Shown here piece after piece: positions 1 through 64,000 of a DNA stretch of 64,000 nucleotides. Numbering within the stretch: the first letter of the stretch is position 1; each line of letters begins with the position of its first letter. The position numbers and the translations under genes were made by a program. The stretch is from Terrabacter aerolatus (GTDB lineage: Bacteria; Actinomycetota; Actinomycetes; Actinomycetales; Dermatophilaceae): the NCBI RefSeq assembly GCF_007991735.1, contig NZ_BJYX01000001.1, positions 1 to 64,000 on the forward strand, written 5' to 3'. The notes under the pieces are model-generated. The model was not told the DNA's origin, did not search any database, and saw only the letters and a program-made list of their open reading frames with translations.

Positions 1-7
1 CCCACCC

Positions 8-49
8 GTCGAGTGGGCACTTCGGCACGCACCGACGTGCCCAGTCGAC
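8..49. repeat. Inverted repeat, family A copy 1
   Basis: GTCGAGTGGGCAC at 8-20 faces GTGCCCAGTCGAC at 37-49, giving a 13-bp stem with one mismatch and a 16-nt loop. It lies just downstream of the broken acetyltransferase gene on the minus strand. The same arms recur at 38451-38514, so it is a dispersed intergenic element and not only a local terminator. Confidence 0.6.
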
Positions 50-61
50 GTTCGGGTCGGG

Positions 62-840
62 TCAGGACGGGGGCCGGGAGACGCCGACGTGGCGGGCGAC
101 CTCCGTGAACCCGGCCCGCTGGTAGAGACCGATCGCCGGGCCGCCGTCCTCGGCGACGATGACGAGTCGGCCCACAGCCGGGTCCTCGAGCGCCCACTCC
201 CCCGCGGCCCGCACGAGCGCGCCGGCCAGGCCCCGTCGCCGGTGGCTCTCGAGCGTCACGACTCCTGGTAGCGGGCGAGGTCACCGAGCCGCACGACGCC
301 GAGGTCGGCCACGAGCCGGTCGCCGTCGAACGCCCCGAACCACCGCGCCCGCCCCGACTCGACGAGCGCGCGCTGGGCGGCCGCCCTCCGACGCTCGAAG
401 ACGAGGCGACCGTCCCGCCGGTCCTCCGGGGTGTCGCTGCCGCCGACCTGCGCCGACTGGTCCCAGTCGTCGTCGCTCACGAGCGCGCGCAGGAGTATGC
501 CGTCCGGTGCGTCCGCGGGGGCCGGCACCGAGGTCGTCGCGAGGTCGACGTCCACCTCGACGTCCCAGCCCCGAGCCGCCCACGCGTCGGTGTCGCCGCC
601 CGGCAGCGCGAAGCCCACCGCGCGGTGGCCGGCGTCGGGGAGCTCCTCCTCGAACCGGGCGACCCAGCGGTCGACCTCCGCGGCTCGGGCCTCGGTCGGC
701 ACGAGCACGAAGTTGCCCCACCAGAAGGTCGGGTTGGTCTCGGTACGCACGACGAGGTGGTCACCGTGGTCGGTGACCGTGGCTCCCTGGAGGCGCAGCA
801 GGTCGAGGTCGGTCGTCAGGCCGGGGCTGTCGATGCGCAC
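62..840 (-). pseudogene. GNAT N-acetyltransferase, split by a frameshift
   Basis: Two minus-strand reading frames together spell one GNAT acetyltransferase of about 260 residues. The first (256-840, GTG start preceded by GGGAGG at good spacing) ends ...GDLARYQES and stops. The second (62-259, GTG) starts TLESHRRRGLAGALVRAAGE, the acetyl-CoA binding loop (motif A, R-R-x-G-L/A-x-A), and continues to the ...GLYQRAGFTEV motif B. Restoring one G near 260-262 would join them as ARYQEVVTLESHRRRG, a standard GNAT strand-4/loop junction. The four-base overlap GTGA could mimic translational coupling, but the split falls inside the catalytic domain. A true single-base deletion (pseudogene) or a sequencing error is therefore likelier. 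The substrate is unknown. Confidence 0.8.
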
Positions 841-857
841 GTCCCGATCCTCCCAAA

Positions 858-902
858 CGTCGAAAGGCCACGGGCTGCCCGGCCGATCGTGGCCTTTCGA
901 CG
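858..902. terminator. Long hairpin between marP and the GNAT gene
   Basis: CGTCGAAAGGCCACG (858-872) is perfectly complementary to CGTGGCCTTTCGACG (888-902): a 15-bp stem with a 15-nt loop. It sits 16 nt downstream of the marP stop and upstream of the GNAT start. There is no U tail, so it may terminate weakly, stabilise the mRNA end, or be another REP-like element. Confidence 0.55.
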
Positions 903-918
903 GTGAAAGGGGGCGGGG

Positions 919-2121
919 TCAGCCGGCGACGCAGGCGCCGGTGCCGACCTCGGCGCCGGCCGAGGCGGCCTCGTCGAGCACCGGCTTGGCCTCGGCGAGC
1001 GTCAGCGCGTAGCCCGTGGCGTCGTCCTCGAGCGACTTGGCGAAGATGACGCCGACGACCTGGCCGTTCGTGTCGAGCAGCGGGCCGCCGGAGTTGCCCG
1101 GCCGCACCTTCGCCGCCAATGAGTAGATCTCGCGGACGACGCGCTCCCGGCCGTAGATGTCGAGGCCGCGCGCGTCGAGCTGGGCCCGGACCCGGGCGGG
1201 GACCACCTGGTAGGGACCGTCGAGCGGATAGCCCGGGACGGCCGCCGAGTCACCGCGCTTCAGCTCACCGCCGAGCGGCAGCGGGGGCAGCAGGAGACCG
1301 GGCACGCTCAGCACGGCGAGGTCGCGGCGCGGGTCGAACACGACGACGCGGGCTCGCAACGTCTGGTCGCCGCCCTGCACCCGCACCTCGTCGGCGCCGG
1401 CGACGACGTGGGCGTTGGTGACGATGCGGCCCGGCGAGAGCACCCAGCCGGTGCCCTCCTGGCCCCGCTGGCACGACTGCGACTGCGTCGTCACCTTGAC
1501 GACCGAGCGGCCCGCCGCGCGGATCGCCTGCGACTGCGCGACGGCCGGGTCGGGAGTCTGCACCGGCGTGATCGGCTCGGGTGCGAGGCCACCGAACACC
1601 TGCGGGAAGCCCTGGCTCGACAGGAAGCCCCGGAAGCCGGCGAAGACCTGCCCGGTCTGCTCCGGCACGACCGAGTTGACCACCTGGAGCACCTTGGACT
1701 CCGACATCGCCTTGGACAGGGCCGGGTTGCCCGCCGTGCGCAGCGCCCCGCCGATGAACCAGATGATGAGGCTCGCCGCGAGCATGACGACGACCGCGCC
1801 GAGCGCCGAGTCGACCCGACGCAGCGAGGTCTGGCCGACCCGCCGGCGGATGCGCGCGCCGAGGAGGCTGCCGAGGTACTGCCCGAGCCAGCCGAAGACG
1901 ACGACCCCGAGCAGCAGGACGAGCACCCGCGTGCGGTCGTCGGCGGCCACCGCCTGCCACCGGGCCAGCAGGCCGGGCAGCTGCCACACCGCCAGCATCG
2001 CGAAGGCGAAGAAGCCCACGAGCGAGGAGACGCTCTGGATGAGCCCCTGCCGGTAGCCCGAGAACGCGTAGGCGAGCAGGAGCACCACGAGGGCGATGTC
2101 GAGCAGGACGCTGCCGGTCAT
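919..2121 (-). CDS. marP: MarP-like membrane serine protease (CvpA + trypsin)
   Basis: A periplasmic acid/oxidative-stress serine protease of the Rv3671c (MarP) family, about 400 residues. The N-terminal 130 residues form four hydrophobic helices (CvpA-like domain). A chymotrypsin-fold protease follows. The triad is visible as His238 (TNAHVV), Asp267 (RRDLAVL) and Ser344 (PGNSGGP), almost the same numbers as in M. tuberculosis MarP. The ATG at 2121 overlaps the stop of the upstream nudix gene (ATGA), so the two are translationally coupled. The nth-nudix-marP order matches M. tuberculosis Rv3674c-Rv3671c without the thioredoxin gene. In mycobacteria the family activates the RipA peptidoglycan hydrolase under acid stress; the same role here is inferred. 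Confidence 0.93.
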   Translation of the reverse strand: MTGSVLLDIALVVLLLAYAFSGYRQGLIQSVSSLVGFFAFAMLAVWQLPGLLARWQAVAADDRTRVLVLLLGVVVFGWLGQYLGSLLGARIRRRVGQTSLRRVDSALGAVVVMLAASLIIWFIGGALRTAGNPALSKAMSESKVLQVVNSVVPEQTGQVFAGFRGFLSSQGFPQVFGGLAPEPITPVQTPDPAVAQSQAIRAAGRSVVKVTTQSQSCQRGQEGTGWVLSPGRIVTNAHVVAGADEVRVQGGDQTLRARVVVFDPRRDLAVLSVPGLLLPPLPLGGELKRGDSAAVPGYPLDGPYQVVPARVRAQLDARGLDIYGRERVVREIYSLAAKVRPGNSGGPLLDTNGQVVGVIFAKSLEDDATGYALTLAEAKPVLDEAASAGAEVGTGACVAG

Positions 2122-2861
2122 GAGCGCCTCCCGGCGAGGTAGCGGTCGGGCAGCGGCCTCATGACGTCGGCGTCCCACGGGCGCGCGAGCCCGGCGAGCT
2201 CGAGCACGCTGCTCACGAGGCCGGCCGTGAAGCCCCACAGGAGCAGGTGGTCGAGGTCGAAGCCGGGCCCGACGTAGCCCGACGGGTGCGTCACCGAGAA
2301 GCGGGTCGACGGGTCGACGAGGTGCGACACCGGCACGGAGAGCACGTCGTGCACCTCGGCGGGGTCACGGACCCCGATCGACGAGGGGCGGGCCCACCAG
2401 CCGAGCACCGGGGCCACGACGAACTGCGCCGGAGCGAGGAAGAGCGAGGGCAGCTGGGCCACCACCTCGACGCCCGAGGGGTCGACGCCCGTCTCCTCCT
2501 CGGCCTCGCGCAGCGCCGTGGCGACGAGGTCGTCGTCCTCCGGGTCGCGGGAGCCGCCGGGGAAGGCGATCTGGGCCGGCTGCGTGCGCATCGTGTGGGA
2601 CCGCTCGATGAGCACCACGTGCTCGCCGTCGTCCTCGGACCCGGCCGGAGGCGGACCGAAGAGGATGAGGACCGCCGACTCGCGGCCTCCCTCCTCGGGC
2701 GGCAGGAACCGCGAGAACCACTCGGGCGCCACGCTCTCGAGCCGCACCGTGAGCTCGTCCATCCACCCCGGGCGCGCGGCCGTCCCCGCCCCGAGCGTCG
2801 GGGAGGGGTCGATGGAACCCGACCTGCCGGCATACGCGATCCGGCTGACGACGTCGGTCAC
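2118..2861 (-). CDS. Nudix hydrolase, CoA-pyrophosphatase-like
   Basis: A soluble protein of about 247 residues, related to Rv3672c and the CoA diphosphatase branch (UPF0035 style) of Nudix enzymes. The Nudix box is visible as [12 protein letters not shown] followed by [12 protein letters not shown], which supplies the metal-binding REAEEE glutamates. The GTG at 2861 overlaps the nth stop (GTGA) and the end overlaps the marP ATG, so this is the middle gene of a coupled three-gene operon. An internal ATG ([11 protein letters not shown]) is an alternative start. The substrate (CoA, or another nucleoside diphosphate) cannot be decided from the sequence. Confidence 0.87.
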
Positions 2862-3583
2862 CTCGGGGCCAGCTCGTACTTCAGGAGCTTCGCCGCCTTG
2901 TCGGGGTCGGTCTCGCCGGCGCCGTAGCTCGGGCACCAGCGCGCGACCGGGCACGCACCGCACGCGGGCTTCTTGGCGTGGCAGGTGCGGCGGCCGTGGA
3001 AGATCACGACGTGGCTGAGCATCGTCCAGTCCTTGCGCATGAAGAGCGCACCGACCTCGTGCTCGACCTTGACGGGGTCCTCCTCCTCGGTCCAGCCGAA
3101 GCGGCGCGAGAGGCGGCCGAAGTGCGTGTCGACGGTGATGCCGGGCACCCCGAAGGCGTTGCCGAGCACGACGTTCGCCGTCTTGCGGCCGACCCCGGGC
3201 AGCGTCACGAGGTCCTTGAGGCGCGGCGGCACCTCCCCGTCGAAGCGCTCGACGAGGGCGATGCCGAGCTTGATGAGCGAGTCGGTCTTGGCCCGGTAGA
3301 AGCCCGTCGGCTGGATGATCGTCTCGAGCTCGGTGCGGTCGGCGTTCGCGTAGTCGGCGGCCGTCGGGTACTTCGCGAAGACGACCGGCGTCACCTTGTT
3401 GACCCCGACGTCCGTCGTCTGCGCCGACAGGATCGTCGCGACGAGCAGCTCGAGCGGGGTCGAGAAGTCGAGCTCGCAGTGCGCGTACGGGTAGCGCTCG
3501 TGGAGGGCGCGGTACATCTTGCGGGCGCGGCGCGTGCGGGAGACCGGGGTCTCGTCGTCGACCACGAGGGCTCGGGGGGACAC
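2858..3583 (-). CDS. nth: Endonuclease III
   Basis: A base-excision-repair DNA glycosylase/AP lyase acting on oxidised pyrimidines, about 241 residues. The helix-hairpin-helix with the catalytic lysine is [12 protein letters not shown]. The catalytic aspartate lies in [13 protein letters not shown]. The C-terminal [4Fe-4S] cluster ligands are spaced C-x6-C-x2-C-x5-C ([17 protein letters not shown]). I chose the GTG at 3583 because a -10-like TACAGT (minus strand, 3596-3591) lies 7 nt upstream, as in other leaderless genes of this window. A GTG at 3564 is the alternative. It is the first gene of the nth-nudix-marP operon. Confidence 0.94.
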
Positions 3584-3716
3584 GGACGACACTGTATGCC
3601 GCGGGGCTGTCACCCGCTTTCCGCGTCCCGTGTCGAGGCTGTCCAGGGTGTCGAACGTCTCGGGTGAGGCGAATCCACCTGCTGGGTACGTCCTGCCTGC
3701 ACGAGAGGAGTCCGAC

Positions 3717-4613
3717 ATGACCACGGACACGCGCACTGCAGCACCGACGCCCGCAGGGACCGCTGGGCTCCGCTCCCCGGACGAGCACCACGGCCTCGAG
3801 ACGACCCTCGACCTGCTCGCGCGCATGGACCTCGCCCACGCCTCGGAGGCCGACGTGCTCCGGGCCATGGAGCTCATGGTCACCCACGCGGAGTTCCCCT
3901 GCCTCGGCGCCAAGTCGGTCTTCCGGCGCGGCAGCGTCGCCCACGTCGTGCTCGACGACATGGACGACCCCGACGTGCCCGCGCGGCTGCTCGAGCGGCT
4001 GCAGGCCTTCGCAGCCGACATCGACGGCGAGAGCGGCTTCCACTCCTTCATCGCGACCTTCCGCGGCCCGCTGCCCACGACCGAGGCCGACTTCGAGGCC
4101 TCCCTCTTCGGACTGCTGCAGCGCCTGCACGACGCGGACGACCGGTCCTGGGCCGACGGCGTCGGGTCCGACCCCAACGACCCGCACTTCGCCTTCAGCG
4201 CCGGCGGCAGCGCGTACTTCATCGTCGGGCTTCACCCGGCAGCCTCCCGGGTGGCCCGGCGAGCGCCGCTGCCGACCCTCGTCTTCAACCCCCACGGGCA
4301 GTTCGAGGAGCTGCGCGCCGAGGGCCGCTTCGACGGGATGCGCACCACGATCCGCCGGCGCGACGAGGACCTCCAGGGCTTCGTCAACCCCATGGTCGCC
4401 GACCACGGCGACAGCACCGAGGCCCTGCAGTACTCCGGGCGCCGCCACGCCGCGGGCTGGGAGCCGCCGCTCGACGTGAAGCCGGCCGCCGGGAGCGAGG
4501 TCCTCGACCTGCACACCGACGACCGCGTCAAGACGAACACCGACACCCGTACCGACACTCACCAGGGGAACCCGCATGACGATCTCGCAGGACGCACGGC
4601 CCAGCACGACTGA
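3717..4613 (+). CDS. YqcI/YcgG family, GntA-like heme N-hydroxylase
   Basis: About 298 residues of the YqcI/YcgG family, whose characterised member GntA is a heme-dependent N-hydroxylase of a guanidino compound in guanitoxin biosynthesis. Family hallmarks visible here are FPCLGAKS (Cys62), [19 protein letters not shown] (about 156-174), [11 protein letters not shown] (about 190-200) and NPMVADHG...QYSGR (about 224-241). The ATG at 3717 follows a good GAGAGGAG site. The last 38 bp overlap the downstream DUF1989 gene, and the tail from about residue 270 is hydrophilic and probably disordered. The pair is inserted between nth and crp, which lie closer together in mycobacteria. The family fit is firm. 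The substrate is unknown: a free guanidine or arginine-like compound is a guess. Confidence 0.85.
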
Positions 4614-5262
4614 CCGCCACTTCGGCCCCGGAGGCCCCGTCGTCCAGCCGCCCGGCGGCTACCGTGACGGGATGACCCTGACGCGGCTCGCCCCCCAGAC
4701 CGGCACGGCCTTCGTCCTGCGCGCGGGACAGCGCCTCACCGTCGTCGACCCGACCGGAGAGCAGGTCAGCGACTTCTTCGCCGTCATGGACGACGACCGC
4801 GACGAGTGGTTCAGCTCGGGCCGCACCATCGACTACGCCAACTCGACCGCCGTCACGACCGGCAGCGTGCTCTACAGCAACCGCAGCCGCCCGATGGCGA
4901 CCGTCGTCGAGGACACGTGCGGCCACCACGACATCCTGCTCACGCCGTGCTCGCAGCAGACCTTCGACCTGCTCTATCCCGAGTTCGAGGGCGCCTACCA
5001 CCCGAGCTGCTTCGAGAACCTCGCCACGACGATGTCCGCCTTCGACGTCGCCCCGGACCGGATCTCGACGACGCTCAACATCTTCATGAACGTGTGGGCC
5101 GAGCGGAACGGCGAGCTGCACATCGACCCGCCGACGTCCCGGGCCGGCGACCGCTTCGTGCTGCGGGCCGAGGCCGACCTCGTCGTCGGTCTCACCGCCT
5201 GCTCGGCGGAGAAGTCCAACAACGGCGTGTGCAAGCCGATCGACTACCGCATCGACGACTGA
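4576..5262 (+). CDS. DUF1989 / urea-carboxylase-associated family protein
   Basis: A soluble protein of 228 residues of the DUF1989 (urea-carboxylase-associated) family. Likely metal or catalytic residues are conserved-looking Cys/His: CGHHD at 115-119, Cys125, a YHPSCFENL segment around 145, and the NIFMNV plus KSNNGVCKPIDY segments near the C-terminus. The ATG at 4576 has AGGGGAA upstream and overlaps the GntA-like gene, so the two are translationally coupled and likely work together. DUF1989 genes often sit beside urea/guanidine carboxylase systems, but none is present here. A role acting on the N-hydroxylated product of the first gene is inference. Confidence 0.82.
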   Translation: MTISQDARPSTTDRHFGPGGPVVQPPGGYRDGMTLTRLAPQTGTAFVLRAGQRLTVVDPTGEQVSDFFAVMDDDRDEWFSSGRTIDYANSTAVTTGSVLYSNRSRPMATVVEDTCGHHDILLTPCSQQTFDLLYPEFEGAYHPSCFENLATTMSAFDVAPDRISTTLNIFMNVWAERNGELHIDPPTSRAGDRFVLRAEADLVVGLTACSAEKSNNGVCKPIDYRIDD

Positions 5263-5315
5263 GACCCGCGTCCCGAAACCCCTGCAGTGGCAGGGCGACG
5301 GTGCGGGCGACGTGG

Positions 5316-5321
5316 CACACT
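5316..5321 (+). promoter_or_regulatory. -10-like CACACT before crp
   Basis: CACACT lies 6 nt before the GTG of crp, matching the leaderless arrangement seen across the window. Confidence 0.4.
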
Positions 5322-5327
5322 GACCCC

Positions 5328-6005
5328 GTGGATCTCGACGTGGTGAGGCGTGCGCCCCTGTTCAAGGCTCTGGACGACGAGGCGGCCTCCGCCCTGCAGT
5401 CCGAGATGAGCCGGTCGCACATGGAGCGCGGCGACGTGCTCTTCCACGAGGGCGACCGCGGTGACACGCTCTACGTCATCGCCGAGGGCAAGATCAAGCT
5501 CGGCCGCACGAGCCCCGACGGGCGCGAGAACCTCGTCGCGATCCTCGGCCCCGGCGAGATGTTCGGCGAGCTCAGCCTCTTCGACCCGGGCCCGCGCACC
5601 ATGACGGCCACCGCCGTCGCCGAGACGCAGCTGCTCGGCCTCGGCAACGACTCCCTCACGGCGATCCTCACGGGCCGCCCCGAGGTGTCCAAGACCCTTC
5701 TCGCCGCGCTGGCCCAGCGCCTGCGCCGCACCAACGCCCACCTGGCCGACCTCGTCTTCACCGACGTGCCCGGTCGGGTCGCCAAGGCCCTGCTCGACCT
5801 GTCCGAGCGCTTCGGCCGTCCGGTCGAGGGCGGCATCATGGTCTCGCACGACCTCACCCAGGAGGAGCTGGCGCAGCTCGTCGGCGCCTCCCGCGAGACG
5901 GTCAACAAGGCCCTCGCCGACTTCGCGACCCGCGGCTGGCTGCGCCTCGAGGCCCGGGCGGTCCTGCTCCAGGACGTCGAGCGCCTCAAGCGCCGCGCGC
6001 GCTGA
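5328..6005 (+). CDS. crp: CRP/FNR-family cAMP receptor protein
   Basis: A global transcription factor of 225 residues, colinear with M. tuberculosis Rv3676. The cyclic-nucleotide-binding domain (about 1-115) contains the phosphate-binding cassette GEMFGELSLFDPGPRT. The C-terminal winged helix (about 145-225) contains FTDVPGRVAKALLDL and LTQEELAQLVGASRETVNK, where the recognition helix is VGASRETVNKALADF. The GTG at 5328 gives the family-standard length and follows CACACT by 6 nt, which suggests a leaderless mRNA. It follows the DUF1989 gene by 65 bp, with a small CCCTGC/GCAGGG hairpin between. Confidence 0.95.
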   Translation: MDLDVVRRAPLFKALDDEAASALQSEMSRSHMERGDVLFHEGDRGDTLYVIAEGKIKLGRTSPDGRENLVAILGPGEMFGELSLFDPGPRTMTATAVAETQLLGLGNDSLTAILTGRPEVSKTLLAALAQRLRRTNAHLADLVFTDVPGRVAKALLDLSERFGRPVEGGIMVSHDLTQEELAQLVGASRETVNKALADFATRGWLRLEARAVLLQDVERLKRRAR

Positions 6006-6029
6006 TCGGCCGCCGAACGCCCTCACCCC

Positions 6030-6076
6030 GGTCGAGGTGAACGCGCCCACGATCCCGCGGCGCGTCCCCCTCAACC
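6030..6076. repeat. Inverted repeat, family B copy 1
   Basis: GGTCGAGGTGAACGCGCC (6030-6047) faces GGCGCGTCCCCCTCAACC (6059-6076), an imperfect stem of about 18 bp with an 11-nt loop. It separates the convergent crp and kinase genes and includes the kinase stop codon. Related copies lie at 9947-9993, 10618-10666 and 42130-42177. Confidence 0.65.
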
Positions 6077-6730
6077 CGTGAGCACCCAGCCGTCCGGACC
6101 GTTGACGACGACCCGGTCGGCACGCCCGGCCGCAGCCGCGACCAGGGCGGCGTTGATCTCGTCGGTCCGCTCGACCCACGCCACCGCAGCCGTCGGCTCC
6201 TTGCCGAACTCCACGTGCCGGTCGACGAGCCGCCTGCGGCGCACGTCGTCGTCCCCGGTGACGAACCAGACCTCCGCGAGGTGGGCGCGTGCCCGTTCCC
6301 AGCGCGCCTCGGGCAGCAGCAGGTAGTTGCCCTCCGTGACGACGAGCCGCGCCGACGGCGGGACGACCATCGCTGCGGCCACCGGCTGCTCGAGCACCCG
6401 GTCGAAGCCGGGCGCGTAGACCCACGAGTCGGGGTCGTCCACGACCCGGCCCAGCAGGTGCGCGTAGCCGTCGGCGTCGAAGGTGTCGGGCGCGCCCTTG
6501 CGACCGCGCGCGCCGAGCCGGTCGAGCTGGGCGTCGGCGAGGTGGAAGCCGTCCATCGGCACGTGCGCGACCCAGTCCGCACCCTCGCGCGCCGCGACCG
6601 ACGCGACGAGCGCCGCGGCGAGCGTGGACTTGCCCGCCCCCGGCGCCCCGGCGATCCCGAGCACGACCCGACGCCGGTCCCCGACGAGCGCCACCGCCAC
6701 GGCCGCGATGGCATCGAGGCCCGAGCTCAT
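6071..6730 (-). CDS. Nucleoside/phosphoribulokinase-like P-loop kinase
   Basis: A cytosolic kinase of 219 residues with Walker A GIAGAPGAGKST (about 24-35), a DGFHLAD substrate motif and VVTEGNYLLL (Walker B region). It resembles the uridine-kinase/phosphoribulokinase group of nucleoside or sugar kinases (YggC/FrcK-like). The ATG at 6730 starts 7 bp after the MBL hydrolase stop, so they form an operon. It ends inside the family B hairpin. The substrate is not determinable; a sugar, pantothenate or nucleoside are all possible. Confidence 0.82.
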   Translation of the reverse strand: MSSGLDAIAAVAVALVGDRRRVVLGIAGAPGAGKSTLAAALVASVAAREGADWVAHVPMDGFHLADAQLDRLGARGRKGAPDTFDADGYAHLLGRVVDDPDSWVYAPGFDRVLEQPVAAAMVVPPSARLVVTEGNYLLLPEARWERARAHLAEVWFVTGDDDVRRRRLVDRHVEFGKEPTAAVAWVERTDEINAALVAAAAGRADRVVVNGPDGWVLTG

Positions 6731-6737
6731 GGCCGGG

Positions 6738-7535
6738 TCACCCGTGCTCGCGGAGGTACTCCAGCTGCGCCTGTACCGACAGCTCCGCGGCCGGCCACAC
6801 GCTGCGCGGCACGTCGGCGTAGACCTGCTCGACGACGGCGTATGCCGTGTGCGCACCCCGGGCGACCGCGTCGCGCACCTGGTCGAGCCGTTCCGCACGG
6901 TGCCTCAGGTAGAAGGTCACGGTCGCTGCCGCGTCGGCGACGAACGGCCCGTGCCCGGGGCTCAGGCTCGTGACCGTGCCGGCCCGGGTCAGCCCCTCGA
7001 TGCGGGCGAGCGAGGCGAGGTAGGCCTCGAGACTGCCGTCGGGCCAGGCCACCACCGTGGTGCCGCGGCCGAGGATCGTGTCGCCGGTCAGCAGCGTGTT
7101 GTCGGCGGGGAGCACGAACGAGAAGGAGTCGCTCGTGTGACCGGGCGTCTCGACGGCGAGGATCTCGAGCCCGCCGACGGTGATGGCCTCGCCGGCGCGC
7201 AGGTCGTCGTGCCCGCGGCCGAAGGCTCGCACCGGCGCACCGGTCAGCTCGTGGAAGCGGTCGGCGCCCTCGGCGTGGTCGGCGTGACCGTGGGTCAGCA
7301 GGGTCAGCGCGACCCGGCGCCCGGAGTCGGCGACCCGCCGCAGCACGTGCTGCAGGTGAGCCTCGTCGAGCGGGCCCGGGTCGACGACGACGACCTCGTC
7401 GGAGCCGGGCTCGGCGAGCAGCCACGTGTTGGTGCCGTCGAGGGTCATCGGCGACGGGTTGGGGCACAGCACGCACTCGGCGCGCTCGCTCGTCAGGCCG
7501 CCGTGCCAGGCGGGGTCCGCCGCCGAGCCCCTCAC
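6738..7535 (-). CDS. MBL-fold metallohydrolase (Rv3677c-like)
   Basis: A beta-lactamase-fold hydrolase of about 265 residues. The dinuclear metal motif is LLTHGHADHAEG (HxHxDH). Further ligands lie in ETPGHTSDS, LLTGDTILG and SPGHGP. The N-terminal CPNPSPMTLDGTNTWLL is typical of the Rv3677c/LACTB2-like group. The GTG at 7535 is the first usable start after the last in-frame stop and leaves 61 bp to the upstream nudix gene. RNA or thioester substrates have been suggested for relatives; none can be assigned here. Confidence 0.88.
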   Translation of the reverse strand: MRGSAADPAWHGGLTSERAECVLCPNPSPMTLDGTNTWLLAEPGSDEVVVVDPGPLDEAHLQHVLRRVADSGRRVALTLLTHGHADHAEGADRFHELTGAPVRAFGRGHDDLRAGEAITVGGLEILAVETPGHTSDSFSFVLPADNTLLTGDTILGRGTTVVAWPDGSLEAYLASLARIEGLTRAGTVTSLSPGHGPFVADAAATVTFYLRHRAERLDQVRDAVARGAHTAYAVVEQVYADVPRSVWPAAELSVQAQLEYLREHG

Positions 7536-7596
7536 CGCAGCCCCGCCGCCGTCGACGTCCTCGCCGCCGTCGTCATCCTCGACACCCCCGTCGCCG

Positions 7597-8436
7597 TCAC
7601 CGCTCGACGATCTCCATCGCGCCACCGCCGGGGCCGTCGACGACCTCCGGCATGATGAGCGGCAGGGCGTCGCTGTGCACGACCACCGCTGCGGCAGAAG
7701 GGGCGTCGCGGATCTCCTCCACGCACATGACGGTCGGCGGCAGCATGAGGGCCGAGCCCACGGCATACGCCTCCAGCAGCTCCGACGGTACGAACCATTC
7801 GGCGTGGTCGGCCTCGGTGGTCTCGCCGTCGGCGACCTGGAAGGGCGGCATGAGCGCGGCGAAGAACCACGTGTCGTAGCGACGTGGCTCGAAGACCGGG
7901 GTCAGCCAGTGCGCCTTTGCGACGACGAGGTCCGAGCGCAGGACGAGGCCGCGCTCGTGGAGGACGTCGGCGAGGGAGAGTCGTCGGTCGACGAGGGCGA
8001 GGCGGGTCTCGCGCCACTCCGGACCGTCGACCATGGCGAGCGGCCCGCTCGCGGACGGGCTGGCCAGCAGCACCCCGCACTCCTCGAAGACCTCGCGGAT
8101 CGCCGCGGCGACGTACATCTGCGCCTCGGCGGGAGAGCACCCGAGGCGCTCGGCCCACTCCGCCGGCGAGGGACCGGCCCACGGCAGGCCGAGCTCGCCG
8201 TCGCGCTCGTCGACACCGCCGCCGGGGAAGACCATCATGCTCGGCGCGAACTCCATCCCGGAGACGCGCCGCAGCATGAAGACCTCGGGCCCGGTGGCGC
8301 CGTCGCGCACGAGCATCACGGTGCTCGCCCGTCGCGGGGTCGCCTCGTCCCAGCGCTCCCCCGCGAGCCAGCGCGACGCCGCGTCGGAGATGCCCGGCGT
8401 CGTGGTCAGGGGGAAGCGCCGGTTCGTGCCGCTCAC
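7597..8436 (-). CDS. Nudix hydrolase
   Basis: A Nudix protein of about 279 residues. MVFPGGGVDERD opens the box, and AAAIREVFEECGVLL supplies the REVFEE helix after an insertion of about 25 residues. It resembles NUDT19/RNase-J-neighbour Nudix proteins with long loops. The GTG at 8436 lies 19 bp after the ridA stop; I see no strong ribosome site. It belongs to a minus-strand run DUF4177-ridA-nudix-MBL-kinase. The substrate is unknown. Confidence 0.83.
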   Translation of the reverse strand: MSGTNRRFPLTTTPGISDAASRWLAGERWDEATPRRASTVMLVRDGATGPEVFMLRRVSGMEFAPSMMVFPGGGVDERDGELGLPWAGPSPAEWAERLGCSPAEAQMYVAAAIREVFEECGVLLASPSASGPLAMVDGPEWRETRLALVDRRLSLADVLHERGLVLRSDLVVAKAHWLTPVFEPRRYDTWFFAALMPPFQVADGETTEADHAEWFVPSELLEAYAVGSALMLPPTVMCVEEIRDAPSAAAVVVHSDALPLIMPEVVDGPGGGAMEIVER

Positions 8437-8455
8437 CCGCGGCTCACTTCGGGGC

Positions 8456-8920
8456 TCACGTGGCGACGGAGACGATGACCTCGACCTCGACGGGTGCGTC
8501 CAGCGGGAGCGCAGCGACACCGACGGCCGAGCGGGCGTGGATCCCCTTGTCACCAAACGCCTTCACGAGCAGCTCGCTCGCGCCGTTGATGACCCCGGGC
8601 TGGCCGGTGAAGCCAGGGTCGGAGGCGACGAAGCCGACGACCTTGACGACACGGCTCACCGCGTCGAGGTCGCCGATCTCGGACTTGATGGCCGCGATCG
8701 CGTTGAGGGCGCACGTCTCGGCGAGGGACTTTGCCGTCTCGGCATCGACCTCGGCACCGACCTTGCCGGTCGCGGCGAGGGAGCCGTCGACCATCGGCAG
8801 CTGGCCCGAGGTGAACACGAGGTCGCCCTCGCGGACGACAGGGACGTAGGCGGCGACGGGCGGCACGACCTCGGGTACGGTGAGGCCGAGCTCGGACAGT
8901 CGGTCTTCGACAGCAGACAT
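8456..8920 (-). CDS. ridA: RidA-family enamine/imine deaminase
   Basis: A 154-residue YjgF/YER057c/UK114 protein matching Rv3678c in position. The family hydrolyses reactive enamine/imine intermediates made by PLP enzymes. Visible features are DLVFTSGQLPMVDG, CALNAIAAIKSE and the C-terminal ARSAVGVAALPLDAPVEVEV with the conserved arginine that anchors substrate carboxylates. GAGGAG lies 11 nt before the ATG. It is in an operon with DUF4177 (24-bp gap) and the nudix gene. Confidence 0.9.
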   Translation of the reverse strand: MSAVEDRLSELGLTVPEVVPPVAAYVPVVREGDLVFTSGQLPMVDGSLAATGKVGAEVDAETAKSLAETCALNAIAAIKSEIGDLDAVSRVVKVVGFVASDPGFTGQPGVINGASELLVKAFGDKGIHARSAVGVAALPLDAPVEVEVIVSVAT

Positions 8921-8943
8921 GGTGCGGTGGCTCCTCGGGGCTC

Positions 8944-9099
8944 TCAGGACTTGGGGCGCTTGAAGTAGGCAACGAGGCTCGTGCCGTCAGGACCGTTGAC
9001 GATCTGGACGAGCTCCCATCCGTCCGCCCCGAAGTTGTCGAGGATCTGCTTGGTGTTGTGGATCAGAAGTGGTGCGGTGAGGTATTCCCACTGGGTCAT
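8944..9099 (-). CDS. DUF4177 small protein
   Basis: A 51-residue protein (TQWEYLTAPLLIHNTKQ... GWELVQIVNG...YFKRP) of the DUF4177 family, corresponding to the small gene beside Rv3678c. The function is unknown. TAGGGT (minus strand, 9112-9107) lies 7 nt before the ATG, so it is probably a leaderless first gene of the ridA operon. Its ATG interlocks with the ATG of the divergent esterase (CATG at 9097-9100). Confidence 0.85.
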   Translation of the reverse strand: MTQWEYLTAPLLIHNTKQILDNFGADGWELVQIVNGPDGTSLVAYFKRPKS

Positions 9100-9943
9100 G
9101 GCCCTCACCCTACTCAGTGCGGGCACGGCTCTGGCGGGGTGCGCCGGTGAGGCCGGTGGCACGATGGCGCCCATGACGAGCAGCGCTTCGGCGACCCCCT
9201 CCGCGAGCACCTCGGCGGCGTCCACCCGTTCCTACGGCAGCGATCCGGCGCAGGTCTACGACGTCCTCCCGCCCGCCGCCGGCGCCCCTGCCGTGACGGG
9301 GACGGTCGTCGTCGTGCACGGCGGCTTCTGGCGCGCGCAGTACGACCGGGAGCACGCCCGGCCCGAGGCGGCGGCGTTCGCCGGAGCGGGTTACCACGTC
9401 GTCCTGGCGGAGTACCGCCGAGTCGGTATGCCGGGTGGCGGCGTCCCCGGGACCCTCGAGGACGTGCGCGACCTCCTCGCGTCGGTCTCCTCGCAGCCGG
9501 ACCTGCCCAAGCCCATCGTCCTCGTCGGCCACTCCGCCGGCGGCCAGCTCGTCGCCTGGGCCGCCGGGCAGCCGTGGGCGCGCGAGCGCGGCATCGTCGG
9601 GGTGGTCTCGCTGGCGGGGGTCGTCGACCTCGGCGCCGCGGACCGCCTGCACCTCGGCTCGGACGCGACGCGCGACTTCGTCGGGTCGGGCCCCGGCACC
9701 GCGGCCTGGACGTCCGCCGACCCGATGTCGACCCTGCCCCCGAAGGTCCCGGTGCGGCTCGTCAACGGCGCCGACGACGACACGGTGCCGCACGAGGTCG
9801 CCGACGCCTACGTGGCGCGGGCCAGGGCCGCCGGCGGCGACGTGACCGAGGACCTCGTCGCGGGCGCCGACCACTTCGCCGTCATCGACCCGACCACCCC
9901 CGCCTTCGCCCACGTCCTCACCGCCGTCCACTCCCTCCTCTGA
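9098..9943 (+). CDS. Alpha/beta hydrolase, probable lipoprotein esterase
   Basis: An esterase-like hydrolase of about 281 residues. The oxyanion motif is VVVHGGFW, the nucleophile elbow is GHSAGG, the acid is in NGADDDTVPHE and the histidine is in AGADHFAVID. It resembles BD-FAE/kynurenine-formamidase-type esterases. The N-terminus MALTLLSAGTALAGCAG ends in a lipobox (LAGC), followed by an S/T/A-rich linker, suggesting a surface lipoprotein. The signal lacks a basic n-region, so a GTG at 9077 (adding VRYSHWV) or an ATG at 9164/9173 (cytosolic form) are alternatives. The start abuts the divergent DUF4177 start. The gene is absent from the mycobacterial block, so it is an insertion here. Confidence 0.8.
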   Translation: MALTLLSAGTALAGCAGEAGGTMAPMTSSASATPSASTSAASTRSYGSDPAQVYDVLPPAAGAPAVTGTVVVVHGGFWRAQYDREHARPEAAAFAGAGYHVVLAEYRRVGMPGGGVPGTLEDVRDLLASVSSQPDLPKPIVLVGHSAGGQLVAWAAGQPWARERGIVGVVSLAGVVDLGAADRLHLGSDATRDFVGSGPGTAAWTSADPMSTLPPKVPVRLVNGADDDTVPHEVADAYVARARAAGGDVTEDLVAGADHFAVIDPTTPAFAHVLTAVHSLL

Positions 9944-9946
9944 CCC

Positions 9947-9993
9947 GGTTGAGGTAAACCCGCCGCAAGAACCACCGCGCGTCCACCTCAACC
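9947..9993. repeat. Inverted repeat, family B copy 2
   Basis: GGTTGAGGTAAACCCGC (9947-9963) faces GCGCGTCCACCTCAACC (9977-9993), 17 bp with three mismatches. It lies 4 bp after the esterase stop and before the AbiEi-like relic. Confidence 0.65.
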
Positions 9994-10089
9994 GCTCCGC
10001 GATCCACAGCCCCTCAGGCAACCTCCGGGATCTCCACATGTCGCGCGGGTGGCGAGCAACGTCGACCGCGGCCGCTGCAGGGTCGGTGC

Positions 10090-10630
10090 ATGAGATCCAG
10101 CCATCGCCGCGAGAGGGTCCGCGCCCTCGACCCACGGGGACTCGGCGTGGTCTCGCGCGCCGCACTACGGGCCAACGGGATCAGCGCCGCCGACGTGCGG
10201 GCCGAGGTGCAGGCCGGGAGGTGGACCACGCACGGTCTGCAGACGGTCGCCCTGCACACCAGGCCCCTGGGCCCGGACGAGCAGCTGTGGCGCGCCCTCT
10301 GGGAGACCGGCACCGACGTCGCAGCGTTGGACGGCGTCACCGCCCTGCTCGCCGCAGCGATCCGGGCCGCCCACTGGGCCGACTCCGACCGGCAGGCCGC
10401 GCTGCTGCTCGTCCTGCCCACCCAGCAGGGGCTCGTGCGGGCGGCTGACCTGCTGCAGACCGCCCGGAGCCTGGGGACTCACGCCCGTCCTCGACGCGCT
10501 GCGCCAGAACCGCGTGACGCTGTCGAGCGACACGGTCCTGCGCATCCCCAACGTGGGCCTCCGGCTGCACGAGGACGACTTCATGGACCAGGTCGCGCAG
10601 GCGCTTCGGCTGCGCGGTGGTCTGAGGTGA
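10090..10630 (+). pseudogene. AbiEi/DUF559-like gene remnant, deleted and frameshifted
   Basis: The start (MRSSHRRERVRALDPRGLGV, then ALRANGISAADVRAEVQAGR) is the winged-helix N-terminus common to AbiEi-type antitoxin-domain/DUF559 proteins of actinobacteria. After ...LDGVTALLAAAIRAAHWADS the middle part of the family is missing. SDRQAALLLVLPTQQGLVRA then resumes a later block, and frame 1 runs into an improbable R/P-rich tail. In another frame the true C-terminus is readable: DALRQNRVTLSSDTVLRIPN followed by VGLRL...QVAQALRLRGGLR, stopping at 10628-10630. The gene has therefore lost internal sequence and carries a frameshift near 10490. It is flanked by family B repeats at 9947 and 10618. 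Confidence 0.8.
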
Positions 10631-10666
10631 TCCACTGACGGAAGCCGCGGCGCGTTCACCTCGAAC
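10618..10666. repeat. Inverted repeat, family B copy 3 (degenerate)
   Basis: The right arm GGCGCGTTCACCTCGAAC (10649-10666) matches the family well. The left arm GTGGTCTGAGGTGATCC (from 10618) is degenerate and overlaps the stop of the relic gene. Confidence 0.5.
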
Positions 10667-10688
10667 GAGGACTCGGGGCGGCAGGTCC

Positions 10689-10694
10689 TAGGGT
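10689..10694 (+). promoter_or_regulatory. -10 TAGGGT, leaderless ArsA-type gene
   Basis: TAGGGT stands 7 nt before the GTG at 10702. The GGGAGG in between is too close to the start to act as a normal ribosome site. Confidence 0.5.
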
Positions 10695-10701
10695 GGGAGG
10701 C

Positions 10702-11730
10702 GTGACGACGGACTGGGCGCGGGCGCGGCTGCACGTCGTCACGGGCAAGGGCGGCACCGGCAAGACGACCGTCGCCTCCGCCATCGCGCTGGCGCTCGCG
10801 TCCAGCCCCGCCCACGTGCTCCTGACGGAGGTCGAGGGCCGCCAGGGCATCAGCCAGACCTTCGACGTGCCCCCGCTCGGCACCGAGGAGACCCGCATCG
10901 TCCGCCTCTCCGGCGGCGGGGAGGTGGTCGGCCTGTCGATCGACCCCAAGGCGGCCCTGCTCGAGTACCTCCAGATGTTCTACAAGCTCGGCCGCGCCGG
11001 ACGCCTGCTCGAGAAGTTCGGTGCCATCGACTTCGCGACGACCATCGCGCCGGGCGTTCGCGACGTGCTCCTCATCGGCAAGATCTACGAGGCCAACCGG
11101 CGCCGCCGCGACGGCAAGCACAAGGGCGACGCCGCCCCGGTCTACGACGGGATCGTCCTCGATGCCCCGCCGACGGGACGGATCGGGCGCTTCCTCTCCG
11201 TGAACTCCGAGGTGGCCGACCTCGCGCGTGTCGGCCCGATCGCCTCGCAGGCCGGCTCGATCACCCGGCTGCTCCAGTCGGACCAGACCGTGGTGCACGT
11301 CGTGACGCTCCTCGAGGAGATGCCCGTGCAGGAGACCCTCGAGTCGATCGACGAGCTGCGCGACAAGGGGCTGCACCCGGGCGCCGTCATCGTCAACATG
11401 GTGCGCGAGCCGCTCCTCGACGACGTCGCCCTCGACCAGGCCCGCGAGGGCCGCCTGCACAAGGCGTCGATCCGCACCCAGCTGACCGAGGCCGGGGTCA
11501 GCGCGACGCCCGAGCTCGTCGACGGGTTGCTCGAGGAGGCCCGCGACCACGCCGAGCGCATCGACCTGGAGCGCGAGCAGCTCGCGCTCCTCGAGGCCAC
11601 GGGGCTGCCCATCGTGCAGCTGCCCGCACTGGCGACGGGCGTCGACTCCGGGTCGGTGCGCGAGCTCGCCGACCTCCTCGTGCCGCTCTTCGTGGGCCAC
11701 GAGGACACCGACGACCGGGTCCGGGCATGA
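10702..11730 (+). CDS. ArsA/GET3-like ATPase, first of pair (Rv3679-like)
   Basis: An ArsA/Get3-family P-loop ATPase of 342 residues. The deviant Walker A is VVTGKGGTGKTTVASAIALA, the switch II is VLDAPPTGRIGRFLSV, and the C-terminal half is helical. In mycobacteria the Rv3679-Rv3680 pair forms a heteromeric ATPase linked to envelope and stress tolerance. This gene overlaps the second ATPase gene (ATGA) and lies before whiB4 and ponA2 as in M. tuberculosis. The GTG at 10702 is chosen for its spacing from TAGGGT; the GTG at 10693 is in frame but overlaps that hexamer. It is unlikely to be an arsenite pump, since no ars genes are nearby. Confidence 0.92.
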   Translation: MTTDWARARLHVVTGKGGTGKTTVASAIALALASSPAHVLLTEVEGRQGISQTFDVPPLGTEETRIVRLSGGGEVVGLSIDPKAALLEYLQMFYKLGRAGRLLEKFGAIDFATTIAPGVRDVLLIGKIYEANRRRRDGKHKGDAAPVYDGIVLDAPPTGRIGRFLSVNSEVADLARVGPIASQAGSITRLLQSDQTVVHVVTLLEEMPVQETLESIDELRDKGLHPGAVIVNMVREPLLDDVALDQAREGRLHKASIRTQLTEAGVSATPELVDGLLEEARDHAERIDLEREQLALLEATGLPIVQLPALATGVDSGSVRELADLLVPLFVGHEDTDDRVRA

Positions 11731-12902
11731 GTCCGCGCGCCGTCGCGAGCGCGGCGCCCCGGCTCGAGGTCGACGCCCTCATCGACGACCCCCGCACCCA
11801 GATCGTCGTCTGCTGCGGCTCCGGCGGCGTCGGCAAGACGACGACGGCCGCAGCCCTCGCCCTGCGCGCCGCGGAGTCCGGTCGCAACGTCGTCGTCCTC
11901 ACCATCGACCCGGCCCGCCGCCTCGCCCAGTCGCTCGGCCTCACCGAGCTCGACAACACCCCGCGCCCGGTGACCGACATCGACGCGTCGGCCGGCGGCA
12001 GCCTCCACGCGATGATGCTCGACATGAAGCGGACCTTCGACGAGGTCGTCATCGCCCACTCCGAGCCCGACAAGGCCGACCAGATCCTCGCGAACCCCTT
12101 CTACCAGGCCGTCAGCAGCTCCTTCGCCGGCACGCAGGAGTACATGGCGATGGAGAAGCTCGGCCAGCTCAAGGCGAGCGCCGGCACCGCCGACGCCCCG
12201 TGGGACCTCATCATCGTCGACACCCCGCCGTCACGGTCGGCGCTCGACTTCCTCGACGCCCCGAACCGGCTCGGCAGCTTCCTCGACGGCCGTTTCATCC
12301 GGCTCATGACGGCGCCGGCCAAGGCGGGCGGGCGCGCGGGGCTCAAGGTCTTCGGTGTCGGGGTGCAGCTCGTGACGTCGACGATGACGAAGATCCTCGG
12401 GGGCCAGATGCTCACCGACGTCCAGACGTTCGTCAACGCGCTCGACACGATGTTCGGCGGCTTCCGCGAACGCGCCGACGAGACCTACCGGCTGCTCTCC
12501 GAGGACGGCACGGCCTTCCTCGTCGTCGCGGCACCGGAGCGGGACGCGTTGCGCGAGGCGTCGTACTTCGTCGACCGCCTGGAAGCCGACGGTATGCCGT
12601 TGGCCGGGCTCGTCGTCAACCGCATCGGGCGCGTCTCGGCCACCGGGGTCACCCCGGCGCGAGCACTGGCCGCCGCAGAGTCGCTCGAGGACGGGGGCGG
12701 ACCCCGGTCGGCGTCCAACGCCGCCGGCCTGCTCCGGCTCCATGCATCGCTCGTGCGCACGGCCGAGCGACAGCGCGAGCTGGCCGACCGCTTCTCACGG
12801 TCACACCCCGGCATACCCGTGGTGCAGGTGCCGGCGCTCGGACGTGACGTCCACGACCTCGACGGGCTCCGCGAGATCGGGCACGCGCTCGCGGGGTCGT
12901 GA
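11727..12902 (+). CDS. ArsA/GET3-like ATPase, second of pair (Rv3680-like)
   Basis: A 391-residue partner of the preceding ATPase. Walker A is CCGSGGVGKTTTAAALAL. The NTPase aspartates are visible in LTIDPARRLAQSLGL and IIVDTPPSRSALDFLDAP. The central region KAGGRAGLKVFGVGVQLVTS resembles the hydrophobic client-binding helices of this family. The ATG overlaps the upstream TGA, so stoichiometric co-translation is expected. It converges on whiB4 with a 90-bp gap in which I see no clear terminator. Confidence 0.92.
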   Translation: MSPRAVASAAPRLEVDALIDDPRTQIVVCCGSGGVGKTTTAAALALRAAESGRNVVVLTIDPARRLAQSLGLTELDNTPRPVTDIDASAGGSLHAMMLDMKRTFDEVVIAHSEPDKADQILANPFYQAVSSSFAGTQEYMAMEKLGQLKASAGTADAPWDLIIVDTPPSRSALDFLDAPNRLGSFLDGRFIRLMTAPAKAGGRAGLKVFGVGVQLVTSTMTKILGGQMLTDVQTFVNALDTMFGGFRERADETYRLLSEDGTAFLVVAAPERDALREASYFVDRLEADGMPLAGLVVNRIGRVSATGVTPARALAAAESLEDGGGPRSASNAAGLLRLHASLVRTAERQRELADRFSRSHPGIPVVQVPALGRDVHDLDGLREIGHALAGS

Positions 12903-12992
12903 CGCACCCGGTGGGTGGTCACGGCCCCGTGGACGTGTGACGGTTCTTCGAAGGACGCGGTGCGACCGGGAGCCGGCCGCAGTGACGTCGGT

Positions 12993-13295
12993 TCAGTCGT
13001 GCTTGACCTGAGAGGCCATGCCTGCCCGGAGGGCCGACTTCCACGACGTGATGTCCGGCCGCTTGCGCAGCAGGGCGCGGCGCTCACGCTCGGTCATGCC
13101 GCCCCAGACACCGAACTCGGTTCGGTTGTCGAGGGCCTCGGCGAGACACTGCGCGAGCACGGGGCACGTCTTGCAGACGGCCTTCGCGTCGTGCTGGGCC
13201 TTGCCCCGGACGAACAGCGCATCGGGATCCGTGCCGGAACAGCTGGCCTGACTGGCCCACTCGTCCACCCACGTGTCCACCACGACAGCACTCAT
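12993..13295 (-). CDS. whiB4: WhiB4-like iron-sulfur regulator
   Basis: A Wbl-family protein of about 100 residues. The four cluster cysteines are ASC, then CKTCPVLAQC (C-x2-C-x5-C), followed by the GVWGGMTERERRALLRKRP turn and basic helix. LFVRGKAQ and the location between the ArsA pair and ponA2 match Rv3681c (WhiB4), a redox-responsive regulator in mycobacteria. The ATG at 13295 is preferred because GGAGGGG lies 7 nt upstream; an ATG two codons earlier sits too close to it. Confidence 0.93.
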   Translation of the reverse strand: MSAVVVDTWVDEWASQASCSGTDPDALFVRGKAQHDAKAVCKTCPVLAQCLAEALDNRTEFGVWGGMTERERRALLRKRPDITSWKSALRAGMASQVKHD

Positions 13296-13453
13296 TTTCA
13301 TTCCCCTCCCCGCTCGGCACCTCCCATGACACCGAGCAGACCCGGACCGTCCCACCGGTCCCGATCAAGTGGACCCCCCTAAGGCCCAAACGAGACATTA
13401 CGAGCGCTGAGCCCGGTTCCGACATAGCCTCTATGGACCATTTAGTTGAGGAG

Positions 13454-13465
13454 GTGACTAGTCAC
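13454..13465. promoter_or_regulatory. 12-bp palindrome in the whiB4-ponA2 spacer
   Basis: GTGACTAGTCAC is a perfect 12-bp palindrome in the 296-bp divergent spacer, 126 bp before ponA2 and 158 bp before whiB4. The spacer is richer in A/T than its surroundings and holds no convincing gene. It could be an operator for either gene; the regulator is unknown. Confidence 0.4.
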
Positions 13466-13578
13466 TTCCTGCGTGGTGCCCTGGCCATCAGTGAGTCGAG
13501 ACACTCCCGCGATACATCGGGGACGAGCGGCGCGAGTCTCGGTGGCCGCGCAAACCCGGTGGCCATAGAGTGAGCGGT

Positions 13579-13584
13579 TACCCT
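13579..13584 (+). promoter_or_regulatory. -10 TACCCT, leaderless ponA2
   Basis: TACCCT lies 7 nt before the ATG of the penicillin-binding protein gene, and no ribosome site intervenes. Confidence 0.5.
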
Positions 13585-13591
13585 AAGGCCC

Positions 13592-16012
13592 ATGTCTTCA
13601 CGCACTACCTCGATCGGCGGGGTCATCAGCCTGCTCGGCGCATTCCTCGCGTCCGCGCTCGTGCTCGGCCTGCTCGCCGCCGGCCTGGTGATGCCCGCAG
13701 TGGGCGCCACGGGCGCCCTCGCACGCAGCGGTGTCGACGTCTTCAACGACCTGCCCAGCGAGTTCACGACCGACCCGCTGGCCCAGACCTCGCGCATCCT
13801 GGCCGCCGACGGCTCCGTCATCGCGACGCCCCAGGAGCAGAACCGCACCGTCGTGCCGCTGAACAAGATCGCACCGATCATGCGCGAGGCGCAGGTGGCG
13901 ATCGAGGACCACCGCTTCTACGACCACGGCGGCGTCGACCTGCAGGGCGTGATGCGTGCAGCTATCTCCAACCTCCGCAGCGGCGCGACCACCTCGGGAG
14001 CCTCGTCGCTTACGCAGCAGTACGTGAAGATCTCGCTGCAGTACTCCGCGCTCAGCTCCGGCAACAAGGAGGCGGCGGCCGCAGCGGTCAAGAAGGACTA
14101 CATGCGCAAGCTCAAGGAGCTGAAGTACGCCATCACGCTCGAGAAGAAGCTGAGCAAGGACCAGATCCTCGAGGGCTACCTCAACCTCGTCTACTACGGC
14201 GACCGCGCCTACGGCGTCGAGGCGGCTTCGCAGCACTACTTCAGCATCCCGGCCAGCAAGCTCAGCCTGTCGCAGGCCGCGCTGCTCGCCGGCCTGACGC
14301 AGAACCCGGGCACGACCGACCCGGTCAACTTCCCCAAGCGGGCCCTGGCCCGGCGTGACGTCGTGCTCGACCGCATGCACGAGCTCGGCCGGATCACCGA
14401 CAAGCAGTGGCAGGACGCCAAGAAGCGCACCCTCAAGCAGGACATGCGGGTCTCGCAGCCCAAGAGCACGTGCCTCTCCTCGCCCTACCCGTACTGGTGC
14501 GACTTCATCGTCGGCTACGCCCTGACGATGCCCCAGCTCGGCAAGACGCTCGAGGAGCGCAAGCGGGTGCTCTACCGCGGCGGCGTGACCATCCAGACGA
14601 CCCTCGACCCGCGCATCCAGAACATCGCGCAGCTCGAGCTGACCAAGAAGGTGCCGATCGGCGACCCCTCGCGCGTCGGCGCCGCGGCCTACGTCACCGA
14701 CCCCAACACCGGCAAGGTGCTCGCGTTCGCGCAGAACACCACGTACACCGTCGACAAGGAGTCGTCGGGCAAGACCGGCATCAACTGGGCCCTGGACCAG
14801 CGCTGGGGTGGGTCGGGCGGCTTCCAGTTCGGCTCGACGGCCAAGGCCTTCGCGCTCGTCACGGCCATGGAGTCGGGGATGAAGCTCGACGCGAGCGTCA
14901 ACGCCAAGCAGGCCGGCAACGGCCACATGGCGGCCTACGAGCCCAAGGACTTCCCCGGCGGCTGTGGACCGGGCAGCACGTGGGACGTCGACAACGACAC
15001 GTACTGGCCGGGCGGCAGCATCAGCCTGATGAAGGCGACCGCCCTGTCGACCAACACGGCGTTCGTCGCCCTCGCCCAGCAGCTCGGCGGCTGCAAGGTG
15101 CGTGACACGATGCTCCGCCTCGGCCTGCACCAGTCCGACGGCCAGCCGGTCGGCAAGTACGCGCCCCAGTACATCCTCGGAGCCTCGGACGTGTCCCCGC
15201 AGGGCGTCGCCCAGGCCTACGGCGTGCTGGCGGCCGACGGCAAGAAGTGCTCGATGCTGGCGGTCACCAAGGTGACCCAGGGCAACAAGGTCATCGCCGA
15301 GCCGAAGTCGTCGTGCACCCAGGTCGTCGACCCGGACGTCGTCCACGCGACCGACAAGTTCCTGCAGTACAACATGACGAACGGGTCCGGCATCCGCAAC
15401 CAGCTCGACGGCGGCGCCCGCCCGTCGGCCGGCAAGACGGGAACGGCCAACAACAACAACGAGTCGTGGTTCGTCGGCTACACCCGTCAGCTCGCGACCG
15501 CCGTCTGGGTCGGTACGCCCTACGACCCGATCAGCCGCGTCATGAAGAACGTCACCGTCGGCGGCACGTTCTACCCCGTCATGCACGGTGCCGCGATCGC
15601 CGCACCGATCTGGAAGGGCATCATGAACGGCGCCCTCCAGGACCAGCCGATCGTCCCCTTCGCCGACCCGTCGGCGAAGTTCACGACCGGGGCGTCCCCG
15701 AACACGCCGGGGTCCATCCCCAGCGTCACGGGCATGTCGGTGAACCAGGCCATCGCGGCGCTGCAGTCCGCCGGCTACCCCGCCGGCGTCGGCGGCACGA
15801 TGAGCTCGGGGGTGCCGAGCGGGCTCGTGGCCGGCACCTCGCCGTACGGCAACGCGCCGAGCGGCACCTTCATCACGATCTACACCTCACGAGGCGCTGA
15901 CCGACAACCGCTGCCCCAGCAGACGCCGACGACCGTGGTCCCACCCGCCGGGGGCGGGAACGGCAACGGAGGCGGCAACGGCAAGCCCACCAAGCCACCA
16001 GGGCGCGGTTGA
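13592..16012 (+). CDS. ponA2: Bifunctional penicillin-binding protein (PonA2-like, PASTA)
   Basis: A class A PBP of 806 residues, colinear with Rv3682, polymerising and cross-linking peptidoglycan outside the membrane. One N-terminal membrane helix spans about 8-38. The GT51 glycosyltransferase has catalytic Glu105 in EDHRFYDHGG and SGASSLTQQYVK. The transpeptidase has S415-TAK, S486-TN and K615-TG motifs. One PASTA domain (about 710-770) and a proline/glycine tail end the protein. A perfect hairpin terminates it at 16042-16076. The promoter appears leaderless. Confidence 0.95.
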   Translation: MSSRTTSIGGVISLLGAFLASALVLGLLAAGLVMPAVGATGALARSGVDVFNDLPSEFTTDPLAQTSRILAADGSVIATPQEQNRTVVPLNKIAPIMREAQVAIEDHRFYDHGGVDLQGVMRAAISNLRSGATTSGASSLTQQYVKISLQYSALSSGNKEAAAAAVKKDYMRKLKELKYAITLEKKLSKDQILEGYLNLVYYGDRAYGVEAASQHYFSIPASKLSLSQAALLAGLTQNPGTTDPVNFPKRALARRDVVLDRMHELGRITDKQWQDAKKRTLKQDMRVSQPKSTCLSSPYPYWCDFIVGYALTMPQLGKTLEERKRVLYRGGVTIQTTLDPRIQNIAQLELTKKVPIGDPSRVGAAAYVTDPNTGKVLAFAQNTTYTVDKESSGKTGINWALDQRWGGSGGFQFGSTAKAFALVTAMESGMKLDASVNAKQAGNGHMAAYEPKDFPGGCGPGSTWDVDNDTYWPGGSISLMKATALSTNTAFVALAQQLGGCKVRDTMLRLGLHQSDGQPVGKYAPQYILGASDVSPQGVAQAYGVLAADGKKCSMLAVTKVTQGNKVIAEPKSSCTQVVDPDVVHATDKFLQYNMTNGSGIRNQLDGGARPSAGKTGTANNNNESWFVGYTRQLATAVWVGTPYDPISRVMKNVTVGGTFYPVMHGAAIAAPIWKGIMNGALQDQPIVPFADPSAKFTTGASPNTPGSIPSVTGMSVNQAIAALQSAGYPAGVGGTMSSGVPSGLVAGTSPYGNAPSGTFITIYTSRGADRQPLPQQTPTTVVPPAGGGNGNGGGNGKPTKPPGRG

Positions 16013-16041
16013 CGCCCGGCGAGCCCTGAGGCGAGCCCATG

Positions 16042-16076
16042 ACGAAGGCCCGACGCGATCCGCGTCGGGCCTTCGT
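16042..16076. terminator. Terminator between ponA2 and yqeY
   Basis: ACGAAGGCCCGACGCG (16042-16057) and CGCGTCGGGCCTTCGT (16061-16076) form a perfect 16-bp stem with a 3-nt loop between convergent genes, so it can serve both. It has no U tract, as is usual at this GC content. Confidence 0.8.
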
Positions 16077-16141
16077 CGTGGGCGGCCGACCCACCCGCCG
16101 GAAGGCGTCGCCCCGGCAAGAGCCGGGGGCCAGCCCGGTGG

Positions 16142-16597
16142 TCAGCCGGCGAGGACGCGGCGCACGATGGCGGCGACGCGGCCACCCTCCGCCCGTCCCG
16201 CGACGGCAGCGTTGGCCGCCTTCATCGCGAGGCCCATCTGCGGCATACCGCTGGCTCCGGAGGCCGTGACGGCCTCACGGACGATCGCCTCGAGCTCGTC
16301 GTCGCCGAGCTGCCGGGGCAGGTAGGCCTCGAGGACGGCGAGCTCCGCCTCCTCCTTGCCCGCGAGCTCCGGACGACCGGCGCCGGTGTAGGCCTCGGCC
16401 GCCTCGCGGCGCTTCTTGGCCTCCTTGGTCAGGACCTTGAGCACGTCGTCGTCGGTGAGCTCACGGTGCTCCTTGCCGGCGACCTCCTCGTTGGTGACGG
16501 CCGTCAGCGCCATCCGCAGCGAGCCGGCGCGGACCTGGTCGCGCTCGCGCATGGCGGTCGTGAGGTCGGACTGCAGCTGCTGCTTCAGGGTGCTCAT
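16142..16597 (-). CDS. GatB/YqeY domain protein
   Basis: A 151-residue YqeY-family protein (related to the tail domain of GatB), with the hallmarks VLTKEAKKRREAAEAY, EEAELAVLEAYLPRQL and the glycine-rich helix-turn end. The family is thought to contact tRNA; its role is not established. CAGACT (16609-16604, minus strand) lies 6 nt upstream of the ATG, so it may be leaderless. Confidence 0.9.
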   Translation of the reverse strand: MSTLKQQLQSDLTTAMRERDQVRAGSLRMALTAVTNEEVAGKEHRELTDDDVLKVLTKEAKKRREAAEAYTGAGRPELAGKEEAELAVLEAYLPRQLGDDELEAIVREAVTASGASGMPQMGLAMKAANAAVAGRAEGGRVAAIVRRVLAG

Positions 16598-16628
16598 GGG
16601 AGCAGTCTGTCAGGTCGTCCACGCGAGC

Positions 16629-16671
16629 CCCGACCGGTTAGTCGGGCCTCGCGTCCGACGAACCGGTCGGG
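16629..16671. promoter_or_regulatory. Inverted repeat between yqeY and the phosphoesterase
   Basis: CCCGACCGGTT (16629-16639) and AACCGGTCGGG (16661-16671) are perfect 11-bp arms around an internal smaller dyad. They fill the 90-bp divergent spacer, ending 17 bp before the phosphoesterase ATG. Operator or repeat element; undecided. Confidence 0.4.
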
Positions 16672-16687
16672 TGCGAGGATGGGGCCC

Positions 16688-17626
16688 ATGCGTGCCGTGA
16701 CCAAGACCGTGCTGGGACTCGGGCTGACCGGCGCGGGGGTGCTCGGCTGGGCGTCGCTCGTCGAGCGGAACGCCTTCGTGCTGCGCCGCTTCGACGTGCC
16801 GGTGCTGCCCGAGGGGGCCGACCCACTGCGCGTGCTGCACCTGTCGGACCTGCACCTGCTCCCCCGGCAGCGGGCCAAGCGCGCGTGGGTGCACAGCCTC
16901 GCGTCGCTCGACCCGGACCTCGTCATCACGACGGGCGACAACATCGCGGCGCCCGACGCGGTTCCGGCGCTGCTCGACGCGTACGACCTCCTCCTCGGTG
17001 TCCCGGGCGTCTTCGTGCTCGGGTCCAACGACTACTTCGCCCCGAAGCTGAAGAACCCCCTCGGCTACCTGACCCGCAACTTCGCCAGGGGCCTCGGCAC
17101 GACCCAGCGCCTCCCCACGGCCGACCTCGTGCGCGGCCTCGGCTCCCGCGGCTGGGTCGACCTGACGAACCGTCGTGACGCGCTCACCGTGCGCGGCCTG
17201 CGGATCGACGTCCGCGGCGTCGACGACCCGCACCTCGGCTACGACCGCCTCGACCTCGTCCGTGGGCCCGCCTCTCCCGATGCCGACCTGCGTCTCGCCG
17301 TGACGCACGCCCCCTACCAACGCGTGCTCGACGCGTATGCCGCCGACGGCGCCGACCTCATCGTGGCCGGGCACACGCACGGCGGCCAGGTCTGCGTCCC
17401 CGGCTACGGCGCCCTCGTGACGAACTGCGACCTCGACACGGGCCGCGTCAAGGGCCTGTCGCGCTGGTGGCCCGGCGCCGGCTCGACGCCCTCCTCGCAG
17501 GCGCCGAACGATGCCGCGTGGCTCGAGGTGTCCGCCGGCCTCGGCACCGCTCCCACCGCGCCCGTACGCCTGGCGTGCCGTCCCGAGGCCACCCTGCTGA
17601 CGCTCGTCCCACGCTCGCAGGGCTGA
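16688..17626 (+). CDS. Membrane-anchored metallophosphoesterase (Rv3683-like)
   Basis: A calcineurin-like phosphoesterase of 312 residues, completing synteny with M. tuberculosis Rv3683. An N-terminal hydrophobic segment (about 5-25) may anchor it. The metal motifs are in order: LSDLHLL (DxH), TTGDNI (GD), GSNDYF (GN[D/H]), THAP and AGHTHGGQ (GHxH). GAGGAT 7 nt before the ATG may be a weak -10. UDP-sugar or lipid phosphodiesters are substrates of some relatives; none can be assigned. Confidence 0.9.
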   Translation: MRAVTKTVLGLGLTGAGVLGWASLVERNAFVLRRFDVPVLPEGADPLRVLHLSDLHLLPRQRAKRAWVHSLASLDPDLVITTGDNIAAPDAVPALLDAYDLLLGVPGVFVLGSNDYFAPKLKNPLGYLTRNFARGLGTTQRLPTADLVRGLGSRGWVDLTNRRDALTVRGLRIDVRGVDDPHLGYDRLDLVRGPASPDADLRLAVTHAPYQRVLDAYAADGADLIVAGHTHGGQVCVPGYGALVTNCDLDTGRVKGLSRWWPGAGSTPSSQAPNDAAWLEVSAGLGTAPTAPVRLACRPEATLLTLVPRSQG

Positions 17627-17738
17627 TCGCCACCCACCTCGGGGTCACGACGATTACCCGATTCGGAGTTGGACGGGGGGCTGCGCTAGCATCTCTGCTT
17701 GCTGCCTCCGGTCCTCGGACCAGGGGTAGGTGCAGCAC

Positions 17739-17815
<77 letters not shown>

Positions 17816-17818
17816 CCC

Positions 17819-17866
17819 GAAGGGCCCGGTGGAGAGCGACGAGAGTCGCCTTCCACCGGGCCCTTC
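17819..17866 (+). terminator. Terminator after tRNA-Pro
   Basis: GAAGGGCCCGGTGGA (17819-17833) pairs perfectly with TCCACCGGGCCCTTC (17852-17866). The loop contains a further small hairpin. It also serves the convergent membrane-protein gene. Confidence 0.8.
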
Positions 17867-17867
17867 G

Positions 17868-18497
17868 TCATGGGCGGGACCTGTCGGCCGGCCGTCCGAT
17901 CACCGTCGTGGAGGCCCACACCTTCGTCAGCGGCTGGTCTGCCGGGAGCCCGCGGTCGGGCACCGGCCCGCGGTCCAGCGCCCCCGCCAGCAGGAAGAGG
18001 CCGGCCAGCACGAGCAGCGGCACCACGACGACACCGGTCGAGCCGCCGAGCAGGTCGCCCAGGCCGGGTCCCTCGCCATCCGACTCCCGCATGAGGATCG
18101 ACACGACCGACAGCAGCGGCACCGCAGCGACGACGACGAGCAGCACCCCTGCGCGCAACGCGTACGTCAGGCCGACGACGGCGAGGGGCAGCGCCAGCAC
18201 GAGCGCGATCATGGGGAGGTCCGGCGCGTCGACGAGGTCGACGAAGAGCGCGACGACGCCCCACACGGCATACAGCCCGACGGCGACCGCGAGCACCCGC
18301 AGCGCGGGCCGACGACGCAGGGCGGCGAGCGCCGTGAGCGCGGCGAGGGGCACGACGACCACTGCCGCCAGCAGCACCGCCCTACCACCACCCGGGTCCT
18401 CGAACGCGTAGCCGAGCGCGAAGAGCAGGCCACCGCAGGCGAACACCGCCGTCAGGACGAGGGCCGTGCGACGCAGGACCACGGAGACGGTCCTCAT
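17868..18497 (-). CDS. Integral membrane protein of unknown function
   Basis: About 209 residues with roughly five or six hydrophobic helices separated by short basic loops (LRRRPALRV, RAGVLLVVVAAVPLLSVV) and a hydrophilic C-terminus. I do not recognise the family. The ATG at 18497 is preferred over the GTG at 18506 because AGGAGG lies at proper spacing upstream. It converges with tRNA-Pro and diverges from the next gene. Confidence 0.72.
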   Translation of the reverse strand: MRTVSVVLRRTALVLTAVFACGGLLFALGYAFEDPGGGRAVLLAAVVVVPLAALTALAALRRRPALRVLAVAVGLYAVWGVVALFVDLVDAPDLPMIALVLALPLAVVGLTYALRAGVLLVVVAAVPLLSVVSILMRESDGEGPGLGDLLGGSTGVVVVPLLVLAGLFLLAGALDRGPVPDRGLPADQPLTKVWASTTVIGRPADRSRP

Positions 18498-18680
18498 GGT
18501 TCCCACCTCCTAGCCTCACCTCGATCCTCGCGCCGTCAGCGGCGCCCCCGGAAGGGCCGAAGGGCCTGCGGCCGCGCGGACCGCCAAACCCGGTGCCGGG
18601 AGGTCCCGGCCGCGCGACACTGAGAGGGACGCACCCCCGGGTCGCGTCATGGGCGCGACGCGACGGATCCGGAGGCACCC

Positions 18681-19439
18681 ATGGACGTCGAGGGCTCCGA
18701 CGACCCCACGAGCCGGTCGGACCACGAGCGAGCCTCGCCGAGCCTGCGCGACGCGGCGGCGCCGGGGCTGCCCGTCTTCCTATCGACGGAGCACTGGAGC
18801 CTGCTCGGCACCCGGTCCCTGACGTGGTCAGAGGTGATGAGCCGGATCACGATCCACCTCACCGTCGTCTCGGCCTTCCTCGTCGTGCTGGCCCTGACGG
18901 CTCAGGCGACCGGCTTCGGCACCCCGTTCCGCGTCATGGCGATCGGCTTCGCGTCGGCGGCGCTGCTCATGGGGGTCCTCACCGCGATCCGGGTCAACAC
19001 CGCGAGCCGCGAGGACGTCGACCTCATCCGCGCCATGAACCGGCTGCGCCACGCCTACGTCGAGCTGGCTCCCGAGCTCGAGCCGTACCTGACCGCCTCG
19101 ATCCACGACGACGGCGCCGGCACCATGCAGACGTACGCCCTCGGCCGACGCCGCAACACCGTCCTGCACGTGGCGGGCAGCACCTCGATGTTCCTCATGG
19201 TCGTCAACGCCATCGTCGCCGGCACGCTCGGCGCGCTCGTGGCCGACGCGGCGGGTGGAGGGACCGTCGTGGTCGTGACCTCGGGCGTCGTCGCCGCGCT
19301 GTCGTATGCCGTGGGCCACCTCGCGGTCGGACGCCGGGTCTTCGGTCCGCAGCGAATCGACGTCCGCTTCCCGTCCCCCGGGCCGACCGGATCGCCCGCG
19401 TCCACCGAACCTCCCAGGTCACCCGAACCCACCGGCTGA
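18681..19439 (+). CDS. Predicted membrane protein of unknown function
   Basis: About 252 residues. A hydrophilic N-terminus (1-55) precedes two helices (about 57-80 and 86-104), a cytosolic stretch with many charged residues, and two further helices (about 165-212). A Pro/Ser-rich tail ends the protein. GGAGG lies 5 nt before the ATG. I do not recognise the family. Confidence 0.72.
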   Translation: MDVEGSDDPTSRSDHERASPSLRDAAAPGLPVFLSTEHWSLLGTRSLTWSEVMSRITIHLTVVSAFLVVLALTAQATGFGTPFRVMAIGFASAALLMGVLTAIRVNTASREDVDLIRAMNRLRHAYVELAPELEPYLTASIHDDGAGTMQTYALGRRRNTVLHVAGSTSMFLMVVNAIVAGTLGALVADAAGGGTVVVVTSGVVAALSYAVGHLAVGRRVFGPQRIDVRFPSPGPTGSPASTEPPRSPEPTG

Positions 19440-19470
19440 GGGTGGCACCACCGGCGGCCGTCACCCCTCC

Positions 19471-20667
19471 CTACCCGTGCCGGCACGCAGCGGTCGTGCG
19501 CACGGAGTCGGCGACGACGTCGGCGAGCCGGCCCGAGCGGGCCAGCACGGCGCGCTGCCGCACGGCGCCGTTGCCCTCCTCACGGACACCGTCCAGGCCC
19601 TGTCGGACCGCCGCGAGGTCGCCCGCCGCCTCGAGCGCCGGGCCCACGTGCTCCAGGAGGGTGTCGAGCACCGACCAGCAGGGCCGCGGACGTCCGGTGC
19701 GCCAGTCCAGCAGGTGCCCCTCGAGCCCGTCGTGCCCGGCCTGCCACGTCGCGAGGCGCAGCAGCCTCGTCGACACCTCCGGGGCCGGCAGGCCGGCTGC
19801 CCACTCCCGGCCGGCCGTCTCGACGAGCGCGCGGCACAGGGCAGCCAGGACGACGGCCTCCTCGACCGTCGAGCAGACGTCCGCGGCACGCACCTCGACC
19901 GTCGGGTAGCGCCGTGCCAGGCGCGCGTCGAAGTAGGCCATCCCCTCGTCGAGGATCACCGTGCTGCGCACCAGGTCGCGGACGAGCCGGTGGTAGGCCG
20001 CCGCCGAGCCGAACCGGTCGTTGGGTCCCCACGACGGCAGACGCGCGAGCACCTGTGCCCGGTAGCTGGCGAAACCGGTGTCCTGACCGTCCCAGAAGGG
20101 CGAGTTGGCGCTGAGCGCGAGCAGGACCGGCAGCCACACGCGGATGCGGTCGAGCACGGCGACGCCCTCCTCGTCGCTCTCGACGGAGACGTGGACGTGA
20201 CACCCGCAGACCAGGTGCTCCCGGGCCGTGAGCCCGTAGCGGTCCTCCAGCCAGAGGTAGCGCGGCGACCTCGACACCGTCGGGTGTGCCGTGAGCGGCG
20301 AGGTGGCGAGCGCGGCGAGGCCGGCACCGCAGTCGACCGCGGAAGCCGCCGCCTCGCCGCGCCACCACGACAGCTCGGAGCGCAGCGCCCCCAGGTCGGC
20401 CGCCGGAGCCGTGTGCGTCTCGATCTGCTGCTGCTGGAACTCGCTCTCGAGCGCTCCGTGCGCGCAACCCCCCGCCGCATCCACGAGCCCCGCCTGTGCC
20501 GCCTTGGCTGCTGGTGCCGCCGATGCCGCTGACCCTTCGTGCGACCGTGACCCACGCTCGCACGCCCGCTCCGCTGCGCGCCCCAGCACCTGCTCGGCCA
20601 GCGGCAGAGGGCGTCCACTGCGTGCGTCGACGAGCAGCATCTCCTCCTCGACACCCAGGGTCCGCAT
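19471..20667 (-). CDS. ybdK: Carboxylate-amine ligase YbdK (GCS2-like)
   Basis: A glutamate-cysteine-ligase-type ATP-grasp-like enzyme of about 398 residues (YbdK/GCS2 family). RTLGVEEEMLLVD is the family start; ESEFQQQQIET, HVHVSVES and NSPFWDGQDTGFASYR are further signatures. I chose the ATG at 20667 because AGGAG lies 7 nt upstream; an ATG at 20688 is the alternative. Between VLGRAAER and ALESEFQ there is an A/G/S-rich insertion of roughly 35 residues. YbdK proteins have weak gamma-glutamylcysteine synthetase activity in vitro; the true role is uncertain. Confidence 0.88.
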   Translation of the reverse strand: MRTLGVEEEMLLVDARSGRPLPLAEQVLGRAAERACERGSRSHEGSAASAAPAAKAAQAGLVDAAGGCAHGALESEFQQQQIETHTAPAADLGALRSELSWWRGEAAASAVDCGAGLAALATSPLTAHPTVSRSPRYLWLEDRYGLTAREHLVCGCHVHVSVESDEEGVAVLDRIRVWLPVLLALSANSPFWDGQDTGFASYRAQVLARLPSWGPNDRFGSAAAYHRLVRDLVRSTVILDEGMAYFDARLARRYPTVEVRAADVCSTVEEAVVLAALCRALVETAGREWAAGLPAPEVSTRLLRLATWQAGHDGLEGHLLDWRTGRPRPCWSVLDTLLEHVGPALEAAGDLAAVRQGLDGVREEGNGAVRQRAVLARSGRLADVVADSVRTTAACRHG

Positions 20668-20837
20668 GATGGTGCTCCTGCCCGACATGACGGCATACGA
20701 CAGTGGTCAGCCTCTCCAGTGTCCCCGCCCGACGCGGCACGCGGCAGGGGCGAAGGGCCCCACCTGTCGAACCTGCCGGGAATGAACGGCGGCGGTGTGC
20801 GTTGTCCCCTGTCGTCGCCCCAACCCGCAGGAGGATC

Positions 20838-22364
20838 GTGTCCACCTCGTCCAACCTCGGATTCCGCTCGGATCGCGGGCCGATCCTCATCGCGCTCATG
20901 CTGTCGACGTCCCTCATCGCGCTCGACTCGACCATCCTCGCCACCGCCGTCCCGTCCATCGTCCAGGACCTCGGCGGCCTGACCCAGTTCCCGTGGCTCT
21001 TCTCCGTCTACCTGCTCGCACAGGCCGTGTCGGTCCCCGTCTACGCCAAGCTCGCCGACACCGTCGGCCGCAAGCCCGTGATCCTCGTCGGGATCGCGCT
21101 CTTCCTCGTGGGGAGCATCCTCTGCGGCTTCGCGTGGGACATGAGCTCGCTCATCGTCATGCGCGCCCTCCAGGGCCTGGGCGCCGGGGCGGTGCTGCCG
21201 ATGACGACGACGATCGCCGCCGACATCTACACCGTGGCCGAGCGCGCGAAGACGCAGGGCTACATCGCGAGCGTGTGGGCGGTCTCGTCGGTCGTCGGCC
21301 CGACCCTGGGCGGCGTCTTCTCGCAGTTCGCCTCGTGGCGCTGGATCTTCTTCGTCAACATCCCCTTCTGCCTGCTCGCCGCCGCGATGCTGTGGCGCAA
21401 CTACGACGAGTCGGTAGAGCGCCGCCGCCACCGCATCGACTACGCCGGCGCGGCCGTGCTCACGGTCGCCCTGACCCTGCTCATCCTCGCCGTCCTCGAG
21501 GGCGGACAGGCCTGGGCCTGGAGCTCGTGGCAGAGCATCGGCTCGTTCGCCGTCGGCGCCGTCCTGCTCGGCATCTTCGGCGTCATCGAGCGGCGTGTAC
21601 CCGAGCCGGTGCTGCCGCTCGAGGTGCTGACCCGACGCCTCATCGTCGCGACCTGCCTCATCGGGATCGGGATCGGGGCCGTGCTCGTGGGCCTGACCTC
21701 CTACGTGCCGACCTTCCTCGAGCGCTCGACCAGCGCCACCCCGATCGTCGCCGGGCTGGCCGTGGCCGCCCTGACCATCGGCTGGCCGATCTCGGCCTCG
21801 CAGTCCGGCCGCCTCTACATGCGCATCGGGTTCCGCCCGACGGCCCTCATCGGCCTCGTGATCGCCACCGTCGGCGCCCTGTTGCTCTGGCTCACCTCGT
21901 CGACGCCGAACGTCTGGGCCACCGCCGGCTCGTGCCTCGTCGTCGGTCTCGGTCTCGGCCTCGTCGCGACGCCCACCCTCATCGCGGCCCAGGCCTCGGT
22001 GCCGTGGAACGAGCGCGCCGTCGTCACCGGCACCAACATGTTCATGCGCTCGGTCGGCAGCGCGGTCGGCGTCGCCATCTTCGGCGCCATCGCCAACGCC
22101 GTCATCGCCGCGCGCGGCGGGGACGCCTCGAGCGAGGCCGTCCAGGCCGGCTCGACGGCCGTCTTCCTCGCCGTGCTCGTCGCAGCGGCCGCCAGCATCG
22201 TCGTGGGCCTGCTCATGCCGCACACGCGGGCCGAGGACGTCGAGGGCGTGCAGGGCGACCGTGACGCCGACTCGTCCGACTTCGACTCCCCCGCCGCCGA
22301 CACGGCTGACTCCGCCGACGCCGACCGGGTGCCGCAACCCTCGACAACGCCGACGACCGGCTGA
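20838..22364 (+). CDS. MFS drug exporter, DHA2 (14-TM) family
   Basis: A proton-coupled exporter of about 508 residues. The start LIALMLSTSLIALDSTILATA with the D-x-T-I motif, KLADTVGRKPV (motif A) and RALQGLGAGAVLPM (motif C region) are typical of the EmrB/QacA DHA2 group; around 14 helices are visible. The GTG at 20838 follows GCAGGAGG. The C-terminal 45 residues are acidic and Ser/Asp-rich. It may be co-transcribed with the next gene (57-bp gap). The substrate is unknown. Confidence 0.88.
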   Translation: MSTSSNLGFRSDRGPILIALMLSTSLIALDSTILATAVPSIVQDLGGLTQFPWLFSVYLLAQAVSVPVYAKLADTVGRKPVILVGIALFLVGSILCGFAWDMSSLIVMRALQGLGAGAVLPMTTTIAADIYTVAERAKTQGYIASVWAVSSVVGPTLGGVFSQFASWRWIFFVNIPFCLLAAAMLWRNYDESVERRRHRIDYAGAAVLTVALTLLILAVLEGGQAWAWSSWQSIGSFAVGAVLLGIFGVIERRVPEPVLPLEVLTRRLIVATCLIGIGIGAVLVGLTSYVPTFLERSTSATPIVAGLAVAALTIGWPISASQSGRLYMRIGFRPTALIGLVIATVGALLLWLTSSTPNVWATAGSCLVVGLGLGLVATPTLIAAQASVPWNERAVVTGTNMFMRSVGSAVGVAIFGAIANAVIAARGGDASSEAVQAGSTAVFLAVLVAAAASIVVGLLMPHTRAEDVEGVQGDRDADSSDFDSPAADTADSADADRVPQPSTTPTTG

Positions 22365-22421
22365 GCCCATCGGGTAGGTCGCAGGGGACAGCGTCACCGA
22401 CCCGACGACGAGGAGAACGCC

Positions 22422-22910
22422 ATGAGCGAGCACGACGACGGCACCCAGAAGGTGGCCGACCTGATCAAGGACATCCGCATCGCGATGCTGACGCACGCCG
22501 ACTCCAACGGCGCCCTCGTCAGCCACCCGATGGCGACGCAGGAGGTCCAGTTCGACGGCGACGTCCTCTTCGTGGCCGAGCGCGACAGCCACAAGGCCCG
22601 CGACATCGCCGCGCAGTCCCCCGCGCGTGTCAACGTCGCCTACAGCTCGAACAGCTCGTGGGTGTCGCTGTCGGGCACCGCGACCATCGTCGACGACACG
22701 GCCAAGCTGGCCGAGCTGTGGAACTCCTTCACCGGCGCCTGGCTCGAGGGCGGCCCGGAGAACCCCAACAACATCATCATCAAGGTGAGCGCCGACTCGG
22801 CCGAGTACTGGGACTCCCCCGGCGCCAAGGTCACGCAGATCGCGAACTTCATCAAGGCCAAGGTCACGGGTGAGCGCATGGAGGGCGACAACGAGGTCGT
22901 CGACCTCTGA
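22422..22910 (+). CDS. PNPOx-fold flavin-binding protein (GSP26-like)
   Basis: A 162-residue split-barrel protein of the pyridoxamine-5-phosphate-oxidase-like, general stress protein 26 group (IRIAMLTHADSNGALVSHPM, VLFVAERDSHKARDI, WVSLSGTATIVDD). It probably binds FMN, F420 or heme; the cofactor is not decidable from the sequence. GAGGAGAAC precedes the ATG. A bidirectional hairpin follows. Confidence 0.87.
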   Translation: MSEHDDGTQKVADLIKDIRIAMLTHADSNGALVSHPMATQEVQFDGDVLFVAERDSHKARDIAAQSPARVNVAYSSNSSWVSLSGTATIVDDTAKLAELWNSFTGAWLEGGPENPNNIIIKVSADSAEYWDSPGAKVTQIANFIKAKVTGERMEGDNEVVDL

Positions 22911-22927
22911 TCGTCTGAACAGCCGGC

Positions 22928-22974
22928 GTATGCCGTCGGGTTCCCTCGGGACAGAGGTGGACCCGACGGCATAC
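22928..22974. terminator. Bidirectional hairpin built from two GTATGCCG words
   Basis: GTATGCCGTCGGGT (22928-22941) pairs perfectly with ACCCGACGGCATAC (22961-22974). It lies between the convergent PNPOx and topoisomerase genes. Each arm carries one copy of the over-represented GTATGCCG word. Confidence 0.7.
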
Positions 22975-23006
22975 CTGCGTCCGGAGCCGAGAGCTCGGAC
23001 GGCAGC

Positions 23007-24041
23007 TCAGGCAGCGCCCTTGACGAGGCGCATGACGGCCCGCTCGAGGGCGTCCCGGTCCCGGACCTGCACGAGGTCGCCGAGCTCGAGACGGCTGCGG
23101 TCCGCCTTGGTCAGCCGGTTGAGGCTGTGCGCGATGGTGCGCCCCACGGCGTACTCGTCGAGCACCCGGGGGTCGACGTAGGAGCGGCGCGCGACGGCGG
23201 GCGTGTTGCCGAGGTGCTCGGAGACGACCTTCATCGCGTCCTTCTCGGCGCGCTTGAGCTCGCGCTCGGACTCGACGGGACCGGTGCGGGCGAGCGCGAC
23301 GGCAGCCGTGACGGTCGCCGCCCAGGTGCGCAGGTCCTTGACGGTGTGGTCCTCGCCGACGAGCTCCTTGAAGGCGATGTTGAGGTCGCTGGAGTGCAGC
23401 TCGTGCCAGCCGTTGGTGTCCCGGTAGGCGAGCAGCCTCTCTCCCGGGTAGCCACTTCGCTTGAGCGACAGCACGATCCGCGCCAGCAGCTGGTCGGTCA
23501 TGACGGCCTCACGGGTGACCCCCGACTTGGCCGGGAACTCGAAGGTGACGTCCTCGCCGCTCACCGTGACGTGGGAGCGCAGGAGCGTCGCGACTCCGTG
23601 GGAGCCGTGCTCGGCCTCGTACTCCTCGCCCCCACTGCGGAAGAGCCCGGCATCGAGCATCCGCAGGCCGGCCGCCGTGACCCGCTTCTTCGTCAGCCCG
23701 TTGGTGCGCAGGTCGGCCGCGATCTGCTTGCGTGCTGCCGGCAGCTTGCGCGCGAGCACCATGACGCGGTCGTGCTTCTCGCGGCCCCGCTCCTCGTGCC
23801 ACGAGTCGTGGTAGAGGTACTGGCGCCGTCCGGCGTCGTCGGTGCCGACGGCCTGGATGTGACCGTTGGGGTGCGGGCTGATCCACACGTCCTGCCAGGC
23901 CGGGGGGATGACGAGTGCCTTGACGCGCTCCCTCGTCGCGACGTCGACGGGACGACCGTCGGCGTCGACGTAGGCGAAGCCCTTGCCCCGTCTCCGACGG
24001 CGGATCCCGGGCTTGTCGATGACGCTCCGACGCAGTCTCAC
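23007..24041 (-). CDS. DNA topoisomerase IB
   Basis: A poxvirus-like type IB topoisomerase of about 344 residues relaxing supercoils through a 3-prime phosphotyrosine. The N-terminal IRRRRRGKGFAYVDADG and ALVIPPAWQDVWISPHPNGH begin the bacterial TopIB fold. Catalytic residues are in KDLRTWAATVTAA (Arg), LGNTPAVARRSYVDPRV (the active-site Tyr) and the preceding lysine/histidine region HELHSSDLN. The GTG at 24041 (VRLRRSVIDKPGI) fits the family start; an ATG at 24083 would add 14 residues. It is an accessory enzyme found patchily in actinobacteria. Confidence 0.92.
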   Translation of the reverse strand: MRLRRSVIDKPGIRRRRRGKGFAYVDADGRPVDVATRERVKALVIPPAWQDVWISPHPNGHIQAVGTDDAGRRQYLYHDSWHEERGREKHDRVMVLARKLPAARKQIAADLRTNGLTKKRVTAAGLRMLDAGLFRSGGEEYEAEHGSHGVATLLRSHVTVSGEDVTFEFPAKSGVTREAVMTDQLLARIVLSLKRSGYPGERLLAYRDTNGWHELHSSDLNIAFKELVGEDHTVKDLRTWAATVTAAVALARTGPVESERELKRAEKDAMKVVSEHLGNTPAVARRSYVDPRVLDEYAVGRTIAHSLNRLTKADRSRLELGDLVQVRDRDALERAVMRLVKGAA

Positions 24042-24138
24042 AGCGGAGAGATACCCGCTTCGTCGCCGCACGCGAACATGCACGTCGTCGGCGCCCTCGC
24101 GCCGCCCGACTCGCGGACGGCCCTCGGGGGGAGAGGCG

Positions 24139-24363
24139 TCAGCCCGCCGGCGGCTGCTCCCGCACGCCCGCCGTCTCGCTCGTCGCGGTCCGCGTCTCGC
24201 GGGTGTCGCTCGCGCGGTCCGGACCGTCGGGTGTCGACACCGGCACGATGTCGGGCACCGTGATCTCCACCTGGCCGGGAGACGGCGGCGGGTCCGGTGT
24301 GACGGGCGGGAAGACCGATCCGTCGCTCTGCAGATGTGATTCGTGAGGGGTCACGTCGTTCAC
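24139..24363 (-). CDS. Small proline-rich hypothetical protein
   Basis: A 74-residue frame with strongly GC-rich third positions. The composition is P/T/D-rich (PPVTPDPPPSPGQVEITVPD), with no recognised domain, helix or signal. There is no good ribosome site at the GTG 24363; a GTG three codons later is equally possible. It may be a real small protein or chance coding; moderate doubt. Confidence 0.4.
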   Translation of the reverse strand: MNDVTPHESHLQSDGSVFPPVTPDPPPSPGQVEITVPDIVPVSTPDGPDRASDTRETRTATSETAGVREQPPAG

Positions 24364-24539
24364 CTATCGCCCCGAGTAGGTGGCTGCTGCTTCTGCTTTC
24401 GACCATACCCGTGGTCCGGACCGATGAACCTGTGAGAGCCGGTGCATATGCCGTAGATCGGCACTCACGCCTGCGATCGCACGAAAGCGCTTGACGCCCA
24501 GCACCTCCGCTTCCACTGTGGACGAGGGAGGTGGTGGTC

Positions 24540-25874
24540 GTGAAGGTCGCGGTCATCGGAGCAGGCCCCACGGGTCTCGTCACGGGGATGGGCTTCGCGC
24601 GCCGCGGGCACGACGTCGTCGCGGTCGACCGCGACCCCGGACCACCCGTCGACGGCAGCCCGTGGCCGCGCCGTGGGGTCATGCAGTTCCATCACGCCCA
24701 CGCGTTCCGGGCGCAGGTCGGCGACGTGCTCCGCGCCGAGGCGCCGACGGCGTGGGATGCCTGGCTCGATCTCGGGGGCGAGCCCATCGAGATGCCGCTG
24801 CCCGACGGCCGCACCGTCACGGCGGGGGTGCGCTCCCGCCGGGAGACCTTCGAGCGCGCCGTGCGATCGGCGGCCGTCGGGCAGCCGGGCCTCGAGCTGC
24901 GCACCGGCCACGTCGACGGCGTCACGGTGAGGGGCGGTCGGGCGCAGGGCATCCGCGTCGACGGCTCGGACCTCGAGGCCGACCTCGTCGTCGACGCCTC
25001 CGGACGGTCGGGCCGGGTCAACCGGCACCTCCGGAGCGCCGGGATCGGCGGCGAGTGCGGGATCGCCTACGTCGACCGCGCCTACCGGCTGCGTCCCGTC
25101 GCCTCGATGCCGCCGATGACCAACGCCGTCGCGTGGCAGGGCAACTACTCGGGCTTCATGGTCCTCGTCTTCCTTCACGAGGCCGGCATCTTCTCGGCCC
25201 TCATCATCCGGTCGACCGCCAACCGGGACCTCTTGGGGCTCAAGCACGCTCGCGCCTTCGAGGCCGCGAGCTCAGCCATCCCGGGCCTCGCGGCGTGGAC
25301 CTCCGACGACGTCGCCGAGGCGCTGGGCGACGTCCTGCCCGGCGGTCCGCTGCTCAACGTCTACCGTGGGCAGCGCGGCCCCTCCGGCGACCTGGCGCTG
25401 CCCGGCCTCGTCTTCGTCGGAGACTCGGTGTGCACGACGACACCGATCTTCGGCCGAGGCCTGGCGACCTCGTTGACGCAGGTGGCCGAGCTGCTGCGCC
25501 TCGTCGACGAGCACGGGTGCGACGTGCAGTCGGTCGGCGAGGCCCTCGACGCGTGGGACGAGGCGCGCATGCGTCCGTGGGTCGAGGACCACATCGCCAT
25601 GGACCACGCCCAGGCCAGGCGCTGGGCCGGCGACGACATCGACCTCGTCGGGCGCCTGCCCTCCGACCTCATCCTGGCCGCAGCCGCGCGTGACCCGTCG
25701 ATCGGCGAGGTTGCCGGGCCGTACCTGTCGATGCAGGCCCTGCCCGGGGTGCTGGACTCCGTCGAGGAGCGCGCCCGGGCCGTCTACCGCTCGGGCTGGC
25801 GCCCGCAGACCGACCCGGGCCCGACCCACGACGAGCTCGCCGACGTCGTCGCCGAGGCCGTCGCCTCCGCGTAG
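24540..25874 (+). CDS. FAD-dependent oxidoreductase (monooxygenase-like)
   Basis: A flavoprotein of about 444 residues. The dinucleotide-binding start is VKVAVIGAGPTGLVTGMGFA, the second glycine region is DLVVDASGRSGRVNRHL, and the GD motif is LVFVGDSVCTTTPIFGRGLA. The architecture matches PHBH/tryptophan-halogenase-like enzymes that use NAD(P)H and FAD, but no halogenase K-G signature is apparent. The GTG at 24540 is preceded by GGGAGG. It stands alone, so the substrate is unassigned. Confidence 0.83.
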   Translation: MKVAVIGAGPTGLVTGMGFARRGHDVVAVDRDPGPPVDGSPWPRRGVMQFHHAHAFRAQVGDVLRAEAPTAWDAWLDLGGEPIEMPLPDGRTVTAGVRSRRETFERAVRSAAVGQPGLELRTGHVDGVTVRGGRAQGIRVDGSDLEADLVVDASGRSGRVNRHLRSAGIGGECGIAYVDRAYRLRPVASMPPMTNAVAWQGNYSGFMVLVFLHEAGIFSALIIRSTANRDLLGLKHARAFEAASSAIPGLAAWTSDDVAEALGDVLPGGPLLNVYRGQRGPSGDLALPGLVFVGDSVCTTTPIFGRGLATSLTQVAELLRLVDEHGCDVQSVGEALDAWDEARMRPWVEDHIAMDHAQARRWAGDDIDLVGRLPSDLILAAAARDPSIGEVAGPYLSMQALPGVLDSVEERARAVYRSGWRPQTDPGPTHDELADVVAEAVASA

Positions 25875-25923
25875 ACGCGCGCCCCACCCCGAGGGCCCCG
25901 ACGCGCCCCTCCACGACGGGGGT

Positions 25924-27036
25924 TCAGCGGTTCAGCACGCCGACGCGGCCCTGCTCACCCGATGCCCAGCAGGCACCGTCAGCCGTGCACTCGACCGAGT
26001 CGAAGCTGCCCGTGTCGAACGTCGACCACGTGCGACCGCCGTCCGTCGACACGTCGGAACCCGACGGGCCCACGGCCAGCACCGTGCGCGCCGTGTGCGC
26101 CACCCACGCGGAGCCCGAGCGGTAGCCGGACGGGTTCGTCGTCGACGCCGTCCACGTGCGCCCGCCGTCAGCGGTCCACGCCGCGTTGTCGACGGCTCCC
26201 GTCGGTGCCGCGAAGTCGCCGCCGACGACGACGCCGCGCCGGGCGTCCCGGAAGCTCACCGAGAAGATGCCGGCCGACTCGCCACCCGCGACCGGGCTGT
26301 CGGCGACGGTCCACGTGCGACCGTGGTCGGTCGAGGTGAAGACGCGAGCCGGGTCGACGCCGCCGCTCACGAGGTAGGTGCGTCCGCCGACCCCCGCCGA
26401 CAGGCACGTGCCCGACGCCGCGAACCCGAACTCGCCGGCCTTCGCGGCCGGCATGCCGGACGGGTCGACGAGCGACCACGACCGCCCGCCGTCGGTGGTC
26501 TGCACGAGCCGGAAGCGCCCGTCGACCGGGTCGCTCATCGCCAGTCCTCGACGGGGAGAGCTGAACGCCATGCAGTCGTAGAAGGCCGCCGGCTCGGCGT
26601 TGCGGAACGTCTCGGTCCAGCTCGCGCCGCCGTCGTCGGTGACGAGGATGCGCGAGTCCGGGCCCTCACCGATCGAGAGCACGACGGCGTGGCGCGCGTC
26701 GAACGCCTCGACGTCGCGGAACTGCAGCATCTCGGTGCCGAGACCCCTCGGGCTGACGTTGCGCCACGTGCGTCCGCCGTCGGTGGTGCGCAGCACCGTG
26801 CCGTTGGTGCCGCTCACCCACGCGACCTCCCGCGAGACGGGGGCGAGCCCCCGGAAGCGCTCGGTCGTGCCCGTCGGCGTCACCCGCCAGTCGTAGGCCG
26901 TGGCCCCCGGTCGAGCGGGAGCGTCACGACCCACGGGGGCGGGCGACACGGCATACGCACTCGTGGTGGCGACGACCGCCGTGGCCAGCGCGGTGGCCGT
27001 GGCGGCGAGCAGGACGGATCGCGTCAGGAGTCTCAT
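25924..27036 (-). CDS. Secreted BNR-repeat (Ycf48/sialidase-like) protein
   Basis: A 370-residue exported protein. A Sec signal peptide (LLTRSVLLAATATALATAVV...AYA, cleavage near residue 29) precedes a beta-propeller with repeated Asp-box/BNR motifs: TDGGRTWRNV, DDGGASWTET, TDGGRSWSLV, TDHGRTWTVA, ADGGRTWTAS and TDGGRTWSTF. This resembles the photosystem II assembly factor Ycf48-like propellers common in non-photosynthetic bacteria. No sialidase catalytic tyrosine/arginine set is evident, so a structural or binding role is likelier. Confidence 0.85.
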   Translation of the reverse strand: MRLLTRSVLLAATATALATAVVATTSAYAVSPAPVGRDAPARPGATAYDWRVTPTGTTERFRGLAPVSREVAWVSGTNGTVLRTTDGGRTWRNVSPRGLGTEMLQFRDVEAFDARHAVVLSIGEGPDSRILVTDDGGASWTETFRNAEPAAFYDCMAFSSPRRGLAMSDPVDGRFRLVQTTDGGRSWSLVDPSGMPAAKAGEFGFAASGTCLSAGVGGRTYLVSGGVDPARVFTSTDHGRTWTVADSPVAGGESAGIFSVSFRDARRGVVVGGDFAAPTGAVDNAAWTADGGRTWTASTTNPSGYRSGSAWVAHTARTVLAVGPSGSDVSTDGGRTWSTFDTGSFDSVECTADGACWASGEQGRVGVLNR

Positions 27037-27075
27037 GACTCCCGAAAGTAGCCCCGTCGGGGCGGACCCGCGCGC

Positions 27076-28347
<1,272 letters not shown>

Positions 28348-28486
28348 ACTGGCTCCCGATCTGGTCGGCGGACGGACACTGCTGCGGTGCGACCGAGTCT
28401 AGGCTCGCACCGCGCGCGTCCACCCGGACGTCACGATGGTGAGATGTGCGCCGATCCGTCCCGTGCGCCGCACGTTCTCGCGCGGA

Positions 28487-29074
28487 TCACGGGTGCAGCG
28501 CGTCGAACTCCGCCTCGCCGACGGTCTCGTCGTCGGCGTCGAGCCGCAGGTGGGCGAGGATCGACTGGAGGGCCCGCAGCGACGTCAGCGCGCGGTCGCC
28601 CCAGTCGGACAGGTAGCTGAACTGCCACCACCACAGCGCCTCGAGCTTGCGTCCGGTGGCGTAGTGCTTGAGCCCGTGGCTCAGGGCGACGGCGACGTCC
28701 ACGACGTCGTTGGTGATCGAGCCGTCGGCCCGCTCCGACGAGGTGATGGGGTCGATGACGTAGACGTAGTCGTCGATGCCGGCGAAGACGTTCGCGAGGC
28801 CCGTGCGCAGCGGGTCGGCGTCGTCGTCGGTCGCGTCGGGCTCGAAGCGCTCCTCGGGCACGACGTCCTCGACCGCGCCGAGGCGTGCGCCGGCGACGAG
28901 CACCTGCGAGAGCGCCAGGGTCAGCAGCGGCAGCGCCGTGTCCGGCGAGCTTCCCGAGGCCACCTCCGTGACGGACGTGAGGAAGGCGCTCGCCTCCGCA
29001 GCGGTCAGGTCGGCGAGACCCGACAGGTCGTCGACCGTGCTCGCCTGTCCCTCGGTCACCGGGTGCTCCGTCAT
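28487..29074 (-). CDS. DUF5063 protein
   Basis: An acidic, mostly helical protein of about 195 residues matching the DUF5063 family, which commonly accompanies recR in actinobacteria. KHYATGRKLEALWWWQFSYL near the C-terminus is the most conserved block. The ATG at 29074 is chosen because upstream codons read through a 9-bp tandem repeat giving an implausible RRDRRDRRD stretch. The function is unknown. Confidence 0.82.
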   Translation of the reverse strand: MTEHPVTEGQASTVDDLSGLADLTAAEASAFLTSVTEVASGSSPDTALPLLTLALSQVLVAGARLGAVEDVVPEERFEPDATDDDADPLRTGLANVFAGIDDYVYVIDPITSSERADGSITNDVVDVAVALSHGLKHYATGRKLEALWWWQFSYLSDWGDRALTSLRALQSILAHLRLDADDETVGEAEFDALHP

Positions 29075-29098
29075 GGGTCCCAGCATGCCGTATGCCGT

Positions 29099-29136
<38 letters not shown>

Positions 29137-29187
29137 AGGGCGGGCGTCCACGGAGCCCGGACGGCATCCGTCCCTGGTGGGTGCCGG

Positions 29188-29787
29188 TCAGGCGTCGACG
29201 CGGCGACGACCCTCGAAGGCGCGCCCGAGGGTGACCTCGTCGGCGTACTCGAGGTCTCCGCCGACGGGCAGGCCCGACGCGAGTCGCGTCACCGTGAGGC
29301 CGACGTCGCGCAGCAGGCGGCTGAGGTAGGTGGCCGTCGCCTCGCCCTCGAGGTTGGGGTCGGTCGCGATGATGACCTCCTGCACCTCGCCGGACGCAAG
29401 CCGGGTCATCAGCTCACGCACCCGGAGGTCGTCCGGGCCGATGCCGTCGATGGGGCTGATCGCGCCGCCGAGCACATGGTACTTGCCGCGGAACTCGCGC
29501 GTGCGCTCGATGGCGACGACGTCCTTGGGCTCCTCGACGACGCAGATCGCCGTCTGGTCGCGGCGCGGGTCGGCGCAGATGCGGCACCTCTCGGCCTCGG
29601 CGACGTTGCCGCACTCCTCGCAGAAGCGGACACGGGCCTTGACCTCGGTCAGCGCCGTGACGAGGCGCGTCACGTCGTCGGAGTCCGCCTGGAGCAGGTG
29701 GAAGGCGATGCGCTGCGCGCTCTTGGGGCCGACTCCGGGGAGTCGGCCGAGCTCGTCGATCAGGTCCTGGACCGCGCCTTCGTACAC
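29188..29787 (-). CDS. recR: Recombination protein RecR
   Basis: A RecFOR-pathway recombination mediator of 199 residues. The HhH is [20 protein letters not shown]. The zinc finger [19 protein letters not shown] (C-x2-C ... C-x2-C) precedes the Toprim domain ([35 protein letters not shown]). TAGGGT (29799-29794, minus strand) lies 6 nt before the GTG, suggesting a leaderless mRNA. The ybaB gene that normally sits between dnaX and recR is missing here. Confidence 0.96.
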
Positions 29788-29793
29788 ACCGCA

Positions 29794-29799
29794 ACCCTA
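29794..29799 (-). promoter_or_regulatory. -10 TAGGGT, leaderless recR
   Basis: The minus-strand hexamer TAGGGT is separated by 6 nt from the GTG start of recR. Confidence 0.5.
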
Positions 29800-29856
29800 A
29801 GCCCCGCGGGCTCGGTGACCCGCACGCCGAGCCCTGCCCCGGACGACGGATCCGGG

Positions 29857-30963
29857 TCAGTCGACGAGCCCCGCCGACCAGCGCTCCTCGATGCGGCCGA
29901 ACCGCCACACGGCCAGCGACACGGCCCATGTGACGACGAAGAGCCCGACGATCCAGAAGCCGACGTCCCCGAGGTCGATCCGCCCGGCCCAGGCGACCGG
30001 CCCGGTCCGGACGCCGAGCTTCTCGCCAAGCAGCCCGACGAGCTCGATGAGACCGATGAGGAGGGCGACGGCGACCGACAGCGACGTGACGGTGATGTTG
30101 TAGTAGATCTTGCGCACCGGCCGGTCGAGCGCCCAGCCGTAGGCGATGTTCATGAACGACCCGTCGATGCTGTCGAGGAGCGACATGCCCGCGGCGAAGA
30201 GCACGGGGAGGGTGAGGACGGCATACCAGGGCAGGTCGGCGGCAGCCGCTCCCCCGGCGATGACGAGCAGCCCGACCTCGGTCACGGTGTCGAAGCCGAG
30301 GCCGAAGAGCAGACCCACGGGATACATGTGCCACGGCTTGCGGACGGCGCGGGTGACACGGCCGAGGACGCGGTTGAGGAAGCCGCGCTTGTCGAGCTGT
30401 CGCTCGAGCTCGGCCTCGTCGAAGTGGCCCGACCGCATCCGGCGGAACACCTTGAGGATGCCGACGAGCGCCGCGAGGTTGACGAGCCCGATGAGCACGA
30501 GGAAGACGCCCGAGACGGTCGTGCCCCAGACCCCGGTGACCTGCTGCAGCTGAGAGCCGCCGTCCGCCAGGGCGCCCGCGAGCGCCCGGACCCCGAGGGC
30601 GAGCAGCATGACCATGACGAAGACGACCGACGAGTGGCCGAGGCTGAACCAGAAGCCCACACTCATCGAGCGCCGGCCGTCGGCGAGGAGCTTGCGGGTC
30701 GTGTTGTCGATGGCCGCGATGTGGTCGGCGTCGAAGGCGTGGCGCATGCCGAGGGTGTAGGCCGTGACTCCGAGGCCCACCCCGAAGAGCTGTCCCGCGA
30801 CGCGGTACTCGTGCGGCGCGACGACACCGACGAGCAGCCCCCACCCGACGACGTGCAGCAGCAGCACGAACCCGGCCATGCCGAGCAGGCTGCGTCGGTC
30901 GTCGCGGGACAGGCGCTCGAGCAGGGGCGGCTTCGAGGGCGGGCGCGAGGACGTCAGGGTCAC
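29857..30963 (-). CDS. NiCoT-family nickel/cobalt transporter
   Basis: A HoxN/NixA-type Ni2+/Co2+ permease of 368 residues with eight or so helices. The family signature RHAFDADHIAAIDN (H-x4-DH) lies in helix II; SLGHSSVVF and GLGFDTVTEVGLL are the other conserved blocks. The GTG at 30963 follows TAGCGT by 6 nt. A perfect 9-3-9 dyad covers the upstream promoter, so metal-dependent repression is likely. No urease or hydrogenase genes are in the window. Confidence 0.92.
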   Translation of the reverse strand: MTLTSSRPPSKPPLLERLSRDDRRSLLGMAGFVLLLHVVGWGLLVGVVAPHEYRVAGQLFGVGLGVTAYTLGMRHAFDADHIAAIDNTTRKLLADGRRSMSVGFWFSLGHSSVVFVMVMLLALGVRALAGALADGGSQLQQVTGVWGTTVSGVFLVLIGLVNLAALVGILKVFRRMRSGHFDEAELERQLDKRGFLNRVLGRVTRAVRKPWHMYPVGLLFGLGFDTVTEVGLLVIAGGAAAADLPWYAVLTLPVLFAAGMSLLDSIDGSFMNIAYGWALDRPVRKIYYNITVTSLSVAVALLIGLIELVGLLGEKLGVRTGPVAWAGRIDLGDVGFWIVGLFVVTWAVSLAVWRFGRIEERWSAGLVD

Positions 30964-30974
30964 GGGGCCACGCT

Positions 30975-30995
30975 AGATGCGACCTCGTCGCATCT
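30975..30995. promoter_or_regulatory. Perfect 9-3-9 dyad operator at the Ni/Co transporter
   Basis: AGATGCGAC-CTC-GTCGCATCT is perfectly symmetrical. On the minus strand its first base is shared with the -10 hexamer TAGCGT (30975-30970), so a bound protein would block the -10/-35 spacer. It is probably the site of a metal-responsive repressor. I do not recognise the regulator, and the sequence does not look like a NikR or DtxR box. Confidence 0.65.
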
Positions 30996-31028
30996 GCAAC
31001 GCGGAGCGTGCGACCGGCCCGGGGCCGC

Positions 31029-31703
31029 TCAGACGGCGGGCTCGCCGCCCGGCACCTCGTTGTAGGTGTCGACCCGCTCCTGGCCGCTCAGCTCGGCGAT
31101 CGCCTCCATGACCCGGTCGGTCAGCTGGCGCCGGGCCTTGCCGGCCGGCATGCCGGCGTAGTCCTCGACGCCGATCGGCGTGCCGAAGCGCACCGTCACC
31201 TTGGCGAGCCGGGGGAAGCGCGCGCCGACGGGTTGGATGTCCTCGGTGCCGATGAGCCCGACCGGCACGATCGGCACCTGCGCGGTCAGCGCGAGCCACG
31301 CCACGCCGGTGCGGCCGCGGTAGAGCCGCCCGTCGCGTGAGCGCGTGCCCTCCGGGTAGATCCCGAACGCGTCGCCGGCCCGCAGCACCTCGAGTGCGGT
31401 GTCGAGGCTCTCCTGGGCCGCCGTCGCCGAGTGCCGGTTGACGGGCACCATCCCGACGGCGCTGAAGAAGCCCTTGCGCAGGAGGCCGCCGACGCCCGCG
31501 CCGGTCCAGTACTCCTCCTTGGCGAGGAAGCGCACCTGGCGCGGTGACGCGAGCGGGATGGCGAACGAGTCGATGAACGAGCGGTGGTTGCTCGCGACGA
31601 TGACGCCGCCCTCGCGCGGGATGTTCTCCTTGCCCTCGATCGTGGGCCGGTACAGCGCATGGGACAGCGGGTACAGGAGGTTGCGCCCGAGGCTGTAGAA
31701 CAT
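31029..31703 (-). CDS. 1-acyl-glycerol-3-phosphate acyltransferase (PlsC-like)
   Basis: A lipid acyltransferase of 224 residues. The catalytic NHRSFIDSF gives the H-x4-D motif, the substrate motif is GIYPEGTRSRDG (EGTR), and VPIVPVGLIGTEDI is block IV. TAGGCT (31716-31711, minus strand) lies 7 nt before the ATG, suggesting a leaderless mRNA. It acts at the inner face of the membrane in phospholipid synthesis; acyl-chain preference is unknown. Confidence 0.92.
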   Translation of the reverse strand: MFYSLGRNLLYPLSHALYRPTIEGKENIPREGGVIVASNHRSFIDSFAIPLASPRQVRFLAKEEYWTGAGVGGLLRKGFFSAVGMVPVNRHSATAAQESLDTALEVLRAGDAFGIYPEGTRSRDGRLYRGRTGVAWLALTAQVPIVPVGLIGTEDIQPVGARFPRLAKVTVRFGTPIGVEDYAGMPAGKARRQLTDRVMEAIAELSGQERVDTYNEVPGGEPAV

Positions 31704-31710
31704 GGGGCAC

Positions 31711-31716
31711 AGCCTA
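31711..31716 (-). promoter_or_regulatory. -10 TAGGCT, leaderless acyltransferase
   Basis: TAGGCT on the minus strand stands 7 nt before the ATG at 31703. Confidence 0.5.
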
Positions 31717-31840
31717 GGGCCGGGCGCCGGCCGGTCGGGGTGGGCGTCCGTCGCAGCCGCCCGGTGACCACCCCTTGGTATGCCGTGTGCCCGGCTCGGG
31801 GGCGTGGGGCCGGGTCGTGTCCTGCGGTCCTTCCTGTGGT

Positions 31841-31870
31841 CGGTCCTGCGTTCGGTCCTGCGTTCGGTCC
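31841..31870. repeat. 12-bp tandem repeat, 2.5 copies
   Basis: CGGTCCTGCGTT is repeated 2.5 times, with a degenerate copy before it, in the spacer downstream of the methyltransferase gene. No gene is seen in 31704-31890. Confidence 0.6.
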
Positions 31871-31890
31871 AGGGCAAGGTCACCGCGAGG

Positions 31891-32649
31891 TCAGGCGCGG
31901 GCGCGGACCGCCCACGCGGTCGCGCTGATGTCGAAGGGCGGCTCGGGCAGCAGCTCCCGGCAGTGCTCGCGAAGCCGGACCCGGGCCGTCTCGTCGAGGC
32001 TGCGGACGTGCGCTCCGGCCGGTCCGACGCCGAACGTGTAGGGCTCCCACCAGTCCTCGAAGGTGGGGTGGCGCACGGAGACCGTCAGGGCGGTGTCCTC
32101 GATGTGGGTGAGCCCGGCCTCGTCGCAGAGTCGCGCGAGGTCACCCGCTCGGGTCCCGGGCATCGCCGACTCGTCGTCGACGTCCGGGTCGAGGTCCCGG
32201 GCGGCCCTCCAGAAGAGCGTGAGCGGCGCGCCGCCACCGGCGAGGTCCCACACGCAGGCCGACACGGTGCCACCCGGGCGGGCGACGCGTGCCATCTCGC
32301 GCAGGCCGCCTGCCGGGTCCGCGAGGAAGCTGACGACGAGCTGCGCGAGCACGTGGTCGAAGAGGTCGTCGGGGTAGGGCAGCTGCTCGGCCGTCGCGGT
32401 CTGCACGTCGAGCGTCGGGAACGACCGGCGCAGCGCCGCCAGCAGCGTCTGCGAGGGGTCGACCGCCGAGATCCCGTCGACGCCCAGCCGATCGACGAGC
32501 ACGCGCGTCAGGGCGCCGGTGCCGCAGCCGACGTCGAGCGCCCGGCCCGGTCCCGAGACACCGGACCAGTCGGCGAAACGTTCGGCCAGCAGCCCCGAGT
32601 ACCGCCCCATGAACCGGTCGTAGGCCTCCGCCGCAACCTCGAAGGTCAC
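31891..32649 (-). CDS. SAM-dependent methyltransferase
   Basis: A class I methyltransferase of 252 residues. ALDVGCGTGALTRVL is motif I, SAVDPS the acidic loop end and LPYPDDLFDHVLAQL motif II/post-II. A Methyltransf_11 core is followed by a helical C-terminal lid. TAGCGT (32661-32656, minus strand) lies 6 nt before the GTG. The substrate is unknown; the neighbours give no pathway. Confidence 0.87.
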   Translation of the reverse strand: MTFEVAAEAYDRFMGRYSGLLAERFADWSGVSGPGRALDVGCGTGALTRVLVDRLGVDGISAVDPSQTLLAALRRSFPTLDVQTATAEQLPYPDDLFDHVLAQLVVSFLADPAGGLREMARVARPGGTVSACVWDLAGGGAPLTLFWRAARDLDPDVDDESAMPGTRAGDLARLCDEAGLTHIEDTALTVSVRHPTFEDWWEPYTFGVGPAGAHVRSLDETARVRLREHCRELLPEPPFDISATAWAVRARA

Positions 32650-32729
32650 GGTGCGACGCTACTCCCGAAGCCCCTGTGCCGCAGGCGAACTGACGATCGA
32701 CATCCCCCGGGTGGGGCGCGGGCGTCGGA

Positions 32730-35429
32730 TCAGTTCTCGAGCTCCTGGACGACGCGGCCGCCGAGGACCTTCTCGATGACGGTGCGGCCGACGTCACCCG
32801 ACTGCTCGATGTCCTCGTCGTCGTCGCTCACGGCCGAGTCGTCGGTGACGGGCTGGCGCGGCTGGTCGTCGTCGGTCGACCGGGCGCCCCCGGCCCGCGA
32901 ACGGGCCTGCGCGAACGACTGGCGAACGGCACTGGCACCGCGCACCGCGGAGTCGGTCGGCGCCTCGGCGGCGCCCGGAGCCACGGCCGGCGCTGCACCG
33001 GCCTGCGCCGCACCCGGGGCGGTTGCTGGTGCGGACGGCGACGGACCGGTGGCCCAGTCGGGAGCCGGACCCGTCGCCGAGCCCCATCCGGCGTTGTCCT
33101 GCATGGACCGGCCGGCGGCCGGACTGAGGCCGGCGTCGGCGAGCGCCGTGGCCCCTCGCGACCCGGAGGCCTGCCCACTCCCGGCTGCTCCCCCGCTCGT
33201 GGCGCCGGACCCGGGGGCGGTGCCAGCGGGGCCGGCGGACTCATGCCCCGCGCCGGCATCACCCCATGACGAGCGTCCTGCGCCTGGGTCCGCCTGACCT
33301 CCCTGACCGCCCGGACCACCCGGACCGTCACCCGCAGGCGCGACGGGCTCACCCTTGCTCGGCGGGTCGGGCAGCCCCACCGGGACCGATCCCGGTGGGG
33401 GCGCCACGGGGGCCTGCTGCGAGACGGCGTCCATGTGCACGCCGTCGACGACGGCGTCGACGCCGAGCTCGTCGATGAGCGCCTGGCGCACGATGTCGGA
33501 GTGGTTGCCCGCCCGGAAGGTCTGGGTCAGGCCTGCCGTGGCGATGCCGAGCGTCAGCTTGCTGCCGTCGAAGCCCATGACCTGGGCGTTCTGGGAGACG
33601 AAGGTCCACGTGATCCGGCGCATCGTGAAGATGCGGCCGAGCACGTTGGGCCACGCGCGACGGATGGCGTCGGTGTCCATGCCACCTGTCGAGCCACCCT
33701 GCGCCGACCCACCATCGGCGGCACCACCCGGCGCCGCGCCGGAGCCGGGCTGCGGTGCGCCGCCCGAGCCGCCCGAGCCGGCCGAGCCGCCCGAGCCGGC
33801 CGACGCGGGTTCGCGGGACTCGGCCGACCGGACCTGCTCGGACGCGCCGGAGAGGTGCTGGTCGCCGCCGGTCGACCGACCGGCGGCGGACGGGCCACCG
33901 ACCGACTCGGCAGGCGCCATGACGGGCGGCGCCCCGACCTCGGCGCGGGCGGCGTCCACGCGCCCGGCGTCTCCGGGGCCTGACGGTGCCCCGTGGGACC
34001 CCCCTGACGAGCCGGGAGCCCCGCTCCCGGTGGCCTCGATGCCCGAGCTGCGACCGCCACCGCCCATGCCGCCGGCGGCGTGCGAGGTGCCGGACCCCCC
34101 ACCGCTGGACGGCGGCGTGTAGTCCGAGACCGTGCGCGGCGGAGCAGAGACCGCCGCGGACGCCGACGGCCCGGACGGTGCGGTGGCCGGGGCGGCAGGC
34201 GGGACAGGAGGCGCGCTCATCGGCGCCCCCACGAGCGGCGCGTCGGTGCGGGCGGCGGTGGGAACTCCCCCGACCTCGAGGCGACGCTCGAGACGGTCGA
34301 GGCGCGCGGCATACCCCTGCTCGCCGGAGGCGGCCGGCAGGAGGATGCGCGCGCAGATGAGCTCGAGCTGCAGGCGCGGTGCGGTGGCGCCCGTCATCTC
34401 CGTGAGCCCGGTGTTGACGATGTCGGCCGCGCGCGAGAGGGCGCCGGGGCCGAAGGCCGCCTGCTGCACCCGCATGCGCTCGAGCTGGTCCTCGGGGACG
34501 CCGCGCAGCACCTGGCCGGCACCCTCCGGGATCGCGGCCACGATGATGAGGTCGCGCAGCCGCTCGAGCAGGTCCTCGACGAAACGGCGCGGGTCGTGGC
34601 CCGACTCGATGACCCGGTCGACCTGGCGGAAGGTCGCGGCCCCGTCGCCCGCCGCCAGCGCGTCGACGGTGCTGTCGAGCAGCTCGCCGTCGGTGAAGCC
34701 GAGCAGCGACACGGCGCTGTCGTAGGTCAGGCCCTCGGGACCCGAGCCGGCGATGAGCTGGTCGAGCACCGACAGGGAGTCACGCACCGAGCCGCCGCCC
34801 GCACGCGTGACGAAGCTGAGCACGCCGGGCTGCGTCGCGACGTGCTCGGCCTCGAGCAGGCGCTCCATGTACGTCGTCAGCTTGGCCGGCGGCACGAGTC
34901 GGAAGGGGTAGTGGTGCGTGCGCGAGCGGATCGTGCCGATGACCTTCTCGGGCTCGGTCGTCGCGAAGACGAACTTCACGTGCTCCGGCGGCTCCTCGAC
35001 GATCTTGAGCAGCGCGTTGAAGCCCTGCGGCGTCACCATGTGCGCCTCGTCGATGATGTAGATCTTGAAGCGGCTCTGGGCCGGTCCGTAGCTCGCCCGC
35101 TCGCGCAGGTCGCGGGCGTCGTCGACACCACCGTGGCTCGCCGCGTCGATCTCGATGACGTCGACCGAGCCGGAGCCGCCGCGCGCGAGCGCCACGCACG
35201 AGTCGCACGTGCCGCACGGGGTCGGCGTCGGGCCCTGCTCGCAGTTGAGGCAGCGGGCGAGGATGCGCGCGCTCGTCGTCTTGCCGCAGCCGCGGGGGCC
35301 GCTGAAGAGGTAGGCGTGGTTGACCCGGCCCGTGCGCAGCGCCTGCATGAGCGGCTCCGTCACGTGCTCCTGGCCGATGACGTCGGCGAAGCTCTCGGGC
35401 CGGTAGCGGCGGTACAGGGCGGTGGCCAT
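32730..35429 (-). CDS. dnaX: DNA polymerase III subunit gamma/tau
   Basis: The clamp-loader ATPase of the replisome, 899 residues. Walker A is GPRGCGKTTSARILA, the zinc module is CLNCEQGPTPTPCGTCDSC, Walker B is IYIIDEAHM, sensor I lies in FVFATTEPEKV and the RFC-box arginine near AGGGSVRDSLSVLDQL. After about residue 390 there is a very long G/S/A/P-rich linker. A folded domain (WPNVLGRIFTMRRITWTFVS, about residues 590-680) follows, then another low-complexity tail. TAGGGT (35442-35437) lies 7 nt before the ATG. Confidence 0.95.
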   Translation of the reverse strand: MATALYRRYRPESFADVIGQEHVTEPLMQALRTGRVNHAYLFSGPRGCGKTTSARILARCLNCEQGPTPTPCGTCDSCVALARGGSGSVDVIEIDAASHGGVDDARDLRERASYGPAQSRFKIYIIDEAHMVTPQGFNALLKIVEEPPEHVKFVFATTEPEKVIGTIRSRTHHYPFRLVPPAKLTTYMERLLEAEHVATQPGVLSFVTRAGGGSVRDSLSVLDQLIAGSGPEGLTYDSAVSLLGFTDGELLDSTVDALAAGDGAATFRQVDRVIESGHDPRRFVEDLLERLRDLIIVAAIPEGAGQVLRGVPEDQLERMRVQQAAFGPGALSRAADIVNTGLTEMTGATAPRLQLELICARILLPAASGEQGYAARLDRLERRLEVGGVPTAARTDAPLVGAPMSAPPVPPAAPATAPSGPSASAAVSAPPRTVSDYTPPSSGGGSGTSHAAGGMGGGGRSSGIEATGSGAPGSSGGSHGAPSGPGDAGRVDAARAEVGAPPVMAPAESVGGPSAAGRSTGGDQHLSGASEQVRSAESREPASAGSGGSAGSGGSGGAPQPGSGAAPGGAADGGSAQGGSTGGMDTDAIRRAWPNVLGRIFTMRRITWTFVSQNAQVMGFDGSKLTLGIATAGLTQTFRAGNHSDIVRQALIDELGVDAVVDGVHMDAVSQQAPVAPPPGSVPVGLPDPPSKGEPVAPAGDGPGGPGGQGGQADPGAGRSSWGDAGAGHESAGPAGTAPGSGATSGGAAGSGQASGSRGATALADAGLSPAAGRSMQDNAGWGSATGPAPDWATGPSPSAPATAPGAAQAGAAPAVAPGAAEAPTDSAVRGASAVRQSFAQARSRAGGARSTDDDQPRQPVTDDSAVSDDDEDIEQSGDVGRTVIEKVLGGRVVQELEN

Positions 35430-35436
35430 GCCCGAA

Positions 35437-35442
35437 ACCCTA
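35437..35442 (-). promoter_or_regulatory. -10 TAGGGT, leaderless dnaX
   Basis: TAGGGT on the minus strand stands 7 nt before the ATG at 35429. Confidence 0.5.
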
Positions 35443-35627
35443 ACCGTCGGGACCGACGCCGGGAACGGCGGGAACACGGGCCCGAGCGCGGCCCCGTCCG
35501 CGTCGAAAGGGTGAACAGCTCCTTACGGCGGACGGTTCCGGGGGGCGGCTGTCGGCGGGTGTGCCTAGGCTCGATCCCACCGGTCGAGGGCGCACGGTGT
35601 GCCACGACCGCATGCAGGAGGTCACCC

Positions 35628-36917
35628 ATGCCCGACCCGCTCTGGGACGCCGACACGCTCGTCGCCCGCTACGACGAGGTGCGCGCCCACACCGAGACGC
35701 TCGCCGCCCCGCTCTCGCCCGAGGACCAGACGGTCCAGTCCATGCCCGACGTCTCGCCCACGAAGTGGCACCGCGCCCACGTCACGTGGTTCTTCGAGAC
35801 CTTCGTCCTCGCCGACCACGAGCCGTCGTTCAAGCCCTACCAGGACCAGTACTGGTTCCTCTTCAACAGCTACTACGAGGGTGTCGGGCCGCGCTACGCC
35901 CGCGCCGAGCGCGGCTTCATCACGCGCCCGGGCGCCCACGACGTCGGGCTCTACCGCGCCGACGTCGACGCCCGCATGCGCGAGCTCGTCACGACGCTCG
36001 ACTCCGGCTCGCTCGAGAAGCTCGGCGCGACCATCGAGCTCGGCTTCCACCACGAGCAGCAGCACCAGGAGCTGCTCCTCATGGACATCAAGCACGTCCT
36101 GTCGGTCAATCCCCTCCAGCCCGCGTATGCCGGGAGCCCCCTCACGCCGTCCGATCCCGACCCGTTGGGCTGGGTCGACGTCGAGGGCGGTCTCGTCGAG
36201 GTCGGGCACCGCGGCGGGGGCTTCAGCTTCGACAACGAGCTGCCGCTCCACCAGCAGTGGCTCGAGCCCTACCGCCTCGCCGACCGCCTCGTCACCAACG
36301 GCGAGTGGCTCGAGTTCATGGCCGACCGCGGCTACGAGCGACACGAGCTGTGGCTCTCCGACGGCTGGGGCAGGGTCCGCGCCGAGGGCTGGCGGGCGCC
36401 CTTCTACTGGACCGAGGTCGACGGCGTGTGGTTCGAGCACACGCTGAGCGGCACCCGGCCCGTCGACCCGGGGCTCCCGGTGAGCCACGTCAGCCACTAC
36501 GAGGCCGACGCCTACGCCACCTGGGCCGGCAAGCGCCTGCCCACGGAGGGCGAGTGGGAGCACGCGGTCGTCGCGGACGGGCAGGCCGAGGCGGCGTCCG
36601 TCGGCGGCAACCTCGCCGACACCGAGACCTTCCACCCGCGTGCCGCAGGCCCGCCGACGGGGCACCTGCGCCAGGTCTACGGCGACTGCTGGGAGTGGAC
36701 GAGCTCGGCCTACCTCGCCTACCCCGGCTACCACCCGCCGGCCGGCGCCATCGGCGAGTACAACGGCAAGTTCATGTCGGGCCAGATGGTGCTGCGCGGC
36801 GGCTGCGCCCTGACCCCTCCCGGGCACGCCCGGGCCACGTACCGCAACTTCTTCCCACCGGGCTCGCGCTGGGCGCTGTCCGGGGTCCGTCTCGCTGATG
36901 GAGGTGTCCGCCCGTGA
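35628..36917 (+). CDS. egtB: Ergothioneine biosynthesis sulfoxide synthase EgtB
   Basis: A non-heme iron enzyme of 429 residues joining a thiol donor to hercynine. The DinB-like N-terminal domain carries iron ligands in TKWHRAHVTWFFE and in GFHHEQQHQELLLMD (H-x3-H-x-E). The C-terminal formylglycine-enzyme-like domain has LVTNGEWLEFMADRGY, GKRLPTEGEWEHA, DCWEWTSSAY and RGGCALTP. The ATG at 35628 follows GCAGGAGG. A TAGGCT near 35567 may be its -10. The stop overlaps egtD by 4 bp. No egtA or egtC lies beside it, so the thiol donor (cysteine or gamma-glutamylcysteine) is open. Confidence 0.95.
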   Translation: MPDPLWDADTLVARYDEVRAHTETLAAPLSPEDQTVQSMPDVSPTKWHRAHVTWFFETFVLADHEPSFKPYQDQYWFLFNSYYEGVGPRYARAERGFITRPGAHDVGLYRADVDARMRELVTTLDSGSLEKLGATIELGFHHEQQHQELLLMDIKHVLSVNPLQPAYAGSPLTPSDPDPLGWVDVEGGLVEVGHRGGGFSFDNELPLHQQWLEPYRLADRLVTNGEWLEFMADRGYERHELWLSDGWGRVRAEGWRAPFYWTEVDGVWFEHTLSGTRPVDPGLPVSHVSHYEADAYATWAGKRLPTEGEWEHAVVADGQAEAASVGGNLADTETFHPRAAGPPTGHLRQVYGDCWEWTSSAYLAYPGYHPPAGAIGEYNGKFMSGQMVLRGGCALTPPGHARATYRNFFPPGSRWALSGVRLADGGVRP

Positions 36918-37894
36918 CCGCTCGAGAACCCGTCGTCACCGTCGCGCTCGACCCGGACTGGGCCTCGGGTGCCCTCGTCGACGACGTCCGCCGGGGCCTG
37001 GGGTCGCAGCCGCGCACGCTCCCGCCCAAGTGGCTCTACGACGACGCCGGCTCCGACCTCTTCGACGAGATCACCCGGCTGCCGGAGTACTACCCGACCG
37101 AGCGGGAGCGGGAGATCCTGCGCGACCACGCCGTCGACATCGTGGCCGCCTGCGACGCGACGACCGTCGTCGAGCTCGGCAGCGGCACGAGCGACAAGAC
37201 CCGCACGCTGCTCGACGCCTTCACCACCTCCGGGAGCCTCGAGCGGTTCGTCCCGGTCGACGTGTCCGAGCAGACCCTGCGCGACGCCGCGGCGATGCTC
37301 TCCGAGCGCTACCCGTCACTCCGGGTCGAGGCCCTCGTCGGCGACTTCACGCTCCACCTGGGCCACCTGCCCCGGGGCGGGCGTCGTCTCGTCGCCTTCC
37401 TCGGCGGCACCATCGGCAACTTCTACGTGGAGGAACGCGCGGCCTTCCTCGGTGCCCTGCACGACAGCCTCGAGCCCGGCGACTGGTTCCTGCTCGGCAC
37501 CGACCTCGTCAAGAGCACCGACCGGCTCATCGCCGCCTACGACGACAGCCGCGGGGTCACGGCGAGGTTCGTCACCAACTGCCTGCGCGTGCTCAACCGT
37601 GAGCTCGGCGCGGACTTCGACGTCGCCGCCTTCTCCTACGTCCCCTTCTGGGACCCGCACCAGGAGCGCATGGACCTCCGCCTGCGGGCCGACATGCCCC
37701 AGCGGGTGACGATCCCCGGTGCCGACCTCGTCTTCGAGCTGGCCCACGGCGAGGAGATCCGCGTCGAGATCTCGACGAAGTTCCGTCCGGAGCGGCTGCG
37801 GGACGAGCTCGGCGCGGCCGGGTTCGCCGTCGAGCGCACGTGGACCGACTCCGACGGTGACTTCGCCCTGACGCTCGCCCGGCGCGAGGGCTGA
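36914..37894 (+). CDS. egtD: L-histidine N-alpha-methyltransferase EgtD
   Basis: A SAM-dependent enzyme of 326 residues that trimethylates histidine to hercynine, the substrate of EgtB. Typical blocks are LPPKWLYDDAGSDLFDEITR, EYYPTEREREIL, VVELGSGTSDKTRTLLDA (SAM site) and FLGGTIGNF. The GTG overlaps the egtB stop (GTGA), so the pair is a tightly coupled two-gene operon. Confidence 0.96.
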   Translation: MTAREPVVTVALDPDWASGALVDDVRRGLGSQPRTLPPKWLYDDAGSDLFDEITRLPEYYPTEREREILRDHAVDIVAACDATTVVELGSGTSDKTRTLLDAFTTSGSLERFVPVDVSEQTLRDAAAMLSERYPSLRVEALVGDFTLHLGHLPRGGRRLVAFLGGTIGNFYVEERAAFLGALHDSLEPGDWFLLGTDLVKSTDRLIAAYDDSRGVTARFVTNCLRVLNRELGADFDVAAFSYVPFWDPHQERMDLRLRADMPQRVTIPGADLVFELAHGEEIRVEISTKFRPERLRDELGAAGFAVERTWTDSDGDFALTLARREG

Positions 37895-37972
37895 GGGGTC
37901 GATTCGACGGTCACGGACCCGGTGGGTGAGACTGTGTCGACCTGAGTACGACACGACGTAGGAGACCCTCGC

Positions 37973-38434
37973 ATGACGCCTCGCACCCTCTACCGCCGGA
38001 TCGCCCTCGCGGAGGTGGTGACGTGGGCCCTGCTCCTGCTCGGCATGGTGCTCAAGTACGTCACGCGCACGACGGAGCTCGGCGTCAAGGTCTTCGGCCT
38101 CGCGCACGGCGTCGTCTTCATCGCCTTCTGCCTCGTCACCGTGCTGCTCTGGGTCAACCAGCGCTGGACGGTCCGCGAGGGTCTGCTCGGCCTGCTCAGC
38201 GCCGTGCCGCCGTTCCTCACCGCCTGGTGGGAGCGCCGGCTCGAGCGGCGCGGCCGCCTCGAGGGCGGCTGGCGCCTGGGCCGTGACGGCGAGCAGCCGA
38301 CCAGCCCGGCCGAGCGGATCGTCGCGACCCTCCTCGCACGCCCGCTGATGGCGGTCGCCGTCGGCGTCGTCGCGGTCCTGGCCCTGACCGGGGTCGCGCT
38401 CGTCGTCGGCCCGCCCGTCAGCACCCAGGGCTGA
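37973..38434 (+). CDS. DUF3817 membrane protein
   Basis: A 153-residue integral membrane protein. RRIALAEVVTWALLLLGMVLKYV opens the DUF3817 domain; HGVVFIAFCLVTVLL and the W-rich loop follow, plus one extra C-terminal helix (about 125-147). TAGGAG precedes the ATG. The function is unknown. Confidence 0.85.
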   Translation: MTPRTLYRRIALAEVVTWALLLLGMVLKYVTRTTELGVKVFGLAHGVVFIAFCLVTVLLWVNQRWTVREGLLGLLSAVPPFLTAWWERRLERRGRLEGGWRLGRDGEQPTSPAERIVATLLARPLMAVAVGVVAVLALTGVALVVGPPVSTQG

Positions 38435-38450
38435 CACCCGCGTCCCGAGG

Positions 38451-38514
38451 TGCCCACTCGACCTCGGGCGGACACCGGTACCGGCGGCGGCAGGCCCCTG
38501 CTGTCGAGTGGGCA
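38451..38514. repeat. Inverted repeat, family A copy 2
   Basis: TGCCCACTCGAC (38451-38462) and GTCGAGTGGGCA (38503-38514) are perfect 12-bp arms with a 40-nt loop, related to 8-49. It lies between DUF3817 and the ABC exporter operon. Confidence 0.6.
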
Positions 38515-38608
38515 GCTCGGTGCAGTCAGCGCGTTCGGAGCCGCGCGGCATACGGTGGCCTCCGACGGATCGACCGGGTCCGGGAGCGCAGCGAAGGGAT
38601 GGGTTCAG

Positions 38609-39265
38609 ATGGGTGCGGTCGCAGTGCTGCCCGGCGAGGTCCGGGCGGAGGGCGTCGGCAAGACGATGGACGAGACGACCCTGCTGCTGCCGACCGACGT
38701 CAGCGCCGACCCCGGCGAGTGCATCGTCCTGCGGGGTCCCAACGGCTCGGGCAAGACGACCCTGCTGCGCATCATCGGCGGCCTCCTGGCGCCGAGCACC
38801 GGCACCGCGACCATCGGCGGGCGTGAGGCCGACGAGCGCGACCGTGCCGTCCGCGCCGCCGTCGCAGCCCTGCTCGGCGCCCCGACGACCTACCGCGACC
38901 TGACGCTCATCGACCACCTCGTGCTCATCGACTCGACGTGGGGCGGTGACCCGAACACCTCCGACGACCGCAGCCAGGCCCTGCTGGACCGGCTCGGCAT
39001 CGCCCACCTCGACGACCGCTTCCCGCACGAGCTCTCGTCCGGCCAGGAGCAGCTCTTCCGCCTCGCGCTGACCTTCTCGCGCCCCGCGAGCGTCGTGCTC
39101 CTCGACGAGCCCGAGCAACGCCTCGACACGGCCAAGCGCCAGGTCGTCGCCACGCTCATCGATGAGCGCACCGCGTCGGGCGCCACGGTCGTCATGGCCT
39201 GCCACGACCCCGAGCTGACGGCCGCCCTCGCGACGCGTGTCGTCGAGGTCGTGCCGGCGCGCTGA
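38609..39265 (+). CDS. ABC exporter ATP-binding protein
   Basis: An ABC ATPase of 218 residues. Walker A is GPNGSGKTT, the signature LSSGQEQLF is non-canonical (LSGGQ expected), Walker B is VVLLDEPEQRLD and the H-loop is MACHDPEL. The ATG at 38609 has no strong ribosome site. It is followed 13 bp later by its membrane partner, forming an exporter of unknown substrate. Confidence 0.87.
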   Translation: MGAVAVLPGEVRAEGVGKTMDETTLLLPTDVSADPGECIVLRGPNGSGKTTLLRIIGGLLAPSTGTATIGGREADERDRAVRAAVAALLGAPTTYRDLTLIDHLVLIDSTWGGDPNTSDDRSQALLDRLGIAHLDDRFPHELSSGQEQLFRLALTFSRPASVVLLDEPEQRLDTAKRQVVATLIDERTASGATVVMACHDPELTAALATRVVEVVPAR

Positions 39266-39278
39266 GCCGGGACACCCG

Positions 39279-40808
39279 ATGAGCAAGCGCAAGAAGCCCG
39301 CCGGCGCCACGCGCGCGTCCACGAGCCCGGCCGGGCACCCGGCATCCGACTCGGCGTTCTCCGACCCGACGACCTCCGACCCGACGCCTCCCGTCGCCCT
39401 CCCTCCCCTCCCGCCCCACCCCTCGACCCCGACGACCCAGACCGAGGTCGACTACGACGACCACGACCTGCTCGGTCAGGCCGACTGGGTCATCGGCGGC
39501 GACGCCGCGCGCAAGGCCCGACAGCAGGGCCTCTACGCCGGCTACGTCCTCTTCCTCGGCGCCCTCGTCTACGGCCTGCCGATCGTCCAGGCGGTCTTCC
39601 GCACCTCCGACGCGGGGTCGCTGGGGCAGCAGCTGCGCTCCCCGGTCGCGATCGCCCTGCTCGTCGCGTCGGTGGCGGCCCTGCTCGGCGCCGTGGTCTT
39701 CGCCGGGCGTTTCCGCGGCCCCGTCGTGCCGCCCATGCCGTGGATCGACCTCGTGCTGCCCGCGCCGCTCGACCGGGCCCTGGCGCTGCGCCGCTGGTGG
39801 CGCTATGCCGCCGTGGGCGGACTCTTCGTCGGGGCGCTCAGCGGACTGACCGTCGGCGCGGGGCTCGCCTTCGCCCACCTCGCCGGCGTCGTGACGGTCA
39901 TCGTGACGACACTCGTGGGCACCGCGCTGGGCGTGCTCGCGAGCCGCCTGTGGCTGTGGTCGCAGGTGCGGTCCTGGCCCGGCCCCGACCGCAGCCTCAC
40001 CCTCCTGTGGCGGGTGCCCGACGCCCTGCGCGAGCTGCACGCCGAGTCGCTGCGGGCCCACTCGGCCAACACCTCGACGATGGCCGGTTCGGCCCTGACC
40101 GGCAACCTCCGCACGGCCCGGCTCGCCCTGACCCGCCCCGTCCGCCACGGTCGCAGCGCCCGCCTCAGGGCCGGCCGCCCCTTCGGGGTGCTCGTGCGCC
40201 GCGACGTCCTCGGGTTGCAGCGCACTCCCGGGGCGTTCCTCTCCGGCCTCGGCCTGACCCTGCTCGGTGGGGCCGTCATCACCTGGGCCTTCACCCAGCC
40301 GGCAGCCCCGAGCATCGCGGCGACCATCGGCCTGCTGCCCCTCTACCTCGGCTTCGGCGCGTGGTCGGAGGGTCTGCGCCTGCAGGCCGACAACGTCGGC
40401 ACCCCCTCCCTGCTCGGCACCACCGAGGTCACCGAGGCCGTCGCGCACGTGACGGTGCCGACGGTCCTGACCGTGGCGGTCCTCGGCGGCTGGCTCGCCG
40501 TCGCGGCCGCCGTCGGCTCGCTCCCGGCGAGCGCGCTGCTGTCGTTGTGGCTCGTCCTCGTGCTCGTCGTGGCGGGCAACGTGCTCGCCGCCTTCCGCGG
40601 GTCGCCGACGTTCGTGCTGCGTCCCCAGATGGTCGCGATCTGGTATGCCGTGCCCGCCCTCACCGTCGTCGTGCTCGGTTCGGTCATCGCCGTGCTCACC
40701 AAGGCGGGCAGCTACACGTGGCTCTCGGCCGTGAGCTGGCTCGTCTACGCCGTGCTCGCGTGGTCGGTCTCGAAGGTGCGACGCCTGACCTACCTGCACC
40801 GGAGCTGA
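39279..40808 (+). CDS. ABC exporter permease (DUF6297-like)
   Basis: A membrane protein of 509 residues. A long Pro/Ser/Thr-rich hydrophilic N-terminus (1-75) precedes about ten helices in two clusters (about 85-245 and 325-500). Its layout resembles the DUF6297 family paired with small ABC ATPases; the family name is from memory and moderately sure. The substrate is unknown. Confidence 0.8.
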   Translation: MSKRKKPAGATRASTSPAGHPASDSAFSDPTTSDPTPPVALPPLPPHPSTPTTQTEVDYDDHDLLGQADWVIGGDAARKARQQGLYAGYVLFLGALVYGLPIVQAVFRTSDAGSLGQQLRSPVAIALLVASVAALLGAVVFAGRFRGPVVPPMPWIDLVLPAPLDRALALRRWWRYAAVGGLFVGALSGLTVGAGLAFAHLAGVVTVIVTTLVGTALGVLASRLWLWSQVRSWPGPDRSLTLLWRVPDALRELHAESLRAHSANTSTMAGSALTGNLRTARLALTRPVRHGRSARLRAGRPFGVLVRRDVLGLQRTPGAFLSGLGLTLLGGAVITWAFTQPAAPSIAATIGLLPLYLGFGAWSEGLRLQADNVGTPSLLGTTEVTEAVAHVTVPTVLTVAVLGGWLAVAAAVGSLPASALLSLWLVLVLVVAGNVLAAFRGSPTFVLRPQMVAIWYAVPALTVVVLGSVIAVLTKAGSYTWLSAVSWLVYAVLAWSVSKVRRLTYLHRS

Positions 40809-40843
40809 CGACAACCCGGTCGCGGCGGGCGGCGGGCGGTCGT

Positions 40844-40849
40844 TAGGTT
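40844..40849 (+). promoter_or_regulatory. -10 TAGGTT, leaderless Eis-like gene
   Basis: TAGGTT lies 6 nt before the ATG at 40856. Confidence 0.5.
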
Positions 40850-40855
40850 CGGGCC

Positions 40856-42118
40856 ATGAGCGAGCTGCGCACCCGCGACGTCGTCGATGCCGACCTCCCC
40901 GCCGTCCTGGCGATCCGCAACCGGTCGTTCGGACCGCTCGGCGCCGGAGGCGACACGTGGTGGCAACGCGTCTCGTCCGAGACGCTCGGCGGCCGGATGA
41001 TCGCCGTCGTCGACGACTCGGACACCGTCGTCGGAGCCGGTCGCATCAGGCCCTACGAGCAGGCCTGGGGCGGACGTCACCTGCGGATGGGCGGCGTGGC
41101 CGGCGTCTACGTCGAGCCGAGTGCCCGCGGGCAGGGCGTCGCGACCACCCTGACCCGCGCCCTCATCACCCGGATGGGCGAGCTCGGTGACGTCGTGTCG
41201 TGCCTCTTCCCGACCACGGCCACGCTCTACCGACGGTCCGGCTACGAGGTCGGCGGGGTGCAGACGCGGATGACGTATGCCGCCCACCTCCTGCGCGACC
41301 TCGGCGCCTCCCCTGCCGCGCGGCGCCGTTCGGGCGGGCTGCGTCCGGCACGCCCCGACGACGCCCGGCGGATGCACGACCTCCACCGCGAGGCGCACGC
41401 CCGGCACGGGGTCAGCGGACCCATGGTGCGATCGGCACCGGCACTCGCGGACGTGCTCGGGCGCGACGAGCTCATCGCCTACGTCGTCGACGGCGGCTTC
41501 GTCGTCTACGACCTGTCTGACGGCACGGTGACCGTCGAGGACCTCGTGGCGACGACGCCCGAGGCCGCGGCGACGCTGTGGGGCGTCGTCGGCTCCGGGT
41601 CGTCAGCGGCCCCGACGGTGCAGACCTTCCTCGACCCGCGGGACCCGGTGACGCTCGTCCTCGGCGGCCTGCCGGCGGTCGCGGTGCAGCAGATCCCGTG
41701 GATGGGGCGCGTCATCGACCTCGCGGCAGCCTTCGGCGAGCGGGGCTTCCCACCGCACACGACGGCCACCGTGGACCTGCTCGTCGTCGATGCCGAGGCG
41801 CCGGCCAACGCCGGCCGTTGGTCGCTGTCGGTGTCGGGCGGCCGGGGCACCGCCACCCGCACGGCAGCCCAGGCTGAGGCGGCCACCGGTCGAGGTGGTG
41901 CCGGCACCCACGAGGGCGGCGCGATCACCTCGAACGCGGAGCCGGGCGCTGATGGCGGGGTGCTGTGCGTCGACGCGCGAGGCCTGTCGGCGCTCTGGTG
42001 CGGCTGGACCGTGTCACGCCTGCGCCAGGCGGGTCTCGCCACCGGCGGCACGGCGGACGACGACGCGGCGCTCGACGCGGTCTTCGCCGGGCAGCCCTTC
42101 ATCACCGAGTACTTCTGA
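40856..42118 (+). CDS. Eis-like GNAT N-acetyltransferase
   Basis: A 420-residue Eis-family enzyme: two GNAT lobes and an SCP2-like C-terminal domain. The acetyl-CoA site is VAGVYVEPSARGQGVATTLTR. LFPTTATLYRRSGYEVGG closes the first lobe. The protein ends in FITEYF, whose terminal carboxylate is the catalytic group in Eis. Relatives acetylate amines, including aminoglycosides, but the natural substrate is unclear. Confidence 0.88.
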   Translation: MSELRTRDVVDADLPAVLAIRNRSFGPLGAGGDTWWQRVSSETLGGRMIAVVDDSDTVVGAGRIRPYEQAWGGRHLRMGGVAGVYVEPSARGQGVATTLTRALITRMGELGDVVSCLFPTTATLYRRSGYEVGGVQTRMTYAAHLLRDLGASPAARRRSGGLRPARPDDARRMHDLHREAHARHGVSGPMVRSAPALADVLGRDELIAYVVDGGFVVYDLSDGTVTVEDLVATTPEAAATLWGVVGSGSSAAPTVQTFLDPRDPVTLVLGGLPAVAVQQIPWMGRVIDLAAAFGERGFPPHTTATVDLLVVDAEAPANAGRWSLSVSGGRGTATRTAAQAEAATGRGGAGTHEGGAITSNAEPGADGGVLCVDARGLSALWCGWTVSRLRQAGLATGGTADDDAALDAVFAGQPFITEYF

Positions 42119-42129
42119 CGCAGCCCCGC

Positions 42130-42177
42130 GGGTCGAGGTGATCTGTCGCGACCCGGCGCGATGGCATACCTCCACCC
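42130..42177. repeat. Inverted repeat, family B copy 4
   Basis: GGGTCGAGGTGATCTGTCGCG (from 42130) faces CGCGATGGCATACCTCCACCC (to 42177), an imperfect stem between convergent genes. One arm contains the GGCATAC word. Confidence 0.55.
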
Positions 42178-42190
42178 GACGCGGCTGCGG

Positions 42191-43396
42191 TCAGTCGGCG
42201 GCGGGGCGGTCGGGCTCGCGGATGGCGGGGATCGCGACGAGAGCCACGACCGCCATCGCACCGACGACGAGGAGCGAGTGCAGCACCCCGACGTGGTCAC
42301 CGAGGAAACCGAGCAGCGGAGGCCCGGCGATGAACGCCGTGTAGCCGATCGTCGAGACGACACTCATCCGGGCCGCGGCACGCCTCGGGTCGTCGGCCGC
42401 CGCGCTCATGCCGACGGGAAAGCCGAGGCTGGCCCCGACGCCCCAGATCGCCGCACCGATGAACGCGAGCACCGGGCCGCCGAAGACGACGAGCAGGCAG
42501 CCGACGACGGCGGAGACGAAGAGCACGCGGAGCACCGGCACGCGACCGCGGCGGTCGAGCAGGCGCGTGCCCAGGAGCCGGCCGGCGGTCATCGCCGTGA
42601 GGAAGACCGCGAACCCGACGACCCCGACCCAGCGCTCGAGGCCGTAGCCGTCCGAGAGCGCCACGGCGACCCAGTCGTTGGCGGTCCCCTCGGTGAAGGC
42701 GGCCGCGAGGACGACGACGCCGATGAGCAGGGTGCGTGGCTCGCGCCAGGCGGCGCCGATGCCGGCCTCCGAGCGCACCTCGGCGCCGGTCTCGTCCGTC
42801 TCGACCGACCGGGGAAGGAACACACGGAGGAACCACGGGGTCACGAGGAGGAGCAGCACGACGATTCCGAGCAGGTGGGCCGCGACCGGCACGTGGAGGT
42901 ACGACAGCCCTGCGCCGACGAGGGCGCTGACGACGGTGCCACCGCTGAAGGCCGCGTGGAAGTGCGGCATGATCGCGCGGCCGAGGAAGCGCTCGACCTC
43001 GGCACCCTCGAGGTTCATCGAGACGTCGAAGACCCCGGTCCCGATGCCGACGAGCACGAGGCCCGCCATGACGACCGCACGGTTGCCGACGACGTCGACG
43101 CCGATGCCCACCCCGACGAGACCGACGCTCTGGACGATCGCCGCGCCGAGCAGCGTCCGGGCGGCCCCGAGTCGGTGCACGATCCAGCCCGAGAGTGGCA
43201 GACCGATGACCGAGCCGAGGGAGGCCGCGAGCAGGGTCAGCCCGAGCGCCCCGGCAGACAACCCCAGCGCGTGCTTGATGTCGGGCACGCGCGAGGCGAA
43301 CGCCGCGAAGGCCGCCCCGTTGATGGCGAAGGCCACGAAGACGGCGGTGCGGGCCGCGCGGACGGTGCTGGCCGGCGGAGCGCTGGCGACGGACAT
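42191..43396 (-). CDS. MFS transporter (YbjJ-like)
   Basis: A 12-helix major facilitator of 401 residues. FVAFAINGAAFAAFASRVPD and LGLSAGALGLTLLAASLGSV are typical of the YbjJ-type branch, and GRLLGTRLLDRRGR is the motif A of the second half. It diverges from a LacI regulator across a 149-bp spacer with two operators, so it is probably the regulated target. The substrate may be a sugar or sugar-like compound; this is inferred only from the regulator type. Confidence 0.87.
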   Translation of the reverse strand: MSVASAPPASTVRAARTAVFVAFAINGAAFAAFASRVPDIKHALGLSAGALGLTLLAASLGSVIGLPLSGWIVHRLGAARTLLGAAIVQSVGLVGVGIGVDVVGNRAVVMAGLVLVGIGTGVFDVSMNLEGAEVERFLGRAIMPHFHAAFSGGTVVSALVGAGLSYLHVPVAAHLLGIVVLLLLVTPWFLRVFLPRSVETDETGAEVRSEAGIGAAWREPRTLLIGVVVLAAAFTEGTANDWVAVALSDGYGLERWVGVVGFAVFLTAMTAGRLLGTRLLDRRGRVPVLRVLFVSAVVGCLLVVFGGPVLAFIGAAIWGVGASLGFPVGMSAAADDPRRAAARMSVVSTIGYTAFIAGPPLLGFLGDHVGVLHSLLVVGAMAVVALVAIPAIREPDRPAAD

Positions 43397-43503
43397 GGAA
43401 CAAGCCTCTCAGGCACGACGGGGACGGCGCAGGGGCCACAGCGCGCACTCCGTGCGGCCGGCCACCTCGGCTGCCGTCGACCGTCTGTCGATGGTGGTTC
43501 GTC

Positions 43504-43532
43504 TCGAATCGATTCGACTCGAAACGTTTCGA
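43504..43532. promoter_or_regulatory. Two tandem LacI-type operators
   Basis: TCGAATCGATTCGA (43504-43517) and TCGAAACGTTTCGA (43519-43532) are perfect 14-bp palindromes with the central CG of LacI-family boxes. Their centres are 15 bp apart. They abut the lacI -10 TAGCAT (43533-43538), predicting autorepression and control of the divergent MFS gene. Confidence 0.8.
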
Positions 43533-43545
43533 TAGCATGCCTCCC

Positions 43546-44619
43546 ATGGTTGCCCGAGGTCAAGCCCGTCCGACGCTCCGCGATGTCGCCGAGCGCGCAG
43601 GAGTCTCGGTCTCGACGGCCTCGCTCGTCTTCAGCGGCAAGGGTCCCGTCGCGGAGGCCACCGGCGAGCGGGTGAGGGCCGCGGCGCTCGAGCTCGGCTT
43701 CACCGGCCCCAACCCGCTGGCCTCCTCACTGCGACAAGGCCGTTCGGGTGCCATCGGCGTCATCGTCGAGGGTCGCCTGCGCATGGCGTTCCGCGACCCC
43801 TTCGCCATCGCGGTGCTCGACGGCCTCGCGGAGGTGCTCGAGACCGTCCCCACCGGCATGCTCCTCATCGGACAGCCCAGCGGCTCCGGCGACGCCGTCG
43901 TGCACCAGCTCGCGCCGCTCGCCCTCGACGCCGTCGTCTTCTCCCTCTGCGGACCGGGCGAGAACCCCGCCGTCGCGCACCTGGCCGCCCGCGGCATCCC
44001 GATGTTCAGCACGGGGGTCCCCGGCGACCGGCGCATCACCCAGGTACGCGTCGACGAGCGCGCCGCCGGCGCCGCGATCGCCCGGCACGTCCAGGACCTG
44101 GGGCACCGCAGGGTGGCTCACGTCGCCATGCCCATGCTCCCGACCAGCGTCGCGGGGCCGGTGCCGGGCGACGAGGTCGACCCGTCGGAGACCCACGTGC
44201 CGAGCGTCGGTCGTCTGCTCGGCTTCCGCGACGTCTTCGGTCCGGACGCCCCGGCCGTGCAGACGGGCGACGGGTCGTCGTTCGAGGGCGGCACCATCGC
44301 GGGCCGGGCGCTGCTCGACGTCCCGGAGCGCGAGCGACCCACCGCCGTCGTCGCCCAGTCCGACGTCATCGCGGCGGGGGTCATCCTCGCCGCCGAGGAG
44401 CTCGGCCTGCGCGTGCCGGAGGACCTCAGCGTCACCGGCTTCGACGGCGTCGACCTGCCCTGGCTCCCCCACCGGCTGACGACGATGGACCAGCACGGCC
44501 GCGAGAAGGGCCGGATCCTCGGCACGCTCGTGCGCAAGCGGCTCGACGGGACGCGGCCCCGCAACGTCACCCAGCCGGTCGAGCTGCGCGTCGGCACGAC
44601 CACCGCTCCCCCACGCTGA
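43546..44619 (+). CDS. LacI-family transcriptional regulator
   Basis: A 357-residue regulator. The N-terminal HTH and hinge read TLRDVAERAGVSVSTASLVF ... VAEATGERVRAAALELGF, with the hinge helix NPLASSLRQ. A periplasmic-binding-like sugar domain follows (AIGVIVEGRL ... FDGVDLPWLPHRLTTMDQ). I chose the ATG at 43546 because TAGCAT lies 7 nt upstream; an ATG at 43537 would overlap that -10. The ligand is unknown. Confidence 0.92.
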   Translation: MVARGQARPTLRDVAERAGVSVSTASLVFSGKGPVAEATGERVRAAALELGFTGPNPLASSLRQGRSGAIGVIVEGRLRMAFRDPFAIAVLDGLAEVLETVPTGMLLIGQPSGSGDAVVHQLAPLALDAVVFSLCGPGENPAVAHLAARGIPMFSTGVPGDRRITQVRVDERAAGAAIARHVQDLGHRRVAHVAMPMLPTSVAGPVPGDEVDPSETHVPSVGRLLGFRDVFGPDAPAVQTGDGSSFEGGTIAGRALLDVPERERPTAVVAQSDVIAAGVILAAEELGLRVPEDLSVTGFDGVDLPWLPHRLTTMDQHGREKGRILGTLVRKRLDGTRPRNVTQPVELRVGTTTAPPR

Positions 44620-44647
44620 CCCACGGCGACGAGCACGCCCACCCGGG

Positions 44648-44742
44648 GAAAAGGGACACCCCGCGTACCTGGAAGAGCTCTCCTACCCTTGCTGCATTCC
44701 TGCCCTGGGGGAGTTCGGAGAGGTACCACCACGCGGGGTGCC
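44648..44742 (-). ncRNA. ffs: Signal recognition particle RNA (4.5S type)
   Basis: On the minus strand the segment has the small bacterial SRP RNA core. GGTACCTCTCCGAACT and CCCAGGGCAGGAATGCAGC with the apical GGAA tetraloop region are present, then AAGGGTAGGAGAGCTC and CAGGTACGCGGGGTG, which pairs back to the start. The run CCCTTTTCC after the stem may end transcription. The ends are approximate. It lies near tRNA-Ser as in other actinobacteria. Confidence 0.92.
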
Positions 44743-44769
44743 GACGGCCAGTGTATGCCGCAGCCGACG

Positions 44770-46098
44770 TCAGCCGGAAATCGCCCCACCCGGGGCGGCG
44801 GGCACCGTCGCGCCCTCCGGCGCGGGCTCGCGCACGCCGTTGACGTGGGGCGGCAGTCGCCGCTCCACGTCGAGCGCGATGACGGCCAGGACCACGCACC
44901 CACCGACGAGGAAACCGACGTAGAGCAAACCGAGGTGCCGGCCGATGAGGACGCTCGAGACGACGGGACCGACGACGAAGGCCACCGAGAACATGAGCGA
45001 GCTGAGCGCGTTGTAGCGGCCCCGCAGGTGGTCGGGCGCCAGGTCGTTGACCATGGCGGCGCTCGTCGGCTGGAGCATCGTCTCGCCGAGGCCGAAGACT
45101 CCGGCGCACGCGGCGAGCAGGAGCGTCGCCGTGACGGTGCCGGGCACGAGCGACGTGGCCCCGAGCAGCGCCCAGGCCACCATCCAGGTCATGGCCATGA
45201 CGACGGTGACACGGGTGCGGCGCCGCCCCTCGATGCGCTGGAGGACGACGAGCTGCAGCAGCACGATGACGACGGTGTTGGCCGCGAACGCGTAGCCGAG
45301 ACCCTCGGTCGAGATCCGCCCCTCCGCCCGGGCGTAGGCCGGCATCCCCGCGTTGAGCTGCGGGTAGCTGACAAGAGCCGCCACGGCAGCGAGGAGCAGC
45401 AGGGCCCGCAGCCGCGGGTCCCGCAGGAGTGCGACGTAGGACACCGAGGCGGCGCCGGCGTCGACGGGCCGGGACACGCGGTCGCGGGCCCGGCGCAACG
45501 CGACGAGCAGGATGAACAGCCCCGGGACGTAGCTCAGCGCGTCGAGCAGGTAGATCGTCACGAAGGTGCCCGGTCGTGAGACGTCGACGAAGCGGCCGCC
45601 GACGATGCCGCCGATGCCGATGCCGAGGTTGAGCAGAGTGAAGTTGATCCCGAAGTAGCGCTGGCGCTGCTCGCTCGGGATGAGGTTGCCGATGAGCGCG
45701 CTCGAGGCCGGCCACACGATGCCGAAGCCGTAGCCCATGAGCACGAGCGCCGCGGCGGCCTGGCCGGTCGTCGTCGCGAGCGCCAGCAGGACGTCGGCGA
45801 CCATGAGCGCGACGAGGCTGCTCGCATAGACCCGGCGCGGCCCGATGCGGTCGATGAGCGCGCCCGCGGGCGTGACGAGGACGATGCCGACGCCGGCCTG
45901 CAGGGCGAGCAGCAGCCCCACCGTCTCGAGCGAGACCCCGCGCACCTCGTGGAGGTAGACGACCATGAACGGCAGCACGAGGCCGGTGCCGATCGACTGG
46001 AAGACGACGGTCGAGATGAGCAGCTTGCCCTCGCGCGGCAGGTCGTGCCAGAACGAGGACAGCCGCGGACGGGCGGGGGCAGGGCTGGTCGAGCTCAC
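44770..46098 (-). CDS. MFS transporter, drug-efflux type
   Basis: A 12-helix major facilitator of about 442 residues. [20 protein letters not shown] and [17 protein letters not shown] (motif A) are visible, then a second half with [20 protein letters not shown]. It resembles the MDR-type MFS group. The GTG at 46098 follows CAGACT by 6 nt; upstream frames run into tRNA-terminator sequence. The substrate is unknown. Confidence 0.87.
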
Positions 46099-46172
46099 CG
46101 GGGCAGTCTGCCGTGCCGCACCGACAGCCGTCGCACGCTCTTCGGGGTGACGCCACGGCTGCTCGGGCGGAT

Positions 46173-46216
46173 ACGACGAGCCCCCCACCGCGCGGGGCGC
46201 GATGGGGGGCTCGTCG
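46173..46216 (-). terminator. Terminator after tRNA-Ser(GGA)
   Basis: ACGACGAGCCCCCCA (46173-46187) pairs perfectly with TGGGGGGCTCGTCGT (46202-46216), directly downstream of the tRNA 3-prime end on the minus strand. Confidence 0.8.
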
Positions 46217-46218
46217 TG

Positions 46219-46306
46219 GTGGCGGAGGATGGGGGATTTGAACCCCCGAGGGTTTTATCCCAACACGATTTCCAATCGTGCGCACTAGGCCACTATGCGA
46301 ATCCTC
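46219..46306 (-). tRNA. tRNA-Ser(GGA)
   Basis: An 88-nt class II tRNA. The acceptor is GGAGGAT/ATCCTCC. The anticodon stem CACGA/TCGTG carries loop TTGGAAA (anticodon GGA). A long variable arm and an encoded CCA follow. Confidence 0.95.
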
Positions 46307-46374
46307 CGTCGGGCAGGCTACCGGAGGCGGACCCCGCACAAGAAATCGGCGTCCCCGGCGCCCTCGCGCCGAGG

Positions 46375-46380
46375 CAGAAT
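46375..46380 (+). promoter_or_regulatory. -10-like CAGAAT before the MBL hydrolase
   Basis: CAGAAT lies 7 nt before the ATG at 46388, the window-wide leaderless spacing. Confidence 0.4.
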
Positions 46381-46387
46381 CAGCCGC

Positions 46388-47365
46388 ATGGCCGCTCCCG
46401 ACGTGCTCCCCCTCGACACCGACGTGCGGTGGATCCACGGCTCCCGATCACCGCGGCACCTCGCCGACCCTCCGCTGCAGGTGCACCACCTGGCCCCGGG
46501 CACCGTCCTGCTCCGGCAGAGCAAGGACCTGACCTACGAGGCACCGTTCATCCTCCTGCTCCTCGGCGAGCGCCGCGGCCTGCTCCTCGACACCGGAGCC
46601 GTCGACGGCACCCTGCTGCGCGAGACCGTCGACGGACTCGTCGCCGACCGGGCGTCGACGAGGAGGTCGCGGACGGCATACGACCCCGCCGGCACCGAGG
46701 AACCCGAGGGACCCGACGGCTACCACCTCGTCGTCGCGCACACGCACGGCCACGGCGACCACGTGGCCGGCGACGCGGCGTTCGCCGGACGCCCGCACAC
46801 GACGGTGGTGGGCCACGACCTCGATGCCGTGCGCTCGTTCTTCGGCATCACCGACTGGCCCGCGGAGGTCGTCCGGCTCGACCTGGGCGGTCGCACCGTC
46901 GAGGTCTTCGGCATCCCCGGCCACCAGGCGACCTCGATCGCGGTCCACGACCCCCTGACCGGCCTGCTCCACACCGGCGACACGGTCTATCCCGGCCGCC
47001 TCTACGTCGAGGACTCGGCCGCCATGCTCGACACGCTCGACCGTCTCGTCGCGTTCGCCGAGGAGCGCGACGTCCGGCACGTGCTCGGCTGCCACGTCGA
47101 GATGACGCTGCGGCCCGGTCACGACCATCCGCTCTGCTCGCGCTACCAGCCCGACGAGCCCTCGCCCTTCCTGACCGTCGCGCAGCTGCGTGCCGTCCGC
47201 GACGCGTTCCGCACGGTGGCACACCGACCCGGCATCCACCGGTTCGACGACGTCGTCGTGTGCATCGGCGAGGGCCCCCGGGTGCTCGTCCCGCTCCAGG
47301 CCCGCGCCCTGCTCGAACAGGTGCGCTGGCGGCTCGGCCTGCGCCGGCGCAGCCGGGGGACCTGA
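46388..47365 (+). CDS. MBL-fold metallohydrolase
   Basis: A 325-residue beta-lactamase-fold hydrolase with [15 protein letters not shown] (HxHxDH), [25 protein letters not shown] and LGCHVEM as metal-binding blocks. An N-terminal extension and a basic C-terminus are present. It is distinct from the one at 6738. It stands alone between tRNA-Ser and argF; the substrate is unknown. Confidence 0.87.
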
Positions 47366-47409
47366 GACCGGATTGCCTCGCGCGGTCGACCCCTGAAACC
47401 ATCACGACC

Positions 47410-48423
47410 ATGTCGCTCGCCGCACTGCACCGCCGCAACCTCCTCAAGGAGATCGACCTGACGCCCGACGAGTTCCGGGCGCTTCTAGACCTCGCCGCCG
47501 AGCTCAAGGCCGCCAAGCGCGAGGGCCGCGAGGAGCGACGTCTGACGGGCAGGAACATCGCCCTGATCTTCGAGAAGACCTCGACCCGCACCCGCTGCGC
47601 GTTCGAGGTGGCCGCGGCTGACCAGGGCGCGAGCACGACCTACCTCGACCCGAGCGGGTCGCAGCTGGGCCACAAGGAGTCGGCCAAGGACACCGCTCGC
47701 GTGCTCGGCCGCTTCTACGACGGCATCGAGTACCGCGGGTCCGGGCACGACGTCGTCGAGACGCTCGGCGCCTTCGCCGGCGTCCCCGTCTGGAACGGCC
47801 TCACCGACGACTGGCACCCGACGCAGTCCCTCTGCGACGCGCTGACGATGCGCGAGCACGCGGGCAAGCCCGACGACCAGATCGCCTTCGCCTACGTCGG
47901 CGACGCCCGCTTCAACATGGGCAACTCGCTGCTCGTCACGGGTGCGCTGCTCGGCATGGACGTGCGCATCGTGGCCCCGCAGTCGCTGTGGCCGTCCGAC
48001 GACGTCGTCGCCGTCGCCCGACGGTATGCCGCCGAGACCGGGGCACGCGTCACGCTGACCGAGGACGTGGCCGAGGGAGTGCGCGGTGTCGACTTCGTCC
48101 ACACCGACGTGTGGGTGTCGATGGGCGAGCCCAAGGAGGTCTGGGCCGATCGGATCGAGCTGCTCACGCCCTACCAGGTCAACGCGGACCTCCTGGCCCT
48201 CACGGGCAATCCGCGGGTCAAGTTCATGCACTGCCTGCCCGCCTTCCACGACCTCGAGACCCAGGTCGGCAAGGACGTGCACGAGCAGTTCGGCCTCAAG
48301 GAGCTCGAGGTCACCGACGACGTCTTCGAGTCCGAGGCGTCCGTCGTCTTCGACCAGGCCGAGAACCGCATGCACACGATCAAGGCCCTCATGGTGGCCA
48401 CCCTGGTGCGTCTCGACACCTGA
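47410..48423 (+). CDS. argF: Ornithine carbamoyltransferase (catabolic-like)
   Basis: A 337-residue OTCase interconverting carbamoyl phosphate plus ornithine and citrulline. STRTR (58-62) in the phosphate loop reads [43 protein letters not shown] and HCLPAF are the other signatures. The [11 protein letters not shown] form and the length resemble the long ArcB-like class rather than the shorter biosynthetic class. No arcA, arcC or arginine-biosynthesis gene is nearby, so its direction in vivo is unclear. Confidence 0.93.
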
Positions 48424-48477
48424 CGTTCACGCGGCGGAGGTGGTCCCGTTCGCCTCGGGTGCGAGAGAACGGCAGTC

Positions 48478-49515
48478 ATGCACCTCTCTCGCACCCCTGC
48501 CCTCGCGGCCGTCGCCGCCGCGCTCGTCGTCCTCCCCGCCGCAGCGGCCGCCTCCGCCTCGGCCACCGACGCCCCCGGTCAGTCCAAGGACGGCCACTAC
48601 CAGTTCGCCGTCATCGGCGACGTGCCCTACGGCGACGCCCAGGTCGCGGCCTTCCCGAGGTGGATCGACCAGATCAACGCAACGCCGAACCTGTCGTTCA
48701 CGATCCACGTGGGCGACATCAAGAACGGCTCGTCCAGGTGCACCAACGAGTACTTCTCGATGATCCGCACCCAGTTCGACCGGTTCACGATGCCGCTCGT
48801 CTACACGCCGGGCGACAACGAGTGGACCGACTGCCACCGCACCAACAACGGCACGTACAACCCGCTCGAGCGCCTCTCGGCCATCCGGTCGACGTTCTTC
48901 ACCCGTCCGGGCCACACCCTCGGCGCCGACATGACCGTCGCGTCGCAGCAGTCCGCCGGCTTCCCGGAGAACGTCTCCTTCCGCCGGCAGGGCATCGACA
49001 TCGCGACGCTCCACGTCGTCGGCAGCAACGACGGGCTGCTCCCCTGGCCCGAGCTCGGGCACAGCACGCCGACCGCCGAGCAGGTGGCCGAGGAGCGGGC
49101 ACGCATGGACAACGCCGTGGCACAGGTGCGCTCGGCCTTCGCCGACGCACGTCAGCGTCACGACCGGGCCGTCGCGCTCTTCCTCCAGGCCGACATGTTC
49201 GACCCGACGTATGCCGTGACGTGGGCCGACGACTCGTCCTTCCAGCCGCTCGTGCGCGAGCTCGTGGCCCAGTCCCAGGCGTTCGACGGCGAGGTCTACC
49301 TCTTCAACGGTGACAGCCACGTCTACAACTCCGACAAGCCGCTCGCGGCGGGGTCGAGGTGGCTCGACTTCTACGGCGTGCAGGGGTCGGCCGACAACCT
49401 GACGCGCGTCACCGTCGACGGCTCGAGCAACAACAAGGACTTCCTCGAGGTCACCGTGAACCGGCCGGGTGCCGAGCACGTGCTCTCGTGGGAGCGCATC
49501 CCCTACACCTCCTGA
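48478..49515 (+). CDS. Secreted metallophosphoesterase
   Basis: A 345-residue exported protein. The signal peptide is HLSRTPALAAVAAALVVLPA, with cleavage probably near residue 28. Calcineurin-like motifs are VIGDVPYGD, HVGDIKNG, YTPGDNEWTDC (GD/GDNE) and VYLFNGDSHVYN (GH-equivalent GDSH). Two cysteines may form a disulfide. It acts outside the cell on an unknown phosphoester. Confidence 0.82.
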   Translation: MHLSRTPALAAVAAALVVLPAAAAASASATDAPGQSKDGHYQFAVIGDVPYGDAQVAAFPRWIDQINATPNLSFTIHVGDIKNGSSRCTNEYFSMIRTQFDRFTMPLVYTPGDNEWTDCHRTNNGTYNPLERLSAIRSTFFTRPGHTLGADMTVASQQSAGFPENVSFRRQGIDIATLHVVGSNDGLLPWPELGHSTPTAEQVAEERARMDNAVAQVRSAFADARQRHDRAVALFLQADMFDPTYAVTWADDSSFQPLVRELVAQSQAFDGEVYLFNGDSHVYNSDKPLAAGSRWLDFYGVQGSADNLTRVTVDGSSNNKDFLEVTVNRPGAEHVLSWERIPYTS

Positions 49516-49537
49516 CCGGCCCGGCGCGAGCGCGGGG

Positions 49538-50215
49538 TCAGGCGCGGCGGGGGAGGTAGCGGTGCTCGGGGCGTCCCGTCGTGCCGTACGTGAGGTCGAG
49601 CTCGAGCAGCTGCTTCTCGACGAGGCCGGCGAGGTAGCGCTGGGCGGTCGGGCGGCTGGCTCCGAGGATCTCGGCGACCTCCGCGGCCCCGATGGGCGCG
49701 GGCGCGGCGACGACGATCTCGAGCACGCGGGCCATCGTCGGTTGCAGGGTCCGGGTCGTGGCCGCGCGGCGCGGGGGCGCCCCGCGCAGGCTGTAGAGGG
49801 CGTCGACGACGTGCTGGTCGGCCTCGGGCGCCCGGTCGATGCGCTCGGCCCAGGCGCGGTAGCCCTCGAGCTGCTCGCGCAGGGCGGCGAAGCTGAACGG
49901 CTTGACGAGGTAGTAGAACGCCCCGAGCTGCATGGCCGTGCGTACCGACTCGATGTCGCGCGCGGCCGTGACGAGCAGGAAGTCCGGCACCCGCTCACCC
50001 GACGCGGCGACCTGGCGCACGAGGTCGAGGCCGCTGAAGTCGGGCAGGTACATGTCGAGCAGGAGCAGGTCGGGCGCCACCGACGTGACGAGCGAGCGGG
50101 CCTCGGCTCCCGTGTGGGCCTCGCCCACCACCTCGAAGCCGGGCACCCGCGCGACGCTCAGGGCGTGCGCGTGCGCGACGTGGTAGTCGTCGTCGACGAC
50201 GAGGACGCGGATCAT
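49538..50215 (-). CDS. CitB/DcuR-type response regulator
   Basis: A 225-residue regulator. The receiver domain has VLVVDDDYHVAHAHALSVA, phosphoacceptor Asp54 in LLLLDMYLPD, and Lys in YLVKPFSF. The C-terminal winged HTH (IGAAEVAEILGASRPTAQRY) is of the CitB/DctR type. The ATG overlaps the kinase stop (ATGA). It likely controls the divergent ABC operon. Confidence 0.92.
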   Translation of the reverse strand: MIRVLVVDDDYHVAHAHALSVARVPGFEVVGEAHTGAEARSLVTSVAPDLLLLDMYLPDFSGLDLVRQVAASGERVPDFLLVTAARDIESVRTAMQLGAFYYLVKPFSFAALREQLEGYRAWAERIDRAPEADQHVVDALYSLRGAPPRRAATTRTLQPTMARVLEIVVAAPAPIGAAEVAEILGASRPTAQRYLAGLVEKQLLELDLTYGTTGRPEHRYLPRRA

Positions 50216-51819
50216 GACACTCCTTCGTGGACCCGGACCGGCAGTCGGACCTCGAACCGCGCACCACCGGGTGAGCTCGCCCCGATCGTGCCACCGGCGC
50301 GTGTCACGAGCCGGTGGACGAGGGCGAGGCCCACGCCTCGCCGCATCGCGCCGCGGGGCTCCTTGGTCGAGTAGCCGTCGAGGAAGACGTCGTCGAGGCG
50401 GTCGTCCGGGATGCCGGGACCGCTGTCGGTGACCGTCAGCTCGAGGGCATCGGCAGTGCGCTCGACCCGCACGACCACCTCACCCCGGGGGTGCCGCCCG
50501 GCCGAGTCCGGGTCGTCGGCGACGGCGTCGACGGCGTTGTCGATGAGGTTGCCCAGCACCGTGACGACGGGCAGGTCGTCGTCGCTCCCGGCGGCCAACC
50601 GGCTCGCGGGGTCGAGCCGGACGACGACGTCGCGCTCGGCGGCCACCGTCATCTTGGCGAGCAGGAGCGCGGCGATGACGGGCGACCCGACGTGCGCGCG
50701 GATCTCCTCGCTGGCCAGCGCCGTCTCGGCCTGCAGCTCCCGGCTGTAGCGGGTCGCCTCGTCGACCTCCCCGAGCTCGAGCAGGACCGACAGCACGTGC
50801 AGCCGGTTGGAGAACTCGTGCTCCTGGGCCCGCAGCGCGGTCGACAGGCTCTCCATCGAGTCGAGCTGGCGCACGAGCGCCTCGAGCTCGGTGCGGTCGC
50901 GGATCGTGACGACCCAGCCGGCGTTGCGGCCTGCCACGAGCACCGGCATCCGGTTCAGCACGAGCAGGTGCTCGTCCGTCACGGCGACGAGGTCGGTGCC
51001 CTCGAGCTCGCCCGTGACGATGCGTCGCAGGCGCCCGGCCGGGAGGACGTCCTCGACGCGCCCGCCCAGGCCCGTCGTCGCAATCCCGAGCAGTCGCCTC
51101 GCCTCGTCGTTGAGCACGTTGATGGCGCCCTTGGCGTCGACCGCCAGCACCCCCTCGCGTATGCCGTGCAGCATCGCCTCGCGCTCCTGCATGAGGGCGA
51201 CGATCTCGGCCGGCTCGACGCCGAAGGTCACCCGCTTGATGGCCCGCGCGAGCAGCAGCGAGGCGGCGACGCCGAGGGCGAGGGCGATGCCGGCGTAGAG
51301 CGCGATGTCGAGCACCTCGGCGTTGAGCCGGACCCCGACCTCGGACTCGAGGATGCCGACCGACACCTCGCCGACGCTGCGGCCCGATGCGTCGACGATC
51401 GGGGCCCGCGCGTTCGCGGACCGTCCGAGGCTGCCCTCGTCGATGCCGGTGTGCACGAGGCCGTCGAGGGCCACGACGGGCTCCTCGATGCGCTGCCCGA
51501 TGAGAGCGGGATTGGGGTGCGAGTAGCGCACCCCCGTGCGGTCGATGATGACGACGTAGGAGGCGCCGGTCGCGGTGCGCACCTGCGACCCCAGGGCCGG
51601 CAGGACGTGGGACGGGTCGCCCCGGACGATCTCCTCGGCGACCTGGGGCACGCGTCCGAGAGTCACCGCGATCCCGCTGGCCTGCTCGATGGCGCGCGTG
51701 TCGGCAGTCTGCGACGTCAGCCGGGCGAAGAGGGCGAAGCCCACGGCGAGGGTCACCACGACGATCCCGAGCACGGCGAGGAGGATCCGCGCGGCGAGCG
51801 TCCTGCCCAGTGACGGCAT
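50212..51819 (-). CDS. CitA/DcuS-type sensor histidine kinase
   Basis: A 535-residue membrane kinase. Helix 1 (about 8-30), an extracytoplasmic PDC/CACHE-like sensor (about 31-178, with VVIIDRTGVRYSHPNPALIG), helix 2 (about 180-200) and a PAS domain (about 215-325) come first. The dimerisation region RAQEHEFSNRLHVLSVLLEL and an HATPase domain with NLIDNAVDA and DSGPGIP follow. The YSHPNP motif is typical of citrate/C4-dicarboxylate sensors. The ATG at 51819 follows GGAGGGG. Confidence 0.93.
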   Translation of the reverse strand: MPSLGRTLAARILLAVLGIVVVTLAVGFALFARLTSQTADTRAIEQASGIAVTLGRVPQVAEEIVRGDPSHVLPALGSQVRTATGASYVVIIDRTGVRYSHPNPALIGQRIEEPVVALDGLVHTGIDEGSLGRSANARAPIVDASGRSVGEVSVGILESEVGVRLNAEVLDIALYAGIALALGVAASLLLARAIKRVTFGVEPAEIVALMQEREAMLHGIREGVLAVDAKGAINVLNDEARRLLGIATTGLGGRVEDVLPAGRLRRIVTGELEGTDLVAVTDEHLLVLNRMPVLVAGRNAGWVVTIRDRTELEALVRQLDSMESLSTALRAQEHEFSNRLHVLSVLLELGEVDEATRYSRELQAETALASEEIRAHVGSPVIAALLLAKMTVAAERDVVVRLDPASRLAAGSDDDLPVVTVLGNLIDNAVDAVADDPDSAGRHPRGEVVVRVERTADALELTVTDSGPGIPDDRLDDVFLDGYSTKEPRGAMRRGVGLALVHRLVTRAGGTIGASSPGGARFEVRLPVRVHEGVS

Positions 51820-52029
51820 ACGGCCCCTCCGCTCTCCATGGTCAGCACCCGCCCGACGGCGGGTGGCGGCCCGGTGACGCCGTCGTCGGCGTCGCTCCCA
51901 GCATGGCTGAGCAGATTGCACAAAACCACCGGTAACGCGGCTATCGGAACCAACGATCACAAGCATTCCGGCGCGGCCCGCCCCGCTCCTACGGTGACGC
52001 CACTCAACGAGGAGAAAGGGCGGGGCCAC
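51820..52029. promoter_or_regulatory. Divergent regulatory region, two-component system / ABC importer
   Basis: The 210-bp spacer includes an A/T-richer stretch (about 51905-51970) unlike its surroundings, plausible as the response-regulator binding region. TACGGT (51990-51995) is a candidate -10 for the ABC operon. AAAGGG lies about 9 nt before its ATG. I cannot define a single binding motif. Confidence 0.4.
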
Positions 52030-52839
52030 ATGCCTGCCATCGAGCTACGCAACGTCACCAAGAAGTTCGCCACGGCGGACGGCGGCACCTACACCGCCAT
52101 CGAGGACCTGTCGCTGACGGTCGAGGACGGCCAGTTCTGCGCCGTCGTCGGACCCACCGGCTGCGGCAAGTCCACGACGCTCACCCTGATCTCCGGGCTC
52201 GAGCGCCCTTCTCGCGGAGAGGCCTTCGTCCACGGCGAGCCCGTCCGCGGGATCGACACGAGCACCGGTTTCGTCTTCCAGCAGGACGCCGTCTTTCCCT
52301 GGCGCTCCGTCCTCGACAACGTCGCGGCCGGACCGGTCTACCGCGGCGCGAGCCGTTCCGAGGCCGCGGCGCTGGCCCGGGACTGGCTGCGCCGCGTCGG
52401 GCTCAGCGGCTTCGAGGACCGCTACCCCCACCAGCTCTCGGGCGGCATGCGCAAGCGCGTCGCCCTGGCGCAGTCGCTCATCAACCAGCCCCGCGTCCTG
52501 CTCATGGACGAGCCGTTCAGCGCGCTCGACGTGCAGACCCGGGCCATCATGTCGACCGAGCTGCTCCACCTGTGGGACCAGACCAAGCCAGCCGTCGTCT
52601 TCGTCACGCACGACCTCGAGGAGGCCATCGCCCTCGCCGACAAGGTCGTCGTCATCACCGCCGGTCCCGGCACGGTCAAGGCCGAGTTCGAGATCGACCT
52701 GCCCCGACCGCGCGTCGTCCAGGAGATCCGCTTCGACCCGCGCTTCACCCGGCTCTACGAGCAGATCTGGGAGGCCCTGCGCGCCGAGGTCGCCGAGGCC
52801 TACGACCGCACCACGCGCGTGGCGGAGGTGGCGTCATGA
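52030..52839 (+). CDS. ABC importer ATP-binding protein (SsuB/TauB-like)
   Basis: A 269-residue ATPase of the nitrate/sulfonate/taurine group. Walker A is GPTGCGKST, the Q-loop is VFQQDAVFPWRSV, the signature LSGGMRKRVALAQ and Walker B LLMDEPFSALD. THDLEEAIALADKV is the H-loop. It overlaps the permease gene (ATGA) and is the first gene of an ATPase-permease-binding protein operon. Confidence 0.92.
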   Translation: MPAIELRNVTKKFATADGGTYTAIEDLSLTVEDGQFCAVVGPTGCGKSTTLTLISGLERPSRGEAFVHGEPVRGIDTSTGFVFQQDAVFPWRSVLDNVAAGPVYRGASRSEAAALARDWLRRVGLSGFEDRYPHQLSGGMRKRVALAQSLINQPRVLLMDEPFSALDVQTRAIMSTELLHLWDQTKPAVVFVTHDLEEAIALADKVVVITAGPGTVKAEFEIDLPRPRVVQEIRFDPRFTRLYEQIWEALRAEVAEAYDRTTRVAEVAS

Positions 52840-53735
52840 TCGACACTCCCACGACGAGCGAGGGATCCGTCACCGCCCTCGCCACCGAGTTCCCACCCGC
52901 GGCCACGACCACGGGCCCCTCGGCGCGCACCAGGGCGAACCGTCGCCGCACCGTGCTCGCCGGCGCCCGCCTCGGCATCGTCGTCGTGCTGCTCGTGGCG
53001 TGGCAGCTGTCGGTCGATGCCAAGGTCGTCGACCCCTTCTTCTGGGGCGAGCCCAAGGGCGTGTGGGCCGACCTCGTCGACTGGTTCACCGTCGGCACGA
53101 GCCAGGGCTCGCTCGGCGCCCAGATCCTCGTGACGCTCGAGGAGGCCGTGCTCGGCTTCATCATCGGCTCGATCCTCGGCGTCGTCTGCGGCATCGCCCT
53201 CGGCCGCGTCCGGCTGCTGTCCGAGCTCTTCGCCCCGTTCCTCAAGGCGGCCAACTCGATCCCCCGCATCATCCTCGGCTCGATCTTCACGGTCGCGTTC
53301 GGCTTCGGCATCCAGTCCAAGGTCATCCTCGCGGTCGTCCTCGTCTTCTTCGGCGTCTTCTTCAACGCCTTCCAGGGCGCCCGTGAGGTCGACCGCAACC
53401 TCATCGCCAACGCGCGGCTGCTCGGGGCGTCGCGCTGGCAGGTGACCCGCGACGTCGTGCTGCCGTCGGCGTTCACGTGGATCCTCGCCAGCCTGCACAT
53501 CAGCTTCGGATTCGCGCTCATCGGCGCCCTCGTCGGCGAGATCCTCGGCGCCAACCAGGGCCTCGGCCTGCTCATCCGCTCGTCGCAGAACAACTTCGAC
53601 ATGAACGGCGTGCTGGCCGGAATGGTCCTCGTCGCCGTCATCGCCCTGACGGCCGAGGCGCTCATCACCCTCCTCGAGCGGCGCCTGCTGCGCTGGCGGC
53701 CCCCGCAGACCCACGGAGGTGCCGCCGTCGAGTAG
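52836..53735 (+). CDS. ABC importer permease (SsuC/TauC-like)
   Basis: A 299-residue permease with six or so helices and a BPD_transp_1 fold. The EAA loop is seen as ANARLLGASRWQVTRDVVLP. The N-terminal 45 residues are hydrophilic. It overlaps the ATPase gene and precedes the binding-protein gene by 110 bp. Confidence 0.91.
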   Translation: MIDTPTTSEGSVTALATEFPPAATTTGPSARTRANRRRTVLAGARLGIVVVLLVAWQLSVDAKVVDPFFWGEPKGVWADLVDWFTVGTSQGSLGAQILVTLEEAVLGFIIGSILGVVCGIALGRVRLLSELFAPFLKAANSIPRIILGSIFTVAFGFGIQSKVILAVVLVFFGVFFNAFQGAREVDRNLIANARLLGASRWQVTRDVVLPSAFTWILASLHISFGFALIGALVGEILGANQGLGLLIRSSQNNFDMNGVLAGMVLVAVIALTAEALITLLERRLLRWRPPQTHGGAAVE

Positions 53736-53845
53736 CCGCAGGCACCTGCCCGCACCCCGCACGCACCCCGCACGAATCCGCACCACTCCAGCACGACCTC
53801 AGCACCACGACCCCCGTGCACCACCCAGACTCAAAGGAGAGTTCC

Positions 53846-54904
53846 ATGAACACCAAGCGCATCGGTGCCGCCGGCGCCGCCTTCCTCGCCGCGACCACCA
53901 TGGCGGCCTGCGCCAACAACGCGTCCGGGGCCCCGACGAGCGCCGGCACCGTCGACGCGAGCGCCCCGAACGTGACGATCATGGTCGGCGGCATGAGCAA
54001 GCAGATCTACCTGCCCTTCATGCTCGCCAAGCAGCTCGGCTACTACGACAAGATCGGCGTCAACGTCAACCTCGTCGACGAGCCCGCCGGCGGCGACGCC
54101 ACGCAGAACATGCTCGCCGGTCAGGTGCAGGGCGTCGGCGGCTTCTACGACCACAACATCGCGCTCCAGGCGCAGGGCAAGTCGTCCGAGGCGGTCGTCT
54201 CGATGCTCCAGATCCCCGGCGAGGTCGAGCTGTGCCGCAGCGACCTCAAGGGCGTCGTCAAGAGCCCCGCCGACTTCAAGGGCCGTTCGCTCGGCATCAC
54301 CGACACCGGCTCCTCGACCGACTTCCTGACGCAGTACCTCAGCAAGAAGAACGGCGTCGACCCCGCACAGGAGACGCGGCGTGGAGTCGGCGCGGGCCAG
54401 ACGTTCATCGCCGCCATGAAGCAGAAGGCCATCGACTGCGGCATGACCACGGAACCCACTGTGTCGCAGGCCGTCTCGGACGGCACGGCCTTCATCCTGA
54501 TGGACATGCGCACGGCTGACGGTTCCAAGGCGGCGCTCGGCGGCACCTACCCGGCGACGTCGCTCTACATGCAGACCGACTGGGTCAACAACAACAAGGC
54601 GACGGTCCAGAAGCTCGTCAACGCCTACGTCTCGACGCTCTCCTGGATCCAGCAGCACGACGGCGCCGCCATCGCCGACAAGATGCCGGCCGCCTACTAC
54701 AAGGGCGTCGGCAAGGCCGCCTACGTCAAGGCGCTCGACAGCGAGAAGGGCATCTTCAACCCCACGGGCCTCATGCCCGAGGACGGGCCCAAGACGTGCC
54801 TCGCCGTGCTCGGCGAGTTCAACCCCAAGGTCCAGGGCAAGAGCATCGACCTGGCCAAGACGTACACCAACGAGTTCGTCCAGGCCGCGACCCCGGTCAG
54901 CTGA
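53846..54904 (+). CDS. ABC importer substrate-binding lipoprotein
   Basis: A 352-residue extracytoplasmic binding protein. The signal ends in lipobox MAAC with Cys22 as lipidation site. The NMT1/SsuA-like core has MLAKQLGYYDKIGVNVNLVD, DATQNMLAGQVQGVGGFYDH, DFKGRSLGITDTGSSTDFL and RGVGAGQTFIAAM. AAAGGAGA precedes the ATG. The ligand is unknown: candidates include sulfonates, aromatic or carboxylic acids given the CitA-like sensor. Confidence 0.91.
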   Translation: MNTKRIGAAGAAFLAATTMAACANNASGAPTSAGTVDASAPNVTIMVGGMSKQIYLPFMLAKQLGYYDKIGVNVNLVDEPAGGDATQNMLAGQVQGVGGFYDHNIALQAQGKSSEAVVSMLQIPGEVELCRSDLKGVVKSPADFKGRSLGITDTGSSTDFLTQYLSKKNGVDPAQETRRGVGAGQTFIAAMKQKAIDCGMTTEPTVSQAVSDGTAFILMDMRTADGSKAALGGTYPATSLYMQTDWVNNNKATVQKLVNAYVSTLSWIQQHDGAAIADKMPAAYYKGVGKAAYVKALDSEKGIFNPTGLMPEDGPKTCLAVLGEFNPKVQGKSIDLAKTYTNEFVQAATPVS

Positions 54905-54946
54905 CCCCTCGCCCGGAGGGCGACCGGCTGCCAGCAGCCCCTCGAG

Positions 54947-54981
54947 CATGCCGTCCGGCGCGGTCCGCGCCGGACGGCATG
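54947..54981. terminator. Terminator between binding protein and LytR_C gene
   Basis: CATGCCGTCCGGCGCG (54947-54962) and CGCGCCGGACGGCATG (54966-54981) form a perfect 16-bp stem with a 3-nt loop between convergent genes. Confidence 0.85.
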
Positions 54982-54993
54982 TTCACGCTCGGG

Positions 54994-55530
54994 TCACGAA
55001 CCGACGGAGACGGTCGGGCACTGGCGCAGGGTCTGGGTGGGCGTCGGGACGACGGGCACCTTGCCGAAGCTCTTCCACGCGTTGCCCACGACGAGGTCGA
55101 CCGTGTCGCCCTTGCGCTTGTCGTCGACGAGGACGGCCTGGGGCACGTGGGTCTTGACGAGCTTGGCCGAGTCGGCGCCCTCGGGGCCGAAGCGGATCTG
55201 GGCGACCTGCGTGACGGTGGCCCTCTTCGGGTCGTTGCCGACGGCCTTGACCTGGAAGCCGCGGTCGGTCGCGGTCTTGGCGACCGCGGCGGCCAGCCCC
55301 CTGCGGGAGGTCGCGTTGTAGACGTCGAGGCTGACGTCGGCCGGGGTCAGCGGGACGACCGGAGCCACCGTCGTGCACGGTCCCGGCGTCGGCGTCGTGG
55401 CACGGAAGTAGGTCGAGGCGTAGTAGAACGCGCCGGCCAGGCTGAGCAGCACGACCGCGATGACGATCGTCGATCGGCGTTGACGGCGCACCCGGTAGGT
55501 GCGGTCGTCCTCGTCAGCGACCTCCGACAT
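54994..55530 (-). CDS. LytR C-terminal-domain protein
   Basis: A 178-residue single-pass membrane protein. A short charged cytosolic N-terminus, one helix (about 20-42) and an extracellular LytR_C domain (VSLDVYNATSRRGLAAAVAK, VAQIRFGPEGADSAKLVKT, VDLVVGNAWKSFG) are visible. The catalytic LCP domain is absent. It probably has a cell-wall-associated role. It lies 45 bp from the next upstream gene, likely an operon. Confidence 0.88.
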   Translation of the reverse strand: MSEVADEDDRTYRVRRQRRSTIVIAVVLLSLAGAFYYASTYFRATTPTPGPCTTVAPVVPLTPADVSLDVYNATSRRGLAAAVAKTATDRGFQVKAVGNDPKRATVTQVAQIRFGPEGADSAKLVKTHVPQAVLVDDKRKGDTVDLVVGNAWKSFGKVPVVPTPTQTLRQCPTVSVGS

Positions 55531-55575
55531 CCACGCTCCTTCGTCCGTCGCCCCCGGTGATCGAGCGGCCTCGTG

Positions 55576-55872
55576 TCAGGAGAGTACGAGGACTCGGGCG
55601 TGAAGGACAGGACGCTGCTGCAGCGCGGCGCGAAGTGCCCGGTGCAGACCGTCCTCGAGGTAGAGCTCGCCCTCCCACTCGACGCAGTGCGGGAAGAGGT
55701 CCCCGTAGAAGGTCGAGTCGTCCGCGAGCAGGCCGCGCAGGTCGAGCGTGCTCTTGGTCGTGATGAGCTCGCCGAGCTGCACCACCCGAGGCGGGACGTT
55801 CGACCAGTCCTTGGTCGTCTCGAGTCCATGGTCTGGGTACGGGCGCGAGTCGCCGACGGCCTTGAAAATCAC
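55576..55872 (-). CDS. Conserved small actinobacterial protein
   Basis: A 98-residue conserved protein: FKAVGDSRPYPDHGLETTKD, LADDSTFYGDLFPHCVEWEG and LYLEDGLHRALRAALQQRPV. It is sometimes labelled a VapB-like antitoxin in databases, but there is no toxin partner here. It diverges from the HerA-like gene. The function is unknown. Confidence 0.82.
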   Translation of the reverse strand: MIFKAVGDSRPYPDHGLETTKDWSNVPPRVVQLGELITTKSTLDLRGLLADDSTFYGDLFPHCVEWEGELYLEDGLHRALRAALQQRPVLHARVLVLS

Positions 55873-55910
55873 CGGGTCAGCATAGGCGTCGAAGGTGGAC
55901 GCCCGGCGAC

Positions 55911-55916
55911 TAGAGT
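55911..55916 (+). promoter_or_regulatory. -10 TAGAGT, leaderless HerA-like gene
   Basis: TAGAGT lies 7 nt before the GTG at 55924. Confidence 0.5.
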
Positions 55917-55923
55917 GCGAAGC

Positions 55924-57519
55924 GTGACCGAGACTGCAGGCTCAGGAGCCCCTCAGACGGGCGGCACGGGTGATACCAGCCAGATCGACGAGATCCGGGC
56001 CGGGTACGCGTTCGACGGCGGAGTGCTCAAGCTGGGCGCGGCGGTCGTCGACGGGCAGGCCCATGCGGACGCCCCGGTCCAGATCCCCCTCAGCGTGCTC
56101 AACCGGCACGGCCTCGTCGCCGGCGCTACCGGCACCGGCAAGACCAAGACGCTCCAGCTCATGGCCGAGCAGCTCTCGGCGCAGGGCGTCCCCGTCTTCC
56201 TCGCCGACATGAAGGGCGACCTCTCCGGACTCGCGACACCGGGCGAGGGCGGCGACAAGATCACCAGCCGCGCGGCCGACGTCGGCATGGAGTGGACGGC
56301 CACGGCATACCCCACCGAGTTCTTCGCGCTCGGCGGCAAGGGCTCCGGCATCTCGATCCGCGCCACGATCACGAGCTTCGGCCCGACCCTGCTCAGCAAG
56401 GTCCTCGGCCTCAACGACACGCAGGAGAGCAGCCTCGGGCTGATCTTCCACTACGCCGACAAGAACGGCCTGGCCCTGCTCGACCTCAAGGACCTGCGTG
56501 CCGTCATCACGCACCTGACCTCCGACGAGGGCAAGGCCGACCTCAAGGACCTCGGCGGACTCTCGAGCGCCACCGCGGGCGTCATCCTGCGCAACCTCAT
56601 CACCTTCGAGGACCAGGGCGCCGGCGACTTCTTCGGCGAGCCCGAGTTCGAGACGAGCGACCTGCTGCGCACCGCCGCCGACGGCCGGGGCATCATCTCC
56701 TGCCTCGAGCTGCCGCAGGTGCAGGACCGGCCCCAGCTCTTCTCGACCTTCCTCATGTGGATGCTCGCCGACCTCTTCCACGACCTGCCCGAGGAGGGCG
56801 ACCTCGACAAGCCGAAGCTCGTCTTCTTCTTCGACGAGGCGCACCTGCTCTTCGACGACGCGAGCAAGGCGTTCCTGCAGGCCATCGAGCAGACCGTGCG
56901 GCTCATCCGCTCCAAGGGCATCGGTGTCTTCTTCGTGACCCAGTCGCCCAAGGACGTCCCGTCCGGCGTGCTCGCCCAGCTCGGCAACCGCGTGCAGCAC
57001 GCGCTGCGCGCCTTCACCCCCGACGACGCCAAGGCACTCAAGCAGGCCATCGCGACCTATCCGCACACGGCCTACGACATGGAGAAGCTCCTGACGAGCC
57101 TCGGCATCGGCGAGGCCGTCGTCACCGTGCTGTCCGACAAGGGCGTCCCGACGCCCGTCGCGTGGACGCGGATGAAGGCCCCGAACTCGCTCATGGACCC
57201 CTCGCCGCAGGCGACGATGGATGCCGTCATCAGCGCCTCGCAGCTCAAGACGAAGTATGCCGACGTCGTCGACCGCGAGTCCGCCTACGAGAAGCTCCAG
57301 GCCCGGCTCCAGGCGGCTCCCGCGGCGCCCGAGGCTGCCGCACCCGCCCCGGCCGCCCCGTCGGCGCCGGCTCCCACGAGCACGCGGGCGCCCAAGCCCG
57401 AACCGAGCCTCATCGAGCAGGTCGCCGGCAGCTCGGCCTTCAAGTCGATGGTCCGGTCGGCCGGCACCGTCATCGGCCGCGAGATCACCCGCAGCCTCTT
57501 CGGCACCCGCCGCCGCTGA
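55924..57519 (+). CDS. HerA-like helicase/ATPase (DUF853)
   Basis: A 531-residue FtsK/HerA-type P-loop ATPase. Walker A is VAGATGTGKTKTLQLMAEQL, Walker B KLVFFFDEAHLLFDDA, sensor VFFVTQSPKDVPSGVLAQLG and arginine-finger region RVQHALRAFTPDD. An A/P-rich linker (about 458-490) precedes a short C-terminal domain (SSAFKSMVRSAGTVIGREIT). The family is widespread, but its DNA substrate is not established. No HerA nuclease partner (NurA/Sir2) is adjacent, so I do not call it a defence system. Confidence 0.9.
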   Translation: MTETAGSGAPQTGGTGDTSQIDEIRAGYAFDGGVLKLGAAVVDGQAHADAPVQIPLSVLNRHGLVAGATGTGKTKTLQLMAEQLSAQGVPVFLADMKGDLSGLATPGEGGDKITSRAADVGMEWTATAYPTEFFALGGKGSGISIRATITSFGPTLLSKVLGLNDTQESSLGLIFHYADKNGLALLDLKDLRAVITHLTSDEGKADLKDLGGLSSATAGVILRNLITFEDQGAGDFFGEPEFETSDLLRTAADGRGIISCLELPQVQDRPQLFSTFLMWMLADLFHDLPEEGDLDKPKLVFFFDEAHLLFDDASKAFLQAIEQTVRLIRSKGIGVFFVTQSPKDVPSGVLAQLGNRVQHALRAFTPDDAKALKQAIATYPHTAYDMEKLLTSLGIGEAVVTVLSDKGVPTPVAWTRMKAPNSLMDPSPQATMDAVISASQLKTKYADVVDRESAYEKLQARLQAAPAAPEAAAPAPAAPSAPAPTSTRAPKPEPSLIEQVAGSSAFKSMVRSAGTVIGREITRSLFGTRRR

Positions 57520-57523
57520 CGGG

Positions 57524-57540
57524 GGCTCCCGCCGGGAGCC
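57524..57540. terminator. Short hairpin between HerA-like and XRE genes
   Basis: GGCTCCC (57524-57530) and GGGAGCC (57534-57540) form a 7-bp GC stem between convergent genes. Confidence 0.5.
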
Positions 57541-57558
57541 GTGCGGCGGGCCGGGGCG

Positions 57559-58404
57559 TCAGGCGTCGAACTCGATGTCGTCGAGGTCGCCGTCGACGTC
57601 GGCGAAGTAGCTGATGACGCGGATGTCGGGCTCGTCGAGCACCTGGAGCACGAGCTGGCGCAGCTGGATCACCTGACCGGTGTCGAGGCGGATCCGCTTG
57701 GTGCGGCCCCGGGTCGGGTCGCTGTCGTGGCGTTCCCACCACTCGACCGTCGCGGGGTTCGCCTTGAAGATCTCGTCGAGGACGCGCTTGAACGACGGGT
57801 CGTCGGGGTGGCGCGCGTATGCCTCGCGGAAGAGTGCGAGCTGGTCGGCGGCCTCCTGCTCCCAGTCGACGAAGAGGCTGCGGGCGGCCGGGTCGCAGCA
57901 GTAGAACCACAGCAGGTTGCGCTCCCGCTTGGTGCGCTTGCTCTCCCAGTCGGTGAAGAGCTGGCACGCCGTGTGGTTGGCGCCCAGGACGTCCCAGCGC
58001 GCGCCCACGACGTAGGCCGGGTTGGGGTCGAGCGAGTCGAGCAGCTCCTCGAGCTCCTCGGTGAGCTCCTCGTGCGGCTGCGGACGGCGCGACGGCGCAC
58101 CGGTCGCGAGGGCGTGCAGGTGCGAGCGTCCGTCCGCGTCGAGCTTCAGGGCACGGGCCAGCCCGTCGATGACGCTCTTGCTCGGGCGCAGGTCGCGGCC
58201 GCGCTCGATGAGGTCGTAGTACGCCACGGAGATGTTGGCCAGCTCGGCGACCTCGGTGCGGCTGAGACCCACCCGGCGCCGGCCCTTGACCCGCTTGATG
58301 CCGACCTCCTCGGGCGCGAGCTGCTTGCGGCGGTTGCGCAGGAACTCGCCCAGCGGTGAAGGGGTGCGCACGCTGAGCGGGACGTCCGTGGTCATGGCGC
58401 TCAT
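57559..58404 (-). CDS. XRE regulator with MmyB-like ligand domain
   Basis: A 281-residue regulator. The N-terminal HTH_31/XRE domain reads VGLSRTEVAELANISVAYYD with LIERGRDLRPSKSVIDGLARAL. The MmyB-like (PAS-related) domain contains NPAYVVGARWDVLGANHTA, NLLWFYCCDPAARSLFVDWE and NPATVEWWERHD. The ATG at 58404 overlaps the MarR stop (ATGA), so the two regulators are translationally coupled; an ATG at 58395 is the alternative. The target is unknown. Confidence 0.9.
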   Translation of the reverse strand: MSAMTTDVPLSVRTPSPLGEFLRNRRKQLAPEEVGIKRVKGRRRVGLSRTEVAELANISVAYYDLIERGRDLRPSKSVIDGLARALKLDADGRSHLHALATGAPSRRPQPHEELTEELEELLDSLDPNPAYVVGARWDVLGANHTACQLFTDWESKRTKRERNLLWFYCCDPAARSLFVDWEQEAADQLALFREAYARHPDDPSFKRVLDEIFKANPATVEWWERHDSDPTRGRTKRIRLDTGQVIQLRQLVLQVLDEPDIRVISYFADVDGDLDDIEFDA

Positions 58405-58976
58405 CCTGCCAGTGCGGCACCTCCCCCGGCGCGGACGGCCGGTGCGGCGGTCTCGGGGAGTCCGACGGCGGCGGCCGGCGTCCCCGGCTCCGTGTCGGCG
58501 AGGACCTGGAGACGGTGGTGGGGGTCGAGGCGCTGCAGGATCGCCGCGGAGATGGCGGAGAGCTGCTCGACCTGTTCGTGGGTCAGGGCGTCGATGACCG
58601 TGGCGCGCACCGTCGAGACGTGGCCCGGTGCTGCGGCGACGAGGGCTGCGTGCCCGGCGTCGCCGAGACGCGCGTTCGTGGCGCGTCCGTCCTCGGGGCA
58701 GGCGAACCGCTCGACGAGCCCACGCTCCTCGAGCCGGCGCACGACGTGCGACAGGCGGGTCAGCGTGGCGTTGGTGCGCTGGCCGAGGCTCGTCATGCGC
58801 AGGGTGCGGTCGGGCGCCTCGGAGAGCATCGCGAGCACGAGGTACTCGAAGTGGGTGAGGCCGGAGTCGCGGCGCAGCTGGGCGTCGAGGGCGGCCGGGA
58901 CGAGCTCGACGACCGCGACGAGCCGCTTCCAGGCGGCGAGCTCGTCGGCGTCGAGCCATCGGGGTGTCGTGTCCAT
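58401..58976 (-). CDS. MarR-family transcriptional regulator
   Basis: A 191-residue winged-helix regulator: LTHFEYLVLAMLSEAPDRTL, LGQRTNATLTRLSHVVRRLEERGLVE (recognition helix) and CPEDGRATNARLGDAGHAAL (wing). TACGCT (58988-58983, minus strand) lies 6 nt before the ATG, and a TTGATATATCAA operator lies just upstream, so autorepression is expected. It is coupled to the XRE gene downstream. Confidence 0.92.
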   Translation of the reverse strand: MDTTPRWLDADELAAWKRLVAVVELVPAALDAQLRRDSGLTHFEYLVLAMLSEAPDRTLRMTSLGQRTNATLTRLSHVVRRLEERGLVERFACPEDGRATNARLGDAGHAALVAAAPGHVSTVRATVIDALTHEQVEQLSAISAAILQRLDPHHRLQVLADTEPGTPAAAVGLPETAAPAVRAGGGAALAG

Positions 58977-58997
58977 GGGACCAGCGTAGCCGCTTAG

Positions 58998-59009
58998 TTG
59001 ATATATCAA
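58998..59009. promoter_or_regulatory. MarR-type operator TTGATATATCAA
   Basis: A perfect 12-bp A/T-rich palindrome in a very GC-rich region. It covers the expected -35 region of marR, whose -10 TACGCT is 10 bp away on the minus strand. The form is typical of MarR operators. Confidence 0.75.
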
Positions 59010-59078
59010 GCAATCGCGGAGATGGGGCGACCACGACGAAACGATCTCGTGGACCGGTGGCTGCTCGCCAGAACGAGG

Positions 59079-59111
59079 AAGGACCCCGACGGACAAGCCG
59101 TCGGGGTCCTT
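59079..59111 (-). terminator. Terminator after tRNA-Ser(CGA)
   Basis: AAGGACCCCGACGG (59079-59092) and CCGTCGGGGTCCTT (59098-59111) form a 14-bp stem. Outer CCAGAACGA/TCGTTCTGG arms (59068-59122) extend it with a bulge. Confidence 0.8.
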
Positions 59112-59119
59112 CGTCGTTC

Positions 59120-59209
59120 TGGCGGTGGCGGTGGGATTTGAACCCACGGTGGAGTTACCCCCACACACGCTTTCGAGGCGTGCTCCTTAGGCCGCTCGGA
59201 CACGCCACC
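59120..59209 (-). tRNA. tRNA-Ser(CGA)
   Basis: A 90-nt class II tRNA. The acceptor is GGTGGCG/CGCCACC. The anticodon stem CACGC/GCGTG has loop CTCGAAA (anticodon CGA). A long variable arm and an encoded CCA are present. Confidence 0.95.
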
Positions 59210-59219
59210 GGGAGAGACC

Positions 59220-59723
59220 TTACCGGAGCCTGCGGCCCTCGAAGAAATCGACCAGAAGGGCCGCCGACTCCTCGGCGAGCACGCCCCCGACGACGTCCAC
59301 CACGTGCGTCGCGAGCGGGTCCCGGGTCAGGTCCCACACCGACCCGCACGCACCCGCCTTGGGGTCCCACGCACCGAACACGACGCGCTCCACCCGGGCC
59401 GCCATCGCCGCCCCGGCGCACATGACGCACGGCTCCAGCGTCACGACGAGCGTGCAGCCGTCGAGCCGCCACGAGCCCCCCACCCCGGCCGCCTCGCGCA
59501 GCGCCACCACCTCGGCGTGCCCCGTCGGGTCGCCCAGCTCCTCCCGGACGTTGTGGCCGCGGCCGACCACCCCACCGTCGGGGGCCACCACGAGCGCCCC
59601 GACCGGCACGTCCTGGGCGCCCGCCGTGGCGGCGGCGAGCTCGAGCGCCTGCCCCATCCACGCGGCATACGTCTCCGGCGGGGGGACTGAGGCCTTGCCA
59701 GGGGTCTCGGATCGCTTCGCCAC
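59220..59723 (-). CDS. tadA: tRNA adenosine(34) deaminase
   Basis: A cytidine-deaminase-fold enzyme making inosine at the wobble position of tRNA-Arg(ACG). The zinc motifs are [12 protein letters not shown] (HAE) and [11 protein letters not shown] (PCxxC). The GTG at 59723 gives 167 residues but has no convincing ribosome site. An ATG at 59657 ([20 protein letters not shown]) fits the usual family start and may be the real one. It is divergent from upp and is the neighbour of tRNA-Ser as in many actinobacteria. Confidence 0.9.
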
Positions 59724-59727
59724 GCGC

Positions 59728-59733
59728 TAAGTT
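59728..59733 (+). promoter_or_regulatory. -10 TAAGTT, leaderless upp
   Basis: TAAGTT lies 7 nt before the ATG at 59741 and only 5 bp from the annotated tadA start on the other strand. Confidence 0.5.
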
Positions 59734-59740
59734 TCCACCC

Positions 59741-60379
59741 ATGGACGTCCATGTCGCAGACCACCCGCTCATCGCGCACAAGCTGACCTACCTGCGCGAC
59801 AAGCGGACCGACAGCCCAACCTTCCGGCGCCTCGCCGAGGAGCTCGTGACGCTCCTCGCCTACGAGGCCACGCGCGACGTCCGCGTCGAGCCGTTCGACA
59901 TCGAGACGCCGGTCGCGCCGACCACCGGCATCAAGCTGTCCAACCCCAAGCCGATCATCGTCCCGATCCTGCGCGCCGGCCTCGGCATGCTCGACGGCAT
60001 GGTCAAGCTCCTGCCGAGCGCCGAGGTGGGCTTCCTCGGCATGATCCGCAACGAGGAGACGCTCGAGGTCTCGACGTACGCGAACCGCCTGCCCGACGAC
60101 CTCACCGGCCGCCAGGTCTTCATCCTCGACCCGATGCTCGCGACCGGCGGCACGCTCGTCATGGCGATCGACTACCTCACCGCCAAGGGCGCCCGTGACA
60201 TCACCGCGGTCTGCCTGCTCGCCGCACCCGAGGGCATCAAGCACCTCGAGGACGAGCTCTCCGACAGCGACATCCCCGTCAAGGTCGTGCTCGGCACCAT
60301 CGACGAGAAGCTCAACGAGAAGGGCTACATCGTCCCCGGCCTGGGCGACGCGGGCGACCGTCTCTACGGCGTCGTCTGA
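59741..60379 (+). CDS. upp: Uracil phosphoribosyltransferase
   Basis: A pyrimidine salvage enzyme converting uracil and PRPP to UMP; 212 residues. [21 protein letters not shown] opens the family, and [17 protein letters not shown] and the PRPP loop [16 protein letters not shown] are diagnostic. The end [15 protein letters not shown] is also diagnostic. The promoter appears leaderless. Confidence 0.97.
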
Positions 60380-60406
60380 ACACCACCGACGGCGTATGCC
60401 GTGTGG

Positions 60407-61396
60407 TCACGGCAACACGTCGCCCCACTCGGCGTCGCGCGCGTTCCGGTAGCGCTCCCCCGCCTTCCTGGAGATGACCTCGCGGCCGGCGGTGCCGTCG
60501 GGGCGGCAGACCTGGAACTCCACGAAGCCCTTGCGCTTCAACGGATGCCGGAGGATGCGCCCTGGAAGTGCCTCTGCGACAAGAGGTTCGGCGACGCCGG
60601 GCGCCGCGGCCGCGACCCACGAGAACTTCTCGTCCTCGTAGGAGAGCTCGGCGCCCTTGAGCCGGCGGTGCTCGGCGCTTCGATTCACCCGTGCCGCGAA
60701 GTGGCACCAGTCGCCCTGCGCCAGTGGGCACTCCGCCGCGTGCGGGCACGGCCCGAGCAGGGTCCACCCGGCGTCGATGAGCCTCGTTCGCACCCGGAGC
60801 ACCCGGGCGTAGCCGTCGGGTGTGCCCGGCTCGACCACAGCCACCGCCCCACCCCGGCGCATGGCGTCGGCGACGAGCGCATCCTGTTGCTGCGGGTCGA
60901 GCTCGCTCAGCACGTACGACACCGTCACGAGGTCGGCCTCGAGGTCCGGCCACGCGCCGGCCCGGGCCTGCCGGAACGTCGCGCCGGACAAGGCCGGTGA
61001 CGTCGCGTCGGCGACGAGGTCCCGCCCGAGTGCGAGGGCGTCCTCGACCTGGTCGAGGACCGTGACCGCCTCCAGGGACTCGAAGACGCCGGCCGCCGCC
61101 CAGGCCGCCGCCCCGGTGCCGCCGCCGAGGTCGAGCAACGAGCGGGGTGCGAGACCGCGGTCGGCGACGGCTCCGAGGGCTTTTGCCAGGGCGGCGTGGG
61201 TGGCCGGCATCCGGTATGCGGCGTAGGCGGCGACGTGCACGCGTGAGGCGAGGATCGGGGCGGTCGCCGGGGCCACCGAGCGGTACCGCGAGACGAGTGC
61301 CTCGGTCGCCCGAGCCAGCTCTCGTTCGTCCATCCCGCCCACCGCGCGCCTCAGAGCGGCATGCAGCTCGACGGCATACTCTGGCGTTCGCGACAC
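60407..61396 (-). CDS. Rsm22-family SAM methyltransferase
   Basis: A 329-residue ribosome-associated methyltransferase-like protein. SLLDLGGGTGAAAWAAAGVF is the SAM motif, and VSYVLSELDPQQQDALV follows. A cysteine cluster CPHAAECPLAQGDWCHFAAR is likely a metal site, and RLKGAELSYEDEKFSWVA is family-typical. The GTG at 61396 is chosen over the far upstream frame because TATCCT (61408-61403, minus strand) lies 6 nt upstream. The rRNA target is inferred from mitochondrial Rsm22. Confidence 0.9.
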   Translation of the reverse strand: MSRTPEYAVELHAALRRAVGGMDERELARATEALVSRYRSVAPATAPILASRVHVAAYAAYRMPATHAALAKALGAVADRGLAPRSLLDLGGGTGAAAWAAAGVFESLEAVTVLDQVEDALALGRDLVADATSPALSGATFRQARAGAWPDLEADLVTVSYVLSELDPQQQDALVADAMRRGGAVAVVEPGTPDGYARVLRVRTRLIDAGWTLLGPCPHAAECPLAQGDWCHFAARVNRSAEHRRLKGAELSYEDEKFSWVAAAAPGVAEPLVAEALPGRILRHPLKRKGFVEFQVCRPDGTAGREVISRKAGERYRNARDAEWGDVLP

Positions 61397-61549
61397 GCGA
61401 GGAGGATAGCGGCGCGAGGCCGGACCACCGCCCGACACGCGGGCGGGCGTGCGGGACCCCACCCGCCCCGTACGGCACACTGGTCACACCTCTGTGCCGG
61501 GAGGCTGTCAGGGCAGCCCCGCCACCTTCCCTCCAAGGAGCGACACACC

Positions 61550-61720
61550 ATGGGCGCCAAGGCCAAGAAGATCATCCTGATCATCGTGCTCGCGTTCTTC
61601 GTCTATGCCGTCTTCACCTCGCCCGTCAAGGCTGCTGACATCGTCAACAACATCTGGGGCGTGCTCGTCGACGGCTTCAGCGCGATCCTGCGGTTCTTCA
61701 GCTCCCTGCTCAACCGCTGA
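61550..61720 (+). CDS. Small single-pass membrane protein
   Basis: 56 residues: GAKAKKIILIIVLAFFVYAV gives a basic start and one transmembrane helix (about 8-24). An amphipathic segment (VNNIWGVLVDGFSAILRFF) follows. CAAGGAG precedes the ATG. It lies 18 bp before the PH-domain gene, so they are probably co-expressed. The function is unknown. Confidence 0.8.
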   Translation: MGAKAKKIILIIVLAFFVYAVFTSPVKAADIVNNIWGVLVDGFSAILRFFSSLLNR

Positions 61721-61738
61721 TGAGCGCACACTGAGTCC

Positions 61739-62536
61739 ATGGCGTTCCTACGGAGCACCGAGGTCCCGGCGGGACTGACGCCGATCCTGCTCCCGGGCGA
61801 GCGGCTCGTCACCGCGGTGCGCGCGCACTGGGCCAAGCTCGCCGAGCCCGTCGCGACGACGACCATCGGTTTCATCGTGGCCGTGTGGGTCGACTCGAAC
61901 GTCACGAAGTCCACCCAGGCGATGGGCACGATCTTCTGGTGGGTCTTCTTCGCGCTGCTCGCGCGGATGCTCTGGTGCCTGCTCGACTGGAGCCACAACT
62001 GGTTCGTCGCGACCGACAAGCGGCTCCTGCTGCGCTACGGGCTCATCTCCCACAAGGTCGCCATGATGCCGCTGCTCAAGGTCACCGACATGAGCTACGT
62101 GCGGTCGATCCCCGGCCAGTTCCTCGGTTTCGGCAAGTTCGTCCTCGAGAGCGCCGGCCAGGACCAGGCCCTGCGCGAGATCAAGTGGGTGCCCAACCCC
62201 GACGAGACCTACCGAGACATCTGCGCCGAGATCTTCCACATCGTCCCGCCGCCGGGCGACGAGGACTTCGAGGAGATCGACGAGCTGCCCGGCGACCCCG
62301 GCATGCCCGGAGGCCCCACCCGCGGTGGAGGCCCGGCCGGGTCCGGCGGCGACGCGGCGTTCCCCGACGTGCACCGCACCCACAACCCCATTCAGGACCG
62401 GCTCGACTCCTACTCGCGGGCGGTCCCGATCCAGCGACCCGCCGAGCAGCCCGAGACCGTCTACGAGAGCGAGGACCTCAAGCGCCGTCGCCGTGGCGCC
62501 GACACGGGCCCGATCTGGCCGCGGGCCCGGGACTGA
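61739..62536 (+). CDS. Bacterial PH-domain membrane protein
   Basis: A 265-residue protein. Two helices (about 40-52 and 62-82) precede a bPH_2 domain (WFVATDKRLLLRYGLISHKV, MMPLLKVTDMSYVRSIPGQFLGFGKF). A long acidic, G/P-rich C-terminus ends RRRRGADTGPIWPRARD. Such proteins bind membranes, but their role is unknown. It pairs with the 56-residue membrane protein upstream. Confidence 0.87.
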   Translation: MAFLRSTEVPAGLTPILLPGERLVTAVRAHWAKLAEPVATTTIGFIVAVWVDSNVTKSTQAMGTIFWWVFFALLARMLWCLLDWSHNWFVATDKRLLLRYGLISHKVAMMPLLKVTDMSYVRSIPGQFLGFGKFVLESAGQDQALREIKWVPNPDETYRDICAEIFHIVPPPGDEDFEEIDELPGDPGMPGGPTRGGGPAGSGGDAAFPDVHRTHNPIQDRLDSYSRAVPIQRPAEQPETVYESEDLKRRRRGADTGPIWPRARD

Positions 62537-62709
62537 GCGCGCTGACGCGACCCTCGGTGACCGGGATCCGGCCCGGGCGGGTACCAACCGGTAGCCGTGG
62601 TCCCATCCGCGGCGCGCGGCCGACGACGCCCGGGCAGGACTCGCAGGCGGTCGCGCTCCCCGCTAGTTTGTGGTGATCCGCCCGTCACCCGACATGCTCG
62701 GAGGTCAGC

Positions 62710-64000
62710 ATGAGTGTGTTCCGCACCAAGTCGATCGAGGCGTCGATGGCATCGGCAGACGATGCCGACCACCAGCTGAAGAAGACCCTCAGCGCCCTCG
62801 ACCTCACCGTCTTCGGCATCGGCGTCATCATCGGCGCCGGTATCTTCACCCTGACCGGCAAGGCCGCCAAGGAGTACGCCGGCCCGTCGATCGCGCTCTC
62901 GTTCGTCGTCGGCGCCATCGTCTGCGGTCTCGCCGCGCTGTGCTACGCCGAGTTCGCCTCGACGGTGCCCATCTCCGGTTCCGCCTACACGTTCTCCTAC
63001 GCGACGCTCGGTGAGCTCGTCGCCTGGATCATCGGCTGGGACCTGCTGCTCGAGCTCATGCTCGGCGCGAGCGTGGTCGCCCAGGGATGGTCGCAGTACT
63101 TCGTGACCCTGCTGGGACAAGTGGGGGTGAAGTGGCCCGACTCGGTCGGGCCGGGGTCGCACTTCGACCTGCCGGCCTTCCTGCTCATCGCGCTGCTGAC
63201 CCTGCTCATCGCCAAGGGCATCAAGGAGTCGATGCGCGTCAACCTCGTGCTCGTCGGCGTCAAGCTCTTCATCGTGCTCTTCGTCATCTTCGCGGGCATC
63301 TCGTACATCAACACCGCCAACTGGTCGCCGTTCATCCCGCCGAGCCAGCCCGGCCAGGCAGCCGAGGGGCTCACGACCCCGCTGATCCAGCTCATCAGCG
63401 GCATGACGCCCGCGACCTTCGGCGTCATGGGGATCATGGCCGGCGCCGCGATCGTCTTCTTCGCCTACATCGGCTTCGACGTCGTGGCGACCACCGCGGA
63501 GGAGGCCCGCAACCCGCAGCGCGACCTGCCCCGCGGCATCCTCGGCTCCCTCGCCATCTGCACCGTCCTCTACGTCGCCGTCACGCTCGTCATCACGGGC
63601 ATGCAGAACTACAAGGACATCGACCCGAAGGCCGCTCTCGCCACGGCGTTCACCCACGTCGGCAGGGACGGTTTCGCGACGCTCATCTCGGCCGGCGCGG
63701 TCGCCGGACTGACCACGGTCGTCATGACCCTCATCATCGGTGCCACCCGCGTCACCTTCGCGATGAGCCGCGACCACCTCATCCCGGCCAGCCTGGGACG
63801 CACCAACCCCAGGACGGGCACCCCGGTGAAGCTGACGCTCATCATCGGCACCGTCGTCGCGCTCATCGCCTCGCTGACGCCGATCGGCAAGCTCGAGGAG
63901 ATGGTCAACATCGGCACGCTGACGGCCTTCATGCTCGTCTCGCTCGCCGTGCCGATCCTGCGCAAGCGCCGCCCCGACCTCAAGCGGTCCTTCACGGTCC
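62710..64000 (+). CDS. APC-family amino-acid permease (truncated by window end)
   Basis: At least 430 residues, running off the window. LSALDLTVFGIGVIIGAGIF is the APC start; GPSIALSFVVGAIVCGLAAL, FFAYIGFDVVATTAEEARNP and LIIGATRVTFAMSRDHLIP are typical of the cationic amino-acid transporter (CAT/YfnA) branch. About ten helices are visible. GGAGG precedes the ATG at good spacing. Substrate likely a cationic amino acid; not proven. Confidence 0.92.
   Translation, partial: MSVFRTKSIEASMASADDADHQLKKTLSALDLTVFGIGVIIGAGIFTLTGKAAKEYAGPSIALSFVVGAIVCGLAALCYAEFASTVPISGSAYTFSYATLGELVAWIIGWDLLLELMLGASVVAQGWSQYFVTLLGQVGVKWPDSVGPGSHFDLPAFLLIALLTLLIAKGIKESMRVNLVLVGVKLFIVLFVIFAGISYINTANWSPFIPPSQPGQAAEGLTTPLIQLISGMTPATFGVMGIMAGAAIVFFAYIGFDVVATTAEEARNPQRDLPRGILGSLAICTVLYVAVTLVITGMQNYKDIDPKAALATAFTHVGRDGFATLISAGAVAGLTTVVMTLIIGATRVTFAMSRDHLIPASLGRTNPRTGTPVKLTLIIGTVVALIASLTPIGKLEEMVNIGTLTAFMLVSLAVPILRKRRPDLKRSFTV

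Follow-up and report, generated by a model that had tools for sequence, protein, structure and literature searches.

The octamer GTATGCCG probably serves an actinobacterial family as a DNA uptake sequence, a tag that identifies self DNA in natural transformation. Its abundance suggests that a Gram-positive family, too, uses a DNA password, as some Gram-negatives do. The fuller form of this proposal, in which a self-recognition octamer of transformation has genus dialects, works directionally and forms an evenly spaced lattice on each strand, is put forward more tentatively, as a real possibility that we hold with some reserve. Three ideas about the word had been offered in a preliminary description of this DNA; a DNA-uptake-like word fitted best, and the methylation and nucleoid-site ideas fitted worse.

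Over-representation of GTATGCCG

In the window, which is the whole 64-kb stretch of DNA that was analysed, GTATGCC/GGCATAC was present in 37 copies (20 + 17). The octamer GTATGCCG is non-palindromic, its reverse complement being CGGCATAC, and the two together were present in 35 copies (19 + 16). These counts agreed exactly with the approximately 37 and 35 copies that had been read by eye in the preliminary description, and the example positions quoted there were correct to within about two bases. Markov models of order 1 to order 3 gave an expectation of 0.8–1.6 octamers in the window, whereas orders 4, 5 and 6 gave 11, 26 and 35; these high values are explained by the sub-words that GTATGCCG itself generates. 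Maximum-order Markov scoring was rejected as a test because it masks GTATGCCG, to which the sub-words owe their enrichment. The whole host genome (4.42 Mb) contained 2163 copies, a density of 489/Mb, compared with 195 (90 + 105) for the reversed-word control, which bore out the earlier claim of over-representation. The claim that both orientations are equally common also stood (1072 and 1091 genome-wide). GTATGCCG was counted 265 times against 1.6 expected, and its one-letter neighbours, summed by hand, 316 times against 215 expected.

The word count located plus-strand copies of GTATGCCG at 495–502, 3594–3601, 6840–6847, 9426–9433, 12592–12599, 17335–17342, 19304–19311, 40643–40650, 48024–48031, 49209–49216, 51159–51166 and 57255–57262 bp, and minus-strand copies at 2828–2835, 7761–7768, 12809–12816, 16241–16248, 18266–18273, 26949–26956, 46674–46681, 56303–56310 and 59663–59670 bp. 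The remaining copies are given below with their genetic context.

Placement relative to genes

Copies were assigned to genes or gaps over 464 kb with a simple purpose-made gene caller. As had been proposed, GTATGCCG occurred in both genes and spacers, with 71 of the 265 copies lying outside called genes or at gene edges. Its density was 1.51/kb outside genes and 0.47/kb within them (3.2-fold; Fisher 2e-14), and gene 3′-ends predominated among the non-genic copies. When gaps of 8–600 bp (60 words) were divided by gene orientation, there were 3.27 copies per kb in convergent gaps, 1.71 in codirectional gaps and 0.72 in divergent gaps, compared with the 0.47 of genes. Within the window, gene calls placed copies between genes at 29090–29097, 31778–31785 and 60394–60401 bp (plus strand) and at 20691–20698, 38546–38553 and 61372–61379 bp (minus strand). 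A further intergenic copy (44753–44760 bp, plus strand) adjoined the SRP RNA gene (44649–44745 bp), and one at 51814–51821 bp (minus strand) was situated at a gene edge.

Inverted pairs of GTATGCCG separated by 10–60 bp were in excess in the host genome (11 against 3.8 expected), as were inverted word pairs at this distance in genome G034 (36 against 13.9) and in congeners (17 against 2.2), and such pairs are predicted to be able to form hairpins. The one pair that was folded has its left arm at 22928–22935 bp (plus strand) and its right arm at 22967–22974 bp (minus strand), between two convergent genes. The predicted fold of 22916–22990 bp had an energy of −45.3 kcal/mol (z −5.0), and 22928–22974 bp is a candidate bidirectional terminator.

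Codon use and synonymous conservation

The preliminary description held that the word forces rare codons. This was confirmed, as 120 of the 177 TAT codons lay within GTATGCCG, against an overall tyrosine codon usage of 2203 TAC to 177 TAT. In the context G/TAy GCn/G, TAT-GCC was used 120 times and TAC-GCC 18 times, and the frame xxG TAT GCC Gxx held 120 of the 194 coding copies. A single dipeptide codon pair was rejected as the full cause, the Tyr-Ala dipeptide being merely 1.19 times as frequent as expected and many copies lying outside genes. Codon use alone is thus insufficient, as had been argued, since the word is denser outside genes than inside.

Conservation at synonymous sites, a check that had been suggested earlier, was found. 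Of 69 comparisons of orthologous coding sequence, 53 retained an intact GTATGCCG, compared with 46% for control 8-mers of equal GC, and TAT was retained in 40 of 53 cases inside the word and in 3 of 15 outside it. The word is therefore conserved at synonymous sites despite a strong preference for TAC. Within the window, the copies at 30219–30226 bp (minus strand; gene 29857–30963), 34307–34314 bp (minus strand; 899-aa gene 32730–35429) and 41275–41282 bp (plus strand; gene 40856–42118) were intact in all seven aligned congeners, and that at 36125–36132 bp (plus strand; gene 35628–36917) in six of the seven.

Orientation and spacing

Orientation-specific spacing of GTATGCCG is newly described here. 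Copies in the same orientation avoided each other within about 1–1.5 kb, whereas opposite ones mostly did not; the same-orientation repulsion ratio was 0.37, and the minimum among 150 control octamers was 0.76. This spacing suggests that reading, and with it the action of the word, is directional, and equally so on both strands. The non-polarity that had previously been deduced from the equal strand counts thus looks mistaken.

The word-rich genome G012 was an exception, with 23 same-orientation pairs of the core word at 60–1000 bp against 24.4 expected, and only weak repulsion when its variants were pooled (71 against 92.4); this counts against the generality of the repulsion. The pattern was also less clear-cut in congeners, where the pair counts come from orthologous and hence non-independent stretches: same-orientation pairs at 500–1000 bp were as expected (19 against 19.9), and opposite pairs at 1000–1500 bp were also low (6 against 21.5).

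Strand deviation never exceeded 2.3 root-n units in those of the 149 family genomes that have >100 copies. There were 97 plus and 109 minus copies in 364 kb of the host genome; the corresponding figures for 460 kb of G034 were 240 and 266. Bins of 40 kb had no consistent strand lean, and the most uneven were split 7 to 12 and 9 to 14; all of these figures are counts along stretches of sequence.

Distribution and dialects in the family

The word-bearing family is Intrasporangiaceae-like, the nearest named RecR being that of Intrasporangium calvum. Eighty-two of its 149 genomes were rich in GTATGCCG, with a top density of 1356/Mb, and a tally by eye of 290 genomes of the class outside the family found none that was. 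The word is common in many family members, and sister genera have dialects. The one-letter dialect GGATGCCG was counted 3949 times in G034 and 3816 times in G024, GTATGCG was the dialect of G028, and G012 carried GTATGACG and GTATGGCG alongside GTATGCCG. Nineteen of 53 genera, which have lost the word or never had it, were GTATGCCG-poor in every genome sampled; one of these, g27, has GGATGCCG instead. Genera g26 and g51 included word-bearing as well as wordless species. By its count, GGATGCCG in G009 was considered a decaying dialect, but it was not accepted as a word because same-orientation repulsion was absent (15 pairs at 60–1000 bp against 10.2 expected). A tree of TadA and the neighbouring helicase was too gappy to bear on a single or double origin of GGATGCCG or on the number of word losses.

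Uptake and Tad genes

The ComEC (PF03772), ComEA-type HHH_3 (PF12836) and DprA (PF02481) families were present in all 29 family genomes compared, and the host genome encoded at least two Tad loci. All 11 wordless genomes among the 29 matched ComEC, HHH_3 and DprA, and 10 of them had a recognisable first Tad locus. Since wordless genomes retain the com genes and most tad genes, the content of these genes does not seem to explain the presence or absence of the word; none of ComEC, ComEA-type HHH_3, DprA, TadE and the first tad locus separated word-bearing from wordless genera. A second Tad ATPase class was missing in G014, G021 and G022, all wordless (3 of 11 wordless against 0 of 18 word-bearing genomes), a weak, post hoc correlation (one-sided Fisher about 0.045 by hand) with the classes assigned from a listing; it was the one difference that leaned in the direction expected if the word tracks uptake genes. 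A tadA gene appeared to be interrupted in three word-bearing genomes (G012, G015 and G025), which speaks against the uptake explanation. An apparent loss of tadC in wordless G010 was refuted, as tblastn recovered the gene.

No reader of GTATGCCG was found among the genes compared across the family genomes. It may be part of the Tad competence-pilus machinery, and it could even be the FtsK/SpoIIIE-family ATPase encoded divergently beside the second tadA (L111:5079–9443), in which case pilus uptake would be joined with a polar, word-reading motor. In Pfam, this ATPase matched an FHA domain and, in two stretches, FtsK_SpoIIIE, with no match to the FtsK gamma domain; in our judgement it seems closer to the ATPases of type VII secretion. 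Homologues were also found in wordless G009 and G010, and wordless G018 had a shorter version lacking FHA.

GTATGCCG as a probable uptake sequence

Under the uptake explanation, a competence machine composed of the Tad/Flp pilus, ComEA, ComEC and DprA would favour fragments of relatives' DNA that carry GTATGCCG, either in binding or in processing. Recombination of these fragments into the chromosome would spread and maintain the word, its upkeep combining molecular drive with tolerance at synonymous sites and 3′-gene ends. If reading is directional, a second copy in the same orientation within about 1–1.5 kb would add little, and a copy on the other strand would serve the opposite direction. 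We infer the uptake process, the role of the Tad pilus, the existence of a specific reader and the link between spacing and directional reading from these genomic patterns.

To our knowledge, self-recognition uptake words are established only in two Gram-negative families. The genomes of Haemophilus influenzae and the gonococcus are about 2 Mb. Their uptake sequences are given as 1471 and 1965 per genome (PMC1939737), and the densities of GTATGCCG (489/Mb in the host, up to 1356/Mb in the family) are of that order. The word resembles the Pasteurellaceae USS in genome density, even spacing and excess outside genes, but differs in sequence and phylum and in the orientation specificity of its spacing. 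As uptake words of H. influenzae are described as acting independently of orientation (PMC1939737), uptake of that type does not predict polarity.

With the Neisseriaceae DUS, GTATGCCG shares about a thousand or more copies, enrichment between genes, inverted pairs able to form hairpins and dialects within the family. DUS are equally frequent on both strands, as is GTATGCCG. Unlike DUS, for which the receptor is ComP, GTATGCCG is a GC-rich core of eight letters and belongs to a Gram-positive family, and it is set apart by the repulsion of same-orientation copies where opposite ones mostly do not repel. Dialects and inverted pairs of DUS have been reported (PMC3630211).

The two tad loci, comEA, comEC and the FtsK/SpoIIIE ATPase beside one tad locus recall Tad/Flp transformation in Micrococcus luteus. 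This species belongs to a family other than the host's. It is naturally transformable and needs two tad islands for transformation (PMC4322843), and its Mlut_07490 likewise lies divergently beside tadA, a SNP in this gene having affected transformability (PMC8467076). The term 'uptake sequence' was absent from the main texts of both articles. No report of GTATGCCG or of any actinobacterial uptake word was found in the open-access literature, where matches to the letters were sampled partly, and no paper on transformation in the host family was found there.

If the uptake explanation is true, this would be a third, independent case of an uptake word, in a family that is Gram-positive and has Tad pili; such words would then evolve repeatedly, and a new dialect-bearing system would be available for finding the reader. 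Some thirty genera would also be predicted to be naturally competent, none of which was found described as such. The orientation-specific spacing gives a way to compute which words are read, and with what direction, in Haemophilus, Neisseria or any other genome, and it has a bearing on the question of drive or selection as the origin of uptake words.

Alternative explanations

The main rival to an uptake sequence, though an improbable one, is a Chi-like polar signal for recombination and repair, at which a helicase-nuclease that processes DNA ends (AdnAB, AddAB or another) switches mode. The switch would occur on one-sided approach, and random double-strand breaks would require both orientations every few kb. 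Like Chi, GTATGCCG is a short, polar, over-represented octamer, its length and density resemble those of Escherichia coli Chi, and orientation-specific spacing on both strands suits a polar reader. However, it had no consistent strand lean, its excess at 3′-ends, outside genes and in convergent gaps differs from the E. coli pattern, and the 19 word-poor genera would be odd for a repair signal. A RecBCD-Chi was rejected: RecC (PF04257) was missing in 18 of the 29 family genomes, including the host genome, and among the word-bearing ones it was present in 5 of 18 and missing in 13.

Less likely still is that GTATGCCG is the site of a protein of the nucleoid, of segregation or of replication, or a polar word read by a translocase as KOPS/SRS are. 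The regular, polar spacing and the ATPase gene beside the second tadA, comparable to Mlut_07490 (PMC8467076), would favour such a site. Against it, the 40-kb bins lacked a consistent lean, and the ATPase lacked a gamma match and had homologues in wordless genomes. KOPS/SRS are skewed along the replichore, and such a skew would be expected here.

It is very unlikely that GTATGCCG is enriched as the target of a DNA methyltransferase or a restriction/defence system. There is a precedent in HIP1, which shows that a highly iterated octamer can track orphan methyltransferases in cyanobacteria (PMC4390886), and GTATGCCG is likewise repeated many times across one clade, exceptional genomes having variants of it. 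HIP1 is palindromic and methyltransferase-linked whereas GTATGCCG is non-palindromic, restriction targets are usually avoided rather than enriched, and methylation does not predict repulsion limited to same-orientation copies.

A functionless by-product of mutation or codon bias, which the single frame shared by 120 of the 194 coding copies and the somewhat raised one-letter neighbours would favour, can hardly be credited, as it is contradicted by the higher density outside genes, the synonymous conservation against the TAC preference, the same-orientation repulsion beyond that of any control octamer and the count of GTATGCCG itself.

Abundance of the octamer in T. aerolatus

The preliminary description had counted the octamer GTATGCCG correctly in the window (19 copies, plus 16 of its reverse complement, CGGCATAC). 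The whole genome (4,420,518 bases, 62 contigs) contained 1072 + 1091 copies versus 90 + 105 of the reversed word, which served as control. Analysis of 464 kb (the window and a further 400 kb) revealed GTATGCCG to be one of the two best-scoring 8-mers; the other, TATGCCGT, overlaps it. The 265 copies compared with 12.7 expected from a third-order model, or 1.6 when the word was masked. The next base was T in 52% of copies and the preceding base C in 58%. In the same 464 kb, the 24 one-letter neighbours, pooled and summed by hand, amounted to 316 versus 215 expected, most clearly GGATGCCG (96 vs 44), GCATGCCG (56 vs 37), GTAGGCCG (44 vs 29) and CTATGCCG (12 vs 1.7). This is a mild halo far below the excess of the word itself, and part of it may be decay products of the word.

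The largest word-free gap in 364 kb lay at 128156-138647 of contig C1 (10.5 kb), spanning apparently flagellar genes, and the second at 92013-101305 (9.3 kb), with mixed content including possible toxin-antitoxin-like genes; both were judged from protein starts only. The window also encoded three tRNAs (17739-17812, 46223-46307 and 59123-59209) and a bacterial small SRP RNA (44649-44745), with a word starting 8 bases beyond the 5′-end of the latter gene.

Placement and conservation

Genes in the 464 kb were called with our own simple caller. Genes contained 194 of the 265 copies (0.47 per kb), while the other 71 were at gene edges or between genes (1.51 per kb; Fisher 2e-14). Among gaps of 8-600 bp, density was highest between convergent genes (3.27 per kb, 19 words), followed by codirectional (1.71, 32 words) and divergent gaps (0.72, 9 words), and the excess is therefore at the 3′-ends of genes. 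Within genes the sense orientation was favoured (137 vs 57); single words in codirectional gaps, counted by eye, leaned antisense.

Inverted pairs 10-60 bp apart were in excess in T. aerolatus (11 vs 3.8 expected), in relative G034 with its own form of the word (36 vs 13.9), in congeners (17 vs 2.2) and in a pool of other genera (10 vs 6.9). One of the ten pairs listed for T. aerolatus was within a gene. The pair at 22928/22967 of the window had convergent genes on either side and a predicted fold with z = -5.0.

Alignment of 176 orthologous gene pairs with seven congeners showed the word to be intact in 53 of 69 comparisons, which are non-independent events, versus 21311 of 46735 for control octamers of equal GC content (Fisher 2e-7). 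TAT was retained in 40/53 cases inside the word versus 3/15 elsewhere.

Polar spacing

Between neighbouring words at least 100 bp apart, the orientation switched in 133 of 193 intervals in a 364-kb stretch of the T. aerolatus genome (p 1.6e-7), in 278 of 445 in G034 (p 1.6e-7) and in 45 of 75 in relative G015 (p 0.11). Alternation arises because same-orientation pairs were depleted at short range, whereas opposite pairs mostly were not. At 60-500 bp, same-orientation pairs observed/expected were 5/32.3 in T. aerolatus, 57/122.2 in G034, 0/17.7 in congeners and 28/57.0 in the other-genera pool; the opposite pairs were 27/33.0, 112/122.1, 19/19.4 and 60/60.4 respectively. At 500-1000 bp the corresponding values were 17/36.5, 95/138.7, 19/19.9 and 48/63.8 for the same orientation and 35/37.3, 136/138.6, 17/21.8 and 86/67.6 for opposite orientations. 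Congener opposite pairs were also scarce at 1000-1500 bp (6 vs 21.5 expected); the congener counts are not independent, as these stretches are mostly orthologues of one another and of the window. In relative G028, its own form of the word gave 5 same-orientation pairs versus 12.9 expected and 18 opposite pairs versus 13.4 at 60-1000 bp.

Over 60-1500 bp the T. aerolatus ratios were 0.37 for the same orientation and 0.91 for opposite orientations; in 150 control octamers of similar abundance, the same-orientation ratio averaged 1.02 and never fell below 0.76. No clear repulsion was seen between the word and its one-letter variants, either in T. aerolatus (six variants with at least 20 copies, 0.83-1.55) or in G034 (fifteen, 0.78-1.21). 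GCCGTATG, which overlaps the word if CCG comes next, did show repulsion (0.36). Relative G012 was an exception: its core word showed no repulsion, and little was seen when variants were pooled with it. The range of repulsion was shorter at higher word density (about 1.5 kb in T. aerolatus, 1 kb in G034). These patterns are most simply explained if recognition of the word is nearly exact and its action unidirectional, with a second same-strand copy bringing a diminishing return.

Distribution and dialects

Among the 80 named RecR loci listed, that of Intrasporangium calvum was closest to the window's (93%), and Knoellia sinensis was also near. Their 20.6-kb stretches contained 7 and 22 copies of the word respectively, versus 22 copies in 1.30 Mb for the remaining 78 loci. 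RecR proximity and word counts thus suggest that the family using the word is Intrasporangiaceae or its GTDB equivalent. With our own cut-offs for a rich genome (at least 120/Mb and at least 2.2 times the reversed control), 82 of 149 family genomes were rich, 12 intermediate and 55 poor. Thirty of the 53 genera had a rich member, four had only intermediate, or intermediate and poor, members, and 19 were poor only; rich and poor species coexisted within genera g26 and g51. Outside the family, none of the 290 of 296 sampled class genomes, judged by reading the listing, exceeded about 51/Mb. Genome G054, of the same order, had 62/Mb, yet its reversed control was higher still.

Some relatives used a dialect, a one-letter variant of the word. 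Genus g27, one of the poor-only genera, used GGATGCCG instead. In G034, which lacks GTATGCCG, GGATGCCG was the top 8-mer (68 in 60 kb vs 6.5 expected); genome-wide counts were 1977 + 1972 in G034 and 1966 + 1850 in G024, versus 111-674 per strand in 27 other genomes searched. The G028 dialect was GTATGCG (23 in 40 kb vs 3.3 expected; 48 in 80 kb), and G012 had three words, GTATGCCG, GTATGACG and GTATGGCG. No related word was found among the top words of G009, G010, G014, G016, G017, G018, G021, G022 and G027 (40-60 kb each). GTACGCC(G), which differs from the word by one letter, was in excess in G031 and G032 (37 vs 8.4 in the latter), as was AGGCGAT in G016 (24 vs 4.2); these may be dialects in decay, different words or a result of codon bias.

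Interpretation and uptake machinery

The combined features of the word fit a DNA uptake sequence (DUS) better than any other word class known to us, and at the level of sequence it appears DUS-like in the genomic features tested. It differs from known DUS in its polar spacing and in phylum. An uptake machine that started at the word and moved one way along the DNA would account for the polarity. Alternatively, the word may be a Chi-like signal that AdnAB or AddAB recognises. Among the matches listed in a search confined to open-access literature, none described this octamer or an uptake word from Actinobacteria.

Unlike what a DUS would lead one to expect, presence of the word did not clearly track uptake genes. 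ComEC, ComEA-type HHH_3 and DprA matches were present in all 29 family genomes examined, and a TadE match in 28. The locus ssd-tadA-tadB-tadC-flp-tadE-tadF had tadA in 28/28 stretches and the remaining genes in nearly all; G012 had no ssd and a cut tadA, no flp was seen in G016, the G032 stretch stopped at a contig end, and G014 had no stretch with this locus. A second tadA class, assigned by us from scores, was found in 18/18 word-bearing versus 8/11 wordless genomes. It was incomplete in some word-bearing genomes, being one half in G025, partial matches in G001 and G029, and two halves 11 kb apart in G015 (contig C43). RecC was patchy in the family (5/18 word-bearing, 6/11 wordless genomes).

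In Micrococcus luteus, both tad islands are reported to be required for transformation (PMC4322843) and a SNP affecting transformability is located in an FtsK/SpoIIIE ATPase next to tad-1 (PMC8467076). The same divergent arrangement was found here, with an ATPase (L111:5079-9443) beside tadA (9808-11028); it serves as a lead only, because wordless genomes encode the ATPase too.

The first-locus tadA of G012 (contig C17, L123:9976-12087) was broken at the Walker A motif, beside a large serine recombinase gene (Pfam) followed by genes that we judged conjugation-like, and its other half was seemingly on contig C2. Apparently, tadA is the integration site of a mobile element. The second-locus tadA of G025 (contig C14, L119:9993-16700) stopped at the same Walker A position; the next 6 kb or so had a lower GC content (60-64% vs 70-71%) and contained ORFs that presumably resemble a CD-NTase and a SLATT protein.
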